DNA from: Algibacter marinivivus
Lineage (GTDB): Bacteria; Bacteroidota; Bacteroidia; Flavobacteriales; Flavobacteriaceae
DNA length: 64,000 nt
Assembly (NCBI RefSeq): GCF_003143755.1
Contig: NZ_QFRI01000001.1
Span: 124,001 to 188,000 of the forward strand
Reading direction: 5' to 3'
Below, piece after piece: positions 1 to 64,000 of this stretch (positions are counted from its first letter, which is position 1; each line of letters begins with the position of its first letter). A program made the translations under genes and the position numbers. The notes beneath the pieces were generated by a model that saw only the letters and a list, made by a program, of their open reading frames with translations, did no database searches and was not told the DNA's origin.

Positions 1-905
1 CAAACCACTAAAAAGAATCCTTTAGCTCTACTAATTTGGAAACGTTTAGGAAGAAATATTAACGGAATTAGAATTGCTGAAAAACCAAGCATCCAAAAAA
101 TATCGTTTGATAATATTTGAGGTTCTGTAACTGGTATTGGTTTTACCAAAGATGTTAAACCTAAAACTGAAGCTATATTAAATATGTTCGAGCCTATAAG
201 GTTTCCAAGAGAAATGGCTTTTTCTTGTTTTGCGGCTGCAATTACTGATGCTGCTAATTCTGGCACACTTGTTCCAATAGCTATTAAAGATACACCTATT
301 ACAGCTTCACTAACCCCAACAGAACGTGCTATTTCTTTAGAGCCTTCAACCAACCATTCGCTTCCAAAATAAAGTGATGCTGCTCCGATTAATAACCATA
401 GGCCAATTTTAAAGTTAGAAACGGTTGCTAAGGCATCATCAACCTCTTCTGAAACGGTATCTTTTTTTGCACTTCGGATGAGATAAACTAAAAATGTAAT
501 TAATCCAGCAAATAAAATACCGCCTTCTATGGCTGTTAAAACATTATCATTCTTTAAAAAATAATAGAGCACAATGGAAAACACCATCATTACTGGCCAA
601 TTAAGCTTGTAAAACGATTTATCTACAGCTATTGCTCCTACCATAGCTGTAATTCCTAAAACCAAACCAATGTTAGCTATGTTAGAGCCTACTACATTGT
701 TAATAGCTATTGCTGGCGAACCAGAAAGTGCCGCTTGTAAGCTTACTAATAATTCTGGTGCAGAGGTTGCAAATGAAACCACCGTCATACCTATTACCAT
801 TTTAGAAATACTAAACTTAAATGATAAGGCTACTGATGAGCGTACTAAAAACTCACCTCCTATTACTAACAATATAAAACCAAGGATAACCCAAAGGATG
901 CTCAT
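1..905 (-). CDS. Calcium/sodium antiporter (CaCA family), 3' end beyond window
   Basis: Inner-membrane cation exchanger that would swap Na+ (or H+) for Ca2+. No stop codon is reached before base 1, so about 301 residues are visible and the C-terminus is missing. The start is the ATG at 905-903, translating as MSILWVILGF. Both inverted alpha-repeats of the CaCA superfamily are readable: SFATSAPELLVSLQAA in the first half and AIGTSVPELAASVIAA in the second, each followed by a G(N)xxGSNI segment, with hydrophobic helices between. These PEL/GSN motifs line the ion site in this family. The gene is divergent from the BlaI gene. Family assignment is secure; the substrate (Ca2+) is inferred from family. 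Confidence 0.93.
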   Translation of the reverse strand, partial: MSILWVILGFILLVIGGEFLVRSSVALSFKFSISKMVIGMTVVSFATSAPELLVSLQAALSGSPAIAINNVVGSNIANIGLVLGITAMVGAIAVDKSFYKLNWPVMMVFSIVLYYFLKNDNVLTAIEGGILFAGLITFLVYLIRSAKKDTVSEEVDDALATVSNFKIGLWLLIGAASLYFGSEWLVEGSKEIARSVGVSEAVIGVSLIAIGTSVPELAASVIAAAKQEKAISLGNLIGSNIFNIASVLGLTSLVKPIPVTEPQILSNDIFWMLGFSAILIPLIFLPKRFQISRAKGFFLVV

Positions 906-986
906 AAACTTATTTTTTTACGAAGATAAATGAAAGTAAAAAAAGTGATAAGTTAAAAGTAAAAAGTTTTTTGAAAACTTAAAATT

Positions 987-1035
987 TAGTTAAATAACTA
1001 TTAATTTAGTTGTGTAACTATAAAAATAGTTATAG
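987..1035. promoter_or_regulatory. Phased BlaI-type operator dyads
   Basis: Two 14-bp dyads with identical geometry, TAGTTA-aa-TAACTA (987-1000) and TAGTT-gtgt-AACTA (1007-1020), are followed by a third half-site TAGTTATAG at 1027-1035. The three TAGTT starts are exactly 20 bp apart (987, 1007, 1027), about two helical turns, so bound dimers would sit on one face. Site 2 overlaps the -33 element and site 3 runs into the -7 element of the promoter below. Autoregulation by the adjacent BlaI-family repressor is the natural reading; the assignment is inferred from position and symmetry. Confidence 0.7.
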
Positions 1036-1040
1036 GTTTG
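1010..1040 (+). promoter_or_regulatory. Promoter of the blaI-blaR1 operon
   Basis: A full Bacteroidota primary-sigma promoter is visible: -33 TTG at 1010-1012, a 20-bp spacer, and -7 TAGGTTTG (matches TAnnTTTG) at 1033-1040. Transcription should start near 1044-1047, giving a leader of about 95 nt that contains dispersed repeat copy A. It overlaps the operator dyads. Confidence 0.75.
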
Positions 1041-1044
1041 TAAT

Positions 1045-1125
1045 GCGTTAGGGATAGTAGCGGCATCCTTTTTTGAAGCATGAGAAAAAGATATAGCGAA
1101 TAGCCCGACCCTTGTGGTAACGCCC
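1045..1125 (-). repeat. Dispersed structured repeat, copy A (short core type)
   Basis: The element begins GCGTTAGGG and ends TAACGCCC on the plus strand, so its ends are inverted repeats; read in the family's canonical direction (GGGCGTTACC first) it lies on the minus strand. The core holds an ATCcTTTTT/AAAAAGAT pairing around 1065-1093 instead of the GC-rich third hairpin of copies B, D, F and G. It sits inside the predicted leader of blaI, 16 bp before the ATG. Confidence 0.8.
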
Positions 1126-1141
1126 AAATATTTATTAGGAC

Positions 1142-1501
1142 ATGGAAAAATTAACCAATAAGGAAGAAGAAATTATGCATATTTTATGGAAGCTAGAAAA
1201 GGCTTTTGTGAAAGATGTGCTTGCAGAAATTAGCGAAGATAAACCGCATTACAACACGCTTTCTACCATTATTAGAAACTTAGAAGAGAAAGGTTATGTA
1301 GCTTATAATGCTTACGGGAAAACACACCAGTACTACCCTATTATTAAAAAGGAGGATTATAGAAAACGGTTTATGAGTAATGCAATAGATAGCTATTTTA
1401 ACAATTCTTATAAGAATGTAGTATCATTTTTTGCTAAGGAGGAAAAGATTAGCGTTGAAGAATTAAAGGAGATAATTAAACTTATTGAAAAAAACGAATA
1501 A
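1142..1501 (+). CDS. BlaI/MecI/CopY-family transcriptional repressor
   Basis: A 119-residue winged-helix repressor, normal length for the Penicillinase_R family. The N-terminal part LTNKEEEIMHILWKLEKAF and the recognition-helix region HYNTLSTIIRNLEEKGYV are typical; the rest is the dimerisation/cleavage part. The stop is 2 bp before the start of the M56 peptidase gene, so the two are one operon and a sensor-repressor pair: the peptidase senses a signal at the envelope and the repressor is inactivated, normally by cleavage. In Bacteroidota such pairs are common without a beta-lactamase beside them, as here. Targets probably include its own promoter (dyads at 987-1035). Confidence 0.92.
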   Translation: MEKLTNKEEEIMHILWKLEKAFVKDVLAEISEDKPHYNTLSTIIRNLEEKGYVAYNAYGKTHQYYPIIKKEDYRKRFMSNAIDSYFNNSYKNVVSFFAKEEKISVEELKEIIKLIEKNE

Positions 1502-1503
1502 CC

Positions 1504-3306
1504 ATGGAATATTTAATTAAAGCGAGTGGCGTTATTGCTGTTTTTTACCTGTTTTACAAGTTGCTTTTAGAGCGCGATACTTTTTTTAAATCTAACAGGT
1601 GGTTTTTACTTGTTGGTTTATTGATTGCTATAATTGTACCTAGTATTGTAATTCCTGTATATATTGAATATACGCCTATTGATGTATCTGAACTTACATT
1701 TGAAAATGTTGCAACTGCTCCCGCAAATTCTGGTTTAGAGTTTTGGGATTACGTTATTATAGCCTATGCATTAGGTGTTGTTTTCTTTTTTGGTAGATTT
1801 TTTGTTCAGATGTCATCCTTATTACTCCTTATTTTTAAGAATAAAAAGGAAAAACAAGGCAAGTATACTTATGTAAAAACCAAAACTGATATTTCTCCGT
1901 TTTCATTTTTTAATTGGATTGTTTACAACCCAACGCAGTTTAATAAAACAGAATTGAAGCAGATAATTGCTCATGAAAAAGTACATGCTAAACAATATCA
2001 TAGCATAGACATATTATTAACGCATTTAGCCTGCGTTGTACTTTGGTTTAATCCATTTATTTGGCTTTATAACAAAGACTTAAAACAAAATTTAGAGTTT
2101 TTAGCAGATTATGATACTGTGCGTCAAACAGCTTGCAAAAAAACCTATCAATATACATTGCTTAAAACAAGTGTGCCAACTCATCAATTGGTATTAAGCA
2201 ATAATTTTTATAATTCATTAATCAAAAAACGAATCGTTATGTTACAAAAATCGAAATCAAAAAAAATCAACAAAATTAAATATGCATTGGTTATACCATT
2301 ATTAGTCATATTCCTGATGAGTTTTAACACCAAAGATATTTATATAAAAAAGGCAGAACCTGTTTTTGATATGCTTCCAAACCCGGTACTAAATAATCTA
2401 GAACCCGAAAAAAGCATGATTGTAGAAACGCCTTTAAAAACAAATGCAGTTGAGACTATTACAACACCAAAAGTAAAAAATAGGACCATAAATAATGTAT
2501 CTAAAAAAGAAGTTGAGGTTTTTATAGTTACAAAAAACGCTTCTGATGCAGATCTTGATCAAATTACTTCTGAAGCAAAAGCTAAAGGCGTTACTTTAAA
2601 ATTTAAAAATGTTAAGCGAAATGCTGACGGTGAAATTACTGCAATTAAAATTGAAGCTCGTGGAAATGATTCTAACGCTAGTTATAACTTAAATTCTGAT
2701 GAGCCTATTACACCAATAAAAATCTCTTTTGGCAAAAAAGGCAAAAACATTTCTATTGGTAATGCTAATGTTAAACAGAAATCTGTTACCTATATTATTA
2801 AAAATGGTAGTAAGGTTAGCAAAGTAAAAGGCACAGGAAGTGGTACTGAGAACATTTTTATATCTAATGATGATGGTGTTTATGAGGTTGAAGGTGACTC
2901 AGTACACTACATTACAAAAGGCAGAAATAGTTTTACAAAACGTATTAAAACTGTTGATGTTATTAAAAATGGAGATAATGACGATACCGTTGAAATTATT
3001 GTTGATAATGATGGTTTAAATGAGAATGAGGATATTATTATAGTAAAAAAGGATAAACCTGGTAAAACGGCTTATAAAGTAAAAGCTGTAGGGAAAGGAA
3101 AAAGTAATAACAAAGTCATTATTAAAACGGATGATGGTACTGAACCTATATATATTATTGATGGAAAAGAAGTTAAAAACAAAGCTTTTAAAACCTTAGA
3201 TAACGACGATATTAAAAGTATAAATGTTTTAAAAGGTGATTCGGCAATAAAAAAATATGGTGATAGAGCCAAAAATGGTGTAGTAGAAATTACAACCAAA
3301 GATTAA
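1504..3306 (+). CDS. BlaR1-like M56 family membrane peptidase with TonB-plug-like C-terminus
   Basis: A 600-residue sensor protease. Membrane segments are visible at about residues 5-21, 33-52, 82-112, 168-190 and 258-276. The zinc motif HEKVH is at residues 157-161, with the likely third ligand Glu198 in NLEFLAD. Instead of a penicillin-binding sensor domain, the extracytoplasmic part (about 280-600) is a Lys/Asn/Asp-rich region with a final 55 residues (IYIIDGKEV...VLKGDSAIKKYG...GVVEITTKD) that resemble a TonB-dependent receptor plug. This architecture is known in Bacteroidota M56 proteins, but the ligand is not. It forms an operon with the upstream BlaI-family gene (2-bp gap) and is followed by a terminator. 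Confidence 0.9.
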   Translation: MEYLIKASGVIAVFYLFYKLLLERDTFFKSNRWFLLVGLLIAIIVPSIVIPVYIEYTPIDVSELTFENVATAPANSGLEFWDYVIIAYALGVVFFFGRFFVQMSSLLLLIFKNKKEKQGKYTYVKTKTDISPFSFFNWIVYNPTQFNKTELKQIIAHEKVHAKQYHSIDILLTHLACVVLWFNPFIWLYNKDLKQNLEFLADYDTVRQTACKKTYQYTLLKTSVPTHQLVLSNNFYNSLIKKRIVMLQKSKSKKINKIKYALVIPLLVIFLMSFNTKDIYIKKAEPVFDMLPNPVLNNLEPEKSMIVETPLKTNAVETITTPKVKNRTINNVSKKEVEVFIVTKNASDADLDQITSEAKAKGVTLKFKNVKRNADGEITAIKIEARGNDSNASYNLNSDEPITPIKISFGKKGKNISIGNANVKQKSVTYIIKNGSKVSKVKGTGSGTENIFISNDDGVYEVEGDSVHYITKGRNSFTKRIKTVDVIKNGDNDDTVEIIVDNDGLNENEDIIIVKKDKPGKTAYKVKAVGKGKSNNKVIIKTDDGTEPIYIIDGKEVKNKAFKTLDNDDIKSINVLKGDSAIKKYGDRAKNGVVEITTKD

Positions 3307-3337
3307 CGATAAACATTACCAATTTTTATAGTTTTAA

Positions 3338-3367
3338 AAGGCACTCTATTAAGAGTGTCTTTTTCAT
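3338..3367 (+). terminator. Terminator of blaI-blaR1 operon
   Basis: Hairpin GGCACTCT/AGAGTGTC (3340-3359, one G-T pair) followed directly by a run of T, 34 bp after the stop of the M56 gene. Confidence 0.8.
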
Positions 3368-3370
3368 TTT

Positions 3371-3688
3371 TTTAGTTTATGTAATGATGAAAATCACTAA
3401 AAAGTACTTTTTTGAAACAAAACGCCCCTTGAGTTTTAAAAACTGTTACAAAAAACCCCTATAATTATTATAATTTAATACAATAATTATATTATTAAAT
3501 TACAAATAATAACTTTAATAAAGACCGTCACATAAATATTGAAATCAATTTCATCTTTTTACTTACAAATTCGTATTTAAATTCATTGATTTATATAAAA
3601 ACACTTGGTAAGCATATTGGTAAATATATATCTTCAAAAAACATTGATATAATTAACCTTATTTACAAACCTTTTAAAACCTAAAAAT
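3371..3688. other. AT-rich gene-free stretch with a palindrome
   Basis: No credible gene is seen here. A 10-bp inverted repeat TAATTTAATA/TATTAAATTA (3471-3480 and 3493-3502, 12-nt loop) is visible, but in such AT-rich DNA it could be chance. The stretch may carry the promoter for the small ORF at 3689; no clear TAnnTTTG box was found. Confidence 0.3.
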
Positions 3689-3748
3689 ATGATTACACTT
3701 GCCAAAATTGTAGTAGAAATAATAGTCTTTATTCTTTCACTACTATAA
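3689..3748 (+). CDS. Putative 19-residue hydrophobic peptide
   Basis: ATG to TAA encodes MITLAKIVVEIIVFILSLL, one hydrophobic membrane-spanning stretch with a Lys near the start and one Glu. It sits alone in a gene-poor region and is followed 10 bp later by a strong stem-loop terminator, which suggests a short dedicated transcript. The size and hydrophobicity resemble small membrane proteins or type I toxin peptides, but there is no homology evidence that I can give. An A-rich stretch precedes the ATG; Bacteroidota often lack a Shine-Dalgarno. Expression is unproven. Confidence 0.35.
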   Translation: MITLAKIVVEIIVFILSLL

Positions 3749-3758
3749 ATCAAAACCA

Positions 3759-3795
3759 AGTAAAACTTAGTCTAGAATAAGTTTTACTATTTTTA
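3759..3795 (+). terminator. Terminator after the 19-residue ORF
   Basis: A perfect 11-bp stem AGTAAAACTTA/TAAGTTTTACT (3759-3769 and 3778-3788) with an 8-nt loop, followed by ATTTTTAC. Confidence 0.7.
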
Positions 3796-3815
3796 CACTT
3801 TAAATAAGTTATAAA

Positions 3816-3968
3816 GTGAAAAAGCAAGTTTTTAAATTTTTAGCCAAAGTAAATAAACTAGTTCTTCCAAGTTACTCAAAAAAGCAATTAGATTTAGTAA
3901 AAGCTACTAAATTGCAAATGGCAATTATAGGCTGGAGATGGTATGTAACCCGAAATGCGTTAGATTGA
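3816..3968 (+). CDS. Conserved 50-residue flavobacterial protein, GTG start
   Basis: GTG to TGA encodes a basic protein beginning (V)KKQVFKFLAKVNKLVLP and ending QMAIIGWRWYVTRNALD. I recognise this kind of sequence as a short conserved protein of Flavobacteriaceae, often carried in databases with the unverified label 'SsrA-binding protein'; it has none of the SmpB fold length (about 150 residues), so that label is not adopted. The reading frame is intact, the composition is balanced rather than random, and the stop is 101 bp before the next ORF. The first codon is GTG; no in-frame ATG precedes it. The function is unknown. Confidence 0.75.
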   Translation: MKKQVFKFLAKVNKLVLPSYSKKQLDLVKATKLQMAIIGWRWYVTRNALD

Positions 3969-4069
3969 TAGATAAAAACACGCATTTTGGCTTAAATTTT
4001 GCGTTTTAATTATTTCTAATAGTACATTTACATCTAATAATTACAAATGCCCCACAAATCTCTAAACCT

Positions 4070-6124
4070 ATGGTTAAAACTATTTATCCATTATTAATAT
4101 TTCTAAGCTTCACATTACAAGTATTTTCTCAAGAAGCTAGTATCTCTACTAAATTTTCTCAAGATGGTAATCTATACCAAACAGAAGAGAGGTCGTCTGA
4201 AAAAATTGCAGAATTTAAAGAAAATCAAAAATGTATAGTTAAAAGCTACTTAGGTAATTATACTTATAAAGTAAAGTATAAAGATGTTGTTGGCTTTGTT
4301 AGAGATCAGTACTTGTTTGTTAATGAACAAATGATGGACTTGTATTTTGATCATGAAGAAAAGCAGCGAGAAAAAGCTATTGAAGCCAGAAAGCAGAGAC
4401 AAGACAAGGTAGAAGCTATTGCAAGAAAAGCTCGAGAAGAGAAAGAACTTATTGAACAAAGGAAAAGAGATTCTATAGCTAAGATTGAAGCTGAAAAGCA
4501 AAGAAAGCTCCTAGAAATTCGCAGAAACGATTCTATTGCTAAAGCCAGAATAGAACAAGAACGTCTTCGTATTGAACAAAGAAAAAAAGATTCTATTGCA
4601 CGAGTTATAAAAGAACAAAACAGACTGATAGCTGAAAAACGCAGAAACGACTCTATTGCTTTAGTAAAAGAAGAAGAGAGAAAGTTATTAGTAATAAAAA
4701 GACGTAACGACTCTATAGCAAAGGTAAACGCTGATAAAGAAAGACGTCGTATTGCACAAATAAAAAAAGACTCGATTGCTCAAGCAATTAAAGAACAAAA
4801 TAGACTAATAGCTGAAAAACGCAGGAATGATTCCATTGCTTTAGTTAGAGAAGAAAGAAGGAGACAATTAGCACTTCAAAAAAGAAACGATTCTATTGCT
4901 AAGGTTAAAGCTAATCAAGAATTACTTCGCATTGCACAACAAAAGAAAGATTCTATAGCAAGAGTTAAAATTGAACAAGATAGACTTCTAGCTGAACAAA
5001 GAAAAAAAGATTCCATTGCACAGGCATTAAAAGAACAAAAGCGGTTACAAGCTGAAAAACGTAAAACAGATTCTATTAACCAAGTTAATAAAGAATTAAA
5101 GCTATTAAAACAGCGAAATGATTCTATTGCTAAAGCTAAAGTGCAACAAAAGAAGGAAGCAGAGAAAAGAAAAAAAGACTCTATTGCCAAAGTAAATGTA
5201 GAGCAAGCAAAAGCTTTAGAACTTCTAAAAAAGCGAAATGATTCACTTAAATCTGTAAAATCTAAACTTAAAAAAGAAGCTGAAAGAAAAAAGAAGGATT
5301 CTCTAGCTAAAGTAAAAAAAGAGAAAGCTGATGCTTTGAAATTATTAAGAAAACAAAATGACGCTGCAGCTAAAGCCAAAAAAGAAGCTGAAAAAAACGA
5401 AAAAATTACCATCAAAAGATCTAGCGAAGCACTTTTAATAAAAGAAGAAAAAAGGAAATATGATTCTTTAATAAAGGCACAACAACAAGAAAGAAAAGAG
5501 TTGCAAGCACTTAAAAGGAAAAGTGATTCTATTGCTCAAGTTATTGCTCTAGAAAGACAAGAGTTAATAGCATTGAGAAAAAGAGATTCTATTGCTAAAC
5601 TTAATAATCAGAGATTACAAACTGATAATTCTCAACAGGAAGATATCTCCAGAAAAGCTCATGAGAAAGCCGCAAAAGAAGCTGCCTTTTTAGAAAGAAT
5701 GAAGTTTAGAGATTCTTGTCATTATCAAATTAATGAATATGATAAGTTTTATAACATTACAACCATTAGAACAGAAGCATATACATTAAGCAATAATTTA
5801 ACAGTTGAGTTATATAGACAAAACAGAAAAACAAATGTATTTTTTAACTACTCTGGAGACCTAGGTTGTGCATCTTATTTACCAAACCAAAGGTCTAGTG
5901 TTAAAGTTACTTTAGAGAATAATCAAACCATTCCTTTTTACCACTCTTGGGATATTGAATGTGGTGAGTTTTTATTTAAAGCTAGATTAACTAGTGCACA
6001 AATTTCAATTCTTAAAAATTCTCCAATTAAGTCTATTGTTCTCAAGGGAACTGAAGACTCAAAACAAATAAACTTTATTGAGTATAAAGAGTTTTTTATA
6101 GATAAACTCAAATGTATTGAGTAA
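4070..6124 (+). CDS. Exported coiled-coil repeat protein with SH3-like N-terminal domain
   Basis: 684 residues. Residues 1-20 are a signal peptide ending VFSQ. Residues about 30-90 look like a bacterial SH3 domain (NLYQTEERSSEKIAEF...GFVRDQYLFV). Residues about 95-530 are a highly charged helix built on a roughly 21-residue unit containing (R/K)(N/K)DSIAxV; I count about 14 DSIA and several DSL variants. A larger period of about three units is also visible, since KEQNRLIAEKRRNDSIAL occurs twice. The last 140 residues form a separate beta-rich-looking domain with four cysteines. This suggests a periplasmic or surface rod joining two globular domains. No specific function is known; a terminator follows. 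Confidence 0.8.
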   Translation: MVKTIYPLLIFLSFTLQVFSQEASISTKFSQDGNLYQTEERSSEKIAEFKENQKCIVKSYLGNYTYKVKYKDVVGFVRDQYLFVNEQMMDLYFDHEEKQREKAIEARKQRQDKVEAIARKAREEKELIEQRKRDSIAKIEAEKQRKLLEIRRNDSIAKARIEQERLRIEQRKKDSIARVIKEQNRLIAEKRRNDSIALVKEEERKLLVIKRRNDSIAKVNADKERRRIAQIKKDSIAQAIKEQNRLIAEKRRNDSIALVREERRRQLALQKRNDSIAKVKANQELLRIAQQKKDSIARVKIEQDRLLAEQRKKDSIAQALKEQKRLQAEKRKTDSINQVNKELKLLKQRNDSIAKAKVQQKKEAEKRKKDSIAKVNVEQAKALELLKKRNDSLKSVKSKLKKEAERKKKDSLAKVKKEKADALKLLRKQNDAAAKAKKEAEKNEKITIKRSSEALLIKEEKRKYDSLIKAQQQERKELQALKRKSDSIAQVIALERQELIALRKRDSIAKLNNQRLQTDNSQQEDISRKAHEKAAKEAAFLERMKFRDSCHYQINEYDKFYNITTIRTEAYTLSNNLTVELYRQNRKTNVFFNYSGDLGCASYLPNQRSSVKVTLENNQTIPFYHSWDIECGEFLFKARLTSAQISILKNSPIKSIVLKGTEDSKQINFIEYKEFFIDKLKCIE

Positions 6125-6138
6125 AAAAAATTTGTAAG

Positions 6139-6172
6139 TAAAAAAGCTCTCAATTATATTGAGAGCTTTTTT
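6139..6172. terminator. Bidirectional terminator
   Basis: Stem AGCTCTCAA/TTGAGAGCT (6145-6153, 6159-6167), with A-run before and T-run after, so it can end both the plus-strand coiled-coil gene and the minus-strand tRNA-Arg transcript. Confidence 0.85.
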
Positions 6173-6179
6173 ACTTTAG

Positions 6180-6253
6180 TGACCATGGCAGGATTCAAAC
6201 CTGCAACCTCTTGAGCCGTAATCAAGTGCGCTATTCAGTTGCGCCACATGGCC
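6180..6253 (-). tRNA. tRNA-Arg (anticodon ACG)
   Basis: Read on the minus strand: acceptor GGCCATG/CATGGTC (one G-T pair), D-stem GCGC/GCGC, anticodon stem CTTGA/TCAAG around loop TTACGGC (anticodon ACG), T-arm GCAGG-TTTGAAT-CCTGC, discriminator A. The CCA end is not encoded. The A34 would be deaminated to inosine by TadA to read CGN codons. Promoter elements lie just upstream (6268-6299). Confidence 0.95.
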
Positions 6254-6267
6254 TTTTTTCGTGGGTG

Positions 6268-6299
6268 CAAATATACATTTTTTATTAAAACTCCACCAA
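6268..6299 (-). promoter_or_regulatory. Promoter of tRNA-Arg
   Basis: Minus-strand -7 TATATTTG (6275-6268) and -33 TTG (6299-6297), spacer 21 bp. It is divergent from the Crp-family gene. Confidence 0.65.
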
Positions 6300-6326
6300 A
6301 CAATTTCTTTCAATTTTTTAAATCAT

Positions 6327-6334
6327 TACTTTTG
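6327..6334 (+). promoter_or_regulatory. -7 element of the Crp-family gene (leaderless)
   Basis: TACTTTTG matches TAnnTTTG and ends 3 bp before the ATG at 6338, so transcription should start at or within the start codon. This placement also argues for the ATG at 6338 over the earlier in-frame codon at 6239, which lies inside the tRNA gene. Confidence 0.55.
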
Positions 6335-6337
6335 AAT

Positions 6338-6967
6338 ATGACTTCTACCTTACTACAAGAAAAATTTAACAACACCTTAGATAATTCGCTCATAAGCGAA
6401 ATAGAAAATATTGGTAAAATAGCCACATTTAAGACAAATGATATTATTATAGACATTAATCAACCTCTCAAATTCATTCCCCTATTATTGGAAGGTAATA
6501 TTAAAATTCTAAGAGAAGATTCAGAAGGTAACGAACTACTAATATATTTTCTAGAAGCAGGAGAAACCTGTACCATGTCTCTAACTTGTTGCATGGGAAC
6601 CACAAAAAGTAAAATAAGAGCCGTTGCAGAACAAGACTCCACACTTATCATGATTCCTGTTCAAAATATGCAAAAATGGTTTCATGAAAATGCCAGTTGG
6701 CGCAACTTCATCCTAGAAAGTTACCAAACCCGTTTTGACGAAATGCTCGAAGCCATAGATAACCTAGCCTTCATAAAAATGGACCAAAGGTTGTATAAAT
6801 ACCTCATCAACAAAACCAAACTCCACGATACAAAAACCATCATTGTAAAACATCAAGATATTGCTGAAGATTTACACACATCGCGTGTCGTTATTTCACG
6901 CCTTTTAAAACAACTTGAAAACCAAAACAAAATCAAACTCAGCCGAAATAAAATAGAAATCCTTTAA
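6338..6967 (+). CDS. Crp/Fnr-family transcriptional regulator
   Basis: 209 residues from the chosen ATG; an upstream in-frame codon at 6239 would lie in the tRNA-Arg gene and is rejected. The N-terminal half is a cyclic-nucleotide-binding-like beta barrel (IIDINQPLKFIPLLLEGNIKIL, EDSEGNELLIYFLEAGETC), and the C-terminal half has a Crp-type winged helix-turn-helix (IAEDLHTSRVVISRLLKQLE). Cysteines in TCTMSLTCC (about residues 78-86) could sense redox or sulfur species, which is speculative. The gene precedes the sulfur-transport and persulfide-oxidation genes at 7463-10713 in the same direction, across a 495-bp gap, and is a candidate regulator of them. Confidence 0.9.
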   Translation: MTSTLLQEKFNNTLDNSLISEIENIGKIATFKTNDIIIDINQPLKFIPLLLEGNIKILREDSEGNELLIYFLEAGETCTMSLTCCMGTTKSKIRAVAEQDSTLIMIPVQNMQKWFHENASWRNFILESYQTRFDEMLEAIDNLAFIKMDQRLYKYLINKTKLHDTKTIIVKHQDIAEDLHTSRVVISRLLKQLENQNKIKLSRNKIEIL

Positions 6968-6974
6968 ATAATTT

Positions 6975-7070
6975 GGGCGCTACCCAAGGGTCGGGCTTTC
7001 CGTTACAAGTCCTCGCTTGTGCGCTAAGGCGCAAAAGCTGTGGGCTTTCCACTGCAATCCCTAGCGCAAT
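6975..7070 (+). repeat. Dispersed structured repeat, copy B
   Basis: Canonical direction on the plus strand: GGGCGCTACCC at the left, CCCTAGCGC at the right. The end stem is GCGCTA/TAGCGC (6977-6982, 7062-7067), a paired double change relative to the commoner GCGTTA/TAACGC. Internal hairpins ACCC/GGGT and TGCGC/GCGCA are intact. It lies 8 bp after the Crp-family stop. Confidence 0.85.
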
Positions 7071-7161
7071 TATCTGCCATTACAATTCACAATCTACAAA
7101 CAACTAGACTATTTAAAAAGTCAGAAGAGATAACCAAAACTAGTAAAAAGTAAAGTCCCTA

Positions 7162-7324
7162 ATTCCGATAAAATCGGAATCATCAATCTGTAGAAATAAT
7201 GAACGAAAAAACGTAATCGCGATGCGTAGCATCAGGCGTGAAGTTTTGAAAGTGAATGGTGCTTTTGCAATTTCCTCAGATTGATTTGATTTTTTGGTTC
7301 GTTTTGCATCAAGGCAAAATGAAC
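7162..7324 (+). other. Hairpin-rich non-coding segment upstream of the sulfur genes
   Basis: Two hairpins stand out: ATTCCGAT/ATCGGAAT (7162-7180, 3-nt loop) and an 11-bp stem at 7297-7324 that pairs GTTCgTTTTGC with GCAAAAtGAAC around a 6-nt loop. Between them lies GAACGAAAAAACG (7201-7213), partly complementary to the TTTTTTGGTTCG at 7291-7302. No ORF is credible. It may be another dispersed flavobacterial repeat; only one copy occurs in this window. Confidence 0.45.
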
Positions 7325-7394
7325 ATATAATAACTCTTTAACAGATTCTCAGCTAAAGAATATATTAGTAAAACACTTTTGTATATTACAGCTA

Positions 7395-7428
7395 TACTTA
7401 AGTAACATTTATTACAATAACTTAAGTA
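7395..7428 (+). promoter_or_regulatory. Paired ACTTAAGT palindromes upstream of the sulfur operon
   Basis: The 8-bp palindrome ACTTAAGT occurs at 7396-7403 and 7420-7427, 24 bp apart, both followed by A, 35 bp before the ATG of the first transporter gene. The position and symmetry suggest binding sites for a dimeric regulator. Which regulator (the Crp-family protein or another) cannot be told from the sequence. Confidence 0.45.
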
Positions 7429-7462
7429 CATTCAACATAAATTCGCACTAAAACTGGTAAAT

Positions 7463-8020
7463 ATGGAATCTATTTTAAACCCATGGCCTTGGTATATATC
7501 TGGTCCATTAATAGCCTTAGTTATGGCTCTTCTACTCTACTTTGGCAAAACATTCGGCATGTCATCAAACCTTCGTACCATGTGCTCTATAGCTGGTGCA
7601 GGTAAATTTGCAGACTTTTTCAATTTTAAATGGAAAGACCAAGTTTGGAACTTAACCGTAGTTCTCGGCGCTATTATTGGCGGATTTATAGCAACTCAAT
7701 ACCTTTCAAACAACTCTGGAACAGATTTAAACCCTTCAACAGTATCAGAACTTCAAAGTATGGGCTTTAAAAATCCTGGTCAAACATTAGTCCCAAACGA
7801 GATGTATAGTTTAGATGTTTTAGCATCGCCAAAAGCTTTAATCCTATTAGTTGTTGGCGGATTACTTGTAGGTTTCGGAACACGTTACGCAGGTGGTTGC
7901 ACATCAGGTCATGCTATTACAGGTTTAAGTAGTTTACAAAAACCATCATTAATAGCTGTTATTGGTTTTTTTATCGGAGGCCTTATTATGGCGAATTTTA
8001 TTTTACCTCTAATTTTTTAA
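7463..8020 (+). CDS. YeeE/YedE family sulfur-compound transporter (first half-size subunit)
   Basis: 185 residues with several membrane helices. The family signature RYAGGCTSGHAITGLSSLQ (about residues 141-159) carries the conserved cysteine that handles thiosulfate or related sulfur species in the YeeE/YedE (DUF395) family. Full-length YeeE has about twice the helices; here the next gene (4-bp gap) encodes a second, complementary half, so the pair probably forms one transporter. First gene of the sulfur operon, behind the ACTTAAGT palindromes. The exact substrate is inferred from family. Confidence 0.9.
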   Translation: MESILNPWPWYISGPLIALVMALLLYFGKTFGMSSNLRTMCSIAGAGKFADFFNFKWKDQVWNLTVVLGAIIGGFIATQYLSNNSGTDLNPSTVSELQSMGFKNPGQTLVPNEMYSLDVLASPKALILLVVGGLLVGFGTRYAGGCTSGHAITGLSSLQKPSLIAVIGFFIGGLIMANFILPLIF

Positions 8021-8024
8021 ATAT

Positions 8025-8438
8025 ATGAAGGCGTTAAAATTTTTATTAGTAGGCATATTTTTCGGTATCGTTTTAGTGAAATCCGAAGCGGTTTCATGGT
8101 ACCGTATTTATGAGATGTTTAGGTTTCAATCCTTTCATATGTATGGTATTATTGGTACAGCTATAGCATCGGGTATTTTATTTTTACAACTCTCAAAACG
8201 AGGCGCTATAAAAAGTATAAAAGGTGCAGATATTTTTGTCCCTAAAAAAGAAAAAGGGCTGATTAGATATATAGTTGGAGGCATTATTTTCGGATTAGGC
8301 TGGGCGCTAATTGGTGCTTGCCCAGGCCCTATGTACATCCTTTTAGGAACAGGAGTTTGGAGCATGGTAATTGTTATCGCTGCTGCTATTTTTGGGACAT
8401 TTATTTATGGTCTTTTGAAAGATAAATTACCTCACTAA
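8025..8438 (+). CDS. YeeE/YedE (DUF6691-type) transporter, second half
   Basis: 137 residues with about four membrane helices. The motif ALIGACPGPMYILLGTG (about residues 103-119) is the counterpart of the GGCTSGH motif in the preceding gene and again centres on a conserved cysteine. The two genes are 4 bp apart, and the stop of this one abuts the ATG of the TauE gene, so the three are translated from one message. Known paired YeeE/YedE half-genes often accompany persulfide-oxidising enzymes, which matches the context. Confidence 0.88.
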   Translation: MKALKFLLVGIFFGIVLVKSEAVSWYRIYEMFRFQSFHMYGIIGTAIASGILFLQLSKRGAIKSIKGADIFVPKKEKGLIRYIVGGIIFGLGWALIGACPGPMYILLGTGVWSMVIVIAAAIFGTFIYGLLKDKLPH

Positions 8439-9230
8439 ATGGATACAACCCAAATTATTGGTTATGTAGGCGCACTAATCGTCGGTTTAGTTTTAGGCTT
8501 AATTGGCGGTGGTGGTTCTATTTTAACTGTTCCACTATTAGTATACTTATTAGGATATAACCCTGTTGTTGCAACTGCTTATTCTTTATTTGTTGTTGGC
8601 ACCTCTTCAATGGTTGGTACTTACCAAAAACATAAAAAGGGTTTGGTGGATTTTAAAACGGGATTAGCATTTTCTTTTCCATCATTTGTTGCTGTTTATT
8701 TGTCCAGACGTTATTTGGTTCCTGGAATTCCTGAAACACTTTTTAGCATAGGAGATTTTGATATAACAAAGGGTATGGGAATCATGATTTTTTTCGCAAT
8801 CATCATGATTATTGCCTCATATTCCATGATAAAAAATAGAAAAGAAAATCTTGAATTATCTCGAAGTCAACCCTATTACAAAACATTCATCCAAGGTCTT
8901 ATAATTGGCACAATAACAGGCATTATTGGTGCTGGTGGTGGATTCCTATACGTTCCAGCACTTGTAATATGGGCAAACATTCCTATGAAAAAGGCAGTTG
9001 GTACATCATTGATTATTGTAACTATTAACTCTTTAATTGGTTTTATAGGTGATATACAAACTTTAGATATAGAATGGACATTCTTATTAATTTTTACAAG
9101 TATTTCAATATTAGGAATTATTTTAGGTGTATTTCTATCCAAATTTATAAGTGGTAAAAAACTTAAAAAGAGTTTTGGCTATTTTGTTTTAGTCATGGCT
9201 ACCTATATCATTTACAAAGAGTTAAAATAA
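8439..9230 (+). CDS. TauE/SafE family sulfite/anion exporter
   Basis: 263 residues with two repeated halves of about four helices each, beginning GLIGGGGSILTVPLLVYLLG and IIGAGGGFLYVPALV, the glycine-rich repeat motifs of TauE/SafE permeases. In sulfide-detoxification operons this family exports sulfite or related oxidised sulfur made by the persulfide dioxygenase. The start codon directly follows the previous stop; the next gene is 70 bp downstream. The role as sulfite exporter is inferred from context. Confidence 0.9.
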   Translation: MDTTQIIGYVGALIVGLVLGLIGGGGSILTVPLLVYLLGYNPVVATAYSLFVVGTSSMVGTYQKHKKGLVDFKTGLAFSFPSFVAVYLSRRYLVPGIPETLFSIGDFDITKGMGIMIFFAIIMIIASYSMIKNRKENLELSRSQPYYKTFIQGLIIGTITGIIGAGGGFLYVPALVIWANIPMKKAVGTSLIIVTINSLIGFIGDIQTLDIEWTFLLIFTSISILGIILGVFLSKFISGKKLKKSFGYFVLVMATYIIYKELK

Positions 9231-9300
9231 TTTTAAAAGTAATATAAGTTACAAATCAAACTCAAAAGGTTTCGTAATTTTACAAAAGAATTTATAGCAA

Positions 9301-10713
9301 ATGAAAATAGAACAGATATATACAGGATGTTTAGCCCAAGGTGCTTACTACATTGAATCAAATGGAGAGGTTGCTATTATTGATCCTTTACGAGAAACCC
9401 AACAATATGTTGATAAGGCTGCTAAAGAAAACGCCAAAATCAAATATATTTTTGAAACTCATTTTCATGCAGATTTTGTTTCTGGTCATGTAGATTTAGC
9501 TAAAAAAACTGGAGCTACTATTGTTTTTGGACCTGGAGCAAAAACAGAATATAATATTCATGAAGCCACAAACAATGAGGAATTTAAAGTAGGAAACCTA
9601 ACCATTAAAGTGTTGCATACACCTGGACATACTCTAGAATCTTCAACATTTTTATTATTGGATGAAAATGGAAAAGAACACGCTATTTTTTCAGGAGATA
9701 CTTTATTTTTAGGTGATGTTGGCAGGCCAGATTTGGCAATTAAATCCGATTTAACAAAAGAAGATTTAGCGGCTATGTTATATGATTCTTTACGAAATAA
9801 AATCATGACTTTACCAGATGATATTATTGTGTATCCTGCTCATGGTGCAGGTTCTGCATGCGGTAAAAATTTAAGTAAAGAAACAGTTGGTATCTTAGGT
9901 GATCAAAAGAAAACGAATTATGCTTTAAGAGCAGATATGACTAAAGAAGAATTTGTAAAAGAAGTGTTGGATGGTATTGCTCCTCCTCCACAATATTTTG
10001 CAAAAAATGCCATGATGAATAAGGTTGGATACGATGCTTTTGAAAACATTCTTAAAAAAGGAGATACTCCTTTAAGTCCTGAAGCTTTTGAAGTTAAAGC
10101 AAATAACGAAGATGCTTTGGTTTTGGATGTGCGTTCTCCAAAAGATTTTGTTGACGGACATATTCCTAACTCAATTTTTATAGGTTTAAATGGTGGTTTT
10201 GCACCTTGGGTTGGTGCCTTAATCACAGATTTGAAACAGCCAATTTTATTAGTAACTCCAGAAGGTCGTGAAGAAGAAACTGTAACCCGATTATCTCGTG
10301 TTGGTTATGATAATACACTTGGGTATTTAGAAGGCGGTATAAACGCTTGGAAGCAATCAGGAAAAGATATAGAAACTATTAAATCGATTAATGCTGACGT
10401 GTTCTCTAATCATTTTAAAAATGAAAATATAAATGTACTTGATGTTAGAAAAGATGGTGAATTTCTATCTGAACACTTAAAAGGTGATAATGTACAACAC
10501 TTTTCTTTAGATTTTATTAATGATAATATGAACTCCATAAACAAAGATCAAACCTATTATGTGCATTGTGCAGGAGGTTATCGTTCAGTCATTGCAGCTT
10601 CTATTTTAAAAGCACGAGGTTTTAATAATTTAGTTGATATTGCTGGTGGTTTTGGAGCTATTAAAAATACAGATTTGCCAACTACAGATTTTGTTTGTCC
10701 TACAACGCTCTAA
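9301..10713 (+). CDS. CstB-like persulfide dioxygenase-rhodanese fusion
   Basis: 470 residues. Residues 1-235 are a metallo-beta-lactamase-fold domain of the ETHE1/persulfide-dioxygenase type: HxHxD at His54, His56, Asp58, then His63, with GHTLESS, SGDTLFLGDVGRPD and PAHGAGSACG. Residues about 260-360 are a rhodanese domain whose active-site position lacks cysteine (VTPEGREEE). Residues about 370-470 are a second rhodanese with an intact CAGGYRS loop (Cys423). This MBL-inactive rhodanese-active rhodanese order is that of CstB, which oxidises low-molecular-weight persulfides to thiosulfate or sulfite. With the upstream transporters it forms a sulfide/sulfane-sulfur detoxification set. A sulfide:quinone oxidoreductase is not in this window. 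Confidence 0.92.
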   Translation: MKIEQIYTGCLAQGAYYIESNGEVAIIDPLRETQQYVDKAAKENAKIKYIFETHFHADFVSGHVDLAKKTGATIVFGPGAKTEYNIHEATNNEEFKVGNLTIKVLHTPGHTLESSTFLLLDENGKEHAIFSGDTLFLGDVGRPDLAIKSDLTKEDLAAMLYDSLRNKIMTLPDDIIVYPAHGAGSACGKNLSKETVGILGDQKKTNYALRADMTKEEFVKEVLDGIAPPPQYFAKNAMMNKVGYDAFENILKKGDTPLSPEAFEVKANNEDALVLDVRSPKDFVDGHIPNSIFIGLNGGFAPWVGALITDLKQPILLVTPEGREEETVTRLSRVGYDNTLGYLEGGINAWKQSGKDIETIKSINADVFSNHFKNENINVLDVRKDGEFLSEHLKGDNVQHFSLDFINDNMNSINKDQTYYVHCAGGYRSVIAASILKARGFNNLVDIAGGFGAIKNTDLPTTDFVCPTTL

Positions 10714-10749
10714 TTTCTTAGAATTTTGAAGACTCTAAAAAGTTGTAAA

Positions 10750-10784
10750 TAAAAAAGACTTCACAAGTTTTAAAATTTGTGAAG
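10750..10784 (-). terminator. Terminator between cstB-like gene and clpS
   Basis: Stem CTTCACAA/TTGTGAAG (10759-10766, 10777-10784). On the minus strand it is followed by a T-run (A-run at 10751-10756), so it mainly terminates the minus-strand clpS transcript. Confidence 0.7.
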
Positions 10785-10813
10785 CCTGATAATTATAATT
10801 TTTCAACTTTTAA

Positions 10814-11089
10814 TTATATTATTTCTGCACTTAAACCTGCTTCTAAAAGCATAGAACAACGCGGTTTTAAATCTTTATACTCACCTGTTTTTACTGTACA
10901 TCTACCTTTATAGTGCACAAGAATGGCACATTGTTCAGCTTGTTCCGCGGTATGCTCACATGCATGGATAAGCGTTTCTATAACATGATCAAAGGTATTT
11001 ACATCATCGTTATGTAATACAATTTCATTTTGAGTAACTACTGCTTCTTTAAGCAATAATTCTTCCGAAGTTTTTTCTTTTGAACTCAT
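10814..11089 (-). CDS. clpS: ATP-dependent Clp protease adaptor ClpS
   Basis: 91 residues, the usual length. The core LHNDDVNTFDHVIETLIHAC and the HTAEQAEQCAILVHYKGRC helix contain the residues that bind N-degron substrates and the ClpA/ClpC N-domain. ClpS delivers N-end-rule substrates to the Clp protease. It lies 31 bp after prmA on the same strand; this clpS-prmA-tpiA order appears to be a single transcription direction ending at the terminator at 10750-10784. Confidence 0.95.
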   Translation of the reverse strand: MSSKEKTSEELLLKEAVVTQNEIVLHNDDVNTFDHVIETLIHACEHTAEQAEQCAILVHYKGRCTVKTGEYKDLKPRCSMLLEAGLSAEII

Positions 11090-11120
11090 AGCCTAATAAT
11101 CTTGGGGATTAATTATAGTA

Positions 11121-11954
11121 CTAATTTAAAAATTTTAGTGAAACCCAATTGTTTCTTTCCAACTTTTCTTCAAATTTTAACAAATGTTTTTCACACACCT
11201 CTTGAATCATTGGAATATCATCATTGTAAAATCCACTTAAAAAAAGCATTCCATTTTTATTAAGTTTTGACACATAGGTTGACATATCTTGCATTAAAAT
11301 ATTACGATTAATATTTGCTATAATTATATCATACTTATTTTTAATAGCTGATGCATCCCCTTCTATAACCGTAATACTTTTGCAATTATTGCGCTCTACA
11401 TTTTCGAGACTATTTAAATAACACCAGTTATCATAATCTATAGCATCAATAGGTTTTGCGCCTTTAAGTTCTGCTAGAATAGCCAAAACTCCTGTACCAC
11501 AACCCATATCTAAAACGGATTTATCTTTAAAATCGTTTTTTAATATATGCTGAATCATCATGTGCGTAGTTTCATGATGCCCAGTACCGAAACTCATTTT
11601 AGGCTCGATGACAATATCGTATTTAGTATCGAATTTATCATGAAATGGTGCACGAACTGCACATTCACCATCTACCACAATCGGGTTAAAATTTTTCTCC
11701 CATTCGGCATTCCAATTGGTTTGTTCTATCTCTTCAAAAGTGAAACTAATTTGAAATTCGTCTGAATTTAGAATTTGAACATCGTCTAAAATGTCTGCAT
11801 ACCATTCTTCTTTTTGAATGTATGCGGTTACACCGTCTTCAGTTTCTACAAAACTCTCAAAACCTGCATAACCTAATTCGGCAATTAGAATTTCTACTGC
11901 TGGTTGTAAAGGATGTACTTTGAAGTAGTACCCTATGTAGATGATATTGGACAT
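11121..11954 (-). CDS. prmA: Ribosomal protein L11 methyltransferase PrmA
   Basis: 277 residues. S-adenosylmethionine-dependent enzyme that trimethylates ribosomal protein L11. The SAM-binding motif VLDMGCGTGVLAILAELKGA, the preceding KMSFGTGHHETTHMM segment and the catalytic-region IIANINRNIL are all present, as in PrmA. Repeat copy C lies between this gene and the upstream tpiA, and the small clpS gene follows. Confidence 0.95.
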   Translation of the reverse strand: MSNIIYIGYYFKVHPLQPAVEILIAELGYAGFESFVETEDGVTAYIQKEEWYADILDDVQILNSDEFQISFTFEEIEQTNWNAEWEKNFNPIVVDGECAVRAPFHDKFDTKYDIVIEPKMSFGTGHHETTHMMIQHILKNDFKDKSVLDMGCGTGVLAILAELKGAKPIDAIDYDNWCYLNSLENVERNNCKSITVIEGDASAIKNKYDIIIANINRNILMQDMSTYVSKLNKNGMLFLSGFYNDDIPMIQEVCEKHLLKFEEKLERNNWVSLKFLN

Positions 11955-11981
11955 GATGCTAGTATTATGTTTGCGGATTTA

Positions 11982-12081
11982 CCCGCGTTAGCGATTGCAG
12001 TGGAAAGCCCACAGACCGACGAAGGAGGTGCGAGGACTTGTAATGTAAAGCGCGACCCCGATTTTCATCGGGGTAACGCCC
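11982..12081 (-). repeat. Dispersed structured repeat, copy C
   Basis: Ends GCGTTA (11985-11990) and TAACGC (12074-12079) on the plus strand; canonical direction is minus. The first internal hairpin is the longest in the family, CCCCGAT/ATCGGGG with a tetraloop (12056-12073). It lies between tpiA and prmA, co-directional with both, so it would be transcribed if they form one unit. Confidence 0.85.
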
Positions 12082-12095
12082 AAATTATTATTTAT

Positions 12096-12845
12096 TTAAA
12101 ATGCATTTACAATTGCAAAAAAGTCTTCTGCATTAAGTGATGCTCCTCCAATTAAACCACCATCTACATCTGGTTTAGAGAAAATTTCCTCTGCGTTTGC
12201 TGGTTTTACGCTTCCTCCATAAAGAATTGAAACCTCCTCAGCAATATCATTTCCGTATTTATCTGCCAACGTTTTTCTGATGAATGCGTGCATGTCTTGC
12301 GCTTGCTCTGGACTAGCAGTCTCGCCAGTACCAATAGCCCAAACCGGCTCGTAAGCCAACACGATGTTTTGGAATGCCGCAGCACCTAAATGGAATAATG
12401 CGTTTTTAATTTGATTACCAACAACGGCCTCTTCGTTTCCTGCTTTTCTATCTGCTAATTCCTCACCAAAACAGAAAATAACACGCATACCTTTTGCAAG
12501 TGCAGCGTCTACTTTTTTAGCAAGTAACTCGTCTGTTTCATTAAAGTATTCACGACGCTCACTGTGTCCAAGTATAACCGTGTTTATACCTATACTTTTT
12601 AACATACTAGCACTAATTTCTCCGGTATAAGCTCCGTTTTCTGCAAAGTGCATATTTTGTGCAACAACTTCTATATTAGATTGTCTTAATGCGTTATATG
12701 CTGCCCATAAATTTGTTGCTGTTGGCGCAACCATAACTTCTGCATCTGTAGTTTTAGTTTGGTTTTTTAAAGCCGTAATTAGCGATTCAGTTTGCGCTAA
12801 ATCATTATTCATTTTCCAGTTTCCGGCTACGATTTGTTTTCTCAT
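12096..12845 (-). CDS. tpiA: Triose-phosphate isomerase
   Basis: 249 residues, standard length for the TIM-barrel enzyme that interconverts dihydroxyacetone phosphate and glyceraldehyde 3-phosphate. Active-site elements are complete: GNWKMN (Lys near residue 11), LGHSERR (catalytic His about 96), AYEPVWAIGTG (catalytic Glu about 168, flexible loop after it) and LYGGSVKP (phosphate loop). Housekeeping glycolysis/gluconeogenesis gene. A small hairpin (12857-12879) precedes its start. Confidence 0.98.
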   Translation of the reverse strand: MRKQIVAGNWKMNNDLAQTESLITALKNQTKTTDAEVMVAPTATNLWAAYNALRQSNIEVVAQNMHFAENGAYTGEISASMLKSIGINTVILGHSERREYFNETDELLAKKVDAALAKGMRVIFCFGEELADRKAGNEEAVVGNQIKNALFHLGAAAFQNIVLAYEPVWAIGTGETASPEQAQDMHAFIRKTLADKYGNDIAEEVSILYGGSVKPANAEEIFSKPDVDGGLIGGASLNAEDFFAIVNAF

Positions 12846-12856
12846 AATAAATTGAT

Positions 12857-12879
12857 AACCTTTTGATTACAAAAGGGTT
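12857..12879 (-). other. Stem-loop in front of tpiA
   Basis: AACCTTTTG/CAAAAGGgTT with a 4-nt loop and one bulge, 12 bp before the tpiA start and 47 bp after the stop of the TlpA-like gene. No T-run follows on the minus strand, so a plain terminator is unlikely; it may be an intercistronic or leader hairpin. Confidence 0.35.
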
Positions 12880-12925
12880 AATTTTATTTTTAATTAATTA
12901 TTTTTCTTTTGTAATGCTAAAATAG

Positions 12926-13417
12926 TTAATTTTTCAATGCTTCTATTAACTTAATGTCATTAGCTTTAATAACATCAAATACAACGATTTCGCCAGCTTT
13001 ATTTATAACCATATATCTAGGAATCCAACTTATATTTACAAAATCAGCAAAATCACATTTCTTAGCATTTTGCATGAAATAATGTTCGCCTTGTACATCG
13101 TATTTTTTTATGCCTCGTTTCCAAGCGTCTTCTGCTCTATCTAGAGAGAAAAATAAAAAAGTGACATCTTTAAATTGGTTTTGTAAGGCTTTAACCTTTG
13201 GCATACCCTTTATACAATCGCCACACCAAGATGCCCAAATATCTATTACTATAGTTTTGCCCTTGTGTTTTTCTAAAATATTTTTTAGAGTAATTTGATT
13301 ACCGTCTAAAGTTGTAAATGTATCGTTTAATGCTGCTTCTGAAAATGCATTTGGATTTTTAGTATTACAACTTAAAACACTTAGTAATAACACTAAAATG
13401 TAGCTTATTCTTCTCAT
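12926..13417 (-). CDS. TlpA-like thioredoxin-fold lipoprotein
   Basis: 163 residues. An N-terminal lipoprotein signal (LLLSVLSC, lipid-attached Cys about residue 17) puts it on the periplasmic side of a membrane. The thioredoxin domain has the active-site WCGDC within DIWASWCGDCIKGMPK and the cis-proline region WIPRYMVI. TlpA/ResA-type proteins reduce or isomerise periplasmic disulfides. The stop of the upstream permease gene is 6 bp away, so they are co-transcribed, and the downstream tpiA follows after 80 bp. Confidence 0.9.
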   Translation of the reverse strand: MRRISYILVLLLSVLSCNTKNPNAFSEAALNDTFTTLDGNQITLKNILEKHKGKTIVIDIWASWCGDCIKGMPKVKALQNQFKDVTFLFFSLDRAEDAWKRGIKKYDVQGEHYFMQNAKKCDFADFVNISWIPRYMVINKAGEIVVFDVIKANDIKLIEALKN

Positions 13418-13423
13418 AATGTT

Positions 13424-14500
13424 TTATTCTAATTTTACTTTTGGATCTAACCAAACATAAATTAAGTCGACTAATATATTAATCATTACAAAAAGCGTCG
13501 CAATTACTAAAACCGAACCCATAATTACAGGCAAATCCAGCGTGTTTAAAGCATTTACTATTTCTTTTCCTAGTCCGTTCCAGCCAAAAATGTACTCTAC
13601 AAAAACGGCTCCTGCCAACATGGATGCAAACCAACCAGAAATGGCTGTTACTACAGGGTTTAATGCATTTTTTACAGCGTGTTTTTTTATAATTTGAAAT
13701 TCGCTTAAACCTTTTGCTCGCGCTGTACGGATATAATCTTGATTGAAGACTTCTAATAACGAATTACGCATAAGCTGAATAACCACAGCCAATGGACGAA
13801 TACCAAGAACTATTGCTGGTAATATTAAGTTTTTCCATTTTATATGCATGTCTTCTCCAAAATCATCGAGTTCATAAAGACTTCCTGTCATTTCTAAATT
13901 AGTGTATTCATGCAACAAATAACCAAAAAACCATGCAAACAAGATGGCACTAAAAAACGATGGAATACTCATACCAAACGTGCTTAGAATTTGAATAGTT
14001 TTGTCTAACCATTTATCTTTATATAATGCTGAAACTATACCTAACAAAATTCCTAATACAATGGCAATAAAAATTGCTGATACAGCTAAAACAAATGTAT
14101 TTGGCAATGTTTCAGACAATACTTGACTGACGCGTTTCCCTTGTTTAGCAAAAGATTCTCTTAGATATGGCTTTTTTAAAACTGTAGTTGTATTACCTAA
14201 TGAAAATAAACTAGCCTCATTATATTTTCCTTTGCTCAAAAAGGTATAATCTTCTGAATTATTTGAGTGAAATGAAATGGGTGACAAATCATTTAAATAA
14301 TATAAATATTGCGTGGTTACGGGTTTATCAAATCCGTACTTTTTCTTGACGATTGCTAGTTGTTTGCTGTCATCATTTTGCCCCATCATCATTTGGGCAG
14401 GATCTCCGGGAAGCACACTAAATAAAAAGAAAATAACAGTTATTACTCCTATTAAAGTGAGTAATGCATAAAAGATTTTATTTAGTAGGTAGTTTATCAA
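13424..14500 (-). CDS. DppB/OppB-type ABC transporter permease, without partners
   Basis: 358 residues. N-terminal helix (FYALLTLIGVITVIFFLF) followed by GDPAQMMMGQ, then a larger extracytoplasmic stretch and five helices; the permease signature IKKHAVKNALNPVVTAISGW (EAA-like loop) is clear. DppB-type permeases pair with a DppC-type permease, ATPases and a binding protein; none are in this window. Its neighbours are the TlpA-like gene (6-bp gap) and the DoxX gene (35-bp gap), so the partner genes are presumably elsewhere. The substrate is unknown. Confidence 0.9.
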   Translation of the reverse strand: MINYLLNKIFYALLTLIGVITVIFFLFSVLPGDPAQMMMGQNDDSKQLAIVKKKYGFDKPVTTQYLYYLNDLSPISFHSNNSEDYTFLSKGKYNEASLFSLGNTTTVLKKPYLRESFAKQGKRVSQVLSETLPNTFVLAVSAIFIAIVLGILLGIVSALYKDKWLDKTIQILSTFGMSIPSFFSAILFAWFFGYLLHEYTNLEMTGSLYELDDFGEDMHIKWKNLILPAIVLGIRPLAVVIQLMRNSLLEVFNQDYIRTARAKGLSEFQIIKKHAVKNALNPVVTAISGWFASMLAGAVFVEYIFGWNGLGKEIVNALNTLDLPVIMGSVLVIATLFVMINILVDLIYVWLDPKVKLE

Positions 14501-14535
14501 TAAAAGTTTATTCGTTTATATGTTTTTATTAATTG

Positions 14536-15843
14536 CTAATCTTTAAGATTAATCTCAATGACTCCGGTATAAAATGTACTGTTTTGAGTATTTAGTTCTT
14601 TTAATTGAATTGAATCTTTTATAACATTTACGCTTTCAATTTTAGCAGAATCAATAGTTTCAACATCCTCTTTTGTAGAAGGCTCTCCATTAACAAAATA
14701 CGCAATGATTTCTTCAGTCTTCTTTGGTTCAGGTCTTTTTTCAACTTTTGGTAATTTTAAATCATCAAGATCATTCCAATGTACTTTCTGCTGAACTGTA
14801 GCTTTATCTAATTCTAAAATTCCTGGGTTTGAACGCACTACCGTTTTTAGGGCTTTTTCATCACATAAATACCATTCAAAATCTATATTATAGGCTTCAT
14901 TTATTCTCTGTTTAGCCTCATCACCTGATGCTGTTAAACCTATAATTTGATAGTTGTTTTTTCTAGCTTCATCTTGTAATGCTTTTAACTTTAATGCACC
15001 ATCTCTTTCAATTTTCTCTAAGCTATAAGATACTACTACAACTAAATTGTCTTGTTCTAAAAAGTGTGTTGTTAAATCTTCATCTTCATTTTCAATTGAA
15101 AAATCAACCACAGGTGGTGTATAGCCTTCTTGAATAACCTCGGTTTCAACACTAACAAACTCGCCTTCAACAGACGGGTAGTTCCCATTTGTTTTAATAA
15201 CTTTTTCCTCACCATTCACATTAAATTTCCAACTATACTCTTGAATTGGTTTTGGAGCATCTTTTGGAATAATCATACCTTCATGAATATTCTTTCCTAT
15301 AGCATAAGCTCTAAAATCAATTGCAGGTAAATGCATTAACACATGATACCCAAACCATAAACTCAAAATAAATCCTAGTAACGCAAGCACTGTTGTAGGC
15401 AATTTTGAAAATACAGGTTTGATGTATTTTACCCCAAAAAACAAAATCAAAATAAACACTAAGAGTATAAGATCTTTACCAAAAGATTCCCAAGGGTCTA
15501 GCTTTAAAAAATCTCCAAAACAGCCACAATCCTTTACTTTTTCAAAGTAAGCAGCATAAAAAGTTAAAAACGTAAAGAAAACGATTAACCCAAGTAAACT
15601 CCAAACAGTAAATTTTGGTTTATAACCAATAAGTAAAAAAACACCTAAAACCACTTCTAGAACTACAACAAAAACTGAAATAATTAAAGCATAAGGCTCT
15701 AAAAAAGGAATGTTTAAAACATCTGGACTGAAATATTCTTGCAGTTTATATGAAAACCCAAGTGGATCGTTTAGCTTAATAAAGCCTGAAAAGATGAATA
15801 ATAATCCAACAAAAATTCTAGAAAATGCAACTAATATTTTCAT
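14536..15843 (-). CDS. DoxX-domain membrane protein with C-terminal thioredoxin-like region (BT_3928-like)
   Basis: 435 residues. Residues 1-135 form a four-helix DoxX/MauE-like domain beginning IFVGLLFIFSGFIKLNDPLG, with the paired cysteines of KDCGCFGDF (about residues 105-113). After a fifth helix (about 150-170) a soluble region (residues about 230-350) has a redox-fold look (LVVVVSYSLEKIERDG, IIGLTASGDEA) without a CxxC. The end (SVNVIKDSIQLKELN...FYTGVIEINLKD) recalls TonB-plug-like tails. Together with the nearby TlpA-like protein this suggests envelope thiol or quinone chemistry; this is inference. The start overlaps the stop of the DUF1599 gene by 4 bp. Confidence 0.8.
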   Translation of the reverse strand: MKILVAFSRIFVGLLFIFSGFIKLNDPLGFSYKLQEYFSPDVLNIPFLEPYALIISVFVVVLEVVLGVFLLIGYKPKFTVWSLLGLIVFFTFLTFYAAYFEKVKDCGCFGDFLKLDPWESFGKDLILLVFILILFFGVKYIKPVFSKLPTTVLALLGFILSLWFGYHVLMHLPAIDFRAYAIGKNIHEGMIIPKDAPKPIQEYSWKFNVNGEEKVIKTNGNYPSVEGEFVSVETEVIQEGYTPPVVDFSIENEDEDLTTHFLEQDNLVVVVSYSLEKIERDGALKLKALQDEARKNNYQIIGLTASGDEAKQRINEAYNIDFEWYLCDEKALKTVVRSNPGILELDKATVQQKVHWNDLDDLKLPKVEKRPEPKKTEEIIAYFVNGEPSTKEDVETIDSAKIESVNVIKDSIQLKELNTQNSTFYTGVIEINLKD

Positions 15844-16385
15844 GATTTACCTTCGTTTAAATGAATCATAGCAAAAACTGCATAATTAATCATATCCTGA
15901 TAATTAGCATCAATACCTTCACTGACTATTGTTTTTCCTTGATTATCTTCAATTTGTTTTACTCGAAGTAGCTTTTGTAGAATTAAATCAGTTAAACTAC
16001 TTACTCTCATATCTCGCCATGCTTCACCATAATCATGATTTTTATCTTGCATAAGCTGCTTGGTAATCGCTACTTTTTCTTTATATAATTTTGTAGCATC
16101 TTCTGTAGACATATCTGGTTGCTCAACTACACCTTTTTCTAATTGAATTAGTGCCATAATGCAATAGTTGATAATACCTATAAATTCACTTTCTTGCCCT
16201 TCATCAACCTTCTGAACATCATTTTGTTGCAATCCTCTAATACGCTGCGCTTTTATAAAAATTTGATCTGTTAATGATGGTAATCTTAAAATTCGCCATG
16301 CACTTCCGTAATCACTCATTTTCTTAATAAATAAACTTTTACAGGTATCTATTACCGCATCGTATTGTTTTGAAGTATCTTGCAT
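15840..16385 (-). CDS. DUF1599 protein with two tandem domains
   Basis: 181 residues. The sequence is an internal duplication: DYGSAWRILRLPSLTDQIFIKAQRI in the first half and DYGEAWRDMRVSSLTDLILQKLLRV in the second, each followed by an INYC/INYA...LIQLE/MIHLNE helix. DUF1599 is also known as a nucleotide-modification-associated domain; the biochemical role is not settled. It is divergent from folP (104-bp gap) and overlaps the DoxX gene by 4 bp (ATGA), so it heads the minus-strand run down to the permease and thioredoxin genes. Confidence 0.88.
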   Translation of the reverse strand: MQDTSKQYDAVIDTCKSLFIKKMSDYGSAWRILRLPSLTDQIFIKAQRIRGLQQNDVQKVDEGQESEFIGIINYCIMALIQLEKGVVEQPDMSTEDATKLYKEKVAITKQLMQDKNHDYGEAWRDMRVSSLTDLILQKLLRVKQIEDNQGKTIVSEGIDANYQDMINYAVFAMIHLNEGKS

Positions 16386-16489
16386 TAGTAAATTGAATTT
16401 TGCGTAAATTTCGCATAAATAATTAAAACCTTCAAGGTTTATGGTTTAAAGTTTTAAACTATGTACCAACACTTTACAAAACAGTATAA

Positions 16490-17314
16490 ATGACTATTAA
16501 TTGCAAAGGCAAACTCATTGATTTATCATCACCAAAAGTGATGGGAATTTTAAATATTACTCCCGATTCTTTCTATGATGGTGGATCCCACAAAAACGAA
16601 GACGAGATTTTAAATCATGTTGAGTACATGTTAAATGAAGGTGCAACTTTTATTGATGTTGGTGCGTATAGCTCTAGACCGAATGCTAACCATGTTAGTG
16701 AAACTGAAGAATTAAGTCGTATCATTACTATTATAAAACTGATTTTAAAAGCGTTTCCAGAAACTTTAATTTCTATAGACACCTTTAGAAGTGAAGTTGC
16801 TAAACAATGTATTGAAGCTGGTGCTTGCTTGATTAATGATATTTCAGCAGGTTTATTAGATGAAAACATGTTGCAAACCATTGCGAATTTAAAGGTGCCT
16901 TATATTATGATGCATATGCGCGGAACACCACAAACCATGCAACAGCAAACTGAATATGATGATTTAATAAAAGATGTCTTATTCTATTTTTCTGAAAGAA
17001 TAGCAGCTGCAAAAGCTTTAGGCATTGTAGATATTATTGTTGACCCTGGGTTTGGTTTTGCAAAAACATTAGAGCAAAACTTTGAATTACTGAATAAACT
17101 AGAGCTTTTTAAAATGATTGAAAAGCCATTATTAGCTGGTATTTCTAGGAAATCTATGATTTATAAAACACTAGACACTTCAGCTCAAGAGGCTTTAAAC
17201 GGGACATCAGTTTTAAATACCATTGCACTTCAAAAAGGAGCTTCAATTTTAAGAGTTCATGACGTTAAGGAAGCTATGGAATGTATTAAATTAGTTGAAT
17301 CGTTAAGTAGTTAA
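16490..17314 (+). CDS. folP: Dihydropteroate synthase
   Basis: 274 residues. Condenses p-aminobenzoate with the pterin pyrophosphate in folate synthesis; target of sulfonamides. Motifs VMGILNITPDSFYDGG (residues 17-32), a GAxxIDVGAYSSRP stretch, INDISAG, MMHMRG, VDPGFGFAKT and the C-terminal ILRVHDV are all in place. It heads a co-directional set (folP, lipoprotein, cdaA, DUF3667), and folP next to cdaA is a recurring order in Bacteroidota. Confidence 0.97.
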   Translation: MTINCKGKLIDLSSPKVMGILNITPDSFYDGGSHKNEDEILNHVEYMLNEGATFIDVGAYSSRPNANHVSETEELSRIITIIKLILKAFPETLISIDTFRSEVAKQCIEAGACLINDISAGLLDENMLQTIANLKVPYIMMHMRGTPQTMQQQTEYDDLIKDVLFYFSERIAAAKALGIVDIIVDPGFGFAKTLEQNFELLNKLELFKMIEKPLLAGISRKSMIYKTLDTSAQEALNGTSVLNTIALQKGASILRVHDVKEAMECIKLVESLSS

Positions 17315-17320
17315 AAGAAA

Positions 17321-18004
17321 ATGAGATACTATATTTTACTAATTATTATGCTTTTTTTGCTTTCATGTGGAAATGAAAAAGTACTCCAATTACCAGAAAT
17401 AAATCATTCTGAAATTACAGATATAAAAGATGTATCTCATGCCTATTTATTTTATGATAAAACAAAAGAGGACAGCGTAGAACTCAATAGAAAAAACCTC
17501 ATCAGTACCACAAATTGGTTGATTAATGTTGATAAACGTTTAACTTTAAAACAAGCCATTCCACATATTAAATACTTACAGGATAAAAAGGCTAATTCTA
17601 GTCATAAAAATGAAAAGGCTAAGAATTACTTCACTTGTAATGATACGAGTATAAAGAATTTGGGGTTTGTAGAGTTTACTAATACTACATATAGAAATGA
17701 ATCATTGTCAAGCTATAATGGAAAAAAGTCTAATTTAGACGATTTAGGAAACTCAATCGCCATTGCTTTTGAAGATTACAACAACATTACAATTGCAAGC
17801 ACTGTTTTAAAATCCATGATTGTTGAAACTACAAAAGATAGTTTATCACACTATCTAAAAAAGTGCGATACTATTAATAGTATAATTTTACTGAATTTCA
17901 ATGAAGAATTATCGTTTCAAAATTACATTGAATATAAATCCATTATTTCTGAAACGGATTTAAACGACTCAGAAATATCAAACAACGAATTTATTTTTAA
18001 TTAA
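17321..18004 (+). CDS. Hypothetical lipoprotein between folP and cdaA
   Basis: 227 residues with a lipoprotein signal (IIMLFLLSC, Cys about residue 16). I recognise no domain in the mature part; it is Asn/Ser/Lys-rich and lacks further hydrophobic segments. It follows folP by 6 bp and precedes cdaA by 35 bp, so it is likely in the same operon. It could be an envelope protein connected to the osmotic/cell-wall physiology governed by c-di-AMP, but that rests on position only. Confidence 0.75.
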   Translation: MRYYILLIIMLFLLSCGNEKVLQLPEINHSEITDIKDVSHAYLFYDKTKEDSVELNRKNLISTTNWLINVDKRLTLKQAIPHIKYLQDKKANSSHKNEKAKNYFTCNDTSIKNLGFVEFTNTTYRNESLSSYNGKKSNLDDLGNSIAIAFEDYNNITIASTVLKSMIVETTKDSLSHYLKKCDTINSIILLNFNEELSFQNYIEYKSIISETDLNDSEISNNEFIFN

Positions 18005-18039
18005 CCCTTTTTTCTTAAATTTACCAAAACCCACCACTA

Positions 18040-18825
18040 TTGGATATTTTTAAAGACCTTTTAAAATTTACAGTTGTAGATATTATAGATGTTATTCTTG
18101 TAGCACTTCTTCTCTATTACGTTTACCGATTAATTAAAGGTACCGTTGCTATTAATATTTTTATTGGAATCATAATCATCTATGGCGCTTGGATGCTTAC
18201 AGATTTCCTAAACATGGAACTGCTTACAGGTATTTTTGGCGGTTTTATGAAGGTTGGAATTATAGCTTTAATCGTCGTTTTTCAACCAGAAATAAGGAAG
18301 TTTTTACTCATGGTTGGCTCTACTAATTTTGGTAGACGACGCAAATTTTTACAACAAATTAATTTCTTAAAAACAGAAACTAATGATGAAACAGATGTTG
18401 ATGCTGTTATTTCTGCATGTAATAAAATGTCGATGTCTAAAACGGGGGCACTCATTGTTTTTGAACGCAATAATAACTTAGATTTTCTATCCTCCTCAGG
18501 AGATGAAATGAATATAAAAGTAACACAACCCATTATAGAAAGTATCTTTTTTAAAAACAGCCCGCTGCATGATGGTGCCATAATAGTAAGCAATAATGTA
18601 GTGAAAGCAACACGAGTAATTCTTCCTGTAAATAATGAAAAAAACATACCTCAGCGTTTTGGTTTACGCCATAGAGCAGCTATAGGTGTTACTGAAAAAA
18701 CAGATGCTTTAGCTTTAGTTGTAAGTGAGGAAACAGGACATATCTCTTATTTTAAAGATGGTGAGTTTGTTGTTTTTGAAGACTCTAACGAACTGAATGA
18801 GATAATTAAAAAAGATTTAGCGTAA
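18040..18825 (+). CDS. cdaA: Diadenylate cyclase CdaA
   Basis: 261 residues with a TTG start. Makes the second messenger c-di-AMP from two ATP. Three N-terminal membrane helices (about 10-30, 36-54, 66-82) are followed by the DAC domain with the catalytic DGA motif in SPLHDGAIIV (178-180) and RHR in LRHRAAIG (210-212). This is the CdaA membrane class. The TTG codon is chosen because the family begins just before the first helix and no ATG is nearby. Neighbours: folP and a lipoprotein upstream, DUF3667 protein 3 bp downstream. Confidence 0.96.
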   Translation: MDIFKDLLKFTVVDIIDVILVALLLYYVYRLIKGTVAINIFIGIIIIYGAWMLTDFLNMELLTGIFGGFMKVGIIALIVVFQPEIRKFLLMVGSTNFGRRRKFLQQINFLKTETNDETDVDAVISACNKMSMSKTGALIVFERNNNLDFLSSSGDEMNIKVTQPIIESIFFKNSPLHDGAIIVSNNVVKATRVILPVNNEKNIPQRFGLRHRAAIGVTEKTDALALVVSEETGHISYFKDGEFVVFEDSNELNEIIKKDLA

Positions 18826-18828
18826 AAA

Positions 18829-19611
18829 ATGACATGTAGAAATTGTGAAAATACACTAAGAACAGATTTTAGCTTTTGTCCAGACTGTGGCTCTAAAATT
18901 ATCAGAAATAGGCTAACTCCTAAAAGTTTAACTTATGATTTTTTAGAACGCTATTTTAATCTAGACAATACGTTTTTAAAAACGCTTTGGCACATGATTA
19001 TTAAGCCAGAAGACGTTTGTGGAGGTTATATTTCTGGTGTTCGTAAAAAGTATTTAAACCCAGTAAGTATGTTAGCTATTTCGTTAACACTTTCTGGATT
19101 TGTCATTTTTTTAACCAAAAAATTAGCTTGGAGTGAAATTGATTTTTCAAAAATAAGTTATGCTCAAACGAGTTCTGGAGGTGCAGGTACTGAAAAAATC
19201 ATGTCTGCAACCATGGAATATGGTTCATTACTTTTTTTATTTTACATCCCAATTTTAGCCTTTGCTAGCTTTGTGTTTTTCAATAAAAAGCAATACAATT
19301 TTGCAGAACATATAGTTACTGCTATATATGCGTTAACCAGTTTTGGAATTATAGGCTCCCTATATGCAATACCAACATTATTTATAAGCCCTCAATTTTA
19401 TTTTGAAACGGCTATTTTATACTCCTTAGCCATGGTGCTATTTTGTATTTATGTGTCTTATAAAAACTCAAAAGACAGCATAAAATCATTATTTTGGAGA
19501 ATCCCGATGTTTTTATTTATCTTTTTGATAGGATATATGGGAGTATCTGTTCTTACCTTTTTAGCATTATTCATTACTGGAGAAATATCTATTCAAGATT
19601 TTAAGTCTTAA
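18829..19611 (+). CDS. DUF3667 membrane protein with N-terminal zinc ribbon
   Basis: 260 residues. The first 25 residues hold two CxxC knuckles (CRNC and CPDC) forming a zinc ribbon on the cytoplasmic side. Four or five membrane helices follow from about residue 80. DUF3667 is common in Bacteroidota and has no established function. It starts 3 bp after cdaA, so it is likely co-expressed with the c-di-AMP synthase. The stop is 8 bp from that of the convergent ABC gene, with no hairpin terminator between. Confidence 0.88.
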   Translation: MTCRNCENTLRTDFSFCPDCGSKIIRNRLTPKSLTYDFLERYFNLDNTFLKTLWHMIIKPEDVCGGYISGVRKKYLNPVSMLAISLTLSGFVIFLTKKLAWSEIDFSKISYAQTSSGGAGTEKIMSATMEYGSLLFLFYIPILAFASFVFFNKKQYNFAEHIVTAIYALTSFGIIGSLYAIPTLFISPQFYFETAILYSLAMVLFCIYVSYKNSKDSIKSLFWRIPMFLFIFLIGYMGVSVLTFLALFITGEISIQDFKS

Positions 19612-19619
19612 TAAATTGT

Positions 19620-21389
19620 TTAAGCCACTTCTTCTTGTAAAAACTGAACTTCATATAAGTTCTTATAATACCCATTTTCCTTTTTAAGAAGCTCTTTGTG
19701 AGTACCTTGTTCTACAATTTTACCAGCATCCATTACAATTATTTTATCTGCTTTTTTAATAGTTGCCAAACGGTGTGCAATAACTATAGATGTTCTGCCT
19801 TTAGTAATTTTATCGGTAGCATTTTGGATGAGTTGTTCCGAATATGAATCTACAGAAGAGGTAGCTTCATCCAACACCAAAATACTCGGGTTAGTAACAT
19901 AAGCACGTAAAAACGAAATGAGTTGACGTTGACCAGAAGAGAGCATCACACCACGCTCTTTTACGTTATAATGATACCCATTAGGCAGTGTCATAATAAA
20001 ATCATGAATCCCAATATCCTTTGCAGCTTGATATACCTGTTCTTCGGTAATATTTGGATGATTCAAGGTAATATTATTCAAAATCGTATCTGCAAACAAA
20101 AATACATCTTGTAACACTACAGCTATTTGAGTTCTTAAAGAAGATAAAGTTACATCCTTAATATCAATTCCATCAACAGAAATAACACCATCTTCAATTT
20201 CGTAAAAACGGTTTAATAAATTTATAATAGTTGATTTTCCTGCACCCGTAGCACCAACAATGGCTACAGTATCACCAGTTTTTACATCAAAAGAAATGCC
20301 TTTTAATACTTTTTCATCTTCAACATAACTAAAATGAACGTTATCAAATTTAATATTCCCTTTAAAAGACTCCGCAACATGTGTACCTAAATCATCAATT
20401 TGAGATGTGGTATCAATTATTTTAAATACACGCGTTGCAGCCACCATACCCATTTGTAAGGTATTAAACTTATCAGCAATTTGGCGTAATGGTCTAAACA
20501 GCATCGGAACAAACATGATAAACGCCACCAAATCCCCTTGAGATACCGAAGTATTTTGTAAAACTACATTCAAGCCACCATACCAAGCCACCAAACCAAT
20601 GGTTATTGAACCACATAAATCTGGTAAAGGAAAAAATATAGAGTTATACCAAACCGTTTTTACCCAGCCTTTTTTATGGCGTTCGTTAATGGCTTTAAAG
20701 TTTTTATATTCTAAGTCTTCGCGTGTAAACAACTGCAAGATTTTCATACCTGTTAAGCGCTCTTGTACAAAACTATTTAAGTTAGAAACTTCGGTACGTA
20801 CATCTTCAAACGCTTTTTTCATATACTTCTGAAAAATTCGTGTGGCATAAAGTAATAAAGGCATCATGATTAATACAATGCCGCTCAATTTGAAATTCAT
20901 GTAAACCATCACACCAAAAACCACAGCCATGGCCAGTAAATCTTTAAAAATCATGAATAAACCCTGACCAAAAATATCAGCTATACGTTCCATATCAGTT
21001 ACGGCGCGTGTTATTAATAAACCGACCGAAGAATTATCATAATACTTCATTTTATAACGTAGTAAATGATCAAACAGTTTTACACGCACATCTTGCACCA
21101 AATTCTGTCCCAACCAAGCCGCATAATAGATAAATAGCAACTGAAAAACGGTGTTTAAAATCAAAACTCCAAACATCAACAAAATATAAAACAAAAAGTC
21201 TTTTTCTATTTTAGTCGTAATACTATTATCAATAGCATATTTGGTAATATATGGTGTTGCGGCGCTAAAAATAGCCAACAAAACCACCAGTAAAATCAAA
21301 CTATAGAAAACCAATTTATAAGGCTTTATGTATTCAAACAGCCGTTTAAAAAGTTTAAAATCAAATATGTTTTCTTTCTTTTTCTCCAT
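19620..21389 (-). CDS. MsbA-like ABC exporter (fused permease-ATPase)
   Basis: 589 residues, a half-transporter that acts as a dimer. Six helices lie in residues about 20-315. The ATPase has Walker A VGATGAGKSTI, Q-loop VVLQDVFLF, the signature LSSGQRQ, Walker B LVLDEATSSVD and the H-loop IVIAHRLAT. The signature reads LSSGQ instead of LSGGQ, a tolerated change. Substrates of this class include lipid A, lipids and drugs; no substrate can be assigned here. The ATG directly follows the truA stop codon (TAGATG), so translation is coupled. Confidence 0.93.
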   Translation of the reverse strand: MEKKKENIFDFKLFKRLFEYIKPYKLVFYSLILLVVLLAIFSAATPYITKYAIDNSITTKIEKDFLFYILLMFGVLILNTVFQLLFIYYAAWLGQNLVQDVRVKLFDHLLRYKMKYYDNSSVGLLITRAVTDMERIADIFGQGLFMIFKDLLAMAVVFGVMVYMNFKLSGIVLIMMPLLLYATRIFQKYMKKAFEDVRTEVSNLNSFVQERLTGMKILQLFTREDLEYKNFKAINERHKKGWVKTVWYNSIFFPLPDLCGSITIGLVAWYGGLNVVLQNTSVSQGDLVAFIMFVPMLFRPLRQIADKFNTLQMGMVAATRVFKIIDTTSQIDDLGTHVAESFKGNIKFDNVHFSYVEDEKVLKGISFDVKTGDTVAIVGATGAGKSTIINLLNRFYEIEDGVISVDGIDIKDVTLSSLRTQIAVVLQDVFLFADTILNNITLNHPNITEEQVYQAAKDIGIHDFIMTLPNGYHYNVKERGVMLSSGQRQLISFLRAYVTNPSILVLDEATSSVDSYSEQLIQNATDKITKGRTSIVIAHRLATIKKADKIIVMDAGKIVEQGTHKELLKKENGYYKNLYEVQFLQEEVA

Positions 21390-22133
21390 CTACAGTTTTA
21401 TATCCTCAGGGTACTCTATTTTAGTTAAATATAATCCATGCGCCGGAACCGAAAATCCAGCTTCACTCCTATTTTTAGACTCAATAATGGTATGCAATTC
21501 ATCAACCTCCATTTTCCCTAAACCAATATTAATTAAGGTACCTACAATAGCACGCACCATATTTCGTAAAAAACGATTTGCTTTTATTACAAAATGTAGC
21601 TCATCATTTTTAAGAACCCATTCCGCTTGCATAATATCACAATGATACGTTTTTACATCCGTTTTACTTTTCGAAAAACATTGAAAATCTTTATAGGTCA
21701 ATAAAATTTTCGAAGCTTCATTCATTTTCTCTACATCCAAAGCCTGCTTCACATAAAAGCTATTTTCAACAGTAAACACATTTTTCTTAACCGTAACACG
21801 ATACAAATACGCTCTGCTTATCGCATGAAAACGCGCATGGACATCTGGTTTAACCTCAAAAATAGTGGTAATAGCAACATCATTAGGTAAAAAAGAATTC
21901 ATCTTAAAAACCAAATCGGGCGCATCAAAAACAACAGCCGTATCAAAATGCGCAAAAAGTTGTGTAGCATGTACACCAGCATCGGTACGTCCTGCGCCCA
22001 TTACAGAAACTGGCTCATTAAGTAAAGTCGATAAACCCTTCTCAACAACCTCCTGAACAGTAATACCATTTGGTTGATTTTGCCAACCATGATACGCGGT
22101 GCCATTATAAGAAAGTTCTATAAAATATCGCAA
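21390..22133 (-). CDS. truA: tRNA pseudouridine synthase A
   Basis: 247 residues. Modifies U38-U40 in the anticodon arm of many tRNAs. The catalytic Asp is in GAGRTDAGVHA (about residue 52); YNGTAYHGWQNQP near the start and FLRNMVRAIVGTLINIG near the end are diagnostic. The gene is first in a two-gene unit with the ABC exporter. Repeat copy D lies about 95 bp upstream. Confidence 0.97.
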   Translation of the reverse strand: MRYFIELSYNGTAYHGWQNQPNGITVQEVVEKGLSTLLNEPVSVMGAGRTDAGVHATQLFAHFDTAVVFDAPDLVFKMNSFLPNDVAITTIFEVKPDVHARFHAISRAYLYRVTVKKNVFTVENSFYVKQALDVEKMNEASKILLTYKDFQCFSKSKTDVKTYHCDIMQAEWVLKNDELHFVIKANRFLRNMVRAIVGTLINIGLGKMEVDELHTIIESKNRSEAGFSVPAHGLYLTKIEYPEDIKL

Positions 22134-22227
22134 GGACTCTGTGTATTATTGTAAAAGCACAAAGATAGATAGATTTACGCTTCCTATAAAGCCTCTAATC
22201 TTAATTATATATTAAAACATTTTTTTT

Positions 22228-22374
22228 GCGTTACCCCGAAAAGGGGTCGGGCTTTTATTCATACATTTCTATTTTAAATTTTTGAATTCATGAACATAAA
22301 TGTTTCGTTACAAGTCCTCGCTTCTGCACTAGGGTGCAAAAGCTGTGGGCTTTTCTCTGCAATCCCTAACGCGG
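22228..22374 (+). repeat. Dispersed structured repeat, copy D (with internal insertion)
   Basis: Ends GCGTTA (22228-22233) and TAACGC (22367-22372). The first hairpin is ACCCC/GGGGT; the third is TGCAC/GTGCA, a paired change from TGCGC/GCGCA in copies B and F. About 45 extra AT-rich bases sit between the 'gggctttt' and 'cgttacaagtcctcg' blocks, so the middle tolerates insertion while the stems persist. Confidence 0.85.
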
Positions 22375-22558
22375 GTTTGTTTGCTTATTTTATTTTTAAG
22401 TCAAAAAAGAAGGTTTTTTTGGATAGATTTGTTTAACGTCCAGTATAATAAATATAGTGAAGGAGATTAACACTCTCGTTTCGGTTTATTACTTAGCTAA
22501 ATAGCATATTTATGTTTAAAACAAACAACGGTACTTTTTTATATCGCTTTGTGCTTAG
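22375..22558. other. Non-coding stretch after copy D
   Basis: No gene is supported here. A segment TTTAACGTCCAGTATAA at 22431-22447 precedes the 3' end of the hydrolase-like gene. It reminds me of short sequences found at edges of accessory genes in flavobacteria, but with a single occurrence this is only a note. Confidence 0.25.
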
Positions 22559-23533
22559 TTATTTTTCAATTTGCTTTAGAATCCAATCCATAAGTCCATA
22601 TTTATTTATTGCATCCCAAGTTGATTGAGTATTCTTTTTTTGGGATGGATTATCTTCAGGATGCAAAACAATTAATTCAGTATTTTTATTTCCTGACAGT
22701 TCCAACTCGGCTAAAAAACCAACTATATCTGTCGAATTATTTTCATACAAAGTTCTTAGTTGCTTTGTTAGCTTGTATTTTATTGCAGGTTCTATGTATG
22801 CTCTAACAGCAAAACCTTTGTAAATTTTAACATTTTTATTTTTCTCATCAAAGTAGCTATAAGATGAGAAATTGTTATAACTCTCTGGATTAGTTTTGGG
22901 AGTACCCTTCAAATGTGTTTCCAATAAATAATTTATAAATTTCGGTTCCCAAAGGTCAATTCGATTAATTCTAATATCACGTTTGTGTTGATACCATTTT
23001 CTTGTAAAATCCAATGTAAAATTGCAAATGACAATACCTTTAACATTGAGTTGAAATTCGAGATCATCCTCTTTCATAAATTTAATATACTGCATCGCTC
23101 TATGTCCCACTAAACTCGCTCCTAAAAAGAAAATATTTTCATTTGGTAAATTATGCTCATTAAATACTTCTTGAATTAGCTTATGTGTAGAAATCATAGA
23201 TGATTTAGTAAAGTAAAAGTCAAGAGGGATTTCGGTTGAAACTGACAATACTGCAAAGTCTTTTTCAAATGCTTGATTATACATTTGTTTTGAGCTTCTA
23301 TTCTTCTTGTCATATCTTGAATCCTCAAGAAAAATAAGCACACCTTTAAGTTTCTTGTTTTCAGGAAGCATTAGAGTATAACCTTTTTGAATAAAAGGAA
23401 AAAAATCATTTTCTCCCGTTCCAACTCTAAGGCTATCATTTTTTGCTGGTTCGTAGTATTCAACAATTTTCTGTGAAAAAGAATTTACACTTAAAAGAAT
23501 AAAAAAGAGTAAAAAAATTAGCTTAAAATTCAA
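22559..23533 (-). CDS. Secreted alpha/beta-hydrolase-like protein
   Basis: 324 residues with a Sec signal peptide (LIFLLFFILLSVNSFSQ). A nucleophile-elbow-like FFLGASLVGHRAM (about residues 143-155) and earlier KGVLIFLEDSRY strand suggest an alpha/beta-hydrolase fold; the final LIVLHPEDNPSQ region could supply the Asp/His part. Enzyme class and substrate are not identifiable. It is isolated, with 425 bp before truA and 186 bp before the divergent phosphoesterase gene, and is more AT-rich looking than its neighbours, so recent acquisition is possible. Confidence 0.6.
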   Translation of the reverse strand: MNFKLIFLLFFILLSVNSFSQKIVEYYEPAKNDSLRVGTGENDFFPFIQKGYTLMLPENKKLKGVLIFLEDSRYDKKNRSSKQMYNQAFEKDFAVLSVSTEIPLDFYFTKSSMISTHKLIQEVFNEHNLPNENIFFLGASLVGHRAMQYIKFMKEDDLEFQLNVKGIVICNFTLDFTRKWYQHKRDIRINRIDLWEPKFINYLLETHLKGTPKTNPESYNNFSSYSYFDEKNKNVKIYKGFAVRAYIEPAIKYKLTKQLRTLYENNSTDIVGFLAELELSGNKNTELIVLHPEDNPSQKKNTQSTWDAINKYGLMDWILKQIEK

Positions 23534-23719
23534 TTTAGTTATTGGTTGTTATTAATTAAGTACAATATTTCACGAATATGAAAACGCTTTAATGTTTTGC
23601 ATCCGACGGTAAACGAAGGTAGCTGAATTTTTTAATAAAGTCAAGTTAATAACTTTCATTTCAAATAGATTAAATGAATTATCAATAACTTTACAAACAC
23701 AAATTACAGTTTCAATTTA

Positions 23720-24226
23720 ATGACCAAAATACTCCTCTTATCAGACACACATAGCTATATAGACAACGACATTTTAAAGTACGTTAAACAAGCTGATGAA
23801 GTATGGCATGCTGGCGATATTGGCAGTTTAAAAGTTACCGATGCTATAAAAGCTTTAAAACCTTTACGTGGTGTTTATGGTAATATTGATGATGCCGAAG
23901 TACGTTTAGAATTTCCAGAGCATAATCGTTTTATGTGTGAAGATGTAGATGTTTGGATAACGCATATTGGTGGCTATCCGCCAAAATACAATGGTAGAGT
24001 GATTGAGACTATAAAACAAAATCCGCCACGATTATTTATTTGCGGGCATTCGCATATTTTAAAGGTGATGCCTGATAAAAAACTAAACCTCATCCACATG
24101 AATCCGGGTGCAGTTGGTAGACATGGGTTCCATAAGGTTAGAACTATGCTTCGTTTTACTATTGATGGTAAAAAAATTGATGATTTGGAGGTTATTGAAT
24201 TCCCTGTTAGACATCCAAAAAACTAA
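23720..24226 (+). CDS. YfcE/MJ0936-type metallophosphoesterase
   Basis: 168 residues, the family's normal size. The dimetal site is complete: LLSDTHS, WHAGDIGS, YGNID, ICGHSHI and NPGAVGRHG. Such small calcineurin-like enzymes hydrolyse phosphodiesters; the natural substrate is generally unknown. It is followed by the FKBP gene, which has its own -7 element, 72 bp downstream. Confidence 0.93.
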   Translation: MTKILLLSDTHSYIDNDILKYVKQADEVWHAGDIGSLKVTDAIKALKPLRGVYGNIDDAEVRLEFPEHNRFMCEDVDVWITHIGGYPPKYNGRVIETIKQNPPRLFICGHSHILKVMPDKKLNLIHMNPGAVGRHGFHKVRTMLRFTIDGKKIDDLEVIEFPVRHPKN

Positions 24227-24256
24227 AAAAGCAACTACATTTCTATTGATTAGTTG

Positions 24257-24264
24257 TAAATTTG
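24257..24264 (+). promoter_or_regulatory. -7 element of the FKBP gene
   Basis: TAAATTTG matches TAnnTTTG, 34 bp before the ATG. No TTG at the expected -33 position. Confidence 0.5.
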
Positions 24265-24298
24265 CAAACTTATTTAAAAACAGAAAATAGTATTAGTT

Positions 24299-24727
24299 AT
24301 GAGTCAAGTAAAAGAGAATGATACAGTAAAAGTACACTACACAGGAAAATTAAGCAACGGGCAAATTTTTGATAGCTCGCTTGAAAGAGAACCATTAGAG
24401 GTTACTCTTGGACAAGGCGCACTTATCCCTGGTTTTGAAAAAGGTATTATTGCTATGGAAGTTAACGAGAAGAAAACCATAAATATTCCTGTTGCAGAGG
24501 CTTATGGCGAGGTGCAAAAAGAATTATTTTACGATGTGAAGAAAGAACAACTTCCGCCAGAAATGACTCCTGAGGTTGGTATGGGACTTGCATCTAAAGG
24601 TGAAGATGGCAGAGAGGTACAGTTTAGAATTGCTGAAGTTAAAGAAGACCATATTGTTGTTGATGCTAACCACCCGTTAGCTGGACATGATTTAACTTTT
24701 GAGTTAGAACTTGTTGAGATTAAATAA
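24299..24727 (+). CDS. FKBP-type peptidyl-prolyl isomerase (SlpA/SlyD-like)
   Basis: 142 residues. FKBP halves VKVHYTGKLSNGQIFDSS and LIPGFEKGIIAMEVNEKK flank an IF (insert-in-flap) domain, and the protein ends NHPLAGHDLTFELELVEI, as in SlpA/SlyD. It catalyses proline isomerisation and acts as a chaperone in the cytoplasm. It lacks the His-rich metal-binding tail of SlyD. A hairpin terminator follows at 24752-24784. Confidence 0.94.
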   Translation: MSQVKENDTVKVHYTGKLSNGQIFDSSLEREPLEVTLGQGALIPGFEKGIIAMEVNEKKTINIPVAEAYGEVQKELFYDVKKEQLPPEMTPEVGMGLASKGEDGREVQFRIAEVKEDHIVVDANHPLAGHDLTFELELVEIK

Positions 24728-24751
24728 TATTTAAGTTATATACATATTTAA

Positions 24752-24784
24752 AAAAAGCTTGAAATGTATTTCAGGCTTTTTTTG
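24752..24784 (+). terminator. Terminator after the FKBP gene
   Basis: Stem AAAAAGCTTGAAA/TTTCAGGCTTTTT with a short loop and a terminal T-run. Confidence 0.8.
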
Positions 24785-24859
24785 TTTCCTTTTTCTGTGA
24801 GTTTATGCCTTAGCAGGAATGACAGAACATTGGATAAGCTATAACCTTGGCAGATGCGT

Positions 24860-25008
24860 GCGTTAGGGATTGTAGTGGCATCCTTTTTTAAATTGACTAA
24901 CACAAAACTAACTTTAGAATAAATAATAAACAGATAGCCACGTCGATCACTCCTTTCTATGACGTTTAAAAAAGATATAACGTAAAGCCCGACTTTAGGG
25001 TAACGCCC
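24860..25008 (-). repeat. Dispersed structured repeat, copy E (short core type with insertion)
   Basis: Plus strand reads GCGTTAGGG at 24860 and TAACGCCC at 25001-25008. Like copy A it has the tagtGGCATCCTTTTTT block and an AAAAGATAT block, here separated by about 75 inserted bases. It lies between the convergent FKBP and DUF4293 genes. Confidence 0.8.
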
Positions 25009-25012
25009 ATAA

Positions 25013-25044
25013 AATAAAAAAACCCAAAGCTTTCGCTCTGGGTT
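25013..25044 (-). terminator. Terminator of the DUF4293 gene
   Basis: Stem AACCCAaAGC/GCTcTGGGTT (25021-25044) with an A-rich stretch at 25010-25020, which is the T-run on the minus strand. Confidence 0.75.
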
Positions 25045-25076
25045 TTACGCACTAATACTACTAAGATATAAGGTTT

Positions 25077-25487
25077 TTAACGTAACCTATCTACTGATTT
25101 TACAAGATCTTCATCCTTCTTGATGGCCTTATTGGCTAATGCCAACAACACGATAGAAACAATAGGGAGAAGCATCCCAATACCTTTCTCTGAAACCGCC
25201 GTTTCTCCAGATATGTTTAGTGATTGATACACGAAAAATCCTAGTAAAATAAAGTTTAATATGATGTTAAGTCGACCCAACATAAATTGAGACTTCCTAT
25301 TTTTATAACGGAATATTGACACAACTGAGAAAAAAGCTGATGTTAAAAAAGCTGCGAATACATAATTAACATTGGCAGCAAATATTTTTACATTGGCTTC
25401 TGTAACCCATAATTCAAACACATAAATTAGTCCTGCAGAAACTCCTGCGGCCAACAATAGGTATATAGTTTGAATACGTTGTAACAT
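25077..25487 (-). CDS. DUF4293 membrane protein
   Basis: 136 residues with four hydrophobic helices; the N-terminus MLQRIQTIYLLLAAG is typical of the Bacteroidota DUF4293 family. The gene is regularly found divergent from rho in Bacteroidota, as it is here. The function is unknown. The minus-strand -7 box at 25510-25517 gives a leader of about 20 nt. Confidence 0.88.
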   Translation of the reverse strand: MLQRIQTIYLLLAAGVSAGLIYVFELWVTEANVKIFAANVNYVFAAFLTSAFFSVVSIFRYKNRKSQFMLGRLNIILNFILLGFFVYQSLNISGETAVSEKGIGMLLPIVSIVLLALANKAIKKDEDLVKSVDRLR

Positions 25488-25509
25488 AATAAATTGTAAA
25501 ACTAGACCG

Positions 25510-25517
25510 CAAAAATA
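25510..25517 (-). promoter_or_regulatory. -7 element of the DUF4293 gene
   Basis: Minus strand TATTTTTG matches TAnnTTTG, 22 bp from the ATG. Confidence 0.5.
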
Positions 25518-25542
25518 ATAGATTTAACGCTAATAAATAAAA

Positions 25543-25550
25543 TAAATTTG
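25543..25550 (+). promoter_or_regulatory. -7 element of rho
   Basis: TAAATTTG matches TAnnTTTG and lies 122 bp before the rho ATG, implying a leader of about 119 nt. That leader contains a hairpin AACCGC/GCGGTT (25576-25581, 25590-25595) followed by ATTTCTTC. Confidence 0.5.
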
Positions 25551-25672
25551 TATTATTGCAGTAATAATTCACAACAACCGCACTCACAAGCGGTTATTTC
25601 TTCAGATTTAAAAAATCATATTTCAGAATAACTCAAGATAGTATTCAAATACAAATATCCAACACATTATAA

Positions 25673-27298
25673 ATGTTTGAAATTTCACAATTAAAAGAAA
25701 AAAAACTCGCTGATTTACAGGAGATTGCCAAAAAATTGAATGTCCCAAAATACCGTTCAATGAAAAAATTAGATTTAGTTTACCAAATACTAGATCAACA
25801 AGCTGCAGACCCAAAAGCCGTTAAAGCGGTTGTACCTGAAGCTAAAGTAGAAACTGAAAAGCCTGCTAGAAAACCTAGACAACGCGTACAGAAACCTGCT
25901 AGAAACGATCAACAACAAAACAACGATACCTCTGCAGATAACAAACCTGTACCAGAAGCTGCTCCAAAAAACGAAGCTATTGCTAAGGCTGATGCTCCTC
26001 AAAATAAAGAAGAGAATAAACCCGTACATAAGCCAAACCCTAGGCCACAAAACGATAACAACAAAAAACCAAACCCAAGACATAATAACCAAAACAAAAA
26101 TCAACATAGAAACCAAAAAAATGGTAATGTTGATAAGGGTAATAAGGATAACAGAAACCGTTACCGCGAGCCTGATTATGAGTTTGATGCTATTATTGAG
26201 AGTGAAGGTGTTTTAGACATCATGCAAGATGGATATGGTTTTTTACGCTCATCTGATTATAATTATTTATCGTCTCCTGATGATATTTATGTATCGCAAT
26301 CTCAAATTCGTTTATTCGGTTTAAAGGTTGGAGATACAGTTTTAGGAAATGTGCGTCCGCCAAAGGAAGGCGAAAAATATTTCCCTTTAATTAAGGTTAG
26401 TAGAATTAATGGTCAGAATCCAAATGTGGTTAGAGACCGTGTGTCTTTCGAACATTTAACACCATTATTCCCGCAAGAAAAATTTAATATTGCAGAACGT
26501 CAAAGCACGATTTCTACGCGTATTATGGATTTATTTGCACCCATTGGAAAAGGGCAACGTGGTATGATTGTATCACAACCAAAAACGGGTAAAACCATGT
26601 TACTTAAAGATGTTGCCAATGCTATTGCGGCAAACCATCCAGAGGTTTATCAAATGATTTTATTAATTGATGAACGTCCGGAAGAGGTAACAGATATGCA
26701 ACGTAATGTACGTGGAGAAGTTATTGCTTCTACCTTTGATAAGGAAGCGCACGAGCACGTAAAAATTGCAAATATCGTTCTTGAAAAAGCAAAACGATTA
26801 GTAGAATGTGGGCACGATGTGGTGATTCTTTTAGATTCTATTACACGTTTAGCAAGAGCATACAACTCGGTACAGCCTGCCTCTGGAAAAATATTAAGTG
26901 GTGGTGTAGATGCCAATGCTTTACACAAACCAAAACGTTTCTTTGGTGCTGCACGTAATATAGAAAATGGTGGATCGCTTACCATTATTGCTACTGCACT
27001 TACCGAAACAGGTTCTAAAATGGACGAGGTTATCTTTGAAGAATTTAAAGGAACTGGTAATATGGAACTTCAGTTGGATAGAAAAATATCTAACCGTAGA
27101 ATTTTCCCTGCAATCGATCTTACTTCTTCAAGTACACGTCGTGATGATATTTTACTAGATGCCGTTACCGTACAGCGTATGTGGGTAATGCGTAAATATC
27201 TAGCAGATATGAACCCTGTTGAAGCTATGGAGTTCATAAACGAACGTTTCAAGCAAACTAAAAACAACGAAGAATTTTTAATTTCTATGAATGGGTAA
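25673..27298 (+). CDS. rho: Transcription termination factor Rho with a long disordered insert
   Basis: 541 residues, longer than the roughly 420 of E. coli Rho. Residues 1-45 are the Rho N-terminal helix bundle ([20 protein letters not shown]), residues about 45-165 a low-complexity Pro/Lys/Asn/Gln-rich insert, residues about 170-245 the RNA-binding cold-shock domain, and 280-541 the ATPase with Walker A SQPKTGKT (301-308) and Walker [16 protein letters not shown]. Rho threads along nascent RNA and ends transcription. Bacteroidota Rho proteins commonly carry such an insert; in Bacteroides it has been linked to condensate formation. A very strong terminator hairpin follows. Confidence 0.97.
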
Positions 27299-27344
27299 AC
27301 CATTCCCGTGTAGACGGAAAACTAACTATAACTAACTCAAACTA

Positions 27345-27378
27345 AAAAGAGCCTTTACAAAATTGTAAAGGCTCTTTT
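27345..27378. terminator. Bidirectional terminator after rho
   Basis: A 16-bp perfect stem AAAAGAGCCTTTACAA/TTGTAAAGGCTCTTTT separated by 2 nt, with A and T tracts on the two sides; shared by rho (plus) and the convergent small gene (minus). Confidence 0.9.
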
Positions 27379-27398
27379 GTATAATAGTATTTACTTAA

Positions 27399-27761
27399 TT
27401 AGTAACTATTCAAAAGATCTCTGTACTCTTTTAAATCGGCAATATTACCTTTGTTATTAAGATTTTTCATTAGTGCAATAACATATTTTAGGCTTTCTAC
27501 AGGCGCTACTTCATCATTTGCAACAACTTCACCATCCTCATCAATAGGTTCATCATCAAGTATAGGAATCATAAAAGATTCTGTTTCTTGAATATGCTCA
27601 TAAGTTAATCTGAGTACTTTTACTACTAATGGCACTTGTTGCTCTAAAGCATAGCTTCTTAATTCCTTTAAGTCTTCAATTAATTTATCAGTATTGATTC
27701 CTGTTTTGTCTATATCTTTAAGAATCTTATCGATTAATTTTATTGCTTTTTTATTTTCCAA
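27399..27761 (-). CDS. Conserved hypothetical protein, TTG start
   Basis: 120 residues, acidic and mostly helical (IDKILKDIDKTGINTDKLIEDL; acidic stretch DDEPIDEDGEVVAND). I recognise no domain. No in-frame ATG is available before residue 62, so TTG at 27761 is used. The gene lies downstream of rpsT across that gene's terminator, convergent with rho, and is probably transcribed alone. Confidence 0.7.
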   Translation of the reverse strand: MENKKAIKLIDKILKDIDKTGINTDKLIEDLKELRSYALEQQVPLVVKVLRLTYEHIQETESFMIPILDDEPIDEDGEVVANDEVAPVESLKYVIALMKNLNNKGNIADLKEYRDLLNSY

Positions 27762-27847
27762 GAGGGTAATTTTATAAGGTTATAAGTTTTTACAAATTTA
27801 AATTTTAAAAACCTTTTTTCACTATAAGAAGGTTAAAAAAAATCATA

Positions 27848-27877
27848 AAAAAAGCTTCTCAATATTGAGAAGCTTTT
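27848..27877 (-). terminator. Terminator of rpsT
   Basis: Stem AAAAGCTTCTCAA/TTGAGAAGCTTTT around TA, with an A-run at 27846-27853 giving a minus-strand T-run, 22 bp after the rpsT stop. Confidence 0.85.
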
Positions 27878-27898
27878 ACTTTTTGAACTTTAAATGGA

Positions 27899-28150
27899 TT
27901 AAAGTGCAGCAACATGCTTAGCTAAACCAGATTTAAGGTTTGCAGCTTTGTTTGCATGAATAACATTTTTCTTTGCTAATTTATCTAACATAGAAACTAC
28001 AGTAGGAAACATTTTTTCCGCTTCTTTCTTATCAGTTAACTCTTTCAATTTTTTAATTGCGTTACGAGTTGTCTTGTGCTGATACTTATTAATCAAGCGT
28101 TTTGATTCGTTACTTCTAATTCTTTTTAATGCTGACTTGTGATTTGCCAT
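27899..28150 (-). CDS. rpsT: 30S ribosomal protein S20
   Basis: 83 residues, basic: [19 protein letters not shown] at the start and [17 protein letters not shown] near the end are typical of S20, which binds 16S rRNA early in assembly. tRNA-Glu lies 27 bp upstream on the same strand, and no separate promoter is visible in that gap, so the two may be transcribed together and cut apart at the tRNA 3' end. Confidence 0.97.
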
Positions 28151-28177
28151 TTTATTTCTTTCTTAATTTTTTAATTG

Positions 28178-28249
28178 TAGCCCGTAGGGGAATCGAACCC
28201 CTCTTACCAGGATGAAAACCTGGCGTCCTAGCCGATAGACGAACGGGCC
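28178..28249 (-). tRNA. tRNA-Glu (anticodon TTC)
   Basis: Read on the minus strand: acceptor GGCCCGT/ACGGGCT, anticodon stem CCAGG/CCTGG around loop TTTTCAT (anticodon TTC), T-arm AGGGG-TTCGATT-CCCCT, discriminator A; CCA is not encoded. Confidence 0.95.
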
Positions 28250-28266
28250 ATTAGTTTTTGAGTGCG

Positions 28267-28274
28267 CAAATATA
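28267..28274 (-). promoter_or_regulatory. -7 element of tRNA-Glu/rpsT
   Basis: Minus-strand TATATTTG, 17 bp before the tRNA 5' end; the same octamer at similar distance precedes tRNA-Arg. Confidence 0.55.
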
Positions 28275-28421
28275 AATTATTAAATCTATACTTACTATAA
28301 TCTTTCAAATAACATACAATGTTTCCATTGCGGATGCAAAAATACAACTATTTTTAAATGTTGCAAGAGGTAGATAATCTTTTTTTAAAAAAATTTATAT
28401 CAACCTGATTTTCAATACAAA

Positions 28422-29900
28422 TTAATACGCCTTTGCAAACAATACTCTGCGTTTTGAAGGTTTTCCTGAATATACACAAACACCCTCTTCTTCTTTCCCA
28501 TCCAAAGGAATACATCTAATTGTTGCCTTAGTTAACTCTTTAATTTTATCTTCAGTTTCATTTGTTCCATCCCAATGCGCTGAAATAAAGCCTGTTTTTG
28601 TTTCTAAAACAGTTTTAAATGCATCAAAAGTATCTACTTCTGTAGTATGCTCATTTCTAAAATCTGAAGCCTTCTTAAATAAGCTTTCTTGAATGTCCTT
28701 TAACAAGGTTTCTATCTTTTCATTTAAACTATCTAATGGAACTACTTCTTTGGTTAATGTATCTCTACGTGCTAATTCAACAGTACCGTTAGCTAAATCT
28801 CTTGCACCAATAGCAATACGTAATGGCACACCTTGTAATTCGTGTTGCGCAAATTTAGCTCCTGGTCTATGTGTTGTTCTATTATCAAACTTAACTGTAA
28901 TGTTTTTTGCTCTTAAATCACTTAAAATACTATCTGCGACTTCCGTAATCGCATTTAAATCTTCTTCACTCTTATATATAGGAACAATAACAACTTGATT
29001 TGGTGCTAAACTTGGAGGTAATACCAATCCAAAATCATCACTATGCGTCATTATTAGCGCACCCATCAATCGTGTTGAAACACCCCAAGAGGTTGCCCAA
29101 ACATAATCTTGCTTACCTTCCTTATTAGCAAACTTAACATCAAATGCTTTTGCGAAATTCTGACCTAAAAAGTGTGATGTCCCCGCTTGTAATGCTTTTC
29201 CATCTTGCATTAATGCTTCTATACAATACGTTTCGTCTGCACCTGCAAAACGTTCACTTTCTGTTTTTAATCCTTGAACTACTGGAATAGCCATAAACTT
29301 TTCCACGAAAGTGGCATAAACATTATTCATTAATTCTGCCTCAGAGATTGCTTCCTCTTTAGTAGCATGTGCCGTATGCCCTTCTTGCCATAAAAATTCT
29401 GCTGTACGTAAAAATAAACGTGTACGCATTTCCCAACGCACAACGTTAGCCCATTGATTTATTAAAAGTGGTAAATCTCTATATGATTGTACCCAACCTC
29501 TAAATGTATTCCAAATAATAGCTTCACTGGTTGGTCTTACTATTAGCTCTTCCTCTAACTTAGCCTCTGGGTCTACTCGTAACTTTCCTGGTTTATCAGG
29601 ATCGTTTTGTAGTCTATAATGCGTAACAATGGCACACTCTTTTGCAAAACCTTCAGCATTTTTTTCTTCGGCTTCAAACAAACTTTTAGGAACAAAAAGT
29701 GGAAAATATGCATTTTGATGTCCAGTTTCTTTAAACATTTTATCTAATTCTGCCTGCATTTTTTCCCAAATAGCATAACCATACGGTTTAATTACCATAC
29801 AACCCCTAACTGCAGAGTTCTCCGCTAGGTCTGCCTTGACAACCAATTCGTTATACCATTTTGAATAATCTTCTGCTCTACTAGTAAGTTTTTTGCTCAT
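28422..29900 (-). CDS. proS: Prolyl-tRNA synthetase (class II, eukaryote/archaeon-like short form)
   Basis: 492 residues from the ATG at 29900 ([20 protein letters not shown]); an upstream in-frame TTG is less likely. Motif 2-type [20 protein letters not shown] and motif 3-type GGT substitution region ([20 protein letters not shown]) are present, and it ends with the C-terminal [18 protein letters not shown]. The absence of an INS editing domain and the presence of the C-terminal extension mark the eukaryote-like ProS used by Bacteroidota. It charges tRNA-Pro. Confidence 0.96.
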
Positions 29901-29962
29901 ATCTTTGTTTTGGCACAAATATTGTGACTATTGGAAATATAAAATAGTTCAGCAAAACTAAC

Positions 29963-29970
29963 TATTTTTG
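29963..29970 (+). promoter_or_regulatory. -7 element of the Trp/Ser-rich lipoprotein gene
   Basis: TATTTTTG matches TAnnTTTG, 28 bp before the ATG, in the intergenic region divergent from proS. Confidence 0.5.
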
Positions 29971-29998
29971 TTATGTTCAACAATTAAATTATAGAGAT

Positions 29999-31138
29999 AT
30001 GCAATTTAACAACTACCTAAAAAGAAAAATGCCATTTTTAGCCCTACTTGGTTTACTCTTTGGCTTAGTTTCATGTGGCTCATACCAATATGTTGGTGTT
30101 GATAGTGATGGGATTTATGGAGACACCCCTCAAGTACAAACTCAAAACACTGAGACTGTTGCAGTTGTTGAAGTACCTAATAAAAACAATAGTGACTTCT
30201 ATAAAGATTACTTTAGATCAAAATCTATAGAATCAGAAAATATTTATACTGGTGATGAAATATTCACTGATATAGATGCCTATGAAGGTCCGAATTATGT
30301 TGAAAACGATACACTACAAAATAATTACCAAGGCTATGCAGGCTGGGGTCAAGACAGCAATAGCATAACAATAAATTATATAGACAACGGTTGGAATAAC
30401 TGGGGTTGGAATGGTGGTTTTGGCTGGGGCTGGAACCGTTGGAACAACTGGGGTTGGAATAATTGGGGCTGGAATAGATGGAACAACTGGGGTTGGGGCG
30501 GAGGCTTCGGCTGGGGCTGGAACAACTGGGGATTCAATGATCCTTTTTGGTGCCCTCCTTTCTATGGTAATGCTTGGGCATATAATAGAGGTTTCTACAA
30601 CAGAGGTTTTTTTAATAATAGAGGGCTTTACAGCAGACGAAGTATTGCTTACAATGGAAGTAGAAGAAATAGTTATGCTTCAAACAATTCTAGAAGAGGT
30701 GTTAGTAGTAATAACTTAAATAGACGTAGCTCTGTAAACTCGCAAGGAAGAACAACATCTAAATACAATACATCAAGAAGAGGAAGTGTTTCTAGAAATT
30801 CTACTTCTGCAACAACTAATAGAAGAGTATATAATCCAAACGGTACACGCACATCTTCGGGTGTTACAAGAAGATCTACAGTAGCAAGAACACCTTCTAC
30901 AAATTCTACAGCAAGATCTTCATCATCAAGAAGAAGTTCTAGTTCTGTTTACAGACAACCTACACGAAGTAGCTCAAGTTCTGGTGTTTCTAGAAGATCT
31001 TCATCTTCAAACAACAGAAGCTATACTCCAAGTAGAAGTTCATCTAGTTCAAGATCAAGTTCAGCATCTAGATCATCTTCAAGTAGTAGAAGTTCTGGAA
31101 GTAGTTCAAGATCTTCAGGTGGAGGAAGAAGACGTTAA
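29999..31138 (+). CDS. Lipoprotein with Trp/Asn/Gly repeats and Ser/Arg-rich tail
   Basis: 379 residues. A lipoprotein signal ends in GLVSC (Cys about 26) before GSYQYVGVDSDGIYG. After an acidic region, residues about 130-180 are built of repeated NNWGWN/GGFGWGW units (coding DNA 30385-30535 is visibly repetitive). Residues about 195-379 are a disordered Ser/Arg tail (YNRGFYNRGFFNNRG, then SSSSRSSSASRSSSSS). Similar proteins occur in other Flavobacteriaceae, some under the misleading name vitellogenin; no function is established. Basic, sticky composition suggests binding to polyanions or surface material. The porin gene at 31261 follows. Confidence 0.8.
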   Translation: MQFNNYLKRKMPFLALLGLLFGLVSCGSYQYVGVDSDGIYGDTPQVQTQNTETVAVVEVPNKNNSDFYKDYFRSKSIESENIYTGDEIFTDIDAYEGPNYVENDTLQNNYQGYAGWGQDSNSITINYIDNGWNNWGWNGGFGWGWNRWNNWGWNNWGWNRWNNWGWGGGFGWGWNNWGFNDPFWCPPFYGNAWAYNRGFYNRGFFNNRGLYSRRSIAYNGSRRNSYASNNSRRGVSSNNLNRRSSVNSQGRTTSKYNTSRRGSVSRNSTSATTNRRVYNPNGTRTSSGVTRRSTVARTPSTNSTARSSSSRRSSSSVYRQPTRSSSSSGVSRRSSSSNNRSYTPSRSSSSSRSSSASRSSSSSRSSGSSSRSSGGGRRR

Positions 31139-31260
31139 TCCAATTTATCATTAAAGAAAAATATTTTAAATGAAATAATGAGCCATAATATCAAGTCATA
31201 AATTATTTGATTTTCTTAATGGCCAATTACATCTGATACCCCTAATAAAAAAATAAAAAC

Positions 31261-32817
31261 ATGCAGATAAAAAAGTTAAATATACTATTCATAGGTTTAC
31301 TATCTATATCAACAATTTACGCGCAAGACATAAGTGATGCCGTAAGATATTCGCAAAGTGAAATTCAAGGAACAGCTCGTTTTAGAGCATTAAGCGGTGC
31401 TTTTGGAGCCTTAGGAGGAGATATGAGCGCAGTTAGTGCAAATCCTGCTGGTTCTGCAGTTTTTAGTCAAAGTCATGCTTCTTTTACAGGTTCGAACATT
31501 GACTTAGATAATAACACTGGCTATTTTAATGGAGCAACAATCAACAATACTTCTAATTTTGATATCAATCAGGGAGGTGTTGCATTTGTTTTTGTTAATC
31601 GAAATGCCAACTCACCTTGGAAAAAATTCACCTTAGGTATTGCTTATGATAGAACAAACAATTTTGACGATGTTTGGAACGCCATAGGTACAAACACAAA
31701 TAATTTTGTATTAGTTGACAATAATGACAATGAATTAGTACCTGTAAACTCTATTGCTAACTACTTTTATCAATATGCTGACGGTGTTAGATTAGGAGAC
31801 ATTTCTTTATTAGATGATGAGTTTGTTGAAGATGCTTATGCTGATATAGGTAATGCATTTGGTTTCGCCCACCAACAAGCATTTTTAGGGTATCAAGCGT
31901 ATATTCTTGATCCTGATATAGATGATGACAATAATACAACTTACAATACAAGTAACAATGTCGTAGGTGGAACTTTTAATCATGATTACTTATATACTAG
32001 CACTGGATATAATGGAAAAATTTCATTTAACCTTGCAGCTCAATATGACGATAATTTATATATAGGAATTAACTTAAATTCTCATTTTATTGATTACCAA
32101 AGAAGCACGTCTTTACAAGAAGACAATTCAAATGGCGGATTAATAAACTTTATTGATTTTGACAATAATCTTTCTACAACAGGTAATGGTTTTTCATTTC
32201 AGTTAGGAGGAATCATGAAATTATCTCCTGAGTTTAGAGTTGGTCTTACTTATGATTCTCCTACTTGGTATTCTATAGAAGAGGAAACAACTCAATTTAT
32301 AGACACGAACGAAGCTGATGCCGATTTAGATTTTATAGGAGGAATTGTTAACGTTTACCCTAGATATAGATTACAGACTCCAGCAAAAGTAACAGGAAGT
32401 TTAGCATATGTTTTTGCAAAGAAAGGTTTGATAAGTTTTGATTACTCTAAAAAAGACTATGGTAAAACTAAATTTAACCCAGAAGCTGACTTTACTGATT
32501 TAAACAATGCTATAAGTGATGTTTTAACAGATGCTTCAACATATAGATTTGGTGCTGAATACAAGCATCAACAATTCAGTTTTAGAGGTGGATATCGTTT
32601 TGAAGAAAGCCCATATACTGATGGCATAACTGTTGGTGATTTGACAGGATATTCTCTAGGTTTAGGATATAATTTTGGAAACACCAAACTAGACGTTACC
32701 TATGACAAATGGGAACGTACTGATGAAACACCACTATATAATGTTGGGCTTACTGATACAGCAACTATAGATAGAGAAAATTCGAATATCACATTATCTT
32801 TAAGCTTCAATATTTAA
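31261..32817 (+). CDS. OmpP1/FadL/TodX-family outer-membrane channel
   Basis: 518 residues with a signal peptide ending in IYAQ. The N-terminal segment ARFRALSGAFGALGGDMSA and VSANPAGSAVF is the hatch signature seen in Bacteroidota FadL-like proteins; the rest alternates beta strands and ends in aromatic/hydrophobic residues (ITLSLSFNI), as an outer-membrane barrel should. Members carry hydrophobic compounds such as fatty acids across the outer membrane; the substrate is unassigned. Terminator at 32838-32869. Confidence 0.92.
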   Translation: MQIKKLNILFIGLLSISTIYAQDISDAVRYSQSEIQGTARFRALSGAFGALGGDMSAVSANPAGSAVFSQSHASFTGSNIDLDNNTGYFNGATINNTSNFDINQGGVAFVFVNRNANSPWKKFTLGIAYDRTNNFDDVWNAIGTNTNNFVLVDNNDNELVPVNSIANYFYQYADGVRLGDISLLDDEFVEDAYADIGNAFGFAHQQAFLGYQAYILDPDIDDDNNTTYNTSNNVVGGTFNHDYLYTSTGYNGKISFNLAAQYDDNLYIGINLNSHFIDYQRSTSLQEDNSNGGLINFIDFDNNLSTTGNGFSFQLGGIMKLSPEFRVGLTYDSPTWYSIEEETTQFIDTNEADADLDFIGGIVNVYPRYRLQTPAKVTGSLAYVFAKKGLISFDYSKKDYGKTKFNPEADFTDLNNAISDVLTDASTYRFGAEYKHQQFSFRGGYRFEESPYTDGITVGDLTGYSLGLGYNFGNTKLDVTYDKWERTDETPLYNVGLTDTATIDRENSNITLSLSFNI

Positions 32818-32837
32818 AGATTACATAAAATATTATA

Positions 32838-32869
32838 AAAAAGCTTGAACGAAATGTTCAAGCTTTTTT
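32838..32869 (+). terminator. Terminator after the FadL-like gene
   Basis: Perfect 13-bp stem AAAAAGCTTGAAC/GTTCAAGCTTTTT with loop gaaat, followed by T's. Confidence 0.88.
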
Positions 32870-32955
32870 ATTTACATGTAATTTTATTAATTAATTCTAG
32901 ACTAACTGGAATATTAATTATTTATTAACTTCAAGCATAAGAAAAGTGAAATGCT

Positions 32956-32963
32956 TATCTTTG
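32956..32963 (+). promoter_or_regulatory. -7 element of folE
   Basis: TATCTTTG followed by CA, a very typical Bacteroidota -7 element, 25 bp before the folE ATG. Confidence 0.6.
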
Positions 32964-32988
32964 CAAATTAAATTTTTACTTATATATC

Positions 32989-33666
32989 ATGGCTTTTGAT
33001 AGCAATATAGAAGATTTTGACGCATTAGGAAACGAACACATTGGTACTTCTGAAAACACACCAATGCGTAATGATGCTTTTAAACTAACAAACGAAGAAA
33101 AGATAGACATTATTAAAGATGATGTTCGTCATATCATGGAAACTTTAGGTTTAGATTTAACAGACGATAGTTTAAACGGTACACCAAACCGTGTTGCAAA
33201 AATGTTTGTTAATGAAATTTTTGGAGGTTTAAATCCAGATAAAAAACCTAGCGCTTCTACTTTTGATAATAAATACAAGTATGGAGAAATGCTTGTTGAA
33301 AAAAATATTACTGTATACTCAACCTGTGAGCATCACCTCTTACCTATTGTTGGACGCGCTCATATTGCATACATTTCTAACGGAACAGTTGTAGGTTTGT
33401 CAAAAATGAATCGTATTGTTGATTATTTTGCAAAACGACCACAAGTACAAGAACGTTTAACCATCCAAGTTGTTAGAGAACTTCAAGAAGTTTTAGGAAC
33501 TAAAGATGTGGCTTGTGTAATTGATGCTAAACATCTTTGTGTAAATTCAAGAGGCATTAGAGACATTGAAAGCAGTACAGTGACTTCAGAATTTGGTGGA
33601 AAATTCAAAGACATGGCTACACGTCGTGAGTTTCTTGATTACATTAAATTAGATACAAAATTTTAG
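32989..33666 (+). CDS. folE: GTP cyclohydrolase I (type IA)
   Basis: 225 residues. Converts GTP to dihydroneopterin triphosphate, first step of folate (or biopterin/queuosine) synthesis. The zinc-binding residues are in TCEHHLLPI and in CVIDAKHLCVNSRG; NRIVDYFAKRPQVQERL is the substrate-binding segment. It shares a pathway with folP at 16490 but is not adjacent. It is followed after 38 bp by cysS with no terminator between, so the two may be co-transcribed. Confidence 0.97.
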   Translation: MAFDSNIEDFDALGNEHIGTSENTPMRNDAFKLTNEEKIDIIKDDVRHIMETLGLDLTDDSLNGTPNRVAKMFVNEIFGGLNPDKKPSASTFDNKYKYGEMLVEKNITVYSTCEHHLLPIVGRAHIAYISNGTVVGLSKMNRIVDYFAKRPQVQERLTIQVVRELQEVLGTKDVACVIDAKHLCVNSRGIRDIESSTVTSEFGGKFKDMATRREFLDYIKLDTKF

Positions 33667-33704
33667 ACTAAAAACCCCTTTTAATAACTCATCAACAAAC
33701 CAAA

Positions 33705-35186
33705 ATGCAGTTATACCAATCCAATCCAATTAAAATATACAATTCACTTACTGGCCAAAAAGAAATATTTAAACCTATAAACCAAGGTCATATAGGTATG
33801 TATGTTTGCGGACCTACTGTTTATAGTAATGTTCATTTAGGAAATGTAAGAACCTTCATGTCTTTTGATATGGTTTTTCGTTATTTAAAGCATTTAGGAT
33901 ATAAAGTACGTTATGTTAGGAATATCACAGATGCTGGTCATTTAGAAAATGATGCGGATGCTGGAGAAGATAAGATTACTAAAAAAGCACGTTTAGAACA
34001 AATTGAACCTATGGAAGTGGTTCAACGATATACAGTAGATTTTCATAATATACTGAACACATTAAACTTTTTACCGCCAAGTATTGAACCTACCGCAACA
34101 GGACATATTATTGAGCAAATAGAATTAATTAGTAAAATCATTGAGAACGGTTTTGCTTATGAAGTTAATGGCTCTGTTTATTTTGATGTGCATAAATTTA
34201 ATGAAACGAATGAGTACGGTAAATTAAGTAAGCGTAAGCTTGAAGATTTAATTCATAATACTCGTGAATTAGACGGACAGAGTGACAAAAAGAACCCTCA
34301 GGATTTTGCACTATGGAAAAAAGCTGAACCTCAACATATTATGCGTTGGCCCTCACCCTGGAGTGATGGTTTTCCTGGTTGGCATTTAGAATGCACAGCA
34401 ATGAGCACCAAATATTTAGGCGAACAATTTGACATTCACGGAGGTGGAATGGATTTGAAATTTCCGCATCATGAATGTGAAATTGCTCAAAACGAAGCTG
34501 CTAAGGGTATTAGTCCAGTTAATTATTGGATGCATGCTAACATGTTAGAGCTTAACGGTCAGCGTATGTCTAAAACCACAGGAAATACTGTTAACCCTGA
34601 TGAATTATTATCTGGAAATAATTCATTTTTTAGTAAAGCGTATTCTCCTAGTGTTATTCGTTTTTTTAATGCGCAGTCGTCTTATAGAAGTGTTTTAGAT
34701 TTAACGGATGATGGCTTATTAGCTAGCGAAAAAGGGTTTTTCAGATTAATGGATGCTGTGAATTTATTAGATGATTTAAAAGCATCTTCAACATCTTCAA
34801 TTGATGTTTCTGCATGGAAACAAAAATGTTATGATGCCATGAATGATGATTTTAATTCACCCATTTTAATCGCCCATTTATTTGAAGCCGCAAAATATAT
34901 CAATCAAATAAAGGATGGATCTGAAACAGTATCAAATGAAGATTTAAGCCTATTAAAAAATACTATAAACGATTTTGTTTACGATGTTTTAGGTCTTGAA
35001 AATACAGCAAAAACAGATTCTGGTACTGATAAACTTTCTGGAGCTGTTAATGTTTTGATAAAGCTAAGGCAAGAAGCTAGAGCGAATAAGGATTTTGCTT
35101 TATCTGATAAAATTCGTGATGAATTGTTAGCTGTTGGTATTCAACTTAAAGATGGTAAAGACGGTACTACATTTTCTGTCAATTAG
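33705..35186 (+). CDS. cysS: Cysteinyl-tRNA synthetase
   Basis: 493 residues. Zinc-site Cys35 in VCGPTVY, class I HIGH-like HLGN (44-47), ECTAMS and HHECE (other zinc ligands), and KMSKS-like RMSKTTGNT are present, followed by the DALR anticodon-binding domain with [16 protein letters not shown]. Charges tRNA-Cys. It lies between folE and yidD in the same direction. Confidence 0.97.
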
Positions 35187-35253
35187 TTTTTTGTTAGCAG
35201 TAGTTGTTTAGTCTTAATCTACTTAAAAACAAGACATTATACAATAACATTTA

Positions 35254-35472
35254 ATGAAACTACTCATTGCACCATTTTTGTTTCTGATAAAAGTATACCA
35301 GACTTTAATATCACCCTTAACACCTGCGACTTGCAGATTCCAACCTACATGCTCCCATTATTCAAAAGAAGCTTTAATTAAACATGGTTTATTTAAAGGT
35401 GGTTGGCTAGCCATAAAGCGTATTTTTAGTTGCCATCCATGGGGTGGTAAAGGTCATGATCCTGTTCCATGA
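35254..35472 (+). CDS. yidD: Membrane protein insertion efficiency factor YidD
   Basis: 72 residues, full length. The cysteine-rich signature [20 protein letters not shown] and [14 protein letters not shown] at the end are diagnostic of the YidD (Haemolysin_HlyA-like) family, which sits at the inner membrane near YidC. It is not beside rpmH/rnpA here; it stands between cysS and an amidohydrolase gene. Confidence 0.95.
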
Positions 35473-35535
35473 ACAAAAATTGATATATAAAATCTTATTT
35501 TATTGTTGTAATTTGATTGTCTAAATATTTTTTTA

Positions 35536-37266
35536 ATGAAATCAATGCAATCCTTTAAATTAATTATTGTTATAACTTTAATTTCTATTATTAGTTGTAC
35601 CAGTTCAAAAAAAGAATTTGCAACAATGCTTATTCATGGTGGACCAATTTATACTGTTGATTCTATTCAACCAATTGTAGAAGCTGTTGCTATTAAGAAT
35701 AACACCATAATATTTGCAGGAAATTTTAAAGAAGCTGAAGCATTTAAAAATGACCAAACTCAACTTATTGATTTAAAAGGAAAAACCATGACACCTGGTT
35801 TAATTGAAGGGCATGGTCATTTTATGAGTTTAGGTTATAATGAATTAAATCTAGATTTAATTAACACTACAAGTTATCAAGACATCATTGATGCTGTTGC
35901 AGAACGTGTAAAAACTGCAAAACCAGGAGAATGGATTATAGGTAGAGGATGGCACCAAAGCAAATGGGATTCAATGCCAAAAACAATGGTAAAAGGTTTT
36001 CAAACACATAATCGGTTAAGTGAAGTATCTCCTAATAATCCAGTGTATTTAAAACATGCCAGTGGACATGCAGGTTTTGCTAATGAAAAAGCTATGGAAA
36101 TCGCAGGACTCCATATATTAGCCAAAGAAGGTATTAAGAGATTTGATTCTAAAGAGGGAGAAGTTATTTTGGATGAGTTTGGAAGACCTACTGGTATTTT
36201 TAACGAACGTGCGCAGTCATTAATTCATAGACATATTCCGGAGAAAACGCCAGAAACTGATATTCAAGCATTCGAGCTTGCAGTAAAAGCGTGCCTTAGA
36301 AATGGCATAACCAGTTTTCATGACGCAGGTATTCCTAGAGAGACTATTGCTCTTTATGAAAACATGAAACAAGAGGGTAAGTTAAAAACCAGAATCTACG
36401 CAATGCTTACAGGTTGGGATAAAGAATTATTGAATGAATGGTTTGATAAAGGTATTATGATTGATACTGCAAACCTTTTAACAATACGGTCAGTCAAGTT
36501 GAATTGTGATGGTGCCTTAGGTTCCAGAGGTGCATGGTTACTTGAACCCTACAGCGATAGACCAGGGCATTTTGGACATGAAACTTTACCTATGGAATTT
36601 GTAGAAGAAACTGCTTTAAGTGGACTAAAGTATGGTTTCCAAGTATGTGCTCATGCCATTGGAGATCGGGCTAATAGAGAAATTCTAGATCGATACGAAT
36701 ATGCGCTTAAAAAGATGCCAGAATCAGCATTAAACCATAGGTTTAGAATTGAACATGCACAACACTTACATCCAGATGATATTCCACGTTTTGCAGAATT
36801 ACAAGTTATTCCTGCTATGCAAGCTGTACATATGTCTTCGGATAGACCATGGGCTATAGATAGACTTGGAAAAAAACGTATTAAAGAAGGTGCTTACATG
36901 TGGCAAGATTTACTACAAACTGGTGTACCTATTGTAAATGGTACTGATGTGCCTGTTGAACCCATAAATCCCATTGCTAGTTTCTATGCTAGTGTTAGTC
37001 GTAAAACCTTAAAAGGAACACCTGAAAATGGTTATGAACCTGAGCAAAAAATGACCAGAGAGCAAGCTTTAAAATCTTATACTTTAGATGCAGCTTATGG
37101 TGCTTTTGAAGAGCATATTAAAGGCTCTATTAGTGAAGGAAAGCTAGCTGATTTCACTGTATACAACCAAGATTTGATGACTGTAAAAGAAAATAATATT
37201 CTAAATACTGAAGTTGTTATGACAATTTTTGATGGTGAAATTGTTTATCAAAAGAAATCCAAATAA
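35536..37266 (+). CDS. YtcJ-like amidohydrolase, exported lipoprotein
   Basis: 576 residues with a lipoprotein signal (LISIISCTSS). Metal-dependent amidohydrolase: the HxH-type motif in MTPGLIEGHGHFMSLG, a long catalytic barrel with CAHAIGDRANREI and RIEHAQHLHPDD (metal His), NGTDVPVEPINPIASF near the C-terminal Asp, and the small beta-sandwich ending GKLADFTVYNQDLM. YtcJ-type enzymes act on amides or related bonds of unknown natural substrates. Monocistronic by spacing. Confidence 0.9.
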   Translation: MKSMQSFKLIIVITLISIISCTSSKKEFATMLIHGGPIYTVDSIQPIVEAVAIKNNTIIFAGNFKEAEAFKNDQTQLIDLKGKTMTPGLIEGHGHFMSLGYNELNLDLINTTSYQDIIDAVAERVKTAKPGEWIIGRGWHQSKWDSMPKTMVKGFQTHNRLSEVSPNNPVYLKHASGHAGFANEKAMEIAGLHILAKEGIKRFDSKEGEVILDEFGRPTGIFNERAQSLIHRHIPEKTPETDIQAFELAVKACLRNGITSFHDAGIPRETIALYENMKQEGKLKTRIYAMLTGWDKELLNEWFDKGIMIDTANLLTIRSVKLNCDGALGSRGAWLLEPYSDRPGHFGHETLPMEFVEETALSGLKYGFQVCAHAIGDRANREILDRYEYALKKMPESALNHRFRIEHAQHLHPDDIPRFAELQVIPAMQAVHMSSDRPWAIDRLGKKRIKEGAYMWQDLLQTGVPIVNGTDVPVEPINPIASFYASVSRKTLKGTPENGYEPEQKMTREQALKSYTLDAAYGAFEEHIKGSISEGKLADFTVYNQDLMTVKENNILNTEVVMTIFDGEIVYQKKSK

Positions 37267-37469
37267 ATTAAATCTCAGCTATAGAATAATTTTATCATAA
37301 AAACATAAAAGCATTATTATTTAATGTTTCTTTTTAGAGGCGATTTGGGGTGCTTACTTTATGTTTCACGCAAACAATGCTTTTAACGTTTTTAGTGATA
37401 TCATCGTCAAACATATATAAATAATAGATTAAATACAAATAATATCGATTAAGTGCAAATTACGTGTAT

Positions 37470-38930
37470 TTAATTTTCAGGAATCTCCTTTAAAATTTCC
37501 AATACAAATTTCCAATATTTTTGAACTGACGAAATTTGAGCACGTTCATCTGGTGAATGAGCACCTTTAATATTTGGACCAAAACTAATCATATCCATGT
37601 CAGGATAATTCTGTCCAAGAATTCCACATTCTAACCCTGCATGACAAGCAGCCACATGCGGTTTTTCTCCATTTAGATATTCATATAGTTTTGTCATCAC
37701 TTTTAAAATAGCAGAATCCATATTGGGTGTCCATCCAGGATAATCACCAGAGCATTCAACCTCACAACCAGTTAATTCAAAAGTAGCACGAAGTGTGTTT
37801 GCTAAATCCAATTTTGAACTTTCAACTGATGAGCGCGTTAAACATCCTATGTGAATATTTCCATCTTTCACTTTAACTCTGGCTATATTATTTGAAGTTT
37901 CAACCAATTCTGGAATATCAGCACTCATTCTATACACGCCATTTAAAGCAGCATATATGGCTCTTGTAAGTCCTTCTTGAACCCCTAAATTCATGATTTT
38001 TTTTGGTGCTTCAGTTTTAGAAATAGTAATCTCTAAATCAGGCTCCATGGTTTTAAATTCTTTTTTGATAGTTGTAGAAATTAATGCCATTTCTAATAAA
38101 AAAGCATCTTCGTGAATAGCATCAATCGCTACAATAGCATTACTTTCTCTTGGGATAGCATTTCGTAAACTACCTCCATCAATTTCTGAAATACGTAAAC
38201 CGAAATTCTCAAAACCATCAAACAATACACGGTTCATGATTTTATTAGCGTTTCCTAAACCTTCATGAATTTGCATTCCTGAATGTCCGCCTTGTAAGCC
38301 TTTAACTGAAACTTTATAGCCAATTTTAAATTCAGGTGTTTCCTCTTCTTCATAGGTTCTAATAGCTGTAACATCTATTCCTCCAGCACAACCTACACCT
38401 ATTTCATCATCTTCTTCAGTATCTAAATTCAATAGAATGCCTCCAGAAAGCAAACCACCTTTTAATCCCATAGCTCCCGTCATACCTGTTTCTTCATCAA
38501 TGGTGAATAGTGCTTCAATGGCTGGATGGGGAATATCAGTACTTTCTAAAATAGCCATAATTGTTGCAACGCCTAAACCATTGTCTGCTCCAAGGGTTGT
38601 GCCTTTTGCCTTTACCCAATCGCCTTCAATAAACATCTCTATACCTTGAATATCAAAATCAAAAACGGTATCACCATTTTTTTGATGAACCATATCTAAA
38701 TGGGACTGCATCACAACCGTAGTTCTATTTTCCATACCAGTGGTAGCTGGCTTTTTAATAATAACGTTCCCAACCTCATCTTCTATAGTTTCCAAACCTA
38801 AATTCTTACCAAAATCTTTCATGAAAGCAATAACACGTTCTTCTTTTTTTGATGGTCGTGGTACAGCATTTAAATCTGCAAATTTATTCCACAATGCTTT
38901 GGGTTCTAGTTGTCTTATTTCTGAGTTCAT
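37470..38930 (-). CDS. pepD: Aminoacyl-histidine dipeptidase (M20 family, PepD)
   Basis: 486 residues from the ATG at 38930 (MNSEIRQLEPKALWNKF); an upstream in-frame Met is not needed. Di-zinc motifs: MQSHLDMVHQK, GADNGLGVA, DEETGMTGAMG, and AACHAGLECGIL, with SFGPNIKGAHSPDER near the end. It hydrolyses dipeptides such as carnosine-like Xaa-His. The start is supported by a minus-strand -7 box (38951-38958) shared in the divergent region with the DUF3810 gene. Confidence 0.95.
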   Translation of the reverse strand: MNSEIRQLEPKALWNKFADLNAVPRPSKKEERVIAFMKDFGKNLGLETIEDEVGNVIIKKPATTGMENRTTVVMQSHLDMVHQKNGDTVFDFDIQGIEMFIEGDWVKAKGTTLGADNGLGVATIMAILESTDIPHPAIEALFTIDEETGMTGAMGLKGGLLSGGILLNLDTEEDDEIGVGCAGGIDVTAIRTYEEEETPEFKIGYKVSVKGLQGGHSGMQIHEGLGNANKIMNRVLFDGFENFGLRISEIDGGSLRNAIPRESNAIVAIDAIHEDAFLLEMALISTTIKKEFKTMEPDLEITISKTEAPKKIMNLGVQEGLTRAIYAALNGVYRMSADIPELVETSNNIARVKVKDGNIHIGCLTRSSVESSKLDLANTLRATFELTGCEVECSGDYPGWTPNMDSAILKVMTKLYEYLNGEKPHVAACHAGLECGILGQNYPDMDMISFGPNIKGAHSPDERAQISSVQKYWKFVLEILKEIPEN

Positions 38931-38950
38931 AGTTTTGTGATAATTGTACA

Positions 38951-38958
38951 CAAAGGTA
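38951..38958 (-). promoter_or_regulatory. -7 element of pepD
   Basis: Minus-strand TACCTTTG matches TAnnTTTG, 20 bp before the pepD ATG at 38930. Confidence 0.55.
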
Positions 38959-38990
38959 CATATTACTATTAGGATTTATAAATAGTTTCC

Positions 38991-38998
38991 TATTTTTG
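38991..38998 (+). promoter_or_regulatory. -7 element of the DUF3810 gene (leaderless)
   Basis: TATTTTTG matches TAnnTTTG and ends 3 bp before the ATG at 39002, the same spacing as at the Crp-family gene, so the transcript would begin at the start codon. Confidence 0.55.
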
Positions 38999-39001
38999 AG
39001 C

Positions 39002-40069
39002 ATGCTGAAAGAGAAAAAAACAATTATTGCACTGTTGCTGATTCCTCAAATTTTATTAGTAAAGCTACTCGCCAATTCCCCAGAGTTTATAGAGCAATAT
39101 TATAGCAATGGATTATACCCAATAATTTCAAGAGTTTTTAGATTTACGTTGGGTTGGTTGCCATTTTCATTTGGAGATTTAATTTATACCATTGTGTCTC
39201 TTTATGTGATAAGATGGTTTTTTAAAAATAGAAAGCGTTTACGAAAAGACACAAAACGTTGGTTGGTTGATATAATTGCTGCATGCTCGATATTTTATGG
39301 TGTTTTTCATTTGTTTTGGGGATTGAATTATTATCGCTTACCATTACATAAAAGCTTGAATTTAGAACATGATTATACAACAGAACAATTAGTAAGTGTA
39401 ACCAAATCTTTGATTAAAAAATCGAATGCTTTGCACTTCGAAATCACTAAAAACGATACAATTAAAGTTGATGTTCCTTTGAGTAAAAGTGAAATTTTTA
39501 AAATGGTTCCATCTGGATATGATAATTTAAAAAGTATTTTTCCACATTTAGAATATTACCCAAAAAGTTTAAAGAAATCGATATACAGTTACCCTTTAAC
39601 GTATATGGGATTTAGTGGGTATTTGAATCCATTTACCAATGAGGCACAGGTAGATGGGTTGATTCCAACCTATAAATTCCCAACAACTTCAACACATGAA
39701 GTAGCTCATCAATTAGGTTATGCTGCAGAAAACGAAGCTAATTTTATTGGTTTTATGGCTGCTACTAGCCACGAGAATATCTATTTTAAATATACAGGCT
39801 ATACGTTTGCTTTACGCTTTTGTTTAAATGAAATTTACAGACGTGATGAAGCGTTATACGAAGCAGTTGTTGAAAACGTTAACACAGGTATTTTAAAAAA
39901 CTACAAAGAGGTTCGGGATTTTTGGAGTACACATGAAAATCCCGCTGAACCACTTTTTAAACTATTTTATGGTAATTTTTTAAAGGCTAATAGCCAAAGT
40001 AAGGGCATGCAAAGTTACAATTATGTTGTTGCCTTATTGGTAAACTATGCTAAGAAACACCCTTTGTAA
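39002..40069 (+). CDS. DUF3810 membrane-anchored putative metalloprotease-like protein
   Basis: 355 residues from ATG 39002; a TTG two codons earlier lies inside the -7 box and is rejected. Three membrane helices occupy the first about 105 residues. The remainder has TSTHEVAHQLGYAAENEANF, an HExxH zinc-protease-type motif followed by EAN(F/Y), which is the hallmark of DUF3810 and suggests peptidase activity; the activity is not established. Its stop is adjacent to that of the convergent DUF6503 gene. Confidence 0.88.
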   Translation: MLKEKKTIIALLLIPQILLVKLLANSPEFIEQYYSNGLYPIISRVFRFTLGWLPFSFGDLIYTIVSLYVIRWFFKNRKRLRKDTKRWLVDIIAACSIFYGVFHLFWGLNYYRLPLHKSLNLEHDYTTEQLVSVTKSLIKKSNALHFEITKNDTIKVDVPLSKSEIFKMVPSGYDNLKSIFPHLEYYPKSLKKSIYSYPLTYMGFSGYLNPFTNEAQVDGLIPTYKFPTTSTHEVAHQLGYAAENEANFIGFMAATSHENIYFKYTGYTFALRFCLNEIYRRDEALYEAVVENVNTGILKNYKEVRDFWSTHENPAEPLFKLFYGNFLKANSQSKGMQSYNYVVALLVNYAKKHPL

Positions 40070-40858
40070 TTACTCCATAAGTTGTGCACCAGCTGGCACA
40101 TCAAAAATACTTGAGTCAGGTTTTTCTGTTGAAATTTTAATGTCTGTAAATTCTAAATCGTTTCGTTTAGATGCTGGCAAATTGTTTTCTACTTTAAACC
40201 AAGTTAACGTTTTTGGTAATATTAAACCTTCTACGGTTTGCCAATCACTATATTTTATAAAATGCCATTCTTTACTTTTTTCTTTTGAAAAATAGGTTAC
40301 TGTATAGCCTAACCATTCCATTTTATTAGTTTCTGAATCGTAATATAAAATATACTCATCTTCTGGTGATTCTCCTACGCCACTTTCATAAGAAATTTTA
40401 ATTCCTGGGTATGATTTTCCTTCAAATTCTAATGCTGCAACATCTTCATAAATTATACCATCATCAGCCAAAATAAATGGCATCGCATAAAAGTAGAACA
40501 TCAAATTATAATAGAATTTTGCATTGCCTTTATACGTTGCGGTATCTTTATTTTTTAACCAAACGATTTCACCATCAAAACCAATGGTATGGTTTGGCAT
40601 TTCTATAAGCGATTTTCTGTTTTTCAAATGTGTTGTTGTAATCTCATCTCCGTTAGGTTTTTTCATGGTAAATTCAAGAGACTTCATGGTATTCCATTTA
40701 TCTAAACTCCCGTGAGCATCAAATATTCCTGTAATGTTTTCTGGGTAGATACTAGTTGTTACATCAAGTGTTTCTTCTGAATAATCGACAGTTGGTGCTG
40801 TTTTGTTTTTACAAGCGAATATTGATATTGCTAGAACTATGAGGAGTGATTTTTTCAT
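40070..40858 (-). CDS. DUF6503-type lipoprotein
   Basis: 262 residues with a lipoprotein signal (VLAISIFAC, Cys about 16). The mature part, alternating strands with FDAHGSLDKWNTMKSLEF and KYSDWQTVEGLILPKTLTW, resembles LolA/LolB-like beta half-barrels and the Bacteroidota DUF6503 group. The function is unknown. Tail-to-tail with the DUF3810 gene, no spacer. Confidence 0.78.
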   Translation of the reverse strand: MKKSLLIVLAISIFACKNKTAPTVDYSEETLDVTTSIYPENITGIFDAHGSLDKWNTMKSLEFTMKKPNGDEITTTHLKNRKSLIEMPNHTIGFDGEIVWLKNKDTATYKGNAKFYYNLMFYFYAMPFILADDGIIYEDVAALEFEGKSYPGIKISYESGVGESPEDEYILYYDSETNKMEWLGYTVTYFSKEKSKEWHFIKYSDWQTVEGLILPKTLTWFKVENNLPASKRNDLEFTDIKISTEKPDSSIFDVPAGAQLME

Positions 40859-40920
40859 CTAAAGTTTTAATTGTTTGTTGATAAAATGTTCTGTCGGTTT
40901 TAGTGAAACTAAATTACAAT

Positions 40921-40951
40921 AAAAAAGCTTCAGAAAATTTCTGAAGCTTTT
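40921..40951 (-). terminator. Terminator of the T9SS type-A cargo gene
   Basis: Stem AAAAGCTTCAGAAA/TTTCTGAAGCTTTT, with an A-run at 40920-40926 giving a T-run on the minus strand, 22 bp beyond the stop at 40974. Confidence 0.85.
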
Positions 40952-40973
40952 AGGCTTACATTGGAATATCATA

Positions 40974-42797
40974 CTATTCTAAAATAAGCTTTTTTGTGAT
41001 TTCTGAAATGCCATCTCCGACTTTTAAAAAGTATACTCCTTTTGAAAATTGAAATACATCTATTTTTAAAGATTTATTTATGTCCTCAGATACTTTAGAA
41101 TAGACATTTTTACCTTGAATATTATAAATGTTTATTTTAATAGTTTTGTTAATAGTCTTATCAAAATTCAGTTCAATAAACTCACTCGCTGGATTTGGAA
41201 ACATTGAAAATGTTGATTTTTTAAAATGCACAAGATTAAGGGCAACTGAGCTTTCTAAATAGTCAGGAATATTATTACCGTTAGTATCATCATCTAATGG
41301 TGATCCATTATTATTATAATCTTCATCTTTTGTCAAAACTCCATCTCCATCATCATCGTCATCAATATAATTTGGAATGGTATCACTATCTGTATCTATA
41401 ACCTCATTTAAACCTTTAGATGCAACTGCCCTACTAGATATGGTAGATTGGTCTGCAAGCTCATCTATAGTATCAATATTATCCCCATCGTCATCATCAT
41501 CCAAATAATCTGGGATAGAATCTAAATCTGTATCATCATCGGTTAAAATTCCATTTTCGTTTATATCTTCATCACTATTAATTACACCATCGTTGTCTTC
41601 ATCTCTACAGTCTTGTAAAACTAAATCCAAAGAAGTAACCGAAGGACACAAGGAGCCTAAAACCTTCACACCAACATATATAGTAGTTGAACTACTGTTA
41701 TAATTGTTTGGCAGCGCATTTCTTCCATTATTAGCATCTCTCTCAGAAATATAGTAACTAACAGACAAACCTGTTTGACTCCCAACTACTTCACTTGTTT
41801 TAGATGACAAATCGAAAACTTCAAATCCATCATTACTTGTATCATCACAGATTTCATATGCAGTTGGTTTATTTATAGATGGTCCAGATTCAATGGTAAT
41901 AATAAATGAAGTTATAGCATAACTTCCTTTGGTTTTCTCTTCAACTCTTGAATAAATTTCTGCACCTCCAATTATGTCATAAAGGTATGGCAAAGCATTT
42001 ATGTTATTTTCTGCATCATTTTGAGTTAAATAATAAGTAACTACAAAATTATCTGGATTTTGGCTTCCTAAAATATCAGTATCTAAACCACTCAAATCAA
42101 AACTATCACAAGCAAAAATATATGGAGCTGGGTAAGCTATTGCAAATAATGCTCTTATTTGAAATGATGTTGATTCTATGTAACCTGTGTTGTTATGTTC
42201 AGCTCTTACAAAAATTGTTTGCGGATTTGTAGCATTAAAGAAATTAGAAGGGTTTACTATTTGATTAACCCCTAAATCAGTATCTGCTTGTGATATATGA
42301 TAAGTAACTGTATAATTATTTTCATCATTAAACCCACAAAATAGTTCTACTGATGTTAAATCAAAAACCATAAAACCATCAGAATCGGTATCGTAAGTTT
42401 CTAATTTTTCAATCGCTGATAATCTTTTAACTTCGATAATATTTTCACTTTGGAGGATATCAAAATCACCGTCGGGGATAGTTTTATTGGCTCTATAATA
42501 AATAGTTTGTGGACTTGATATATTTAAATAGTTTTCTGGGTCACTGATAGGGTTTATTTCATTATTCATATCCTCTTCAGTTTCATAATATGTAACTGAA
42601 CTATAATTAGCTGGGTTAACAGCTGGACAGAAAGTGAAAGGATATAAATCAACTAAATTAAAAACCGCAAAACCATCATCATTATCATCACAAACATAAG
42701 CTGGAGTATATCCACAAGGTGGAGGTGGGCCTTGAACTTGAGAGAAAACAGATATAGGTAAAAAAGCCAATAAAAATAAAAGTAATAGTTGTTTCAT
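40974..42797 (-). CDS. T9SS type-A cargo with ~90-residue repeats and thrombospondin-3-like Ca2+ repeats
   Basis: 607 residues from the ATG at 42797 (MKQLLLLFLLAFLPISVFSQ signal); an earlier in-frame start would run into the divergent gene's leader. Four repeats of about 90 residues follow, each with a (C)DxxxDGFxVFDL motif, a VTYYxTxxDAxN motif and a TIYxRVE motif. Then come DxDxDGxxD calcium-binding repeats (DEDNDGVINSDED, DDDDDGDGVLTKDED). The last 75 residues (SMFPNPASEFIELNF...GVYFLKVGDG...KKLILE) are a type-A Por secretion sorting domain, sending the protein through T9SS to the cell surface. The binding partner is unknown. Confidence 0.9.
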   Translation of the reverse strand: MKQLLLLFLLAFLPISVFSQVQGPPPPCGYTPAYVCDDNDDGFAVFNLVDLYPFTFCPAVNPANYSSVTYYETEEDMNNEINPISDPENYLNISSPQTIYYRANKTIPDGDFDILQSENIIEVKRLSAIEKLETYDTDSDGFMVFDLTSVELFCGFNDENNYTVTYHISQADTDLGVNQIVNPSNFFNATNPQTIFVRAEHNNTGYIESTSFQIRALFAIAYPAPYIFACDSFDLSGLDTDILGSQNPDNFVVTYYLTQNDAENNINALPYLYDIIGGAEIYSRVEEKTKGSYAITSFIITIESGPSINKPTAYEICDDTSNDGFEVFDLSSKTSEVVGSQTGLSVSYYISERDANNGRNALPNNYNSSSTTIYVGVKVLGSLCPSVTSLDLVLQDCRDEDNDGVINSDEDINENGILTDDDTDLDSIPDYLDDDDDGDNIDTIDELADQSTISSRAVASKGLNEVIDTDSDTIPNYIDDDDDGDGVLTKDEDYNNNGSPLDDDTNGNNIPDYLESSVALNLVHFKKSTFSMFPNPASEFIELNFDKTINKTIKINIYNIQGKNVYSKVSEDINKSLKIDVFQFSKGVYFLKVGDGISEITKKLILE

Positions 42798-42805
42798 ATT
42801 TATAG

Positions 42806-42813
42806 TAAATTTG
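42806..42813 (+). promoter_or_regulatory. -7 element of the SPOUT methyltransferase gene
   Basis: TAAATTTG followed by CA, 21 bp before the TTG start at 42835; it lies just upstream of the divergent T9SS cargo start. Confidence 0.5.
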
Positions 42814-42834
42814 CAATTCAAACCTAGTAAATAA

Positions 42835-43674
42835 TTGACTACAAAATTAATTTCAAGCGCAAACAACCCATTTATTCGACAACTTGTTCAATTAAAAGAC
42901 AAGTCGCGAGAACGTAAAAAAACAGGCTCTTTTTTAATTGAAGGTGTTCGAGAAGTTTCGTTAGCTTTAAAAGGCGGTTATGAATTAGTGACCGTTTTAT
43001 TTTATCCTGATTTATTCTCAGAAGAACAATTAAACGATTTAACTGTAAATGTTAGGTTGAGCGCTCCCGATAGTTATCGGGACGAAACCCAATTAAACTG
43101 TATTGAGATTTCAAAAGAAGTGTATCAAAAATTAGCTTACCGCGATACCACTGAAGGTGTTTTAGCCGTTGCAAAATCAAAAACAAATAGTTTAGGTGAT
43201 TTGGTTTTTGAAAATAAAAACCCATTGATTCTAGTTGCTGAAGCTCCAGAAAAACCTGGAAATATTGGTGCTATTTTAAGAACCGCTGATGCTGCAAATG
43301 TGGATGCTGTAGTTATAGCTAATCCGAAAACGGATTTATACAACCCTAATATTATTCGTTCTAGTGTAGGCTGTGTGTTTACCAATCAAATTGCTACTGG
43401 AAGCACTTCTGAAATTATTGATTTTTTGAAATCAATAAGCATTGAAATTTATTGTGCAGCGTTGCAAGCTTCTGTTGATTATCATACGCAAGATTTTACC
43501 AAACCAACAGCTATTGTTGTTGGTACTGAAGCTACTGGTTTAAGTGATGCGTGGTTAGAAAACTCGACCCAAAATATTATTATTCCTATGCAGGGCGAAA
43601 TAGATTCTATGAATGTTTCGGTTGCTGCTGGAATTCTTATTTTTGAGGCTAAGAGGCAGAGAGGATTTAAATAG
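42835..43674 (+). CDS. TrmH/SpoU family RNA 2'-O-methyltransferase (RlmB-like), TTG start
   Basis: 279 residues. N-terminal substrate-binding part (FIRQLVQLKDKSRERKKTG, FLIEGVREV) then the SPOUT knot with motif 1 EKPGNIGAILRTADAANVDA, motif 2 VVGTEATGLSDAWL and motif 3 IIPMQGEIDSMNVSVAAGIL. Methylates a ribose in rRNA or tRNA. The start is TTG; the -7 box 21 bp upstream supports it. It is followed after 9 bp by a GIY-YIG gene, probably in one operon. Confidence 0.92.
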   Translation: MTTKLISSANNPFIRQLVQLKDKSRERKKTGSFLIEGVREVSLALKGGYELVTVLFYPDLFSEEQLNDLTVNVRLSAPDSYRDETQLNCIEISKEVYQKLAYRDTTEGVLAVAKSKTNSLGDLVFENKNPLILVAEAPEKPGNIGAILRTADAANVDAVVIANPKTDLYNPNIIRSSVGCVFTNQIATGSTSEIIDFLKSISIEIYCAALQASVDYHTQDFTKPTAIVVGTEATGLSDAWLENSTQNIIIPMQGEIDSMNVSVAAGILIFEAKRQRGFK

Positions 43675-43683
43675 ACTATAAAC

Positions 43684-43998
43684 ATGTATTTCTATTACGT
43701 CTATATCTTAAAATGTTCTGATAATTCTTATTACACGGGAATAACCAATGACTTAGATAAACGAATTAAAGAACATACCTACGGAAAATATAGAGATTGT
43801 TACACTTATAAGCGAAGACCAATAGAAGTTAAGTTTTACGAAACTTTTAATGATGTATTGCAAGCCATATATTTTGAAAAGAAAATAAAAAGATGGACAC
43901 GTGCAAAGAAAAAAGCCTTAATTGATGGGGATTTTGATATGCTTCAAATATTGGCTGAGTGCAGAAATGCAACTCATTATAAATATAGAGGTAAATAA
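43684..43998 (+). CDS. GIY-YIG nuclease-domain protein (UPF0213/YhbQ-like)
   Basis: 104 residues. The GIY-YIG core is YYVYILKCSDNSYYTGITND (residues 4-23), with the conserved Arg in LDKRIKEH and the late Glu in AIYFEKKIKRW. These single-domain proteins are found near DNA-repair or RNA genes and their targets are unsettled. It is 9 bp downstream of the SPOUT methylase gene. Confidence 0.92.
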   Translation: MYFYYVYILKCSDNSYYTGITNDLDKRIKEHTYGKYRDCYTYKRRPIEVKFYETFNDVLQAIYFEKKIKRWTRAKKKALIDGDFDMLQILAECRNATHYKYRGK

Positions 43999-44061
43999 GC
44001 ACATCGAATTAGCTTTACATAATCTAAATTTAAAAACTACCATATTCAAAAGCTTTAACTG

Positions 44062-44134
44062 TGTCATGTTGAGCGCAGTCGAAACACATTAAAAAACGGA
44101 ATTATCATGCACTTCGACTACGCTCAGTGTGACA
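44062..44134. repeat. Imperfect inverted repeat, likely dispersed flavobacterial element
   Basis: Arms of 28 bp (44062-44089 and 44107-44134) starting TGTCATGTTGAGCGCAGTCG and ending CGCTCAGTGTGACA match at 21 of 28 positions, all mismatches being transitions. A related fragment, CTTCGCTCTGAATGACA, is at 46669-46685. Such TGTCA-TTGAGCG-AGTCGA elements recur in flavobacterial intergenic DNA. Confidence 0.65.
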
Positions 44135-44167
44135 GAATAGTTTAATTTAGCCTCTCAAATATATAAC

Positions 44168-45400
44168 ATGAATTCAACTACCCTATTTTACATCATCATC
44201 GCCATTATTGTTATCAATTTTATAGTTGATAAAGTGCTTGACGCGTTAAACGCAAAGCATTTTAATGATACACTTCCTGAAGAATTACAAGATGTTTATG
44301 ATGATGCTGAATACAAAAAATCGCAAAGCTATAAGGCTACGAATTATAAATTTGGATTGCTAACCTCAACGTTTTCCATCCTTTTGACTTTAGGGTTTTT
44401 ATGGTTTGATGGTTTTGAGTTTGTTGATAACATAGCTCGAGATTATAGTGAAAACCCAATTATTGTAGCGCTTATTTTCTTTGGAATTATTATGATTGGC
44501 AGCGATATTTTAACCACACCATTTTCTTATTACAGCACCTTTGTTATTGAAGAAAAATTCGGGTTTAATAAAACCACTGTAAAAACTTTCTTTTTAGATA
44601 AAATTAAAGGTTGGTTGATGATGGCTATTATTGGCTGCGGTATTTTAGCGCTCATTATTTGGTTTTATCAAGCTACAGGAAAACACTTTTGGTTATACGC
44701 TTGGGCTTTAGTAGCTGTTTTTACGTTGTTTATGAATATGTTTTATTCTAAGCTTATTGTGCCGCTTTTTAACAAACAAACGCCTTTAGAGGAAGGGACA
44801 TTGCGTGATAAAATTTCCGCGTATGCCAAAACTGTTGGCTTTAAATTAGATAAGATTTTTGTAATTGATGGCTCCAAACGAAGCACCAAAGCCAATGCCT
44901 ATTTTTCTGGTTTTGGAAGTGAAAAACGTGTAACGCTTTATGACACCTTAATTAACGATTTAGAAGATGAAGAAATTGTTGCTGTTCTGGCACACGAAGT
45001 TGGGCATTACAAAAAGAAGCATATCATTTTTAATTTGTTTGCTTCTATTCTGTTAACAGGGTTGACGCTTTATATTTTATCGTTGTTTATTTCAAACCCT
45101 TTATTATCGCAAGCTTTAGGTGTTGAAATCCCTAGTTTTCATATTGGGTTAATTGCTTTTGGACTCCTCTACTCGCCTATCTCTGAAATTACAGGCTTGA
45201 TTATGAATGTGTTTTCTAGGAAGTTTGAATACCAAGCAGACGATTATGCTAAAAACACTTATAAAGGTGAACCACTTATTACCTCCCTAAAAAAGCTTTC
45301 TAAAAATAGTTTGAGTAATTTAACACCGCACCCTGCTTATGTGTTTATGCATTATTCGCATCCTACACTTTTGGAACGTATTGGGAATTTGAGGAAGTGA
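44168..45400 (+). CDS. M48 family metallopeptidase (Ste24-like)
   Basis: 410 residues with about seven helices and the zinc motif HEVGH (residues 276-280) followed later by FEYQADDYA (third ligand Glu). The N-terminal region and KRSTKANAYFSGFG match the Ste24/CAAX-prenyl-protease-1 type of M48. In bacteria, which do not prenylate proteins, these enzymes act in membrane-protein quality control; the role here is inferred. Monocistronic by spacing. Confidence 0.93.
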   Translation: MNSTTLFYIIIAIIVINFIVDKVLDALNAKHFNDTLPEELQDVYDDAEYKKSQSYKATNYKFGLLTSTFSILLTLGFLWFDGFEFVDNIARDYSENPIIVALIFFGIIMIGSDILTTPFSYYSTFVIEEKFGFNKTTVKTFFLDKIKGWLMMAIIGCGILALIIWFYQATGKHFWLYAWALVAVFTLFMNMFYSKLIVPLFNKQTPLEEGTLRDKISAYAKTVGFKLDKIFVIDGSKRSTKANAYFSGFGSEKRVTLYDTLINDLEDEEIVAVLAHEVGHYKKKHIIFNLFASILLTGLTLYILSLFISNPLLSQALGVEIPSFHIGLIAFGLLYSPISEITGLIMNVFSRKFEYQADDYAKNTYKGEPLITSLKKLSKNSLSNLTPHPAYVFMHYSHPTLLERIGNLRK

Positions 45401-45575
45401 GTTTGAATACTTGGTGTCATTTCTGTAAATGAGAAACCTCATGATTTATGTTTTGGTCAAAACTTGACTTTATAAAAATTTTCAGCTACTTTCGTCTTAT
45501 ATGAAATATAAAACATTAAAGAATTTCTTTATATGCTTAGCTTTTGTCTCGTTTTAAAATAAAATTCAAAAATGT

Positions 45576-46388
45576 ATGAAGGATGATGATTTATATTTAA
45601 TTGATGATTCTATTAAACAATTTGAGATTTTAGAAAATGAAAATATCAATGAACATTTAAAAGAATATCCAAAATTAATATCAGTCTTAGATAACACAAT
45701 TTTTAAATATTCTTGTCTCTCTTACCACCTTATTAAGTATCAAAAAACGCTACCAGTCAACATTAATCATTTACAATTTTTTGTTACCTCTGTTGCTAAT
45801 AATGCTATTGTTCTAAAAAAATTATTTTTATCTGGCTGGCACTTACAGTCACAATCAATTATGAGAGTTCAATTTGAGCAAATTAATATTGCTTTATCTA
45901 TTATTTGTGACAATGATTTTTTTAAAAAATATCATAAACTACAGCAAATAAAAAAAGAAAAAGTACCATTCAGTCCAAAACAAAAGGAAACAAAAAATAT
46001 TATCAGAAAACTACTAATAAAAAGAAAAGGGAAAGAATTTTATAATGCTATAGAATCTTTAATGGATTTCTTATACAAAGAATTATCGAGGTCGATTCAT
46101 GGTAACTTTTTACATATTGCTATGCTTTCATATAGTGTAGACTTTAAAAAAGACATATTAACTCCTGGAATAGGTGGCAATATGAAATCAATACCCAGAA
46201 CAGTCTATACTTTACAAGAGATGAATAATTATTCTCAAATTATGTTTACTTTCTTAAGGATTTTGGTCAAAGAATCCAAAGAAATTAATTTTGAAGGAAC
46301 CGATTTGAATTTGAATTTTATGGAAAAAACTTTAATTTTAAAAAATGGAACATTGAATCAACACAAAATAACGATTCATCACAAATAA
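45576..46388 (+). CDS. Hypothetical all-helical protein
   Basis: 270 residues with no recognised domain. It is rich in Ile, Lys and Asn and predicted helical; the segment LSRSIHGNFLH (about residues 169-179) contains R-x4-H-like spacing seen in HEPN-type or DUF5677-like proteins, a weak resemblance. It lies alone between the Ste24 gene and repeat copy F, with AT-rich composition unlike its neighbours, so it may be an accessory gene. Confidence 0.6.
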   Translation: MKDDDLYLIDDSIKQFEILENENINEHLKEYPKLISVLDNTIFKYSCLSYHLIKYQKTLPVNINHLQFFVTSVANNAIVLKKLFLSGWHLQSQSIMRVQFEQINIALSIICDNDFFKKYHKLQQIKKEKVPFSPKQKETKNIIRKLLIKRKGKEFYNAIESLMDFLYKELSRSIHGNFLHIAMLSYSVDFKKDILTPGIGGNMKSIPRTVYTLQEMNNYSQIMFTFLRILVKESKEINFEGTDLNLNFMEKTLILKNGTLNQHKITIHHK

Positions 46389-46530
46389 AAAAGATTTCAA
46401 AAATAATTCAAAAAGTTTAAGCTGACAAGACATAACCCTCTTCAAGAACTAGTAATAATCAAATTCATTAAACAAACCTTTCCCAAAGCAAACCAAATTC
46501 CATTCTAAACCCAATAATCCAGCAAACAAA

Positions 46531-46627
46531 CCCGCGTTAGGGATTGAAGTGAATAGCCCACAGCTTTTGCGCCTTAGCGCAGAAGCGAGGACTTGTAACG
46601 GAAAGCCCGACCCTTGTGGTAACGCCC
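46531..46627 (-). repeat. Dispersed structured repeat, copy F
   Basis: Plus-strand ends CCCGCGTTAGGG and TAACGCCC (stem GCGTTA 46534-46539, TAACGC 46620-46625). The third hairpin TTGCGC/GCGCAgAA (46567-46583) is intact. Canonical direction is minus, opposite to both flanking genes. Confidence 0.85.
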
Positions 46628-46829
46628 AAATAACACTTATTTATTACTTCAATTTAATAGATTCTTCGCTTCGCTCTGAATGACAAATAATTAATGTATC
46701 TTCGCCGCTTGAAACTCAAGATGAGTTTACTCCTCAGGGTGAGGATGTGTTACTGGAAGTTTAAGTTTAGTATGTCGATGCGCTTCTTTATGTAACACCA
46801 CATAACAAAATCGCATACATTAAACAAGA
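46628..46829 (+). promoter_or_regulatory. Upstream region/possible structured leader of the DEAD-box gene
   Basis: TATCTTCG at 46697-46704 is one base from the TAnnTTTG -7 element. If used, the leader would be about 120 nt; it contains CTC/GAG short pairs near 46715-46745 and a longer-range GTGTTAC/GTAACAC pairing (46747-46753, 46792-46798). Cold-shock DEAD-box genes often have structured leaders, so control by RNA folding is possible. No ORF is supported here. Confidence 0.35.
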
Positions 46830-48647
46830 ATGAGCACATTCCAAGATTTAGGTCTTAATGACGACCTATTACAAGCAATTACAGATTTAGGGTTTGAAAA
46901 ACCTAGTGAAGTACAACAAAAAGCAATCCCAATTTTATTAGAATCTGAAACCGATTTAGTGGCTTTGGCCCAAACGGGTACGGGTAAAACTGCCGCATTT
47001 GGTTTCCCGATGTTAGAGAAAATTGATGTGGCTAGCAGAACCACGCAGGGTTTAATTTTATCGCCTACCAGAGAGCTTTGTTTACAGATTACCAACGAGA
47101 TGAAATTGTATGGTAAATATTGTAAAGGCCTTAATGTAGTGGCGGTATACGGCGGTTCTAGTATTACAGACCAAGCGCGTGAGATTAAACGTGGCGCACA
47201 AATAATTGTGGCGACTCCTGGACGTATGAAAGATATGATTAACAGACGTTTGGTTGATATTTCTAAAATCCAATATTCGGTTTTAGATGAGGCTGATGAG
47301 ATGTTAAACATGGGCTTTAAAGAGGATATTACTGATATTTTATCGCACACACCAGAGGATAAAAACACCTGGTTGTTTTCGGCTACAATGCCTAGAGAAG
47401 TATCTAGAATTGCTAAAAACTTTATGCACAACCCACAGGAAATTACTGTTGGAAATAAAAATGAGAGTACAAGTAATGTATCGCATGAATATTATTTAGT
47501 AAATGCTAGAGATAGATACCAAGCATTGAAACGTTTAAGTGATGCTAATCCTGATATATTTTCGGTTATTTTTTGTAGAACGAAACGTGATACACAAAAG
47601 GTTGCTGAAAAACTGATTGAAGATGGATATAGCGCTGGGGCTTTACATGGAGATTTGAGTCAGAATCAGCGTGATATTGTGATGAAATCGTTTAGAAACA
47701 AACAAATTCAAATGTTGGTAGCTACTGATGTTGCTGCACGTGGTATTGATGTTGATGATATTACACACGTAATAAATTACCAATTACCTGATGAAATTGA
47801 AACCTACACACACCGTTCTGGTAGAACTGGACGTGCTGGTAAAAACGGGATTTCAATGGTGATTGTTTCTAAAAGTGAAGTGCGTAAGATTAAAAGTATT
47901 GAGCGCATTATTAAACGTCAATTTGATAAAAAAGAAATTCCTGATGGTGCTGATATTTGCGAAGTGCAATTGATGTCTTTGGCTAATAAAATTCACAACA
48001 CTGAGATTAACCATGAAATTGATAAGCATTTAGCTAACATAAACGAGTTATTTGCTGATACAGATAAAGATGAATTGATTAAAAAATTCTTCTCGGTAGA
48101 GTTTACACGTTTTTATAATTACTACAACAAATCTAAAAACCTAAATGTTGCAGAAGGTTCTTATGATAGTAGTGAAGGTAGAAGTAGGGGTGGTAAATCT
48201 ACACGTTACTTTATTAATGTTGGTGGTAAAGATGGTTTTGATTGGATGAAGTTAAAAGACTTCTTGAAAGAGCAACTAGGACTTGGTAGAGATGATGTTT
48301 TTAAAGTGGAAACTAAAGACAGCTTCTCATTTTTTAATACTGAAAACGAACTTAAAGAGAAAGTATTAGCACATTTTACCGACTTTAAACATGAAGGCCG
48401 TTTTGTAAACGTTGAAGTATCTGAAAACCGTGGTGGCGGTGGAAGACGTGGAGACAGACGCGGTGGCGGCGGAAGACGCGATGGTGGAAAAAGACGTGAC
48501 GATAGACGTGGTAGCGGAAGACGCAGTGATAGAAAAGAAAGTTCTGGAAACCGAAGTGACAGACGCAGAAACGAAGGTGGTTCTAAACCTAGACGTTCTG
48601 ATTCTAGTGATTTTGGAAGTTCTAGACCTAGACGCTCTAGACGATAG
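46830..48647 (+). CDS. DEAD-box RNA helicase (DeaD/CsdA-like)
   Basis: 605 residues. Q motif (GFEKPSEVQQKAIP), Walker A AQTGTGKT (47-54), PTRELC, DEADEML, SATMP, and motif VI HRSGRTGRAGK are complete. Residues about 455-545 are a DbpA-type RNA-binding domain (RYFINVGGKDGFDW), and the tail is Arg/Gly-rich (RGGGGRRGDRRGGGG) for nonspecific RNA contact. Functions in ribosome assembly and RNA unwinding at low temperature in relatives. A bidirectional terminator follows. Confidence 0.95.
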   Translation: MSTFQDLGLNDDLLQAITDLGFEKPSEVQQKAIPILLESETDLVALAQTGTGKTAAFGFPMLEKIDVASRTTQGLILSPTRELCLQITNEMKLYGKYCKGLNVVAVYGGSSITDQAREIKRGAQIIVATPGRMKDMINRRLVDISKIQYSVLDEADEMLNMGFKEDITDILSHTPEDKNTWLFSATMPREVSRIAKNFMHNPQEITVGNKNESTSNVSHEYYLVNARDRYQALKRLSDANPDIFSVIFCRTKRDTQKVAEKLIEDGYSAGALHGDLSQNQRDIVMKSFRNKQIQMLVATDVAARGIDVDDITHVINYQLPDEIETYTHRSGRTGRAGKNGISMVIVSKSEVRKIKSIERIIKRQFDKKEIPDGADICEVQLMSLANKIHNTEINHEIDKHLANINELFADTDKDELIKKFFSVEFTRFYNYYNKSKNLNVAEGSYDSSEGRSRGGKSTRYFINVGGKDGFDWMKLKDFLKEQLGLGRDDVFKVETKDSFSFFNTENELKEKVLAHFTDFKHEGRFVNVEVSENRGGGGRRGDRRGGGGRRDGGKRRDDRRGSGRRSDRKESSGNRSDRRRNEGGSKPRRSDSSDFGSSRPRRSRR

Positions 48648-48665
48648 ATTGAAAAGAAATAATAT

Positions 48666-48700
48666 AAAAAATCCTGAAATTAATTTTTCAGGATTTTTTT
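48666..48700. terminator. Bidirectional terminator
   Basis: Stem AAAAAATCCTGAAA/TTTTCAGGATTTTTT between the convergent DEAD-box and T9SS type-B genes, with T-runs on both strands. Confidence 0.88.
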
Positions 48701-51598
48701 TTATCTTTTTAATGAAAAATGTCCATAATAGGTTTTCTGTCTCTCTCGAACAAAGACTTTAAACCAATAATCTGATTCTGGCATAGGATTGCCATTAAAA
48801 GTTCCATCCCATCCTTGAGATAACGAATTTAATTCTTTAACTAATTTACCATATCGATTAAAAATTGAAATTTTTAATCCTAAACCTAACAACTCAGAAT
48901 TTATGTGCCAACTGTCATTATAACCATCTTGATTAGGAGTAAAATATTTTGGATAACTTAAAATTAAAACTTGTTCTTGATGGGTTCCACATCCATTTCT
49001 ATCTCTAATGTATAAAGTATAATCACCCGCTTCTAAGTTTTCAAAAAAAGCAGTTTCTTGAAAACTAATATTGTTTAAAGAAAACTCATAATTACCATTC
49101 CCATTAACTTTTACCAAAAGTGAATTATTTTCAGACCAATCTTTTATTACAATATCCTCAATACTTGCAGTTCCAGAATCTAAAACATTTATTTCTTTTG
49201 TGTAATCACAGGTATTTATTAATGATAAATTATAATTTAGAGTAGCTGTTACAAAATATTTACCTGGTTTATCTATGGTAATTGAGTTTGTAATTTCTCC
49301 AGTAGACCAAAGGTAACTATCAAAATTATTTGGCACATCTAAATTTAAGGTTTCACCTTCACATATATATTGAGTTTCTTCAATATTAAAAAAAGGTGTA
49401 TTGAGAACTCTGATTAAAAAACTATTTGTAGAATAACAGTCGTTATCGTTTATATTCTCAATACGCGAATATATTCGTTCTGGATTATCTATGTTTTCAT
49501 AGCTATAAGGTAAATTATTAATTCCTTTGTTAGCTTCTTCTAATGACAGATGGTATGTAACATTATAGTTCCCTGACTGATTATTAATAATTTCATTATC
49601 CTTTGATTTTAAATCAAAAAACGTTTTTCCGTCATTCAATCCATCATCACACAATATAAAATCACTAATATTTATTGGTTTTGGTTTAAAAGTAGCTTGA
49701 ATGTTTATGGGAGCTACTTCAAAACACAGAGGATTATCAGCATTTTCTACTCTTGCATAAATGGTTTTAGAAATTTCAGAAACCTCAATATTTGCTTGTA
49801 TACTATTCTCCTTATTTTCCGCATCTTCTAGCGAATTATAATAATTAATCATAACGCTTGAGTTTGACTGAGATCCATCAACTTTAATATCTAAGTCTTC
49901 AAGATTCAAAAAATTAGATTCATTAAAATTCTCATAACAAACAAAATAATCATTAGCCTGAATAAGTGGTTTAAAATCAGTAATTATCTCAAATTCTGAA
50001 ATTACATAACAGTTTCGATTTAATGCATTGTATACTTTTGCATAAATAGTTTTATTTTCTACATAAAAGGTTTCTATTAAAGGTAATTCTTTAATATGAT
50101 TTTCAAGATTCTCTATGTTTTCAAAATAAGAAATTTTAAAATTTTCAGGAAGCTGACCATTTAAAATAATAGCACTTTTATTACCTATATTATAAGACTC
50201 ACTTGAACATATAACAACATCATTTGTAATACTAGCATTCGGTAAACTAAATATTTCTATTTCTTTTGTTATTTCTTTAACCTCTCCATTTGACGAGGTA
50301 ATAATTGCATTTACTTCATATTTACCCTCTTGATTATAAGTATGAGTTGTATTAATTCTTGAATCAGTATTACCATCTCCAAAATCCCAATTTACAGAAG
50401 CTATATTAGAATTTGAACTAAAATTAAAAACTGTTTCACTCCCTAAACAAAAATTTTCAACATCAATTATCGGTTTTAAATACGATTGAACTAATGTTGG
50501 CAAACCATATTTACTGTCTCCATCTAAAAGATTTATTCCTCTGGATTCATAATCACAATCAGAGCCTATAAAATTAGGTCTGTTAATTACATCTAAATAA
50601 TTTCTATTGAAATTAGCCAAATATATTTTCTCATCGATTGCCAATTGTAATGCAAAAACACCATCTGTTCCTTGGTAAACTATTTCAATTGACTCTGAAA
50701 TTTCATCATCAGATACATCTAAATTGAATTGATAGACTCTAGAATCTGTGAGAGTTCTAGTTGCAGAAGCATATAACTTGCTACCATCTGGCGAAAACTC
50801 TATACCATAAGGGCTTTCATTTGAAAACTCATACAACTTAACAAAATTGGTTAGAGTGCCATTATTAATATTAAAATCATACAAAAACACAACACCAGTT
50901 GCATTTTCATTACTTCCCGTATAACCAATTAAGGCCATTTTTTTTCCATCAGGAGAAATTTTCATGTATCCCCAATTGTTTGATAAAACAGCTCCAAGTG
51001 AAGATATAATTGAGGACTCAGATACTCCATCTTCATTTATCTCGTATGCCAAAAAATTATTAGTATTTACCTCTCTTACTACAACCCAATAGGATGTTCC
51101 GTCAGCATGTTTTACAACGGATATTTGTTCAGCCATATCCTTTGTAGAAATTTGAACGTTTTTTAAATCTGTTACATCTCCATTGCCGCCATTCAAATCT
51201 ATGTTAATCTCAGAATAATTTAAACCGTTGTCTCTACTTAAATCATCAATTGTAAAAATATAATAGAATTTTTCATTTTTTGGCTTAGGTACAATAACAG
51301 TTTGCGAGGTAGATTCAAAACCTAATAACCCTCCCCCATTTGGCATAATGCTATGATTTTTATCCCATACATTAACACCATTTGAATAAAACAAAAGATT
51401 ACCTGTAGAATCTGAAATACTTGAACAAGCCTCAACCGTATTCATTGAGCTATTTGAAAGCACAATAGGGGTATCATTCAAAAAATTAATTGCAGACTTA
51501 TTTCCAAAATACCAATTTGCAGCTTCATTTTGAGAGAAACCATTTATTGTACTGATAAAAATAATCAGTGTAAGGTATTTTTTTAATATCTTTTTCAT
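48701..51598 (-). CDS. T9SS type-B cargo (gliding-motility-associated C-terminal domain)
   Basis: 965 residues with an N-terminal signal (IIFISTINGFSQ). Residues about 25-380 look like a beta-propeller made of repeated short blades (NLLFYSNGVNVWD, PKNEKFYYIFTID, ISPDGKKMALIGY, FSPDGSKLYAS). A PKD domain follows (VNWDFGDGNTDS...HTYNQEGKYEV, about 405-455), then three repeats of about 95 residues related to those in the type-A cargo at 40974 (FILCDDGLNDGKTFFDLKS...VTYHLSLEEAN...RIYSRIEN). The end, YFTPNQDGYNDSW...ISIFNRYGKLV...YWFKVFV, is the type-B sorting domain. A surface protein; its ligand is unknown. Confidence 0.92.
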   Translation of the reverse strand: MKKILKKYLTLIIFISTINGFSQNEAANWYFGNKSAINFLNDTPIVLSNSSMNTVEACSSISDSTGNLLFYSNGVNVWDKNHSIMPNGGGLLGFESTSQTVIVPKPKNEKFYYIFTIDDLSRDNGLNYSEINIDLNGGNGDVTDLKNVQISTKDMAEQISVVKHADGTSYWVVVREVNTNNFLAYEINEDGVSESSIISSLGAVLSNNWGYMKISPDGKKMALIGYTGSNENATGVVFLYDFNINNGTLTNFVKLYEFSNESPYGIEFSPDGSKLYASATRTLTDSRVYQFNLDVSDDEISESIEIVYQGTDGVFALQLAIDEKIYLANFNRNYLDVINRPNFIGSDCDYESRGINLLDGDSKYGLPTLVQSYLKPIIDVENFCLGSETVFNFSSNSNIASVNWDFGDGNTDSRINTTHTYNQEGKYEVNAIITSSNGEVKEITKEIEIFSLPNASITNDVVICSSESYNIGNKSAIILNGQLPENFKISYFENIENLENHIKELPLIETFYVENKTIYAKVYNALNRNCYVISEFEIITDFKPLIQANDYFVCYENFNESNFLNLEDLDIKVDGSQSNSSVMINYYNSLEDAENKENSIQANIEVSEISKTIYARVENADNPLCFEVAPINIQATFKPKPINISDFILCDDGLNDGKTFFDLKSKDNEIINNQSGNYNVTYHLSLEEANKGINNLPYSYENIDNPERIYSRIENINDNDCYSTNSFLIRVLNTPFFNIEETQYICEGETLNLDVPNNFDSYLWSTGEITNSITIDKPGKYFVTATLNYNLSLINTCDYTKEINVLDSGTASIEDIVIKDWSENNSLLVKVNGNGNYEFSLNNISFQETAFFENLEAGDYTLYIRDRNGCGTHQEQVLILSYPKYFTPNQDGYNDSWHINSELLGLGLKISIFNRYGKLVKELNSLSQGWDGTFNGNPMPESDYWFKVFVRERQKTYYGHFSLKR

Positions 51599-51738
51599 AT
51601 AAGCTTAATAGATAAAAGTACGAAAAATGAATTGGCTCTAATTTATAAGCGTTAATATTAAGTCAAATTTAAACACATTAATTTCTAATCTGTATTATCT
51701 TTAGTACTTTTACGACTAAATTAGCGTTAATCATTATT

Positions 51739-52515
51739 ATGAAGCATAACCTATTACTTTTTACATTTTTACTTATTTCAACTTTTTGTTTTGCGCAAGA
51801 AGCTGATAAGGTATTAGGTGTTATCTTAAACTCTTCAGATAAAAGTGCTTTAGAAAATGTAAATATTGTAAACCTAAATCAAGTTATAGGTACTACAACC
51901 AATAAAAAAGGAGAATTTCAAATTTCAGCGAAAGTTAATGATACCCTTCACTTTTCCTATTTAGGATTTAAATCTATTAAAGTAAGAGTTACAAATGACT
52001 GGTTGAAATTTGGAAGTTCTGACATTGAGCTTACTGAATTGGCTTTAGCACTTGAAGAAGTTGTTGTAAATCAATTAAAGTTAACAGGCTATTTAGAGGT
52101 TGATATTAAACAGGTTCCAGATATAAACACCAACTACCGTTACAGTATTTCTGGGCTTCAGGGTACAGGTTACGAGGCTAGTAAAAAATCTGGTTTAACT
52201 AAAGTTATAGGTTCTATTTTTAATCCTGCAGATTTCTTGCATCGTATGTTTGGTAAAAAACCTAACGAGTTACGTAAGCTCAAAAAGATGAAGCAAGATG
52301 ATGAAATTAGAAACCTTTTGGCTTCTCGTTTTGATCGTGAAATGCTCACCGTACTCTTACAAGTAGAGCGCGTTGATTTAGATGAAATTGTAAGTCAGTG
52401 TAATTACTCCAAAGGTTTTATTCAAACCGCTAACGACCTTCAGATACTGGATGCCATTAGCGAATGTTATGAAGAATATAAGTTATTAAGTAGAGGACGA
52501 AGCAGAAAAATTTAA
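51739..52515 (+). CDS. Exported protein with carboxypeptidase-regulatory-like domain
   Basis: 258 residues with a signal peptide (FTFLLISTFCFAQ). Residues about 25-105 are a CarboxypepD_reg-like beta-sandwich (GVILNSSDKSALENVNIVN, TTTNKKGEFQIS, FSYLGFKSIKV, LALEEVVV), the module that begins many TonB-dependent receptors, but no receptor barrel follows. The rest is soluble helical sequence. The function is unknown. Its stop codon overlaps that of the convergent trmH gene (shared TTAA). Confidence 0.85.
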   Translation: MKHNLLLFTFLLISTFCFAQEADKVLGVILNSSDKSALENVNIVNLNQVIGTTTNKKGEFQISAKVNDTLHFSYLGFKSIKVRVTNDWLKFGSSDIELTELALALEEVVVNQLKLTGYLEVDIKQVPDINTNYRYSISGLQGTGYEASKKSGLTKVIGSIFNPADFLHRMFGKKPNELRKLKKMKQDDEIRNLLASRFDREMLTVLLQVERVDLDEIVSQCNYSKGFIQTANDLQILDAISECYEEYKLLSRGRSRKI

Positions 52516-53171
52516 TCATTTCTTTTATAGAAGCGCTCAACAATTTCATCATAACTTTTAATTGTTTTTTTACACCAATCGATTCTTTTTTCTAATATTT
52601 CTTCTTTAGATAATTGCCAATGAACATCTGTTTGCTTCAATTTGGTAGTAACATGCTGTAAAATAATAGCAGCAGAAACCGAAATATTTAAACTCTCAGT
52701 AAATCCAACCATCGGTATTTTTAAAAAACTGTCTGCGTTATCTAAAACTTCTTTAGATAAACCTTCGGTTTCTCTTCCAAAGAAAAAACATGATTTTTTA
52801 GTGACATCAAAATCATGTAATTCGCAATCATCAGTGTGTGGCGTTGTAGCAACTATTTGATAGCCTTTTTGTTTTAAATCTGATATACAATCATCAACTG
52901 AATGATACCTATTTAAATCCACCCATTTTTGAGCACCCATAGCAATTTCCCTATCTATACGTTTAGAGTTTCTTTCTTCTACAATATTTACTTCTTGAAT
53001 ACCAAAAACGTCACAGCTTCTTATAACAGCACTTGTGTTATGTAATTGATACACATCTTCAGTAGCTATACTAAAATGTTTGGTGCGTTGAGATAAAACA
53101 GCTTCAAAACGTTGTTTACGGTTATCAGTTAAATAGGTTTCTAAATGGTCTAGAAGTTTTAAGTCTATCAT
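52512..53171 (-). CDS. trmH: tRNA (guanosine-2'-O)-methyltransferase TrmH
   Basis: 219 residues. SPOUT motifs: NTSAVIRSCDVFGIQEVNIVEE (motif 1), FFGRETEGLSKEVL (motif 2), LKIPMVGFTESLNISVSAAIIL (motif 3), followed by a helical C-terminus. The length and motif spelling fit TrmH, which methylates G18 of the tRNA D-loop. Divergent from the sirtuin gene (34-bp gap). Confidence 0.92.
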   Translation of the reverse strand: MIDLKLLDHLETYLTDNRKQRFEAVLSQRTKHFSIATEDVYQLHNTSAVIRSCDVFGIQEVNIVEERNSKRIDREIAMGAQKWVDLNRYHSVDDCISDLKQKGYQIVATTPHTDDCELHDFDVTKKSCFFFGRETEGLSKEVLDNADSFLKIPMVGFTESLNISVSAAIILQHVTTKLKQTDVHWQLSKEEILEKRIDWCKKTIKSYDEIVERFYKRND

Positions 53172-53205
53172 TCTTCAAAATTAAGAAAGTTTTTATCTTT
53201 ATACT

Positions 53206-53880
53206 ATGAAACATATTGTTATACTAACAGGAGCAGGCATAAGTGCCGAAAGCGGTATTAAAACATTTAGAGATGCAGATGGATTATGGGAAGGACACGA
53301 TGTTATGGAAGTAGCAACTCCTGAAGGTTTTGCTGTTAATCCTGAATTGGTTTTAGATTTTTACAACCAGCGCAGACGGCAATTATTTGAAGTTGAACCT
53401 AATCAAGCGCATTTTGATTTAACCGAATTAGAAAATAACTTTAAAGTAACTATTGTTACCCAAAATGTAGACGATTTACATGAAAGAGCAGGTAGTAGTA
53501 ATGTGATTCATTTACATGGCGAATTATTAAAAGTGCGCAGTAGTTTTGACGAAAATGACATCAAAGAATGGAAAACGGATTTAGTTATAGGCGATTTATG
53601 CAAAAAAGGTCATCAACTTCGTCCACACATTGTTTGGTTTGGTGAAGATGTAACAATGATTGAAAAGGCTATTAAAATATGTGAAACTGCAGATATATTA
53701 GTTATTATTGGAACATCAATGCAGGTTTATCCTGCTGCAGGCTTGAAAAATTATGTTCCGCAAAACACACCAACTTATTTTATTGATCCAAAACCAAGCA
53801 TAGATAATAAAGAAAATTTAACTGTAATTGCTGAAACTGCAACTGTAGGAGTAAAAAAGATGATTACATTAATTAGTTAA
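53206..53880 (+). CDS. Sir2-family NAD+-dependent deacylase, zinc cysteines absent
   Basis: 224 residues. NAD-binding GAGISAESGIKTFRDADGLW, QNVDDLHERAG, catalytic His104 in IHLHGE, and IGTSMQVYPAAGL are present. YNQR (Tyr53-Arg56) matches the YxxR motif of SIRT5/CobB-type enzymes, which prefers succinyl or malonyl lysine. Between the catalytic His and LRPHIVWFGE only one cysteine (Cys132) remains, so the usual four-Cys zinc site is missing. It removes acyl groups from lysines; the acyl preference is inferred. Its stop overlaps the convergent glycosyltransferase stop at a shared TTAA. Confidence 0.93.
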   Translation: MKHIVILTGAGISAESGIKTFRDADGLWEGHDVMEVATPEGFAVNPELVLDFYNQRRRQLFEVEPNQAHFDLTELENNFKVTIVTQNVDDLHERAGSSNVIHLHGELLKVRSSFDENDIKEWKTDLVIGDLCKKGHQLRPHIVWFGEDVTMIEKAIKICETADILVIIGTSMQVYPAAGLKNYVPQNTPTYFIDPKPSIDNKENLTVIAETATVGVKKMITLIS

Positions 53881-55112
53881 CTTTTATTTTTCTCCTCAAT
53901 CCACTTACTCATATATTTAGTGCTTTGCATAGATTGATGTTGTATCATTTGTCCAGTAAAATTTTTAAATCTGTTTTCTTTTAGGTTTTTAATGGATTGT
54001 TCAACTGCTTTTAAAAAACGTAATTCAAGATTTTCTTGATTAAAACGTTTATTTATAATTTGGAATCCGTTTTGTTGCTTACTTCTCCATAAATCTTCAT
54101 TTTGAAATAAGCTAACAGCATTATCTACAAACACTTTAGGGTCATCTTCAATACATCCGTTTGGTTCTAAGCTACCATACATACCTTCAGCTCCAATAGT
54201 CGTTGTAACACATGGTGTTCCATTTTGCATAGCATCAACTAACTTTCCTTTTAAACCTGCTCCAAATCTAATAGGTGCTAAACACACTTTTGATTTCTGT
54301 AAGACTTCATTAGCATCTTCAGCATAACCTTTAATTAAAAATCCTTGACTTTTATTATGCAGTTGATTTACTTTTTGTGAAGCATAAGCGCCATAAATAT
54401 TTAATTCAGCTTTTGGTAGTTGCTTTCTAATTAATGGCCAAATGGTTTCTTTTAAATACAAAACAGCGTTGTAATTAGGTTTATGTAAAAAGTTCCCTAT
54501 TGTTACAAAGTGATTTCTTTCTTCAAACTTTGGAAGCATTTTTATTTCTTCTTCAGCAATAGGCTTCAGCATAAAAGGCAAGTACAACAACAAAGATTCA
54601 TCAACTTTAAACTGATTTTTAAGAATTTCCATCTCAGCTTCAGAAATAATCAAACTCAAATCGCATCTATAGATACTAGCTATTTCTCGCTTTGCTATAT
54701 CATTGAACAAGTAAGATTCATCAAAAGCAACATTGTCTTTAAAAGCTTGATGTCTGCTTTTTCGCAAACTATGTAAATCTTCAGTATCTAAAATTCTTAA
54801 TGTATCAGGACATTGTTCTACAACACGCCAACCAAATTGCTCTTCCATCATAAAACGGTCAAACAAAACGATATTAGGATTTATGTTTTTTATGAAATCA
54901 TCAAAAGAAGAGTCATTTAACTTTATGGAAACCTGTTTAACTCCAATACTTTCCAAATTAAAAGCATTATCACTTTTTGCGCATGGGCTTGCAAATATTA
55001 TTTGGTATTCTTCTAATTGGAAGGCTTTAATTAATTGCATCATTCTACTGCCAGCAGCAGAGCTTTTTGGCTCTGGCCATACAAAACCAATAATTAACAG
55101 ATGCTTTCGCAT
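53877..55112 (-). CDS. Glycosyltransferase (GT4-like)
   Basis: 411 residues. The N-terminal half begins IIGFVWPEPKSSAAGSRMMQL, the donor/acceptor-binding start of this group; the C-terminal half has FVTIGNFLHKPNYNAVLYL, LNIYGAYASQKV and the nucleotide-sugar motif CLAPIRFGAGLKGKLVDAMQNGTPCVTT, typical of GT4-type transferases in the GT-B fold. Sugar and acceptor are unknown. The haem-binding gene ends 23 bp upstream, so the two may be one operon. Confidence 0.88.
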   Translation of the reverse strand: MRKHLLIIGFVWPEPKSSAAGSRMMQLIKAFQLEEYQIIFASPCAKSDNAFNLESIGVKQVSIKLNDSSFDDFIKNINPNIVLFDRFMMEEQFGWRVVEQCPDTLRILDTEDLHSLRKSRHQAFKDNVAFDESYLFNDIAKREIASIYRCDLSLIISEAEMEILKNQFKVDESLLLYLPFMLKPIAEEEIKMLPKFEERNHFVTIGNFLHKPNYNAVLYLKETIWPLIRKQLPKAELNIYGAYASQKVNQLHNKSQGFLIKGYAEDANEVLQKSKVCLAPIRFGAGLKGKLVDAMQNGTPCVTTTIGAEGMYGSLEPNGCIEDDPKVFVDNAVSLFQNEDLWRSKQQNGFQIINKRFNQENLELRFLKAVEQSIKNLKENRFKNFTGQMIQHQSMQSTKYMSKWIEEKNKS

Positions 55113-55135
55113 AAAATATTTAGATTCTTAAAAAA

Positions 55136-55609
55136 CTACTCTGGTTTGGGTGCTATACTATATTTTAAGCGTACTAATTTTGCCCAATCTACAACAGCTT
55201 TTATTTCATCATCTGATAATTTAGCATCGCGATGCATCCAAGTATAAGAATTTAACGGCATCTCTTTAGCTTCAATCATTTCTATAAGTTCCTCAAACTT
55301 ATGATCTTTTCGTTTAATTGAATTCCCTTCCCATTTTGACACGTTAAAATGCCCTTTCCCATGTTTTACATGATCTTCCATCCAATAATTAACCGGTGTA
55401 ATATTTGAATACCAGGGATATCTAGTAACATCACTATGGCAATCAAAACAGGTTTCTTTCAAAATGATTTTTACATTTTCTGGAGGATTTGTTTCGTTCA
55501 TAAAAGCTTCAATTGAAGCAAAATCGCCTTCATTCCTATCAGGACCAAAAAATTGGGCAATTACAAATGCTATCAAAAAGAGTAATCCTATTTTTTTTAG
55601 TATTTTCAT
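55136..55609 (-). CDS. Haem-binding (cytochrome c-like) exported protein
   Basis: 157 residues from the ATG at 55609 (MKILKKIGLLFLIAFVIAQFF signal/anchor); the longer upstream frame is not needed. One CxxCH haem motif, CFDCHSD, lies about residue 55-61, followed by YPWYSNITPVNYWMEDHV and KHGKGHFNVSKW, typical of the Bacteroidota haem-binding domain; MPLNSYTWMHRDAKLSDDE could supply the axial Met. A periplasmic electron carrier by inference. Upstream of the glycosyltransferase; divergent from the 55646 gene. Confidence 0.9.
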   Translation of the reverse strand: MKILKKIGLLFLIAFVIAQFFGPDRNEGDFASIEAFMNETNPPENVKIILKETCFDCHSDVTRYPWYSNITPVNYWMEDHVKHGKGHFNVSKWEGNSIKRKDHKFEELIEMIEAKEMPLNSYTWMHRDAKLSDDEIKAVVDWAKLVRLKYSIAPKPE

Positions 55610-55645
55610 CAGGATAATTTTAGATTTTAAAAATAAGAAAACCTT

Positions 55646-56224
55646 TTGACTACAGAACAACTCTATAACGAATTAAATTATGTAAACCATTCGAGAGAAA
55701 AACGATTGTTTTATGCACATATGATGCAAAACAATCCAAAGTTAGTTCCTAAACTACTAAATATTTTATTTAAAGTAGATGATAAAATTTCTCCACGCGC
55801 AGCTTGGGTTTTTGAGTTTATGTGCAATGATGATATAAACACTATAATCCCTTATTTAAACAAGTTTACTGAAAATATGCACAAAGTTCATTTAGATTCT
55901 GCTGTTCGTCCAGTTGCCAAAATATGTGAATTTCTGGCAAAAGCATACACTAGTAAAGAAGACAACAATATCAAGACTGCTTTAACAGAAACTCATAAAG
56001 AACGTATTATAGAAAACTGTTTTGATTATATGATAAATGATGAAAAGGTAGCTCCAAAAGCTTACTCTATGAGTGTTCTCTTTTTACTTGGAAAGGATTA
56101 CGATTGGGTTTATCCTGAATTGGCTCGTATTTTAGAGGACGATTTCTCTAAACAAACTGCTGCTTTTAAAGCTAGAGCTCGTCATATTTTAAAAAAAATC
56201 AAAAAAGCATCACCTAAAAACTAA
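55646..56224 (+). CDS. Hypothetical helical-repeat protein upstream of purB, TTG start
   Basis: 192 residues starting at TTG. The sequence is helical and HEAT-like in feel (RAAWVFEFMCNDDINTIIPYL, VRPVAKICEFLAKAY, APKAYSMSVLFLLG), but no named domain is certain. In Flavobacteriaceae such a gene commonly precedes purB; the gap here is 77 bp and purB has its own -7 element. No ATG occurs upstream in frame; the first in-frame ATG is at residue 26, inside a conserved-looking segment, so TTG is preferred. Confidence 0.72.
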   Translation: MTTEQLYNELNYVNHSREKRLFYAHMMQNNPKLVPKLLNILFKVDDKISPRAAWVFEFMCNDDINTIIPYLNKFTENMHKVHLDSAVRPVAKICEFLAKAYTSKEDNNIKTALTETHKERIIENCFDYMINDEKVAPKAYSMSVLFLLGKDYDWVYPELARILEDDFSKQTAAFKARARHILKKIKKASPKN

Positions 56225-56244
56225 AAAAACTTCAAGGGTCATAC

Positions 56245-56275
56245 TTCCTTCTTCGGTCTTAAAAACCTATCTTTG
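56245..56275 (+). promoter_or_regulatory. Promoter of purB
   Basis: -7 TATCTTTG (56268-56275) with a TTC at 56245-56247 in the -33 position, spacer 20 bp; the leader is about 24 nt. Confidence 0.6.
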
Positions 56276-56301
56276 CAACTTCAAAAAATCAAACCAAAAT
56301 T

Positions 56302-57645
56302 ATGTCATTATCAGCATTAAATGCCATCTCTCCTATCGATGGTCGCTACAGAAATAAAGTCAATGAATTGGCTCCTTATTTTTCTGAAGAAGCATTAATA
56401 AAATACCGTGTTTTAGTTGAAATAGAATATTTTATTGCACTTTGTGAAATTCCATTACCTCAACTAAAATCTATTGATTCTGGTGTTTTTGATAGTTTAA
56501 GAGCCATCTACAAAGACTTTTCAGCTGAAGATGCAACAGCTATAAAAAAGATTGAAAGTGTTACAAATCATGATGTAAAAGCAGTTGAATACTTTATTAA
56601 AGAGCAATTTGATACTTTAGGTTTATCTGAATATAAAGAGTTTATTCATTTTGGACTTACCTCTCAAGACATTAACAATACAGCAATTCCTTTAAGTATA
56701 AAGGACGCTATGAATGATGTTTATGTTCCTGAATATTTTATTGTTTTAGATAAACTTAAAGCATTATCTAAAGACTGGGCAACAATTTCTATGTTGGCCA
56801 GAACACATGGACAACCAGCATCTCCTACTCGACTTGGTAAAGAAATTGAAGTTTTTGTAGTGCGTTTAGAAGAGCAATTCAATTTACTAAATGATATCCC
56901 AAGTGCGGCTAAATTTGGCGGTGCAACAGGAAACTTTAATGCACACTTTGTGGCTTATCCAGATATTGACTGGAAAGCTTTTGGTAGTCAATTTGTGCAA
57001 GAAAAACTAGGTTTACAACATTCGTTTCCAACAACACAGATTGAACATTACGATCATATGGCCGCTTTGTTTGATACTTTAAAACGTATAAACACTATTA
57101 TTCTTGATTTAGATAGAGATATTTGGACATATGTTTCTATGGATTATTTCAAACAAAAAATCAAAGCTGGTGAAGTTGGAAGTTCTGCAATGCCACATAA
57201 AGTAAACCCTATAGATTTTGAAAACTCTGAAGGAAACTTAGGTATTGCAAATGCTATTTTCGAGCACCTTTCGGCAAAATTACCAGTTTCTAGATTACAA
57301 CGCGATTTAACAGATAGTACTGTTTTAAGAAATGTTGGTGTCCCTTTTGGTCATACTCTTATTGGTTTTAAATCTACTTTAAAAGGTTTAAATAAATTAT
57401 TATTAAACGAATCTAAGTTTGCTGAAGATTTAGAAAACAATTGGGCAGTTGTAGCAGAAGCTATTCAAACCATATTGCGAAGAGAAGGGTACCCAAACCC
57501 TTATGAAGCTTTAAAAGGGTTGACCAGAACCAATGCAAAAATAAATCAAGATTCTATTTCTAATTTTATTGATACCTTAGATGTCTCTAACACAATAAAA
57601 GAAGAATTAAAGCGTATTACACCTAGTAATTATACAGGAATCTAA
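56302..57645 (+). CDS. purB: Adenylosuccinate lyase
   Basis: 447 residues. Cleaves adenylosuccinate and SAICAR in purine synthesis. Motifs SPIDGRYRNKVNELAPYFSE, FGLTSQDINNTAIPL, ARTHGQPASPTRLGKE and the signature loop SSAMPHKVNPIDFENSEGN with the catalytic Ser are complete; this is the E. coli-like PurB class. A small membrane-protein gene follows after 9 bp. Confidence 0.97.
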   Translation: MSLSALNAISPIDGRYRNKVNELAPYFSEEALIKYRVLVEIEYFIALCEIPLPQLKSIDSGVFDSLRAIYKDFSAEDATAIKKIESVTNHDVKAVEYFIKEQFDTLGLSEYKEFIHFGLTSQDINNTAIPLSIKDAMNDVYVPEYFIVLDKLKALSKDWATISMLARTHGQPASPTRLGKEIEVFVVRLEEQFNLLNDIPSAAKFGGATGNFNAHFVAYPDIDWKAFGSQFVQEKLGLQHSFPTTQIEHYDHMAALFDTLKRINTIILDLDRDIWTYVSMDYFKQKIKAGEVGSSAMPHKVNPIDFENSEGNLGIANAIFEHLSAKLPVSRLQRDLTDSTVLRNVGVPFGHTLIGFKSTLKGLNKLLLNESKFAEDLENNWAVVAEAIQTILRREGYPNPYEALKGLTRTNAKINQDSISNFIDTLDVSNTIKEELKRITPSNYTGI

Positions 57646-57654
57646 TTTAAGCTT

Positions 57655-57852
57655 ATGTTAAACGACAAACAATCCTTGGCACTTACCGGACTTATGGTTG
57701 CTGGTATTTTTGTTTTTGGAATTCTAGATGTTCTAGATAATTTTGTGGTTTTAACAATACTAACAATTGTGTTTTTTACAGTTTTAATAAACATGTTTTA
57801 TTCCAAGTTTAAGTCAGAAGAAATAAAACAAGAAGAAAATAATTCTAAATAA
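57655..57852 (+). CDS. Small two-helix membrane protein
   Basis: 65 residues: two hydrophobic helices (LALTGLMVAGIFVFGILDVL and VVLTILTIVFFTVLINMF) and a charged Lys/Glu-rich tail. No known domain. It lies 9 bp after purB and before a strong terminator, so it is the last gene of the purB unit. Confidence 0.7.
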   Translation: MLNDKQSLALTGLMVAGIFVFGILDVLDNFVVLTILTIVFFTVLINMFYSKFKSEEIKQEENNSK

Positions 57853-57854
57853 AA

Positions 57855-57881
57855 AAAGGCTTCCAAATTGGAAGCCTTTTT
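57855..57881. terminator. Terminator between purB unit and DUF4252 gene
   Basis: Stem AAAAGGCTTCCAA/TTGGAAGCCTTTT with a one-base centre, A and T tracts on the two sides; serves both convergent transcripts. Confidence 0.9.
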
Positions 57882-57904
57882 AACATTAACATAATTACTA
57901 TTTA

Positions 57905-58447
57905 TTATTTAAAGAAGTTCATAATATCTTCTATTTGTCCTTCTTCAACATTTGCATTTTGCAATGCATTAATTAGAGTAACCATTTTTTCAGGGTTCAT
58001 ATCATCACCCAAAATTCTAACAATTCCAAAGCCCATATCTTTAGCGCTTCCAAATACAATCACCTCATCTGCCGCTTCATCATCGCCAATATACTTCACT
58101 GAAATTTTGTTGCCTTTATCACTAAATTCCATTAAATCATTATACTTACTATCGCTTAAAATGGTTTTTACTTTTGCTATTTCAGCTTTATAAGCATCAG
58201 TATCTGTTTCACTAGATTTATATCCTAAAAAATTTAATTTATCCACAGATTCATAAGCTTCTATTTGTGCTTCAGTAAAATTAGATTTATCAATTTCAAT
58301 CATTGATAATGGTAAATCTTGGGATATAAAGTTTTTAGCTTCTTGATTGTCTACATAATAACTTTGTAAGCTAGTATTATTTCCGCAGCTAGTTAAAATA
58401 ACTGCGGTAAATAATGTATATGCTAAATATTTGATTGCTCGTTGCAT
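57905..58447 (-). CDS. DUF4252 lipoprotein
   Basis: 180 residues with a lipoprotein signal (AVILTSCGN). DUF4252 proteins are Bacteroidota-specific and usually accompany an ECF sigma factor; biochemical function unknown. It is the last of four genes reading sigma, putative anti-sigma, DUF4252, DUF4252. The second DUF4252 gene (17 bp upstream) is a paralogue, sharing the layout of a VKTILSD/ITSFKTIV-type strand and a late ILGDDM.../VSMTGDID segment. Confidence 0.85.
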   Translation of the reverse strand: MQRAIKYLAYTLFTAVILTSCGNNTSLQSYYVDNQEAKNFISQDLPLSMIEIDKSNFTEAQIEAYESVDKLNFLGYKSSETDTDAYKAEIAKVKTILSDSKYNDLMEFSDKGNKISVKYIGDDEAADEVIVFGSAKDMGFGIVRILGDDMNPEKMVTLINALQNANVEEGQIEDIMNFFK

Positions 58448-58464
58448 TGATTGATTTTTAAATT

Positions 58465-59025
58465 TTAGTTACCTTTTTCTAAATGTTTACCACCAGGGAT
58501 ATTCATTTTATCAGTAAGCTTAGAAATTTCATTAAGGTCTATATCTCCAGTCATAGATACTACAACAGTTTCAATTTTACGCTCTTTTCCATTAATTTCA
58601 ATCTTATCGTCCATCACTTTATCTATACCATTTACATAGATTAAAAGTTCTTTAACATGGTCGGCATCTTTACCTTCTTTTACATAAAACTTCACCTCAG
58701 TACCATCATCCTTAACTTCCATTAATTCTTCTAAGCCTCCAGAACGAGATTTTACCCATTTAGAGATATCACTAGAAATTGATGAATTATCTGTAACAAT
58801 AGTTTTAAAACTTGTGATGCTCTTTACCATATCCATATAAGCCTTAGCTTCTGCATCTTCAACATTAATTCCCATTTTGGCAATCATTTGAAACATTTTT
58901 GGCTTAATAGAAACGTAAGTTACATCTGGGTTCTCACTATACTTTTCAAAAATATTCTTTTGAGCCATTCCCGTTAATGGTAATAACATAATGGCCATTA
59001 CTAGTACTATTAATTTATTTTTCAT
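58465..59025 (-). CDS. DUF4252 exported protein
   Basis: 186 residues from the ATG at 59025 (MKNKLIVLVMAIMLLPLTG signal, then AQ), preferred over an earlier in-frame ATG because the signal peptide starts there. The mature part is a small alpha/beta DUF4252 domain (VKSITSFKTIVTDN, LLIYVNGIDKVMDDKI, TVVVSMTGDIDLNEI). Probably the main exported output or partner of the adjacent ECF system. Confidence 0.85.
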   Translation of the reverse strand: MKNKLIVLVMAIMLLPLTGMAQKNIFEKYSENPDVTYVSIKPKMFQMIAKMGINVEDAEAKAYMDMVKSITSFKTIVTDNSSISSDISKWVKSRSGGLEELMEVKDDGTEVKFYVKEGKDADHVKELLIYVNGIDKVMDDKIEINGKERKIETVVVSMTGDIDLNEISKLTDKMNIPGGKHLEKGN

Positions 59026-59095
59026 TGTTCTTGTGTTTAAATTATTTGAATTTTTCATTGTTTTTTAATTGATACTGAAACAAGTTCAGCACATG

Positions 59096-59569
59096 TTAGT
59101 TTTTAAAAATTATACTTGTTGTGTTTTCAATTTCGTTAAGATACCCTAAGGTAGAAGTGCCTTTATTCACTTCATTAAGATAGCTAACTGTTGATGCGCC
59201 TTTGTTGAATTTTGTGGAAATCATTTCCATAGATTTCGAAAACTCATTAAAAGCTAATTGTGGATCTTCATAAGTACCTAAATCAGTATTACCAAATGAA
59301 GTTCCAAAATAGAAACCTAACATAAGAACCGCTACAGCTGCGACAGAAATCCATTTGTAATTAAAAATCGTCTTAGTTTTTAATGGAACGTCTTTAGTAA
59401 ATTGTTCTTGTTGGTTTCCCAAAAAATACGCAAACATAGGTTTATACATTTCTAAATGTGGTGCCACTGTGTCGCTTGTAAAATAGTTTTTCAACACTTG
59501 CTCCTCTTTAAGGCTTGTTTCTCCGTTTTCGTACTTTTCTAGTAATTTTTCTATATTATTTAATACCAT
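59096..59569 (-). CDS. Putative anti-sigma factor-like membrane protein
   Basis: 157 residues. N-terminal EKLLEKYENGETSLKEEQVL is a motif common in flavobacterial proteins next to ECF sigmas; a single helix KWISVAAVAVLMLGFYFGTS lies at about residues 73-92; the C-terminus has a local duplication (VSYLNEVNKG / LGYLNEIENT). No zinc-anti-sigma (HxxxCxxC) motif is visible. It overlaps the sigma gene by 14 bp, consistent with a cognate regulator; anti-sigma function is inferred. Confidence 0.7.
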   Translation of the reverse strand: MVLNNIEKLLEKYENGETSLKEEQVLKNYFTSDTVAPHLEMYKPMFAYFLGNQQEQFTKDVPLKTKTIFNYKWISVAAVAVLMLGFYFGTSFGNTDLGTYEDPQLAFNEFSKSMEMISTKFNKGASTVSYLNEVNKGTSTLGYLNEIENTTSIIFKN

Positions 59570-60065
59570 AATTATGTGTATTAGTTAATTTCTCTCTTAT
59601 TGTTTTTCTTGCTCTAGATAAGGCTACTCTAACTGCTGTATTATTCATTTCCAGCATTTTTGCAATCTCATCAAAATCATATTCTTCTATATCTCGTAAT
59701 TGAATTATCATTTTTTGCTGTTCAGGTAAATCTTCAATAATTTTTGCTACCCAACTCACACTATCATTTAATTCAACTTGCTTTTGCAATGGTGTGTTTT
59801 TCTCCTCGTAATTACTATGCACAATTTTTAAATTCTGTGCTTGTTTAGATTTTAACTTATCAAAACAGTAATTCTTTGTCATCGTCATCGAAAAAGCCTC
59901 TACATTTCTATACTCCGCAATTTTCTTCTTGTTATTCCATAATTTCAACAACACTTCTTGCGTAGCATCCTCAGCCTCTTCCGTAGACACTAGCAATCGT
60001 TTCGCTAAACGAAATACTTTATCCTTAAAAGGCATTACAATATTTAAAAACTCTTTCTGAGTCAT
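59556..60065 (-). CDS. ECF-type RNA polymerase sigma factor
   Basis: 169 residues. Region 2 (FRLAKRLLVSTEEAEDATQEVLLKLWNN) and region 4 (LPEQQKMIIQLRDIEEYDFDEIAKML, then NTAVRVALSRARKTIRE) are clear. It heads a four-gene unit with a putative anti-sigma and two DUF4252 genes, so it likely responds to an envelope signal and drives those genes. No -35/-10 pair specific to ECF sigmas could be picked out upstream. Confidence 0.95.
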   Translation of the reverse strand: MTQKEFLNIVMPFKDKVFRLAKRLLVSTEEAEDATQEVLLKLWNNKKKIAEYRNVEAFSMTMTKNYCFDKLKSKQAQNLKIVHSNYEEKNTPLQKQVELNDSVSWVAKIIEDLPEQQKMIIQLRDIEEYDFDEIAKMLEMNNTAVRVALSRARKTIREKLTNTHNYGIK

Positions 60066-60173
60066 TTCTCGGTTGTATTAGTATGGTTAAAAACAGCTTA
60101 GTTACGGCTATTTAATATTACGACGACCATCTATTTAATTTGTTACACAACATATCAAAAAAAATAAAAATTT

Positions 60174-60266
60174 GGGCGTAACCCTCTCGGGTCGGGCTTT
60201 CCGTTACAAGTTTTGGCTCGATGCTCGCCTCGCCAAAAGCTATCCACTTCAATCCCTTACGCGGGG
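60174..60266 (+). repeat. Dispersed structured repeat, copy G
   Basis: Canonical on the plus strand: GGGCGTAACCC at the left and TTACGCGGGG at the right, end stem GCGTAA/TTACGC (a paired change from GCGTTA/TAACGC). First hairpin ACCC/GGGT with a TCTC loop; third hairpin TTTTGGC/GCCAAAA replaces TGCGC/GCGCA. It lies between the divergent sigma operon and S41 protease gene. Confidence 0.85.
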
Positions 60267-60427
60267 AAATCAGTTAAATATCAGCAAATCACTTTCAATA
60301 AAGCTAATTTGCAAAAACCTAAGCTTACATTCAACGAAATTTCAAGCGTTTATTTTTTATTACACAATAATGTAAGTAAATTTAGGGTTTTACAGACTAC
60401 TTGTATAAAATTGCTAAAAATTGATAA
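60267..60427. other. Non-coding upstream region of the S41 protease gene
   Basis: No gene is supported; short ATG frames here read through repeat G. Nothing else distinct was seen apart from AT-rich DNA that presumably holds the promoter of the S41 protease gene. Confidence 0.4.
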
Positions 60428-61864
60428 ATGAGAAAGTTAAACGTTCTAGTACTAATAATTACTACCCTATTTTTAACTAGTTGCTTTGAAGACAATGATG
60501 ATATTGGTGTTACAGCAAGCGAAATAAATGATTTTGTATGGAAAGGCATGAATTTTATATACCTATACAAAGATGATGTTTCAGATTTATCTGATGATCG
60601 TTTTTCAAATAATGCCGAATATGCTTCTTACTTAAATAGCTTTTCTACTCCAACAGATTTATTTGAAACCTTGCGTTTTGAACCACAAAGCATTGATCGA
60701 TTTAGTAGAATTTTTGAAAACTACATTGCTTTAGAGCAAGCTTTACAAGGTAATTTCATTACCAATGGTATGGAATACAGCATTTTTTTATCTCCAAATA
60801 GCACTACTAATGGTATCGGAGTTATACGTTTAGTTTTACCTGGTAGTCCAGCAGATATTGCGGGTTTAAAAAGAGGAGATATCTTTTATCGTATTGATAA
60901 CAATATACTCACTAATGATAATATAAATGAATTATTAAATCAAGATACTTACACATTAAATCTTGGAGTTTATAATGATAAAGACACAATAGATACTACT
61001 GACGATACCATAGACCCTATTAATATGGATGTATCTTTAAGTAAAGTTCAATATTCTGAAAACCCAGTTTTTAAAACCGAGGTTTTTAATGTAGGAGGAG
61101 AAAATGTTGGCTATTTAATGTACAATGGATTTAATCGCAATTCTGAAACCATATTAAATCCTGTATTTGGTGAATTCAAATCTAATAATGTACAACATTT
61201 AGTATTAGATTTAAGGTACAATCCAGGAGGCTCTGTAAGCACAACAGCTTTTCTAGCTAGTATGATAACTGGACAGTTTACTGGACAGACTTTTGAAAAA
61301 CTTATTTACAATAGCACTTTACAAAGTAACAATACAGATTTTAATTTTACTGATAAATTAGATAATGGAAGTACAATTAATAGTTTAGGCCTAAGTAAAA
61401 TATATGTGCTAACTACTGAACGATCTGCTTCTGCTAGCGAAGGACTAATAAATGGTTTATCACCATATATTGAAGTTATACAAATAGGAACCAATACAAC
61501 AGGAAAAACACAAGCATCCAGAATAGTTTATGATTCAGGTGCCCCTAACTTTTCAAGAGAAGGCGCCAATCCAAGCCATACATACGCAATGCTACCTTTA
61601 ATTGCTAATGGAATTAATAAAAATGATGAAGCTGTTCCTGGTTCTGGTATACCACCTACATTTGGTTTTGAATATCAAGAAGCGCCACTTAATTATGGTA
61701 TTTTGGGTAATGAAAATGAACCTATGCTAGCATTAGCTCTTGCAGATATTGAAAATTCAAGTAGTAAAGTTTCTAACATCAAATCAAAATCGGCTCAATC
61801 ATTTAAATTGATTTTAGATAGTGATGAATTTAACCCATTAGAAGGCGGGATGATTATTGATTAG
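60428..61864 (+). CDS. S41 family C-terminal processing protease, lipoprotein
   Basis: 478 residues with a lipoprotein signal (TTLFLTSCFEDN). A PDZ domain (GIGVIRLVLPGSPADIAGLK, about residues 137-156 onward) precedes the S41 catalytic core: the LVLDLRYNPGGSVS strand and RSASASEG (332-339) that contains the catalytic Ser. It degrades or trims periplasmic proteins at hydrophobic C-termini. The following ligase-like gene is only 11 bp away, so the pair may be an operon. Confidence 0.92.
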   Translation: MRKLNVLVLIITTLFLTSCFEDNDDIGVTASEINDFVWKGMNFIYLYKDDVSDLSDDRFSNNAEYASYLNSFSTPTDLFETLRFEPQSIDRFSRIFENYIALEQALQGNFITNGMEYSIFLSPNSTTNGIGVIRLVLPGSPADIAGLKRGDIFYRIDNNILTNDNINELLNQDTYTLNLGVYNDKDTIDTTDDTIDPINMDVSLSKVQYSENPVFKTEVFNVGGENVGYLMYNGFNRNSETILNPVFGEFKSNNVQHLVLDLRYNPGGSVSTTAFLASMITGQFTGQTFEKLIYNSTLQSNNTDFNFTDKLDNGSTINSLGLSKIYVLTTERSASASEGLINGLSPYIEVIQIGTNTTGKTQASRIVYDSGAPNFSREGANPSHTYAMLPLIANGINKNDEAVPGSGIPPTFGFEYQEAPLNYGILGNENEPMLALALADIENSSSKVSNIKSKSAQSFKLILDSDEFNPLEGGMIID

Positions 61865-61875
61865 AAAATATTCTT

Positions 61876-62598
61876 TTGAAAAAAATCAAAACCTACTTTA
61901 ACTGGAGTTCTGGTAAAGATTCTGCACTAGCATTATATCATTTATTACAAAATGAAAACTATGCTGTAGAAGAATTAGTCACGACAGTTAATTCGCATTA
62001 CAACCGTGTGTCTATGCACGGGCTGCGACAAGAACTTTTAATTGCGCAAACTAATGCAATTGGTATTACAGCAAGTTTAATTGAACTTCCAGAAATGCCC
62101 AGTATGGCAGTTTATGAACAAAAAATGTCTGAAACTGTTTCAAGATTAAAACAGGACGAATTTACACATTCAGCTTTTGGCGATATTTTTCTTGAAGATT
62201 TAAGAGATTATAGAGACAAGCAATTAACAAAACAAAGTTTATCATCAGTTTATCCCCTATGGAAACGAAATACTAAAGAACTTTTGAATGAATTTTTAGA
62301 TTTAGGCTTTAAAACCATAATTGTATGCGCCAATTCTAAATATTTTGATGAGAATTTTGTGGGGACAGTAATTGATAAAAACTTTATTAATAATTTACCT
62401 AAAGGCGTTGATCCTTGTGGCGAAAATGGAGAATTTCATACTTTTTGTTTCGATGGACCTATTTTTAAAAACCCAATTGATTTTCAAATTGGAGAAAAAG
62501 TATATCGTGAATATGATACACCTAAAACTGATGATTCTGTTTGCAGAAGTGATTCAGAAAAATATGGGGTTTGGTATTGCGATTTAATACCAAAATAA
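61876..62598 (+). CDS. PP-loop ATPase, diphthine-ammonia-ligase-like (DUF71)
   Basis: 240 residues from a TTG start (KKIKTYFNWSSGKDSALALY). The PP-loop SGKDS (about residues 12-16) binds ATP pyrophosphate; HGLRQELLIAQTNAIG and FGDIFLEDLRDYR are the next family motifs, and it ends CRSDSEKYGVWYCDLIP. Eukaryotic members make diphthamide (Dph6), which bacteria do not, so the bacterial substrate is unknown. It starts 11 bp after the S41 protease gene. Confidence 0.88.
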   Translation: MKKIKTYFNWSSGKDSALALYHLLQNENYAVEELVTTVNSHYNRVSMHGLRQELLIAQTNAIGITASLIELPEMPSMAVYEQKMSETVSRLKQDEFTHSAFGDIFLEDLRDYRDKQLTKQSLSSVYPLWKRNTKELLNEFLDLGFKTIIVCANSKYFDENFVGTVIDKNFINNLPKGVDPCGENGEFHTFCFDGPIFKNPIDFQIGEKVYREYDTPKTDDSVCRSDSEKYGVWYCDLIPK

Positions 62599-62630
62599 AA
62601 AGACCTGTCAATTTAAAATCAACAAGTCTT
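62597..62630 (-). terminator. Probable terminator of the TonB-dependent receptor gene
   Basis: Interrupted stem AAGAC-TTGT/ACA-GGTCTT (62600-62630) with an A-run at 62596-62600 that is a T-run on the minus strand, 45 bp beyond the receptor stop. Weaker than the other terminators. Confidence 0.5.
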
Positions 62631-62674
62631 AATATATTTATAATGAATACATCTAACTCAGACGCAATGCTTTT

Positions 62675-64000
62675 CTATAAATTCAAATTCAATCCTAAAC
62701 TTACGTTTCTACCTCTAGAAGTATAGCCTAATATCTCTAAATAATCTTCATTTAATAGATTAGTAATATTAGCAAAAAGCTTCACTTTATTCTTAATCAA
62801 TTTATGACTAAAATATAGGTCAATTAGAGAATAAGAATCCAACTCTTCATTTGTAAATGTTGAGAAATTAGTATCTGTTCTACTTCCTACAAACTGGTAA
62901 TTTAATGACGCAAAAGTGCTTTTACAAAAGTCATAACCCAAACTAGCGTTAGCTTTATGTTTTGGAACTCGTAAACGCACTCCGTCCTTAACTTCAGTAA
63001 AGGTATAGTTAGTAGAAATTGATAAATTTTTAACCAAATCAACTTGAGCTTCAATTTCAAAACCATGTACTTTAGCATCAGTAGTCGCATTTTCATAAGC
63101 ACTACCAAAAATAATTGTATTCTCTTCATTTCTATTAAAATACAATCCGCTTACTCGAAATCCTTTTTTGGTATTGTACTCTAAACCACCTTCAATAGTT
63201 TGATTCTCCTCAGGTTCTAAATCTGGATTAGCTCCAAAAAAACCAAACAATTGAGATAAATTAGGTGCTATAAATGATGTTGCATAAGATCCAAATACTT
63301 TAGCATACCCTTCATTAACAGATATACTATAAGAAGGATTAAAATTATACACAAAGTGAGAGCCATACTCACTATGATTATTTAACCTAGCTCCAGCATT
63401 CAAATTCAACCCAAAATCAGAAACATAAACTACATTTAAATACGGATCAGTATTTGTAAAACTTTCTTCATCAGCAAATAAACTTTTATAATCCCCATAA
63501 TTTAAACCAATAATGGTATAAAATGTATTATTAAAATTATATTTATTAAATGCATCAATAACATAACTATCCGCTTCGTTAATTGAACCAAAATCAGAAA
63601 TAGTTTCTCTATCAATCTTAGTGTAAGCTGCATTTATTTGAAAACTACCATTATTGTAAGTCAACTTAGGTGAAATACCAACTCTTTTTTGTTTAGAAAT
63701 AAACGCATCAGGTGTATCTGAAAATGTGAAATTTGGTGGAGGAAATCCATCAATATCAGTTTTAAACTTGTCTAAACTAGCATAGGCAATAATCTCAAAA
63801 TTATTTGAGAACATATAACCTAATTTTAAATTAGTATTATATCTTGAAAATGGATCTTTCTCAGCATTTTCAGACTTAGCAGCAGACAATCCATCTACAA
63901 ATGTGTTACCAAAACTTGCTAAATATGTAAACTTATTTAAAGTTCCGTTAATAGACACATTGTTAGTAAAACTTGAGCCATTATAGTTCAAATCATCTTG
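62675..64000 (-). CDS. TonB-dependent outer-membrane receptor, N-terminus beyond window
   Basis: Open reading frame runs to base 64000, so only about 441 C-terminal residues are seen; signal and plug are outside. The barrel has many aromatic beta strands, YSISVNEGYAKVFGSYATSF, EENQTIEGGLEYNTKKGF and the C-terminal YSLIDLYFSHKLI...LFANITNLLNEDYLEILGY...GRNVSLGLNLNL, a BtuB-like ending. It imports siderophore- or vitamin-B12-like compounds using TonB energy; the ligand cannot be told. A TTG at 63991 is internal, not the start. Confidence 0.88.
   Translation of the reverse strand, partial: QDDLNYNGSSFTNNVSINGTLNKFTYLASFGNTFVDGLSAAKSENAEKDPFSRYNTNLKLGYMFSNNFEIIAYASLDKFKTDIDGFPPPNFTFSDTPDAFISKQKRVGISPKLTYNNGSFQINAAYTKIDRETISDFGSINEADSYVIDAFNKYNFNNTFYTIIGLNYGDYKSLFADEESFTNTDPYLNVVYVSDFGLNLNAGARLNNHSEYGSHFVYNFNPSYSISVNEGYAKVFGSYATSFIAPNLSQLFGFFGANPDLEPEENQTIEGGLEYNTKKGFRVSGLYFNRNEENTIIFGSAYENATTDAKVHGFEIEAQVDLVKNLSISTNYTFTEVKDGVRLRVPKHKANASLGYDFCKSTFASLNYQFVGSRTDTNFSTFTNEELDSYSLIDLYFSHKLIKNKVKLFANITNLLNEDYLEILGYTSRGRNVSLGLNLNL

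Follow-up and report, generated by a model that had tools for sequence, protein, structure and literature searches.

Flavo-1-related hairpins dispersed in Algibacter marinivivus and their place at the border of putative single-slot gene-docking loci

Seven elements scattered over a 64,000-nucleotide stretch of Algibacter marinivivus DNA (the window) are shown, by comparison of their sequences within the genome and across relatives, to be one dispersed, structure-conserved hairpin family that is related to Flavo-1 and occupies some sites common to the genus; the same comparison shows that, at a subset of the copies, the hairpin borders a repeated composite locus on its right side. In our reading the composite loci make up an integron-like docking system of dispersed single slots, in which a Flavo-1 hairpin is the right border in some genera; the link to a recombinase, the promoter and the job of the hairpin are inferred. 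The explanation as a whole, which joins a Flavo-1-related family, docking loci, cassettes docked by a recombinase and an independent spread of the repeat, is one that we consider probable. The features are collected in Table 1.

Table 1. Hairpin elements and parts of the composite loci in the window (R1, model built from genome copies; Flavo-1, Rfam RF01705).
Feature	Start	End	Strand	Remarks
Element A	1042	1133	+	S1 subtype (T/A-rich P2); R1 88.6 bits (training set); passes the Rfam cut-off for Flavo-1 (49.4 bits)
Element B	6967	7070	-	S2 subtype, P1 GCGCTA/TAGCGC; R1 98.6 bits (training set); Flavo-1 36.5 bits, below cut-off
Element C	11982	12089	+	S2 subtype, special base GCGAT/AGCGC; R1 92.7 bits (training set); Flavo-1 34.3 bits, below cut-off
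Element D	22218	22375	-	S2 tip, 3' arm with insert; R1 42.3 bits; no Rfam match at E<=1
D locus, right half and leader	22376	22436	-	TTAAACAAATCTATCCAAAAA...; pattern match
D cassette end (candidate)	22437	22558	-	attC-like by eye; region 3' of the stop codon
D slot ORF, 324 aa	22559	23533	-	same strand as left half
D locus, left half	23564	23646	-	promoter-like CTTGACTTT..TACCTTCG followed by an attC-like hairpin that ends in ATT; outer limits by eye
Element E	24857	25016	+	S1 subtype, long tip insert; R1 66.7 bits; Flavo-1 49.6 bits
F locus, left half, degenerate	45461	45526	+	inverted repeat I3 with 23582-23647, 76%
F slot ORF, 270 aa	45576	46388	+	ORF call
F locus, right half and leader	46468	46530	+	TTAAACAAACCTTTCCCAAAG...; right-half pattern match
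Element F	46531	46635	+	S2 subtype; R1 97.6 bits (training set); Flavo-1 28.6 bits, below cut-off
Element G	60166	60265	-	S3 subtype (TTTTGGC/GCCAAAA), P1 GCGTAA/TTACGC; R1 90.6 bits (training set); Flavo-1 44.9 bits

A direct check of the window found all seven elements of the first-pass annotation in place and with the ends it had described, and an unsupervised repeat search pairs them with one another (families D9, D10, D14, D18 and D19, inverted pairs I1, I2 and I4, and others). The earlier hint at Flavo-1 proved well founded, as comparison with Rfam identifies the elements as extended relatives of RF01705: three of the seven (A, E and G) pass its gathering cut-off of 42 bits, three (B, C and F) match below it and D is unlisted at E<=1. 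The P2 core with its internal loops, the occurrence in Bacteroidetes and the many copies per genome are shared with Flavo-1; unlike the Rfam model with its 76 core positions, the window copies have an additional outer stem (P1) and side hairpin (P3) as well as a leader and a tail, and the 20 copies inspected in other genera and families are without P1 and P3. A model that includes both (R1), built from 35 copies in the genome, matches all seven elements with 42.3 to 98.6 bits (weakest E-value 1.6e-7 in a 390 kb search), of which only D and E are independent matches because the other five (A, B, C, F and G, i.e. L021, L032, L040, L069 and L024) are among its training rows. A script parsed 61 of 70 copies. 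Whole-genome R1 counts score no more than 150 candidates, so that a copy missing from such a list means little: the D copy of the relative G007 is absent from one list although another R1 search found it.

In the fold, P1 encloses two hairpins, of which P2 is long and irregular and P3 is short. The stems drawn in the first-pass annotation are retained but their layout is not, its 'third' hairpin being the tip of P2 and its 'first' being P3. The claim that these stems covary was confirmed on both sets of copies. Among the 35 copies, 95.0% of the cells are paired, against 83.6% in shuffles and 26-51% when the partner is slid; both sides change in 13 of the 20 pairs (7.5 in shuffles), and 72 cells are double-changed (18.3 in shuffles). 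In 92 distinct genome copies, whose alignment was fitted to the model and is therefore biased towards it, 94.3% of the cells are paired, double changes affect 18 of the 20 pairs, and 245 cells carry them against 66.1 in shuffles. The copies are not identical recent duplicates with random changes, one of the outcomes that had been named as contradicting the claim. The mismatches of P2 are conserved as well: all 35 copies have A.G or G.A at columns 13.82, 16.79, 18.77 and 21.74, while column 23.72 has A.G in 28 of them and C.A in seven. When the seven elements are folded singly as RNA, their gain in stability over shuffled sequences is only modest (z -0.36 to -3.62), and a minimum-energy fold like the consensus is obtained for A, in part for G and for none of the other five; single-sequence folding was set aside as weak evidence of structure.

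The covariation had been taken as a sign of selection, but arm-to-arm copying could give part of it. It is possible, though we do not favour it, that such copying (template switching in near-palindromes), together with exchange between copies, produced the covariation without selection: double changes stand against only 21 one-sided cells in the larger set, hairpin tips are replaced in place and often consist of other palindromes, and element E belongs to subtype S1 in two species but to S2 in another. Copying of this kind would not protect unpaired G.A positions, yet these stay conserved; a further point against it is the G.T of element C in the window, intermediate between the G.C and the A.T of its orthologues. 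The site of C is common to six species (its own and five relatives), with tips and P3 changed in place.

That the family is a REP/MITE-like element dispersed in both orientations, as the first-pass annotation had suggested, is borne out by at least 144 R1 matches in the genome. Some hairpin sites are common to the genus, others occur in some species only, the relatives being about 75-90% identical in the aligned parts, too distant for the ends of the copies to be placed. At the site of element B, compared in G007, G004 and G009, there is an orthologue with another tip in the first, a cut-down copy in the second and none in the third, while element E is present in G007 and, as S2, in G004 and missing at the site in six other relatives. 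A plain repeat of the MITE or REP type, mobilised by a transposase in trans and with no functional tie to cassettes, would agree with this copy number, with the two orientations and with sites filled in some relatives only; P1 resembles short terminal repeats, but its 5-6 base pairs covary and may belong to a stem and not to the end of a transposon. Small size, intergenic position, palindromic sequence and high copy number characterise the REP elements that go with RAYT transposases. The window elements share all of these features, but differ in their multi-helix fold and in lacking a PF01797 partner: a search limited to the Y1 family gave no match in the genome but did find the family in five of 14 control genomes, which ruled out a Y1 transposase as mobiliser. 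A plain repeat also leaves the docking loci unexplained, and we hold it to be rather unlikely. A small ORF upstream of the copies in G048 was rejected by eye, since its frame is not kept between copies.

The first-pass annotation saw no fixed relation to flanking genes, and this stood in part. The genes beside 70 copies, called as simple ORFs, occur in all four arrangements (22, 17, 17 and 14) with no preferred orientation; the claim fails for a subset, because in D, F and many others the copy keeps a fixed distance to a gene slot, which is bounded by recombination-site-like sequences. The composite locus at this subset of copies runs from a promoter-like box through an attC-like hairpin ending in ATT to the slot, and on through AAACGAAC with a leader of about 60 nt to the Flavo-1 hairpin. 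Box and attC-like hairpin make up the left half, which is repeated and found in many Flavobacteriaceae, and AAACGAAC, mostly 60-66 nt ahead of the hairpin, the right half. The slot is empty at some sites; elsewhere it mostly holds one co-oriented gene that differs between species and often ends in an attC-like site. The promoter-like box, TANCTTCG, departs from the sigma-A -7 consensus TAnnTTTG at one position. The core consensus of attC sites is RYYYAAC...GTTRRRY, and the platform hairpin at locus L039, GTTTAAC...GTTAAAC, fits it; P1 was rejected by eye as an attC-type core, its GTT/AAC order being opposite to that of attC. A conserved peptide in the leader was dropped because the docking core, not an ORF, bounds the leader.

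Element D is the right border of an occupied docking locus and element F that of a degenerate one. The D left half matches the left-half pattern at 23607-23645 (-), where 0.15 matches per window are expected by chance, and has a genome match at C1:147585-147646; for the right halves of D and F the pattern alone has a mean of 1.7 chance matches per window. The slot ORF at D, for which no Pfam family was found at E<=0.001, lies in a stretch that is unaligned in the seven relatives spanning the site. The F left half gave no match to a stricter left-half pattern in the window search. Of the relatives, G009 has an empty F slot, whereas G007, G008 and G004 have other DNA, of differing contents, in it.

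The position of the hairpin relative to the left halves was counted in several sets. In the genome of the window, Flavo-1 lies on the same strand within 3 kb downstream of 17 of 23 left halves by script (18 including the directly abutting L039), on the opposite strand of none and upstream of one, and random placement yielded a mean of 1.5 and a maximum of 8 in 20,000 trials. These 23 come from the 25 own rows listed among 32 own matches, two of the 25 covering only the right half. The Flavo-1 positions are the 144 R1 matches and two manual additions, and one of the 17 positives depends on such an addition. Via left halves, 18 of the 146 known positions, about one in eight, are tied to a docking locus. 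For attC-like sites of the genus, 14 of the fetched loci have a match that extends into the leader, and R1 detects Flavo-1 in seven of them and in none of the 16 others.

The named genomes, which include G005, G007 and G008 and are therefore not fully independent of the first set, contain 81 left halves in 79 stretches: 12 are empty, 24 unresolved and 45 have a right-half core within 6 kb, a raw count of occupancy that only means a core-like 10-mer at that distance. Flavo-1 lies downstream on the same strand of 29 left halves and on the opposite strand of two, and upstream on the same strand of none and on the opposite strand of eight; against the 29 stand 36 without an R1-model Flavo-1 downstream, and 16 left halves lie in stretches too short to tell. 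The 29 left halves point to 27 distinct copies, and in 19 of the 29 the right-half core stands 60-66 nt before Flavo-1. In 33 slots with a core within 1.5 kb, the longest ORF lies on the platform strand in 28 and on the opposite strand in one, and four hold none of 50 aa. Of 26 site-genome pairs at orthologous sites, 14 have a leader whose conservation exceeds that in 100 shuffles, and the other 12 do not (the pairs derive from 32 matches, leaving out three second matches to one segment, one contig-edge match and two without loci). In six of the 14 the 220 nt before the core are also similar beyond shuffles, which we put down to related attC-like sites. No protein similarity was found between the genes 5' of the core in 13 pairs, of which by reading only six have both slots occupied (L026 with three genomes, L050/G007, L044/G008 and L135/G007), the others having one side empty or partly read, and the L184 core being placed too far 3'; the sole DNA match among them, L026/G008, is a shared left flank.

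We think it unlikely that Flavo-1 is a structured RNA, be it an sRNA or a UTR element, which docking loci adjoin by chance or through a shared tolerance of intergenic space. Strong covariation, conserved G.A positions and the Rfam type, sRNA, would suit such an RNA, as would the ratio of G.T pairs to A.C mismatches, which on the Flavo-1 strand is 24 to 12 and 19 to 8, an excess that an RNA role would also give. Yet G.T pairs fill only 24 of 1,780 cells, against 8 of 86 in four tRNAs (a very small sample), the single-sequence RNA folds are weak, the 70 copies have no preferred orientation to genes, and the presence of the hairpin at a site varies between species. The matches in F. psychrophilum, according to an excerpt of PMC9723704, are both sense and antisense to transcribed regions and in many cases outside them. 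The recurrent spacing between core and hairpin, finally, is not what neighbours by chance would show.

Our preferred reading, a docking system served by a recombinase, draws on a cassette array that adjoins the gene for a Xer-like tyrosine recombinase. The array, at C6, has five attC-like sites in 4.7 kb with ORFs between them, the ORF-plus-attC arrangement of a cassette array, and in G008 the matches listed include 14 attC-like sites in the roughly 30 kb downstream of the recombinase. An array of this kind beside a tyrosine recombinase, a joint at GTT and single cassettes oriented with a promoter-like box are also features of chromosomal integrons. Unlike in these, the slots are scattered singly over the chromosome, the cores of the array end in GTTGGCA or GTTGTGN and do not fit GTTRRRY, and the recombinase falls below the cut-off of the IntI model TIGR02249 (212.8 against 265 bits for that of G008); no match in the 60 genomes searched exceeds it. 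Model positions of about 178-240 are unaligned, a defining integrase feature is absent, and among solved structures IntI4 (2a3v) ranks third after a XerC-like protein and XerA. In the genome of the window the recombinase reads in two frames. The docking loci are very unlikely to be ordinary degraded integron fragments (CALIN or attG insertions), since, for all their attC-like sites, the array, the GTTRRRY cores at solitary sites and the precedent of attG insertion outside integrons cited in a passage of PMC12901181, both halves recur in conserved form at many unrelated sites and are kept where the slot is empty, while that passage describes attG sites as divergent from classical att sites. The attG sites (Loot et al. 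2024, as cited there) likewise receive cassettes in the genome outside integrons; where they are divergent, the loci described here are a conserved repeat with hairpin, box and fixed right border.

In the mechanism that we propose, a Xer/IntI-type tyrosine recombinase whose gene adjoins the chromosomal array would dock single gene cassettes at the composite loci, with exchange at ATT|AAAC, and the promoter-like box on the left would transcribe the docked gene. The Flavo-1 hairpin would function as DNA, whether by forming a structural part of the site or by serving as a transcription border that shields the next gene. The many copies without a recognised docking site are assumed to represent the same hairpin, which would have spread on its own as a non-autonomous DNA repeat. 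Extended to the family, we lean, with some reserve, towards the view that marine Flavobacteriaceae have a dispersed integron with, in some species, dozens of single-slot platforms per genome. Each platform would have a promoter-like box and an attC-like hairpin of its own and would be filled and emptied by a Xer-like recombinase other than classical IntI, and in Algibacter and its relatives the 'Flavo-1 RNA' hairpin would belong, as DNA, to the right border.

PMC2864571 lists Flavo-1, in 2010, among probable RNAs, and a DNA role at sites of gene capture makes its role testable. Scattered slots, each with a promoter of its own, would avoid the silent distal cassettes of long arrays. In the passage of PMC9024848 that bears on the phylum, IntegronFinder 2.0 names one complete integron in Bacteroidetes, where an earlier study had only integrase-only elements; with integrons so sparsely recorded there, a widespread cassette system would change the picture of gene exchange in this phylum.

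All seven dispersed intergenic elements described in the first-pass annotation (here A to G) are present in the window. In the comparison it had proposed with the Rfam class Flavo-1 (RF01705), A, E and G score above the Rfam cut-off, B, C and F match below it and D is unlisted at E<=1. Across the genome, which is 3.34 Mb long in 11 contigs, RF01705 has 70 matches at E<=0.001, 24 of them above the cut-off. A model (R1) holding the outer stem P1, the long irregular hairpin P2 with its tip and the short side hairpin P3 was built from an alignment of 35 of these 70 copies, picked for short tips. R1 matches all seven window elements, five of which are training rows, and gives at least 144 genome matches at E<=0.01 with 150 of 610 candidates scored. 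Matches lie at both ends of the largest contig (C1:16-136 and C1:1892403-1892523), which suggests that the assembly broke at these repeats. Under strict filters Flavo-1 is found at E<=0.001 in 35 of 60 genomes, the window's counted in, with 20 to 47 matches in each of the ten genomes of the genus, 0 to 23 in the family's other genera and 0 to 32 in other families. Repeats inside coding sequence, of 60-nt and 24-nt period types (families D1-D5), occur in the window at 4430-5600, within the ORF 4070-6124, and at 30392-30562, within the ORF 29999-31138.

P2 has two symmetric 3x3 internal loops whose G.A and A.G positions are conserved in the 35-copy alignment, and the pairs beside these mismatches are swapped between copies: at 15.80, 19 copies have T-A, the other 16 have A-T and no intermediates occur. 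The covariation of the stems noticed at first sight is real, in that neither shuffles nor slid partners reproduce the pairing in the 35 copies, and the controls likewise fall short in a larger set of 92 distinct copies, where changed pair cells are double in 245 cases and one-sided in 21. Among 1,780 pair cells there are 24 G.T and 12 A.C; since G.T takes 8 of 86 cells in a comparison of four tRNAs only, the stems are almost wholly Watson-Crick paired, and what deviation there is favours G.T when read on the Flavo-1 strand. Selection on the fold is one explanation, and copying between arms and between copies also fits; both the replacement of P2 tips in place and the rarity of one-sided changes agree with it, so that covariation alone is no proof of selection. 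The tips look as if they were exchange points. Many are other palindromes (CCCGATAGCTATCGGG, e.g. L033, L043, L046, L051, L063 and L064), and three copies of genome G040 (L081, L082 and L084) carry the palindrome CAGGCTCAGCCTG. An extra P2 subtype, GATTGAACGGCATGTTTGAA...GAGTAGTGAAAGCCCG with near variants (L104, L108, L110, L112 at the D site, L130, L199 and L203), occurs mostly at docking-type loci.

Parts of the window share their gene order with nine genomes of the genus. Element C occupies the same place in G007, G004, G009, G003 and G006, where its unusual base GCGAT..AGCGC recurs (GTGAT in one). In the window's species and these five together, P2 ends in roughly four plainly distinct tips, and P3 comes in several versions that retain their pairing; G008 has a weaker match at the site. 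Element E belongs to P2 subtype S1 in the window and G007 and to S2 in G004, and is missing from its site in G008, G009, G002, G005, G003 and G006. Of the three relatives in which element B was compared, G007 has it, G004 has a shortened copy and G009 has none, and the positions corresponding to 24226 and 27300, which carry no copy in the window, have one in five relatives each. The elements form a structured repeat family, with some sites shared within the genus and P2 tips replaced in place.

A simple ORF call revealed no strand preference relative to neighbouring genes among the 70 copies. On the 3' side a gene is often only 7-30 nt away, and the 5' gap has a median of about 80 nt, which pointed to a leader. 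It precedes P1 in a subset of copies, starts with GTTAAACGAAC and mostly measures 60-66 nt (53 and 84 in two). Directly 5' of it stand the attC-like sites of solitary cassettes, in the order ORF, CAACNNCGTGTATAATT...CATACACAANACC, GTT. R1 was applied to 30 attC-like loci retrieved from the genus, and Flavo-1 was found in 7 of the 14 with a match into the leader and in none of the other 16. A Flavo-1 copy also closes the cassette array on contig C6, about 265 nt past its last attC-like site.

Coordinates of the D docking locus and of the cassette array
Feature	Position	Remark
D locus, left half	23564-23646	
D locus, slot ORF	22559-23533	
D locus, right half and leader	22376-22436	
Cassette array, five attC-like sites with ORFs between	C6:51389-56064	same attC-like family as the solitary sites
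L127: array, adjoining tyrosine recombinase gene and Flavo-1	G000:C6:51389-57801	

The recombinase gene adjoining this array reads in two frames; that of G008 is a single open frame of 407 aa, followed by at least 14 attC-like sites in 30 kb. In the G008 protein a SAM-like N-terminal domain accompanies Phage_integrase. Its best NCBIfam match is TIGR02249, with a score of 212.8 bits where the cut-off is 265, followed by a XerA-type family (205.0 against 220), and its solved relatives are, in order, XerC-like, XerA and IntI4. In a genome search typical TIGR02249 matches cover positions of about 2-181 and 238-315, and lack the middle, where the integrase-specific insertion would lie. Given the score below cut-off and the missing middle, the cassette system is integron-like and is not filed as an integron.

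The attC-like hairpin at the left flank of the L026 site, with CTTGACTTTGT..TANCTTCG in front, forms a left half that is itself a repeat with a sharp left end (32 matches in the window's genome, and matches in every one of the ten genomes except G003). At the empty loci (L039, L144 and L208 of G004) the hairpin's ATT or GTT is joined directly to AAACGAAC. From the repeated hairpin and these joints, a docking locus reads as a promoter-like box and an attC-like hairpin on the left, then the slot, and after it the right half, the leader and Flavo-1. In the window's genome a same-strand Flavo-1 lies within 3 kb downstream of 17 of 23 left halves (18 with the abutting L039), with none on the opposite strand and one upstream; random placement gives a mean of 1.5 and at most 8 in 20,000 trials.

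A pattern scan of named genomes retrieved 79 stretches with 81 left halves, titled Algibacter, Hyunsoonleella, Lacinutrix, Flaviramulus, Wocania, Winogradskyella, Gaetbulibacter, Olleya, Seonamhaeicola, Jejuia, Flavivirga and Arcticiflavibacter, genera which we take to belong to the Flavobacteriaceae, in addition to four titled Flavobacteriaceae bacterium and one Bacteroidetes bacterium. The slot is empty behind twelve of the left halves, a core-like 10-mer follows 45 of them within 6 kb, and 24 are not classed. Downstream, Flavo-1 follows 29 of them on their own strand and 2 on the other; upstream the figures are 0 and 8. The core stands 60-66 nt 5' of the hairpin in 19 of these 29, a spacing found in Algibacter, Flaviramulus, Hyunsoonleella, Jejuia and Seonamhaeicola. 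The link to Flavo-1 is not general, since 36 of the 81 have no R1-type copy downstream, and at 16 more the sequence is too short to judge. In one Lacinutrix locus (L311) the right half leads straight into a terminator-like hairpin and T run in place of Flavo-1. The longest ORF runs on the strand of the left half in 28 of 33 slots and on the opposite strand in one, four slots having no ORF of 50 aa. A 7-nt arm of the left half's hairpin pairs fully at 40 of 81 sites and at 6 of 7 positions in 27, against 25.0% and 26.1% when arms are dealt from other sites.

Eleven leader-bearing loci were compared in G007, G004 and G008, anchored on the conserved 3' flank. Of the 26 site-genome pairs, 14 show a leader conserved beyond the level of 100 shuffles and 12 do not; six of the 14 also exceed the shuffles over the 220 nt 5' of the core, which we put down to related attC-like sites. 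The 5' genes show no protein similarity in the 13 pairs compared, in 6 of which both slots are, by reading, occupied. At L026 each of the four genomes is different, and the window's genome and G008 have the left flank in common as far as the attC-like hairpin; the G008 copy (L181) lacks the P1 5' arm and P2 and retains P3, the P1 3' arm and the leader. At the L134 site the DNA 5' of the element is nearly identical in G007 and G008 (L189 and L190), a hint of either recent transfer or shared ancestry. In the D locus of the window, where element D follows the right half and leader, the slot ORF has no Pfam match. Seven relatives span the site, but none aligns over the stretch of this ORF; between their aligned flanks lie 0.2 to 8.6 kb. 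Element D is present in six of them (G007, G004, G008, G009, G002 and G005), with different 5' DNA in each, and absent in G003. The left half of the F locus, recognised in the window ahead of the search of relatives, is degenerate; the locus is empty in G009 with the Flavo-1 hairpin present, and holds a gene with an attC-like end in G007, a short insert without an ORF in G008 and other genes in G004, where no att sequences were seen by eye.

Passages of the literature describe TAnnTTTG as the sigma-A -7 element (PMC6847099, PMC9723704), Flavo-1 as probably an RNA and not cis-regulatory (Weinberg et al. 2010, PMC2864571), and Flavo-1 matches in the F. psychrophilum transcriptome as lying in both senses and often beyond transcribed regions (PMC9723704). 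The IntegronFinder 2.0 paper names one complete integron in Bacteroidetes (PMC9024848), and neither PMC8352920 nor PMC10963911 contains Bacteroid or Flavobact. Among the open-licence papers listed on Flavo-1, Flavobacteria repeats and integrons, no title or abstract opening describes the docking locus, which is weak evidence for its novelty. Overall, the docking locus is a repeated locus with variable single genes, and its right border is a Flavo-1 hairpin in several genera. Its slot cassettes would be recombined by the tyrosine recombinase of the array, the promoter-like box on the left may drive transcription, and the Flavo-1 hairpin probably has a role at the locus.
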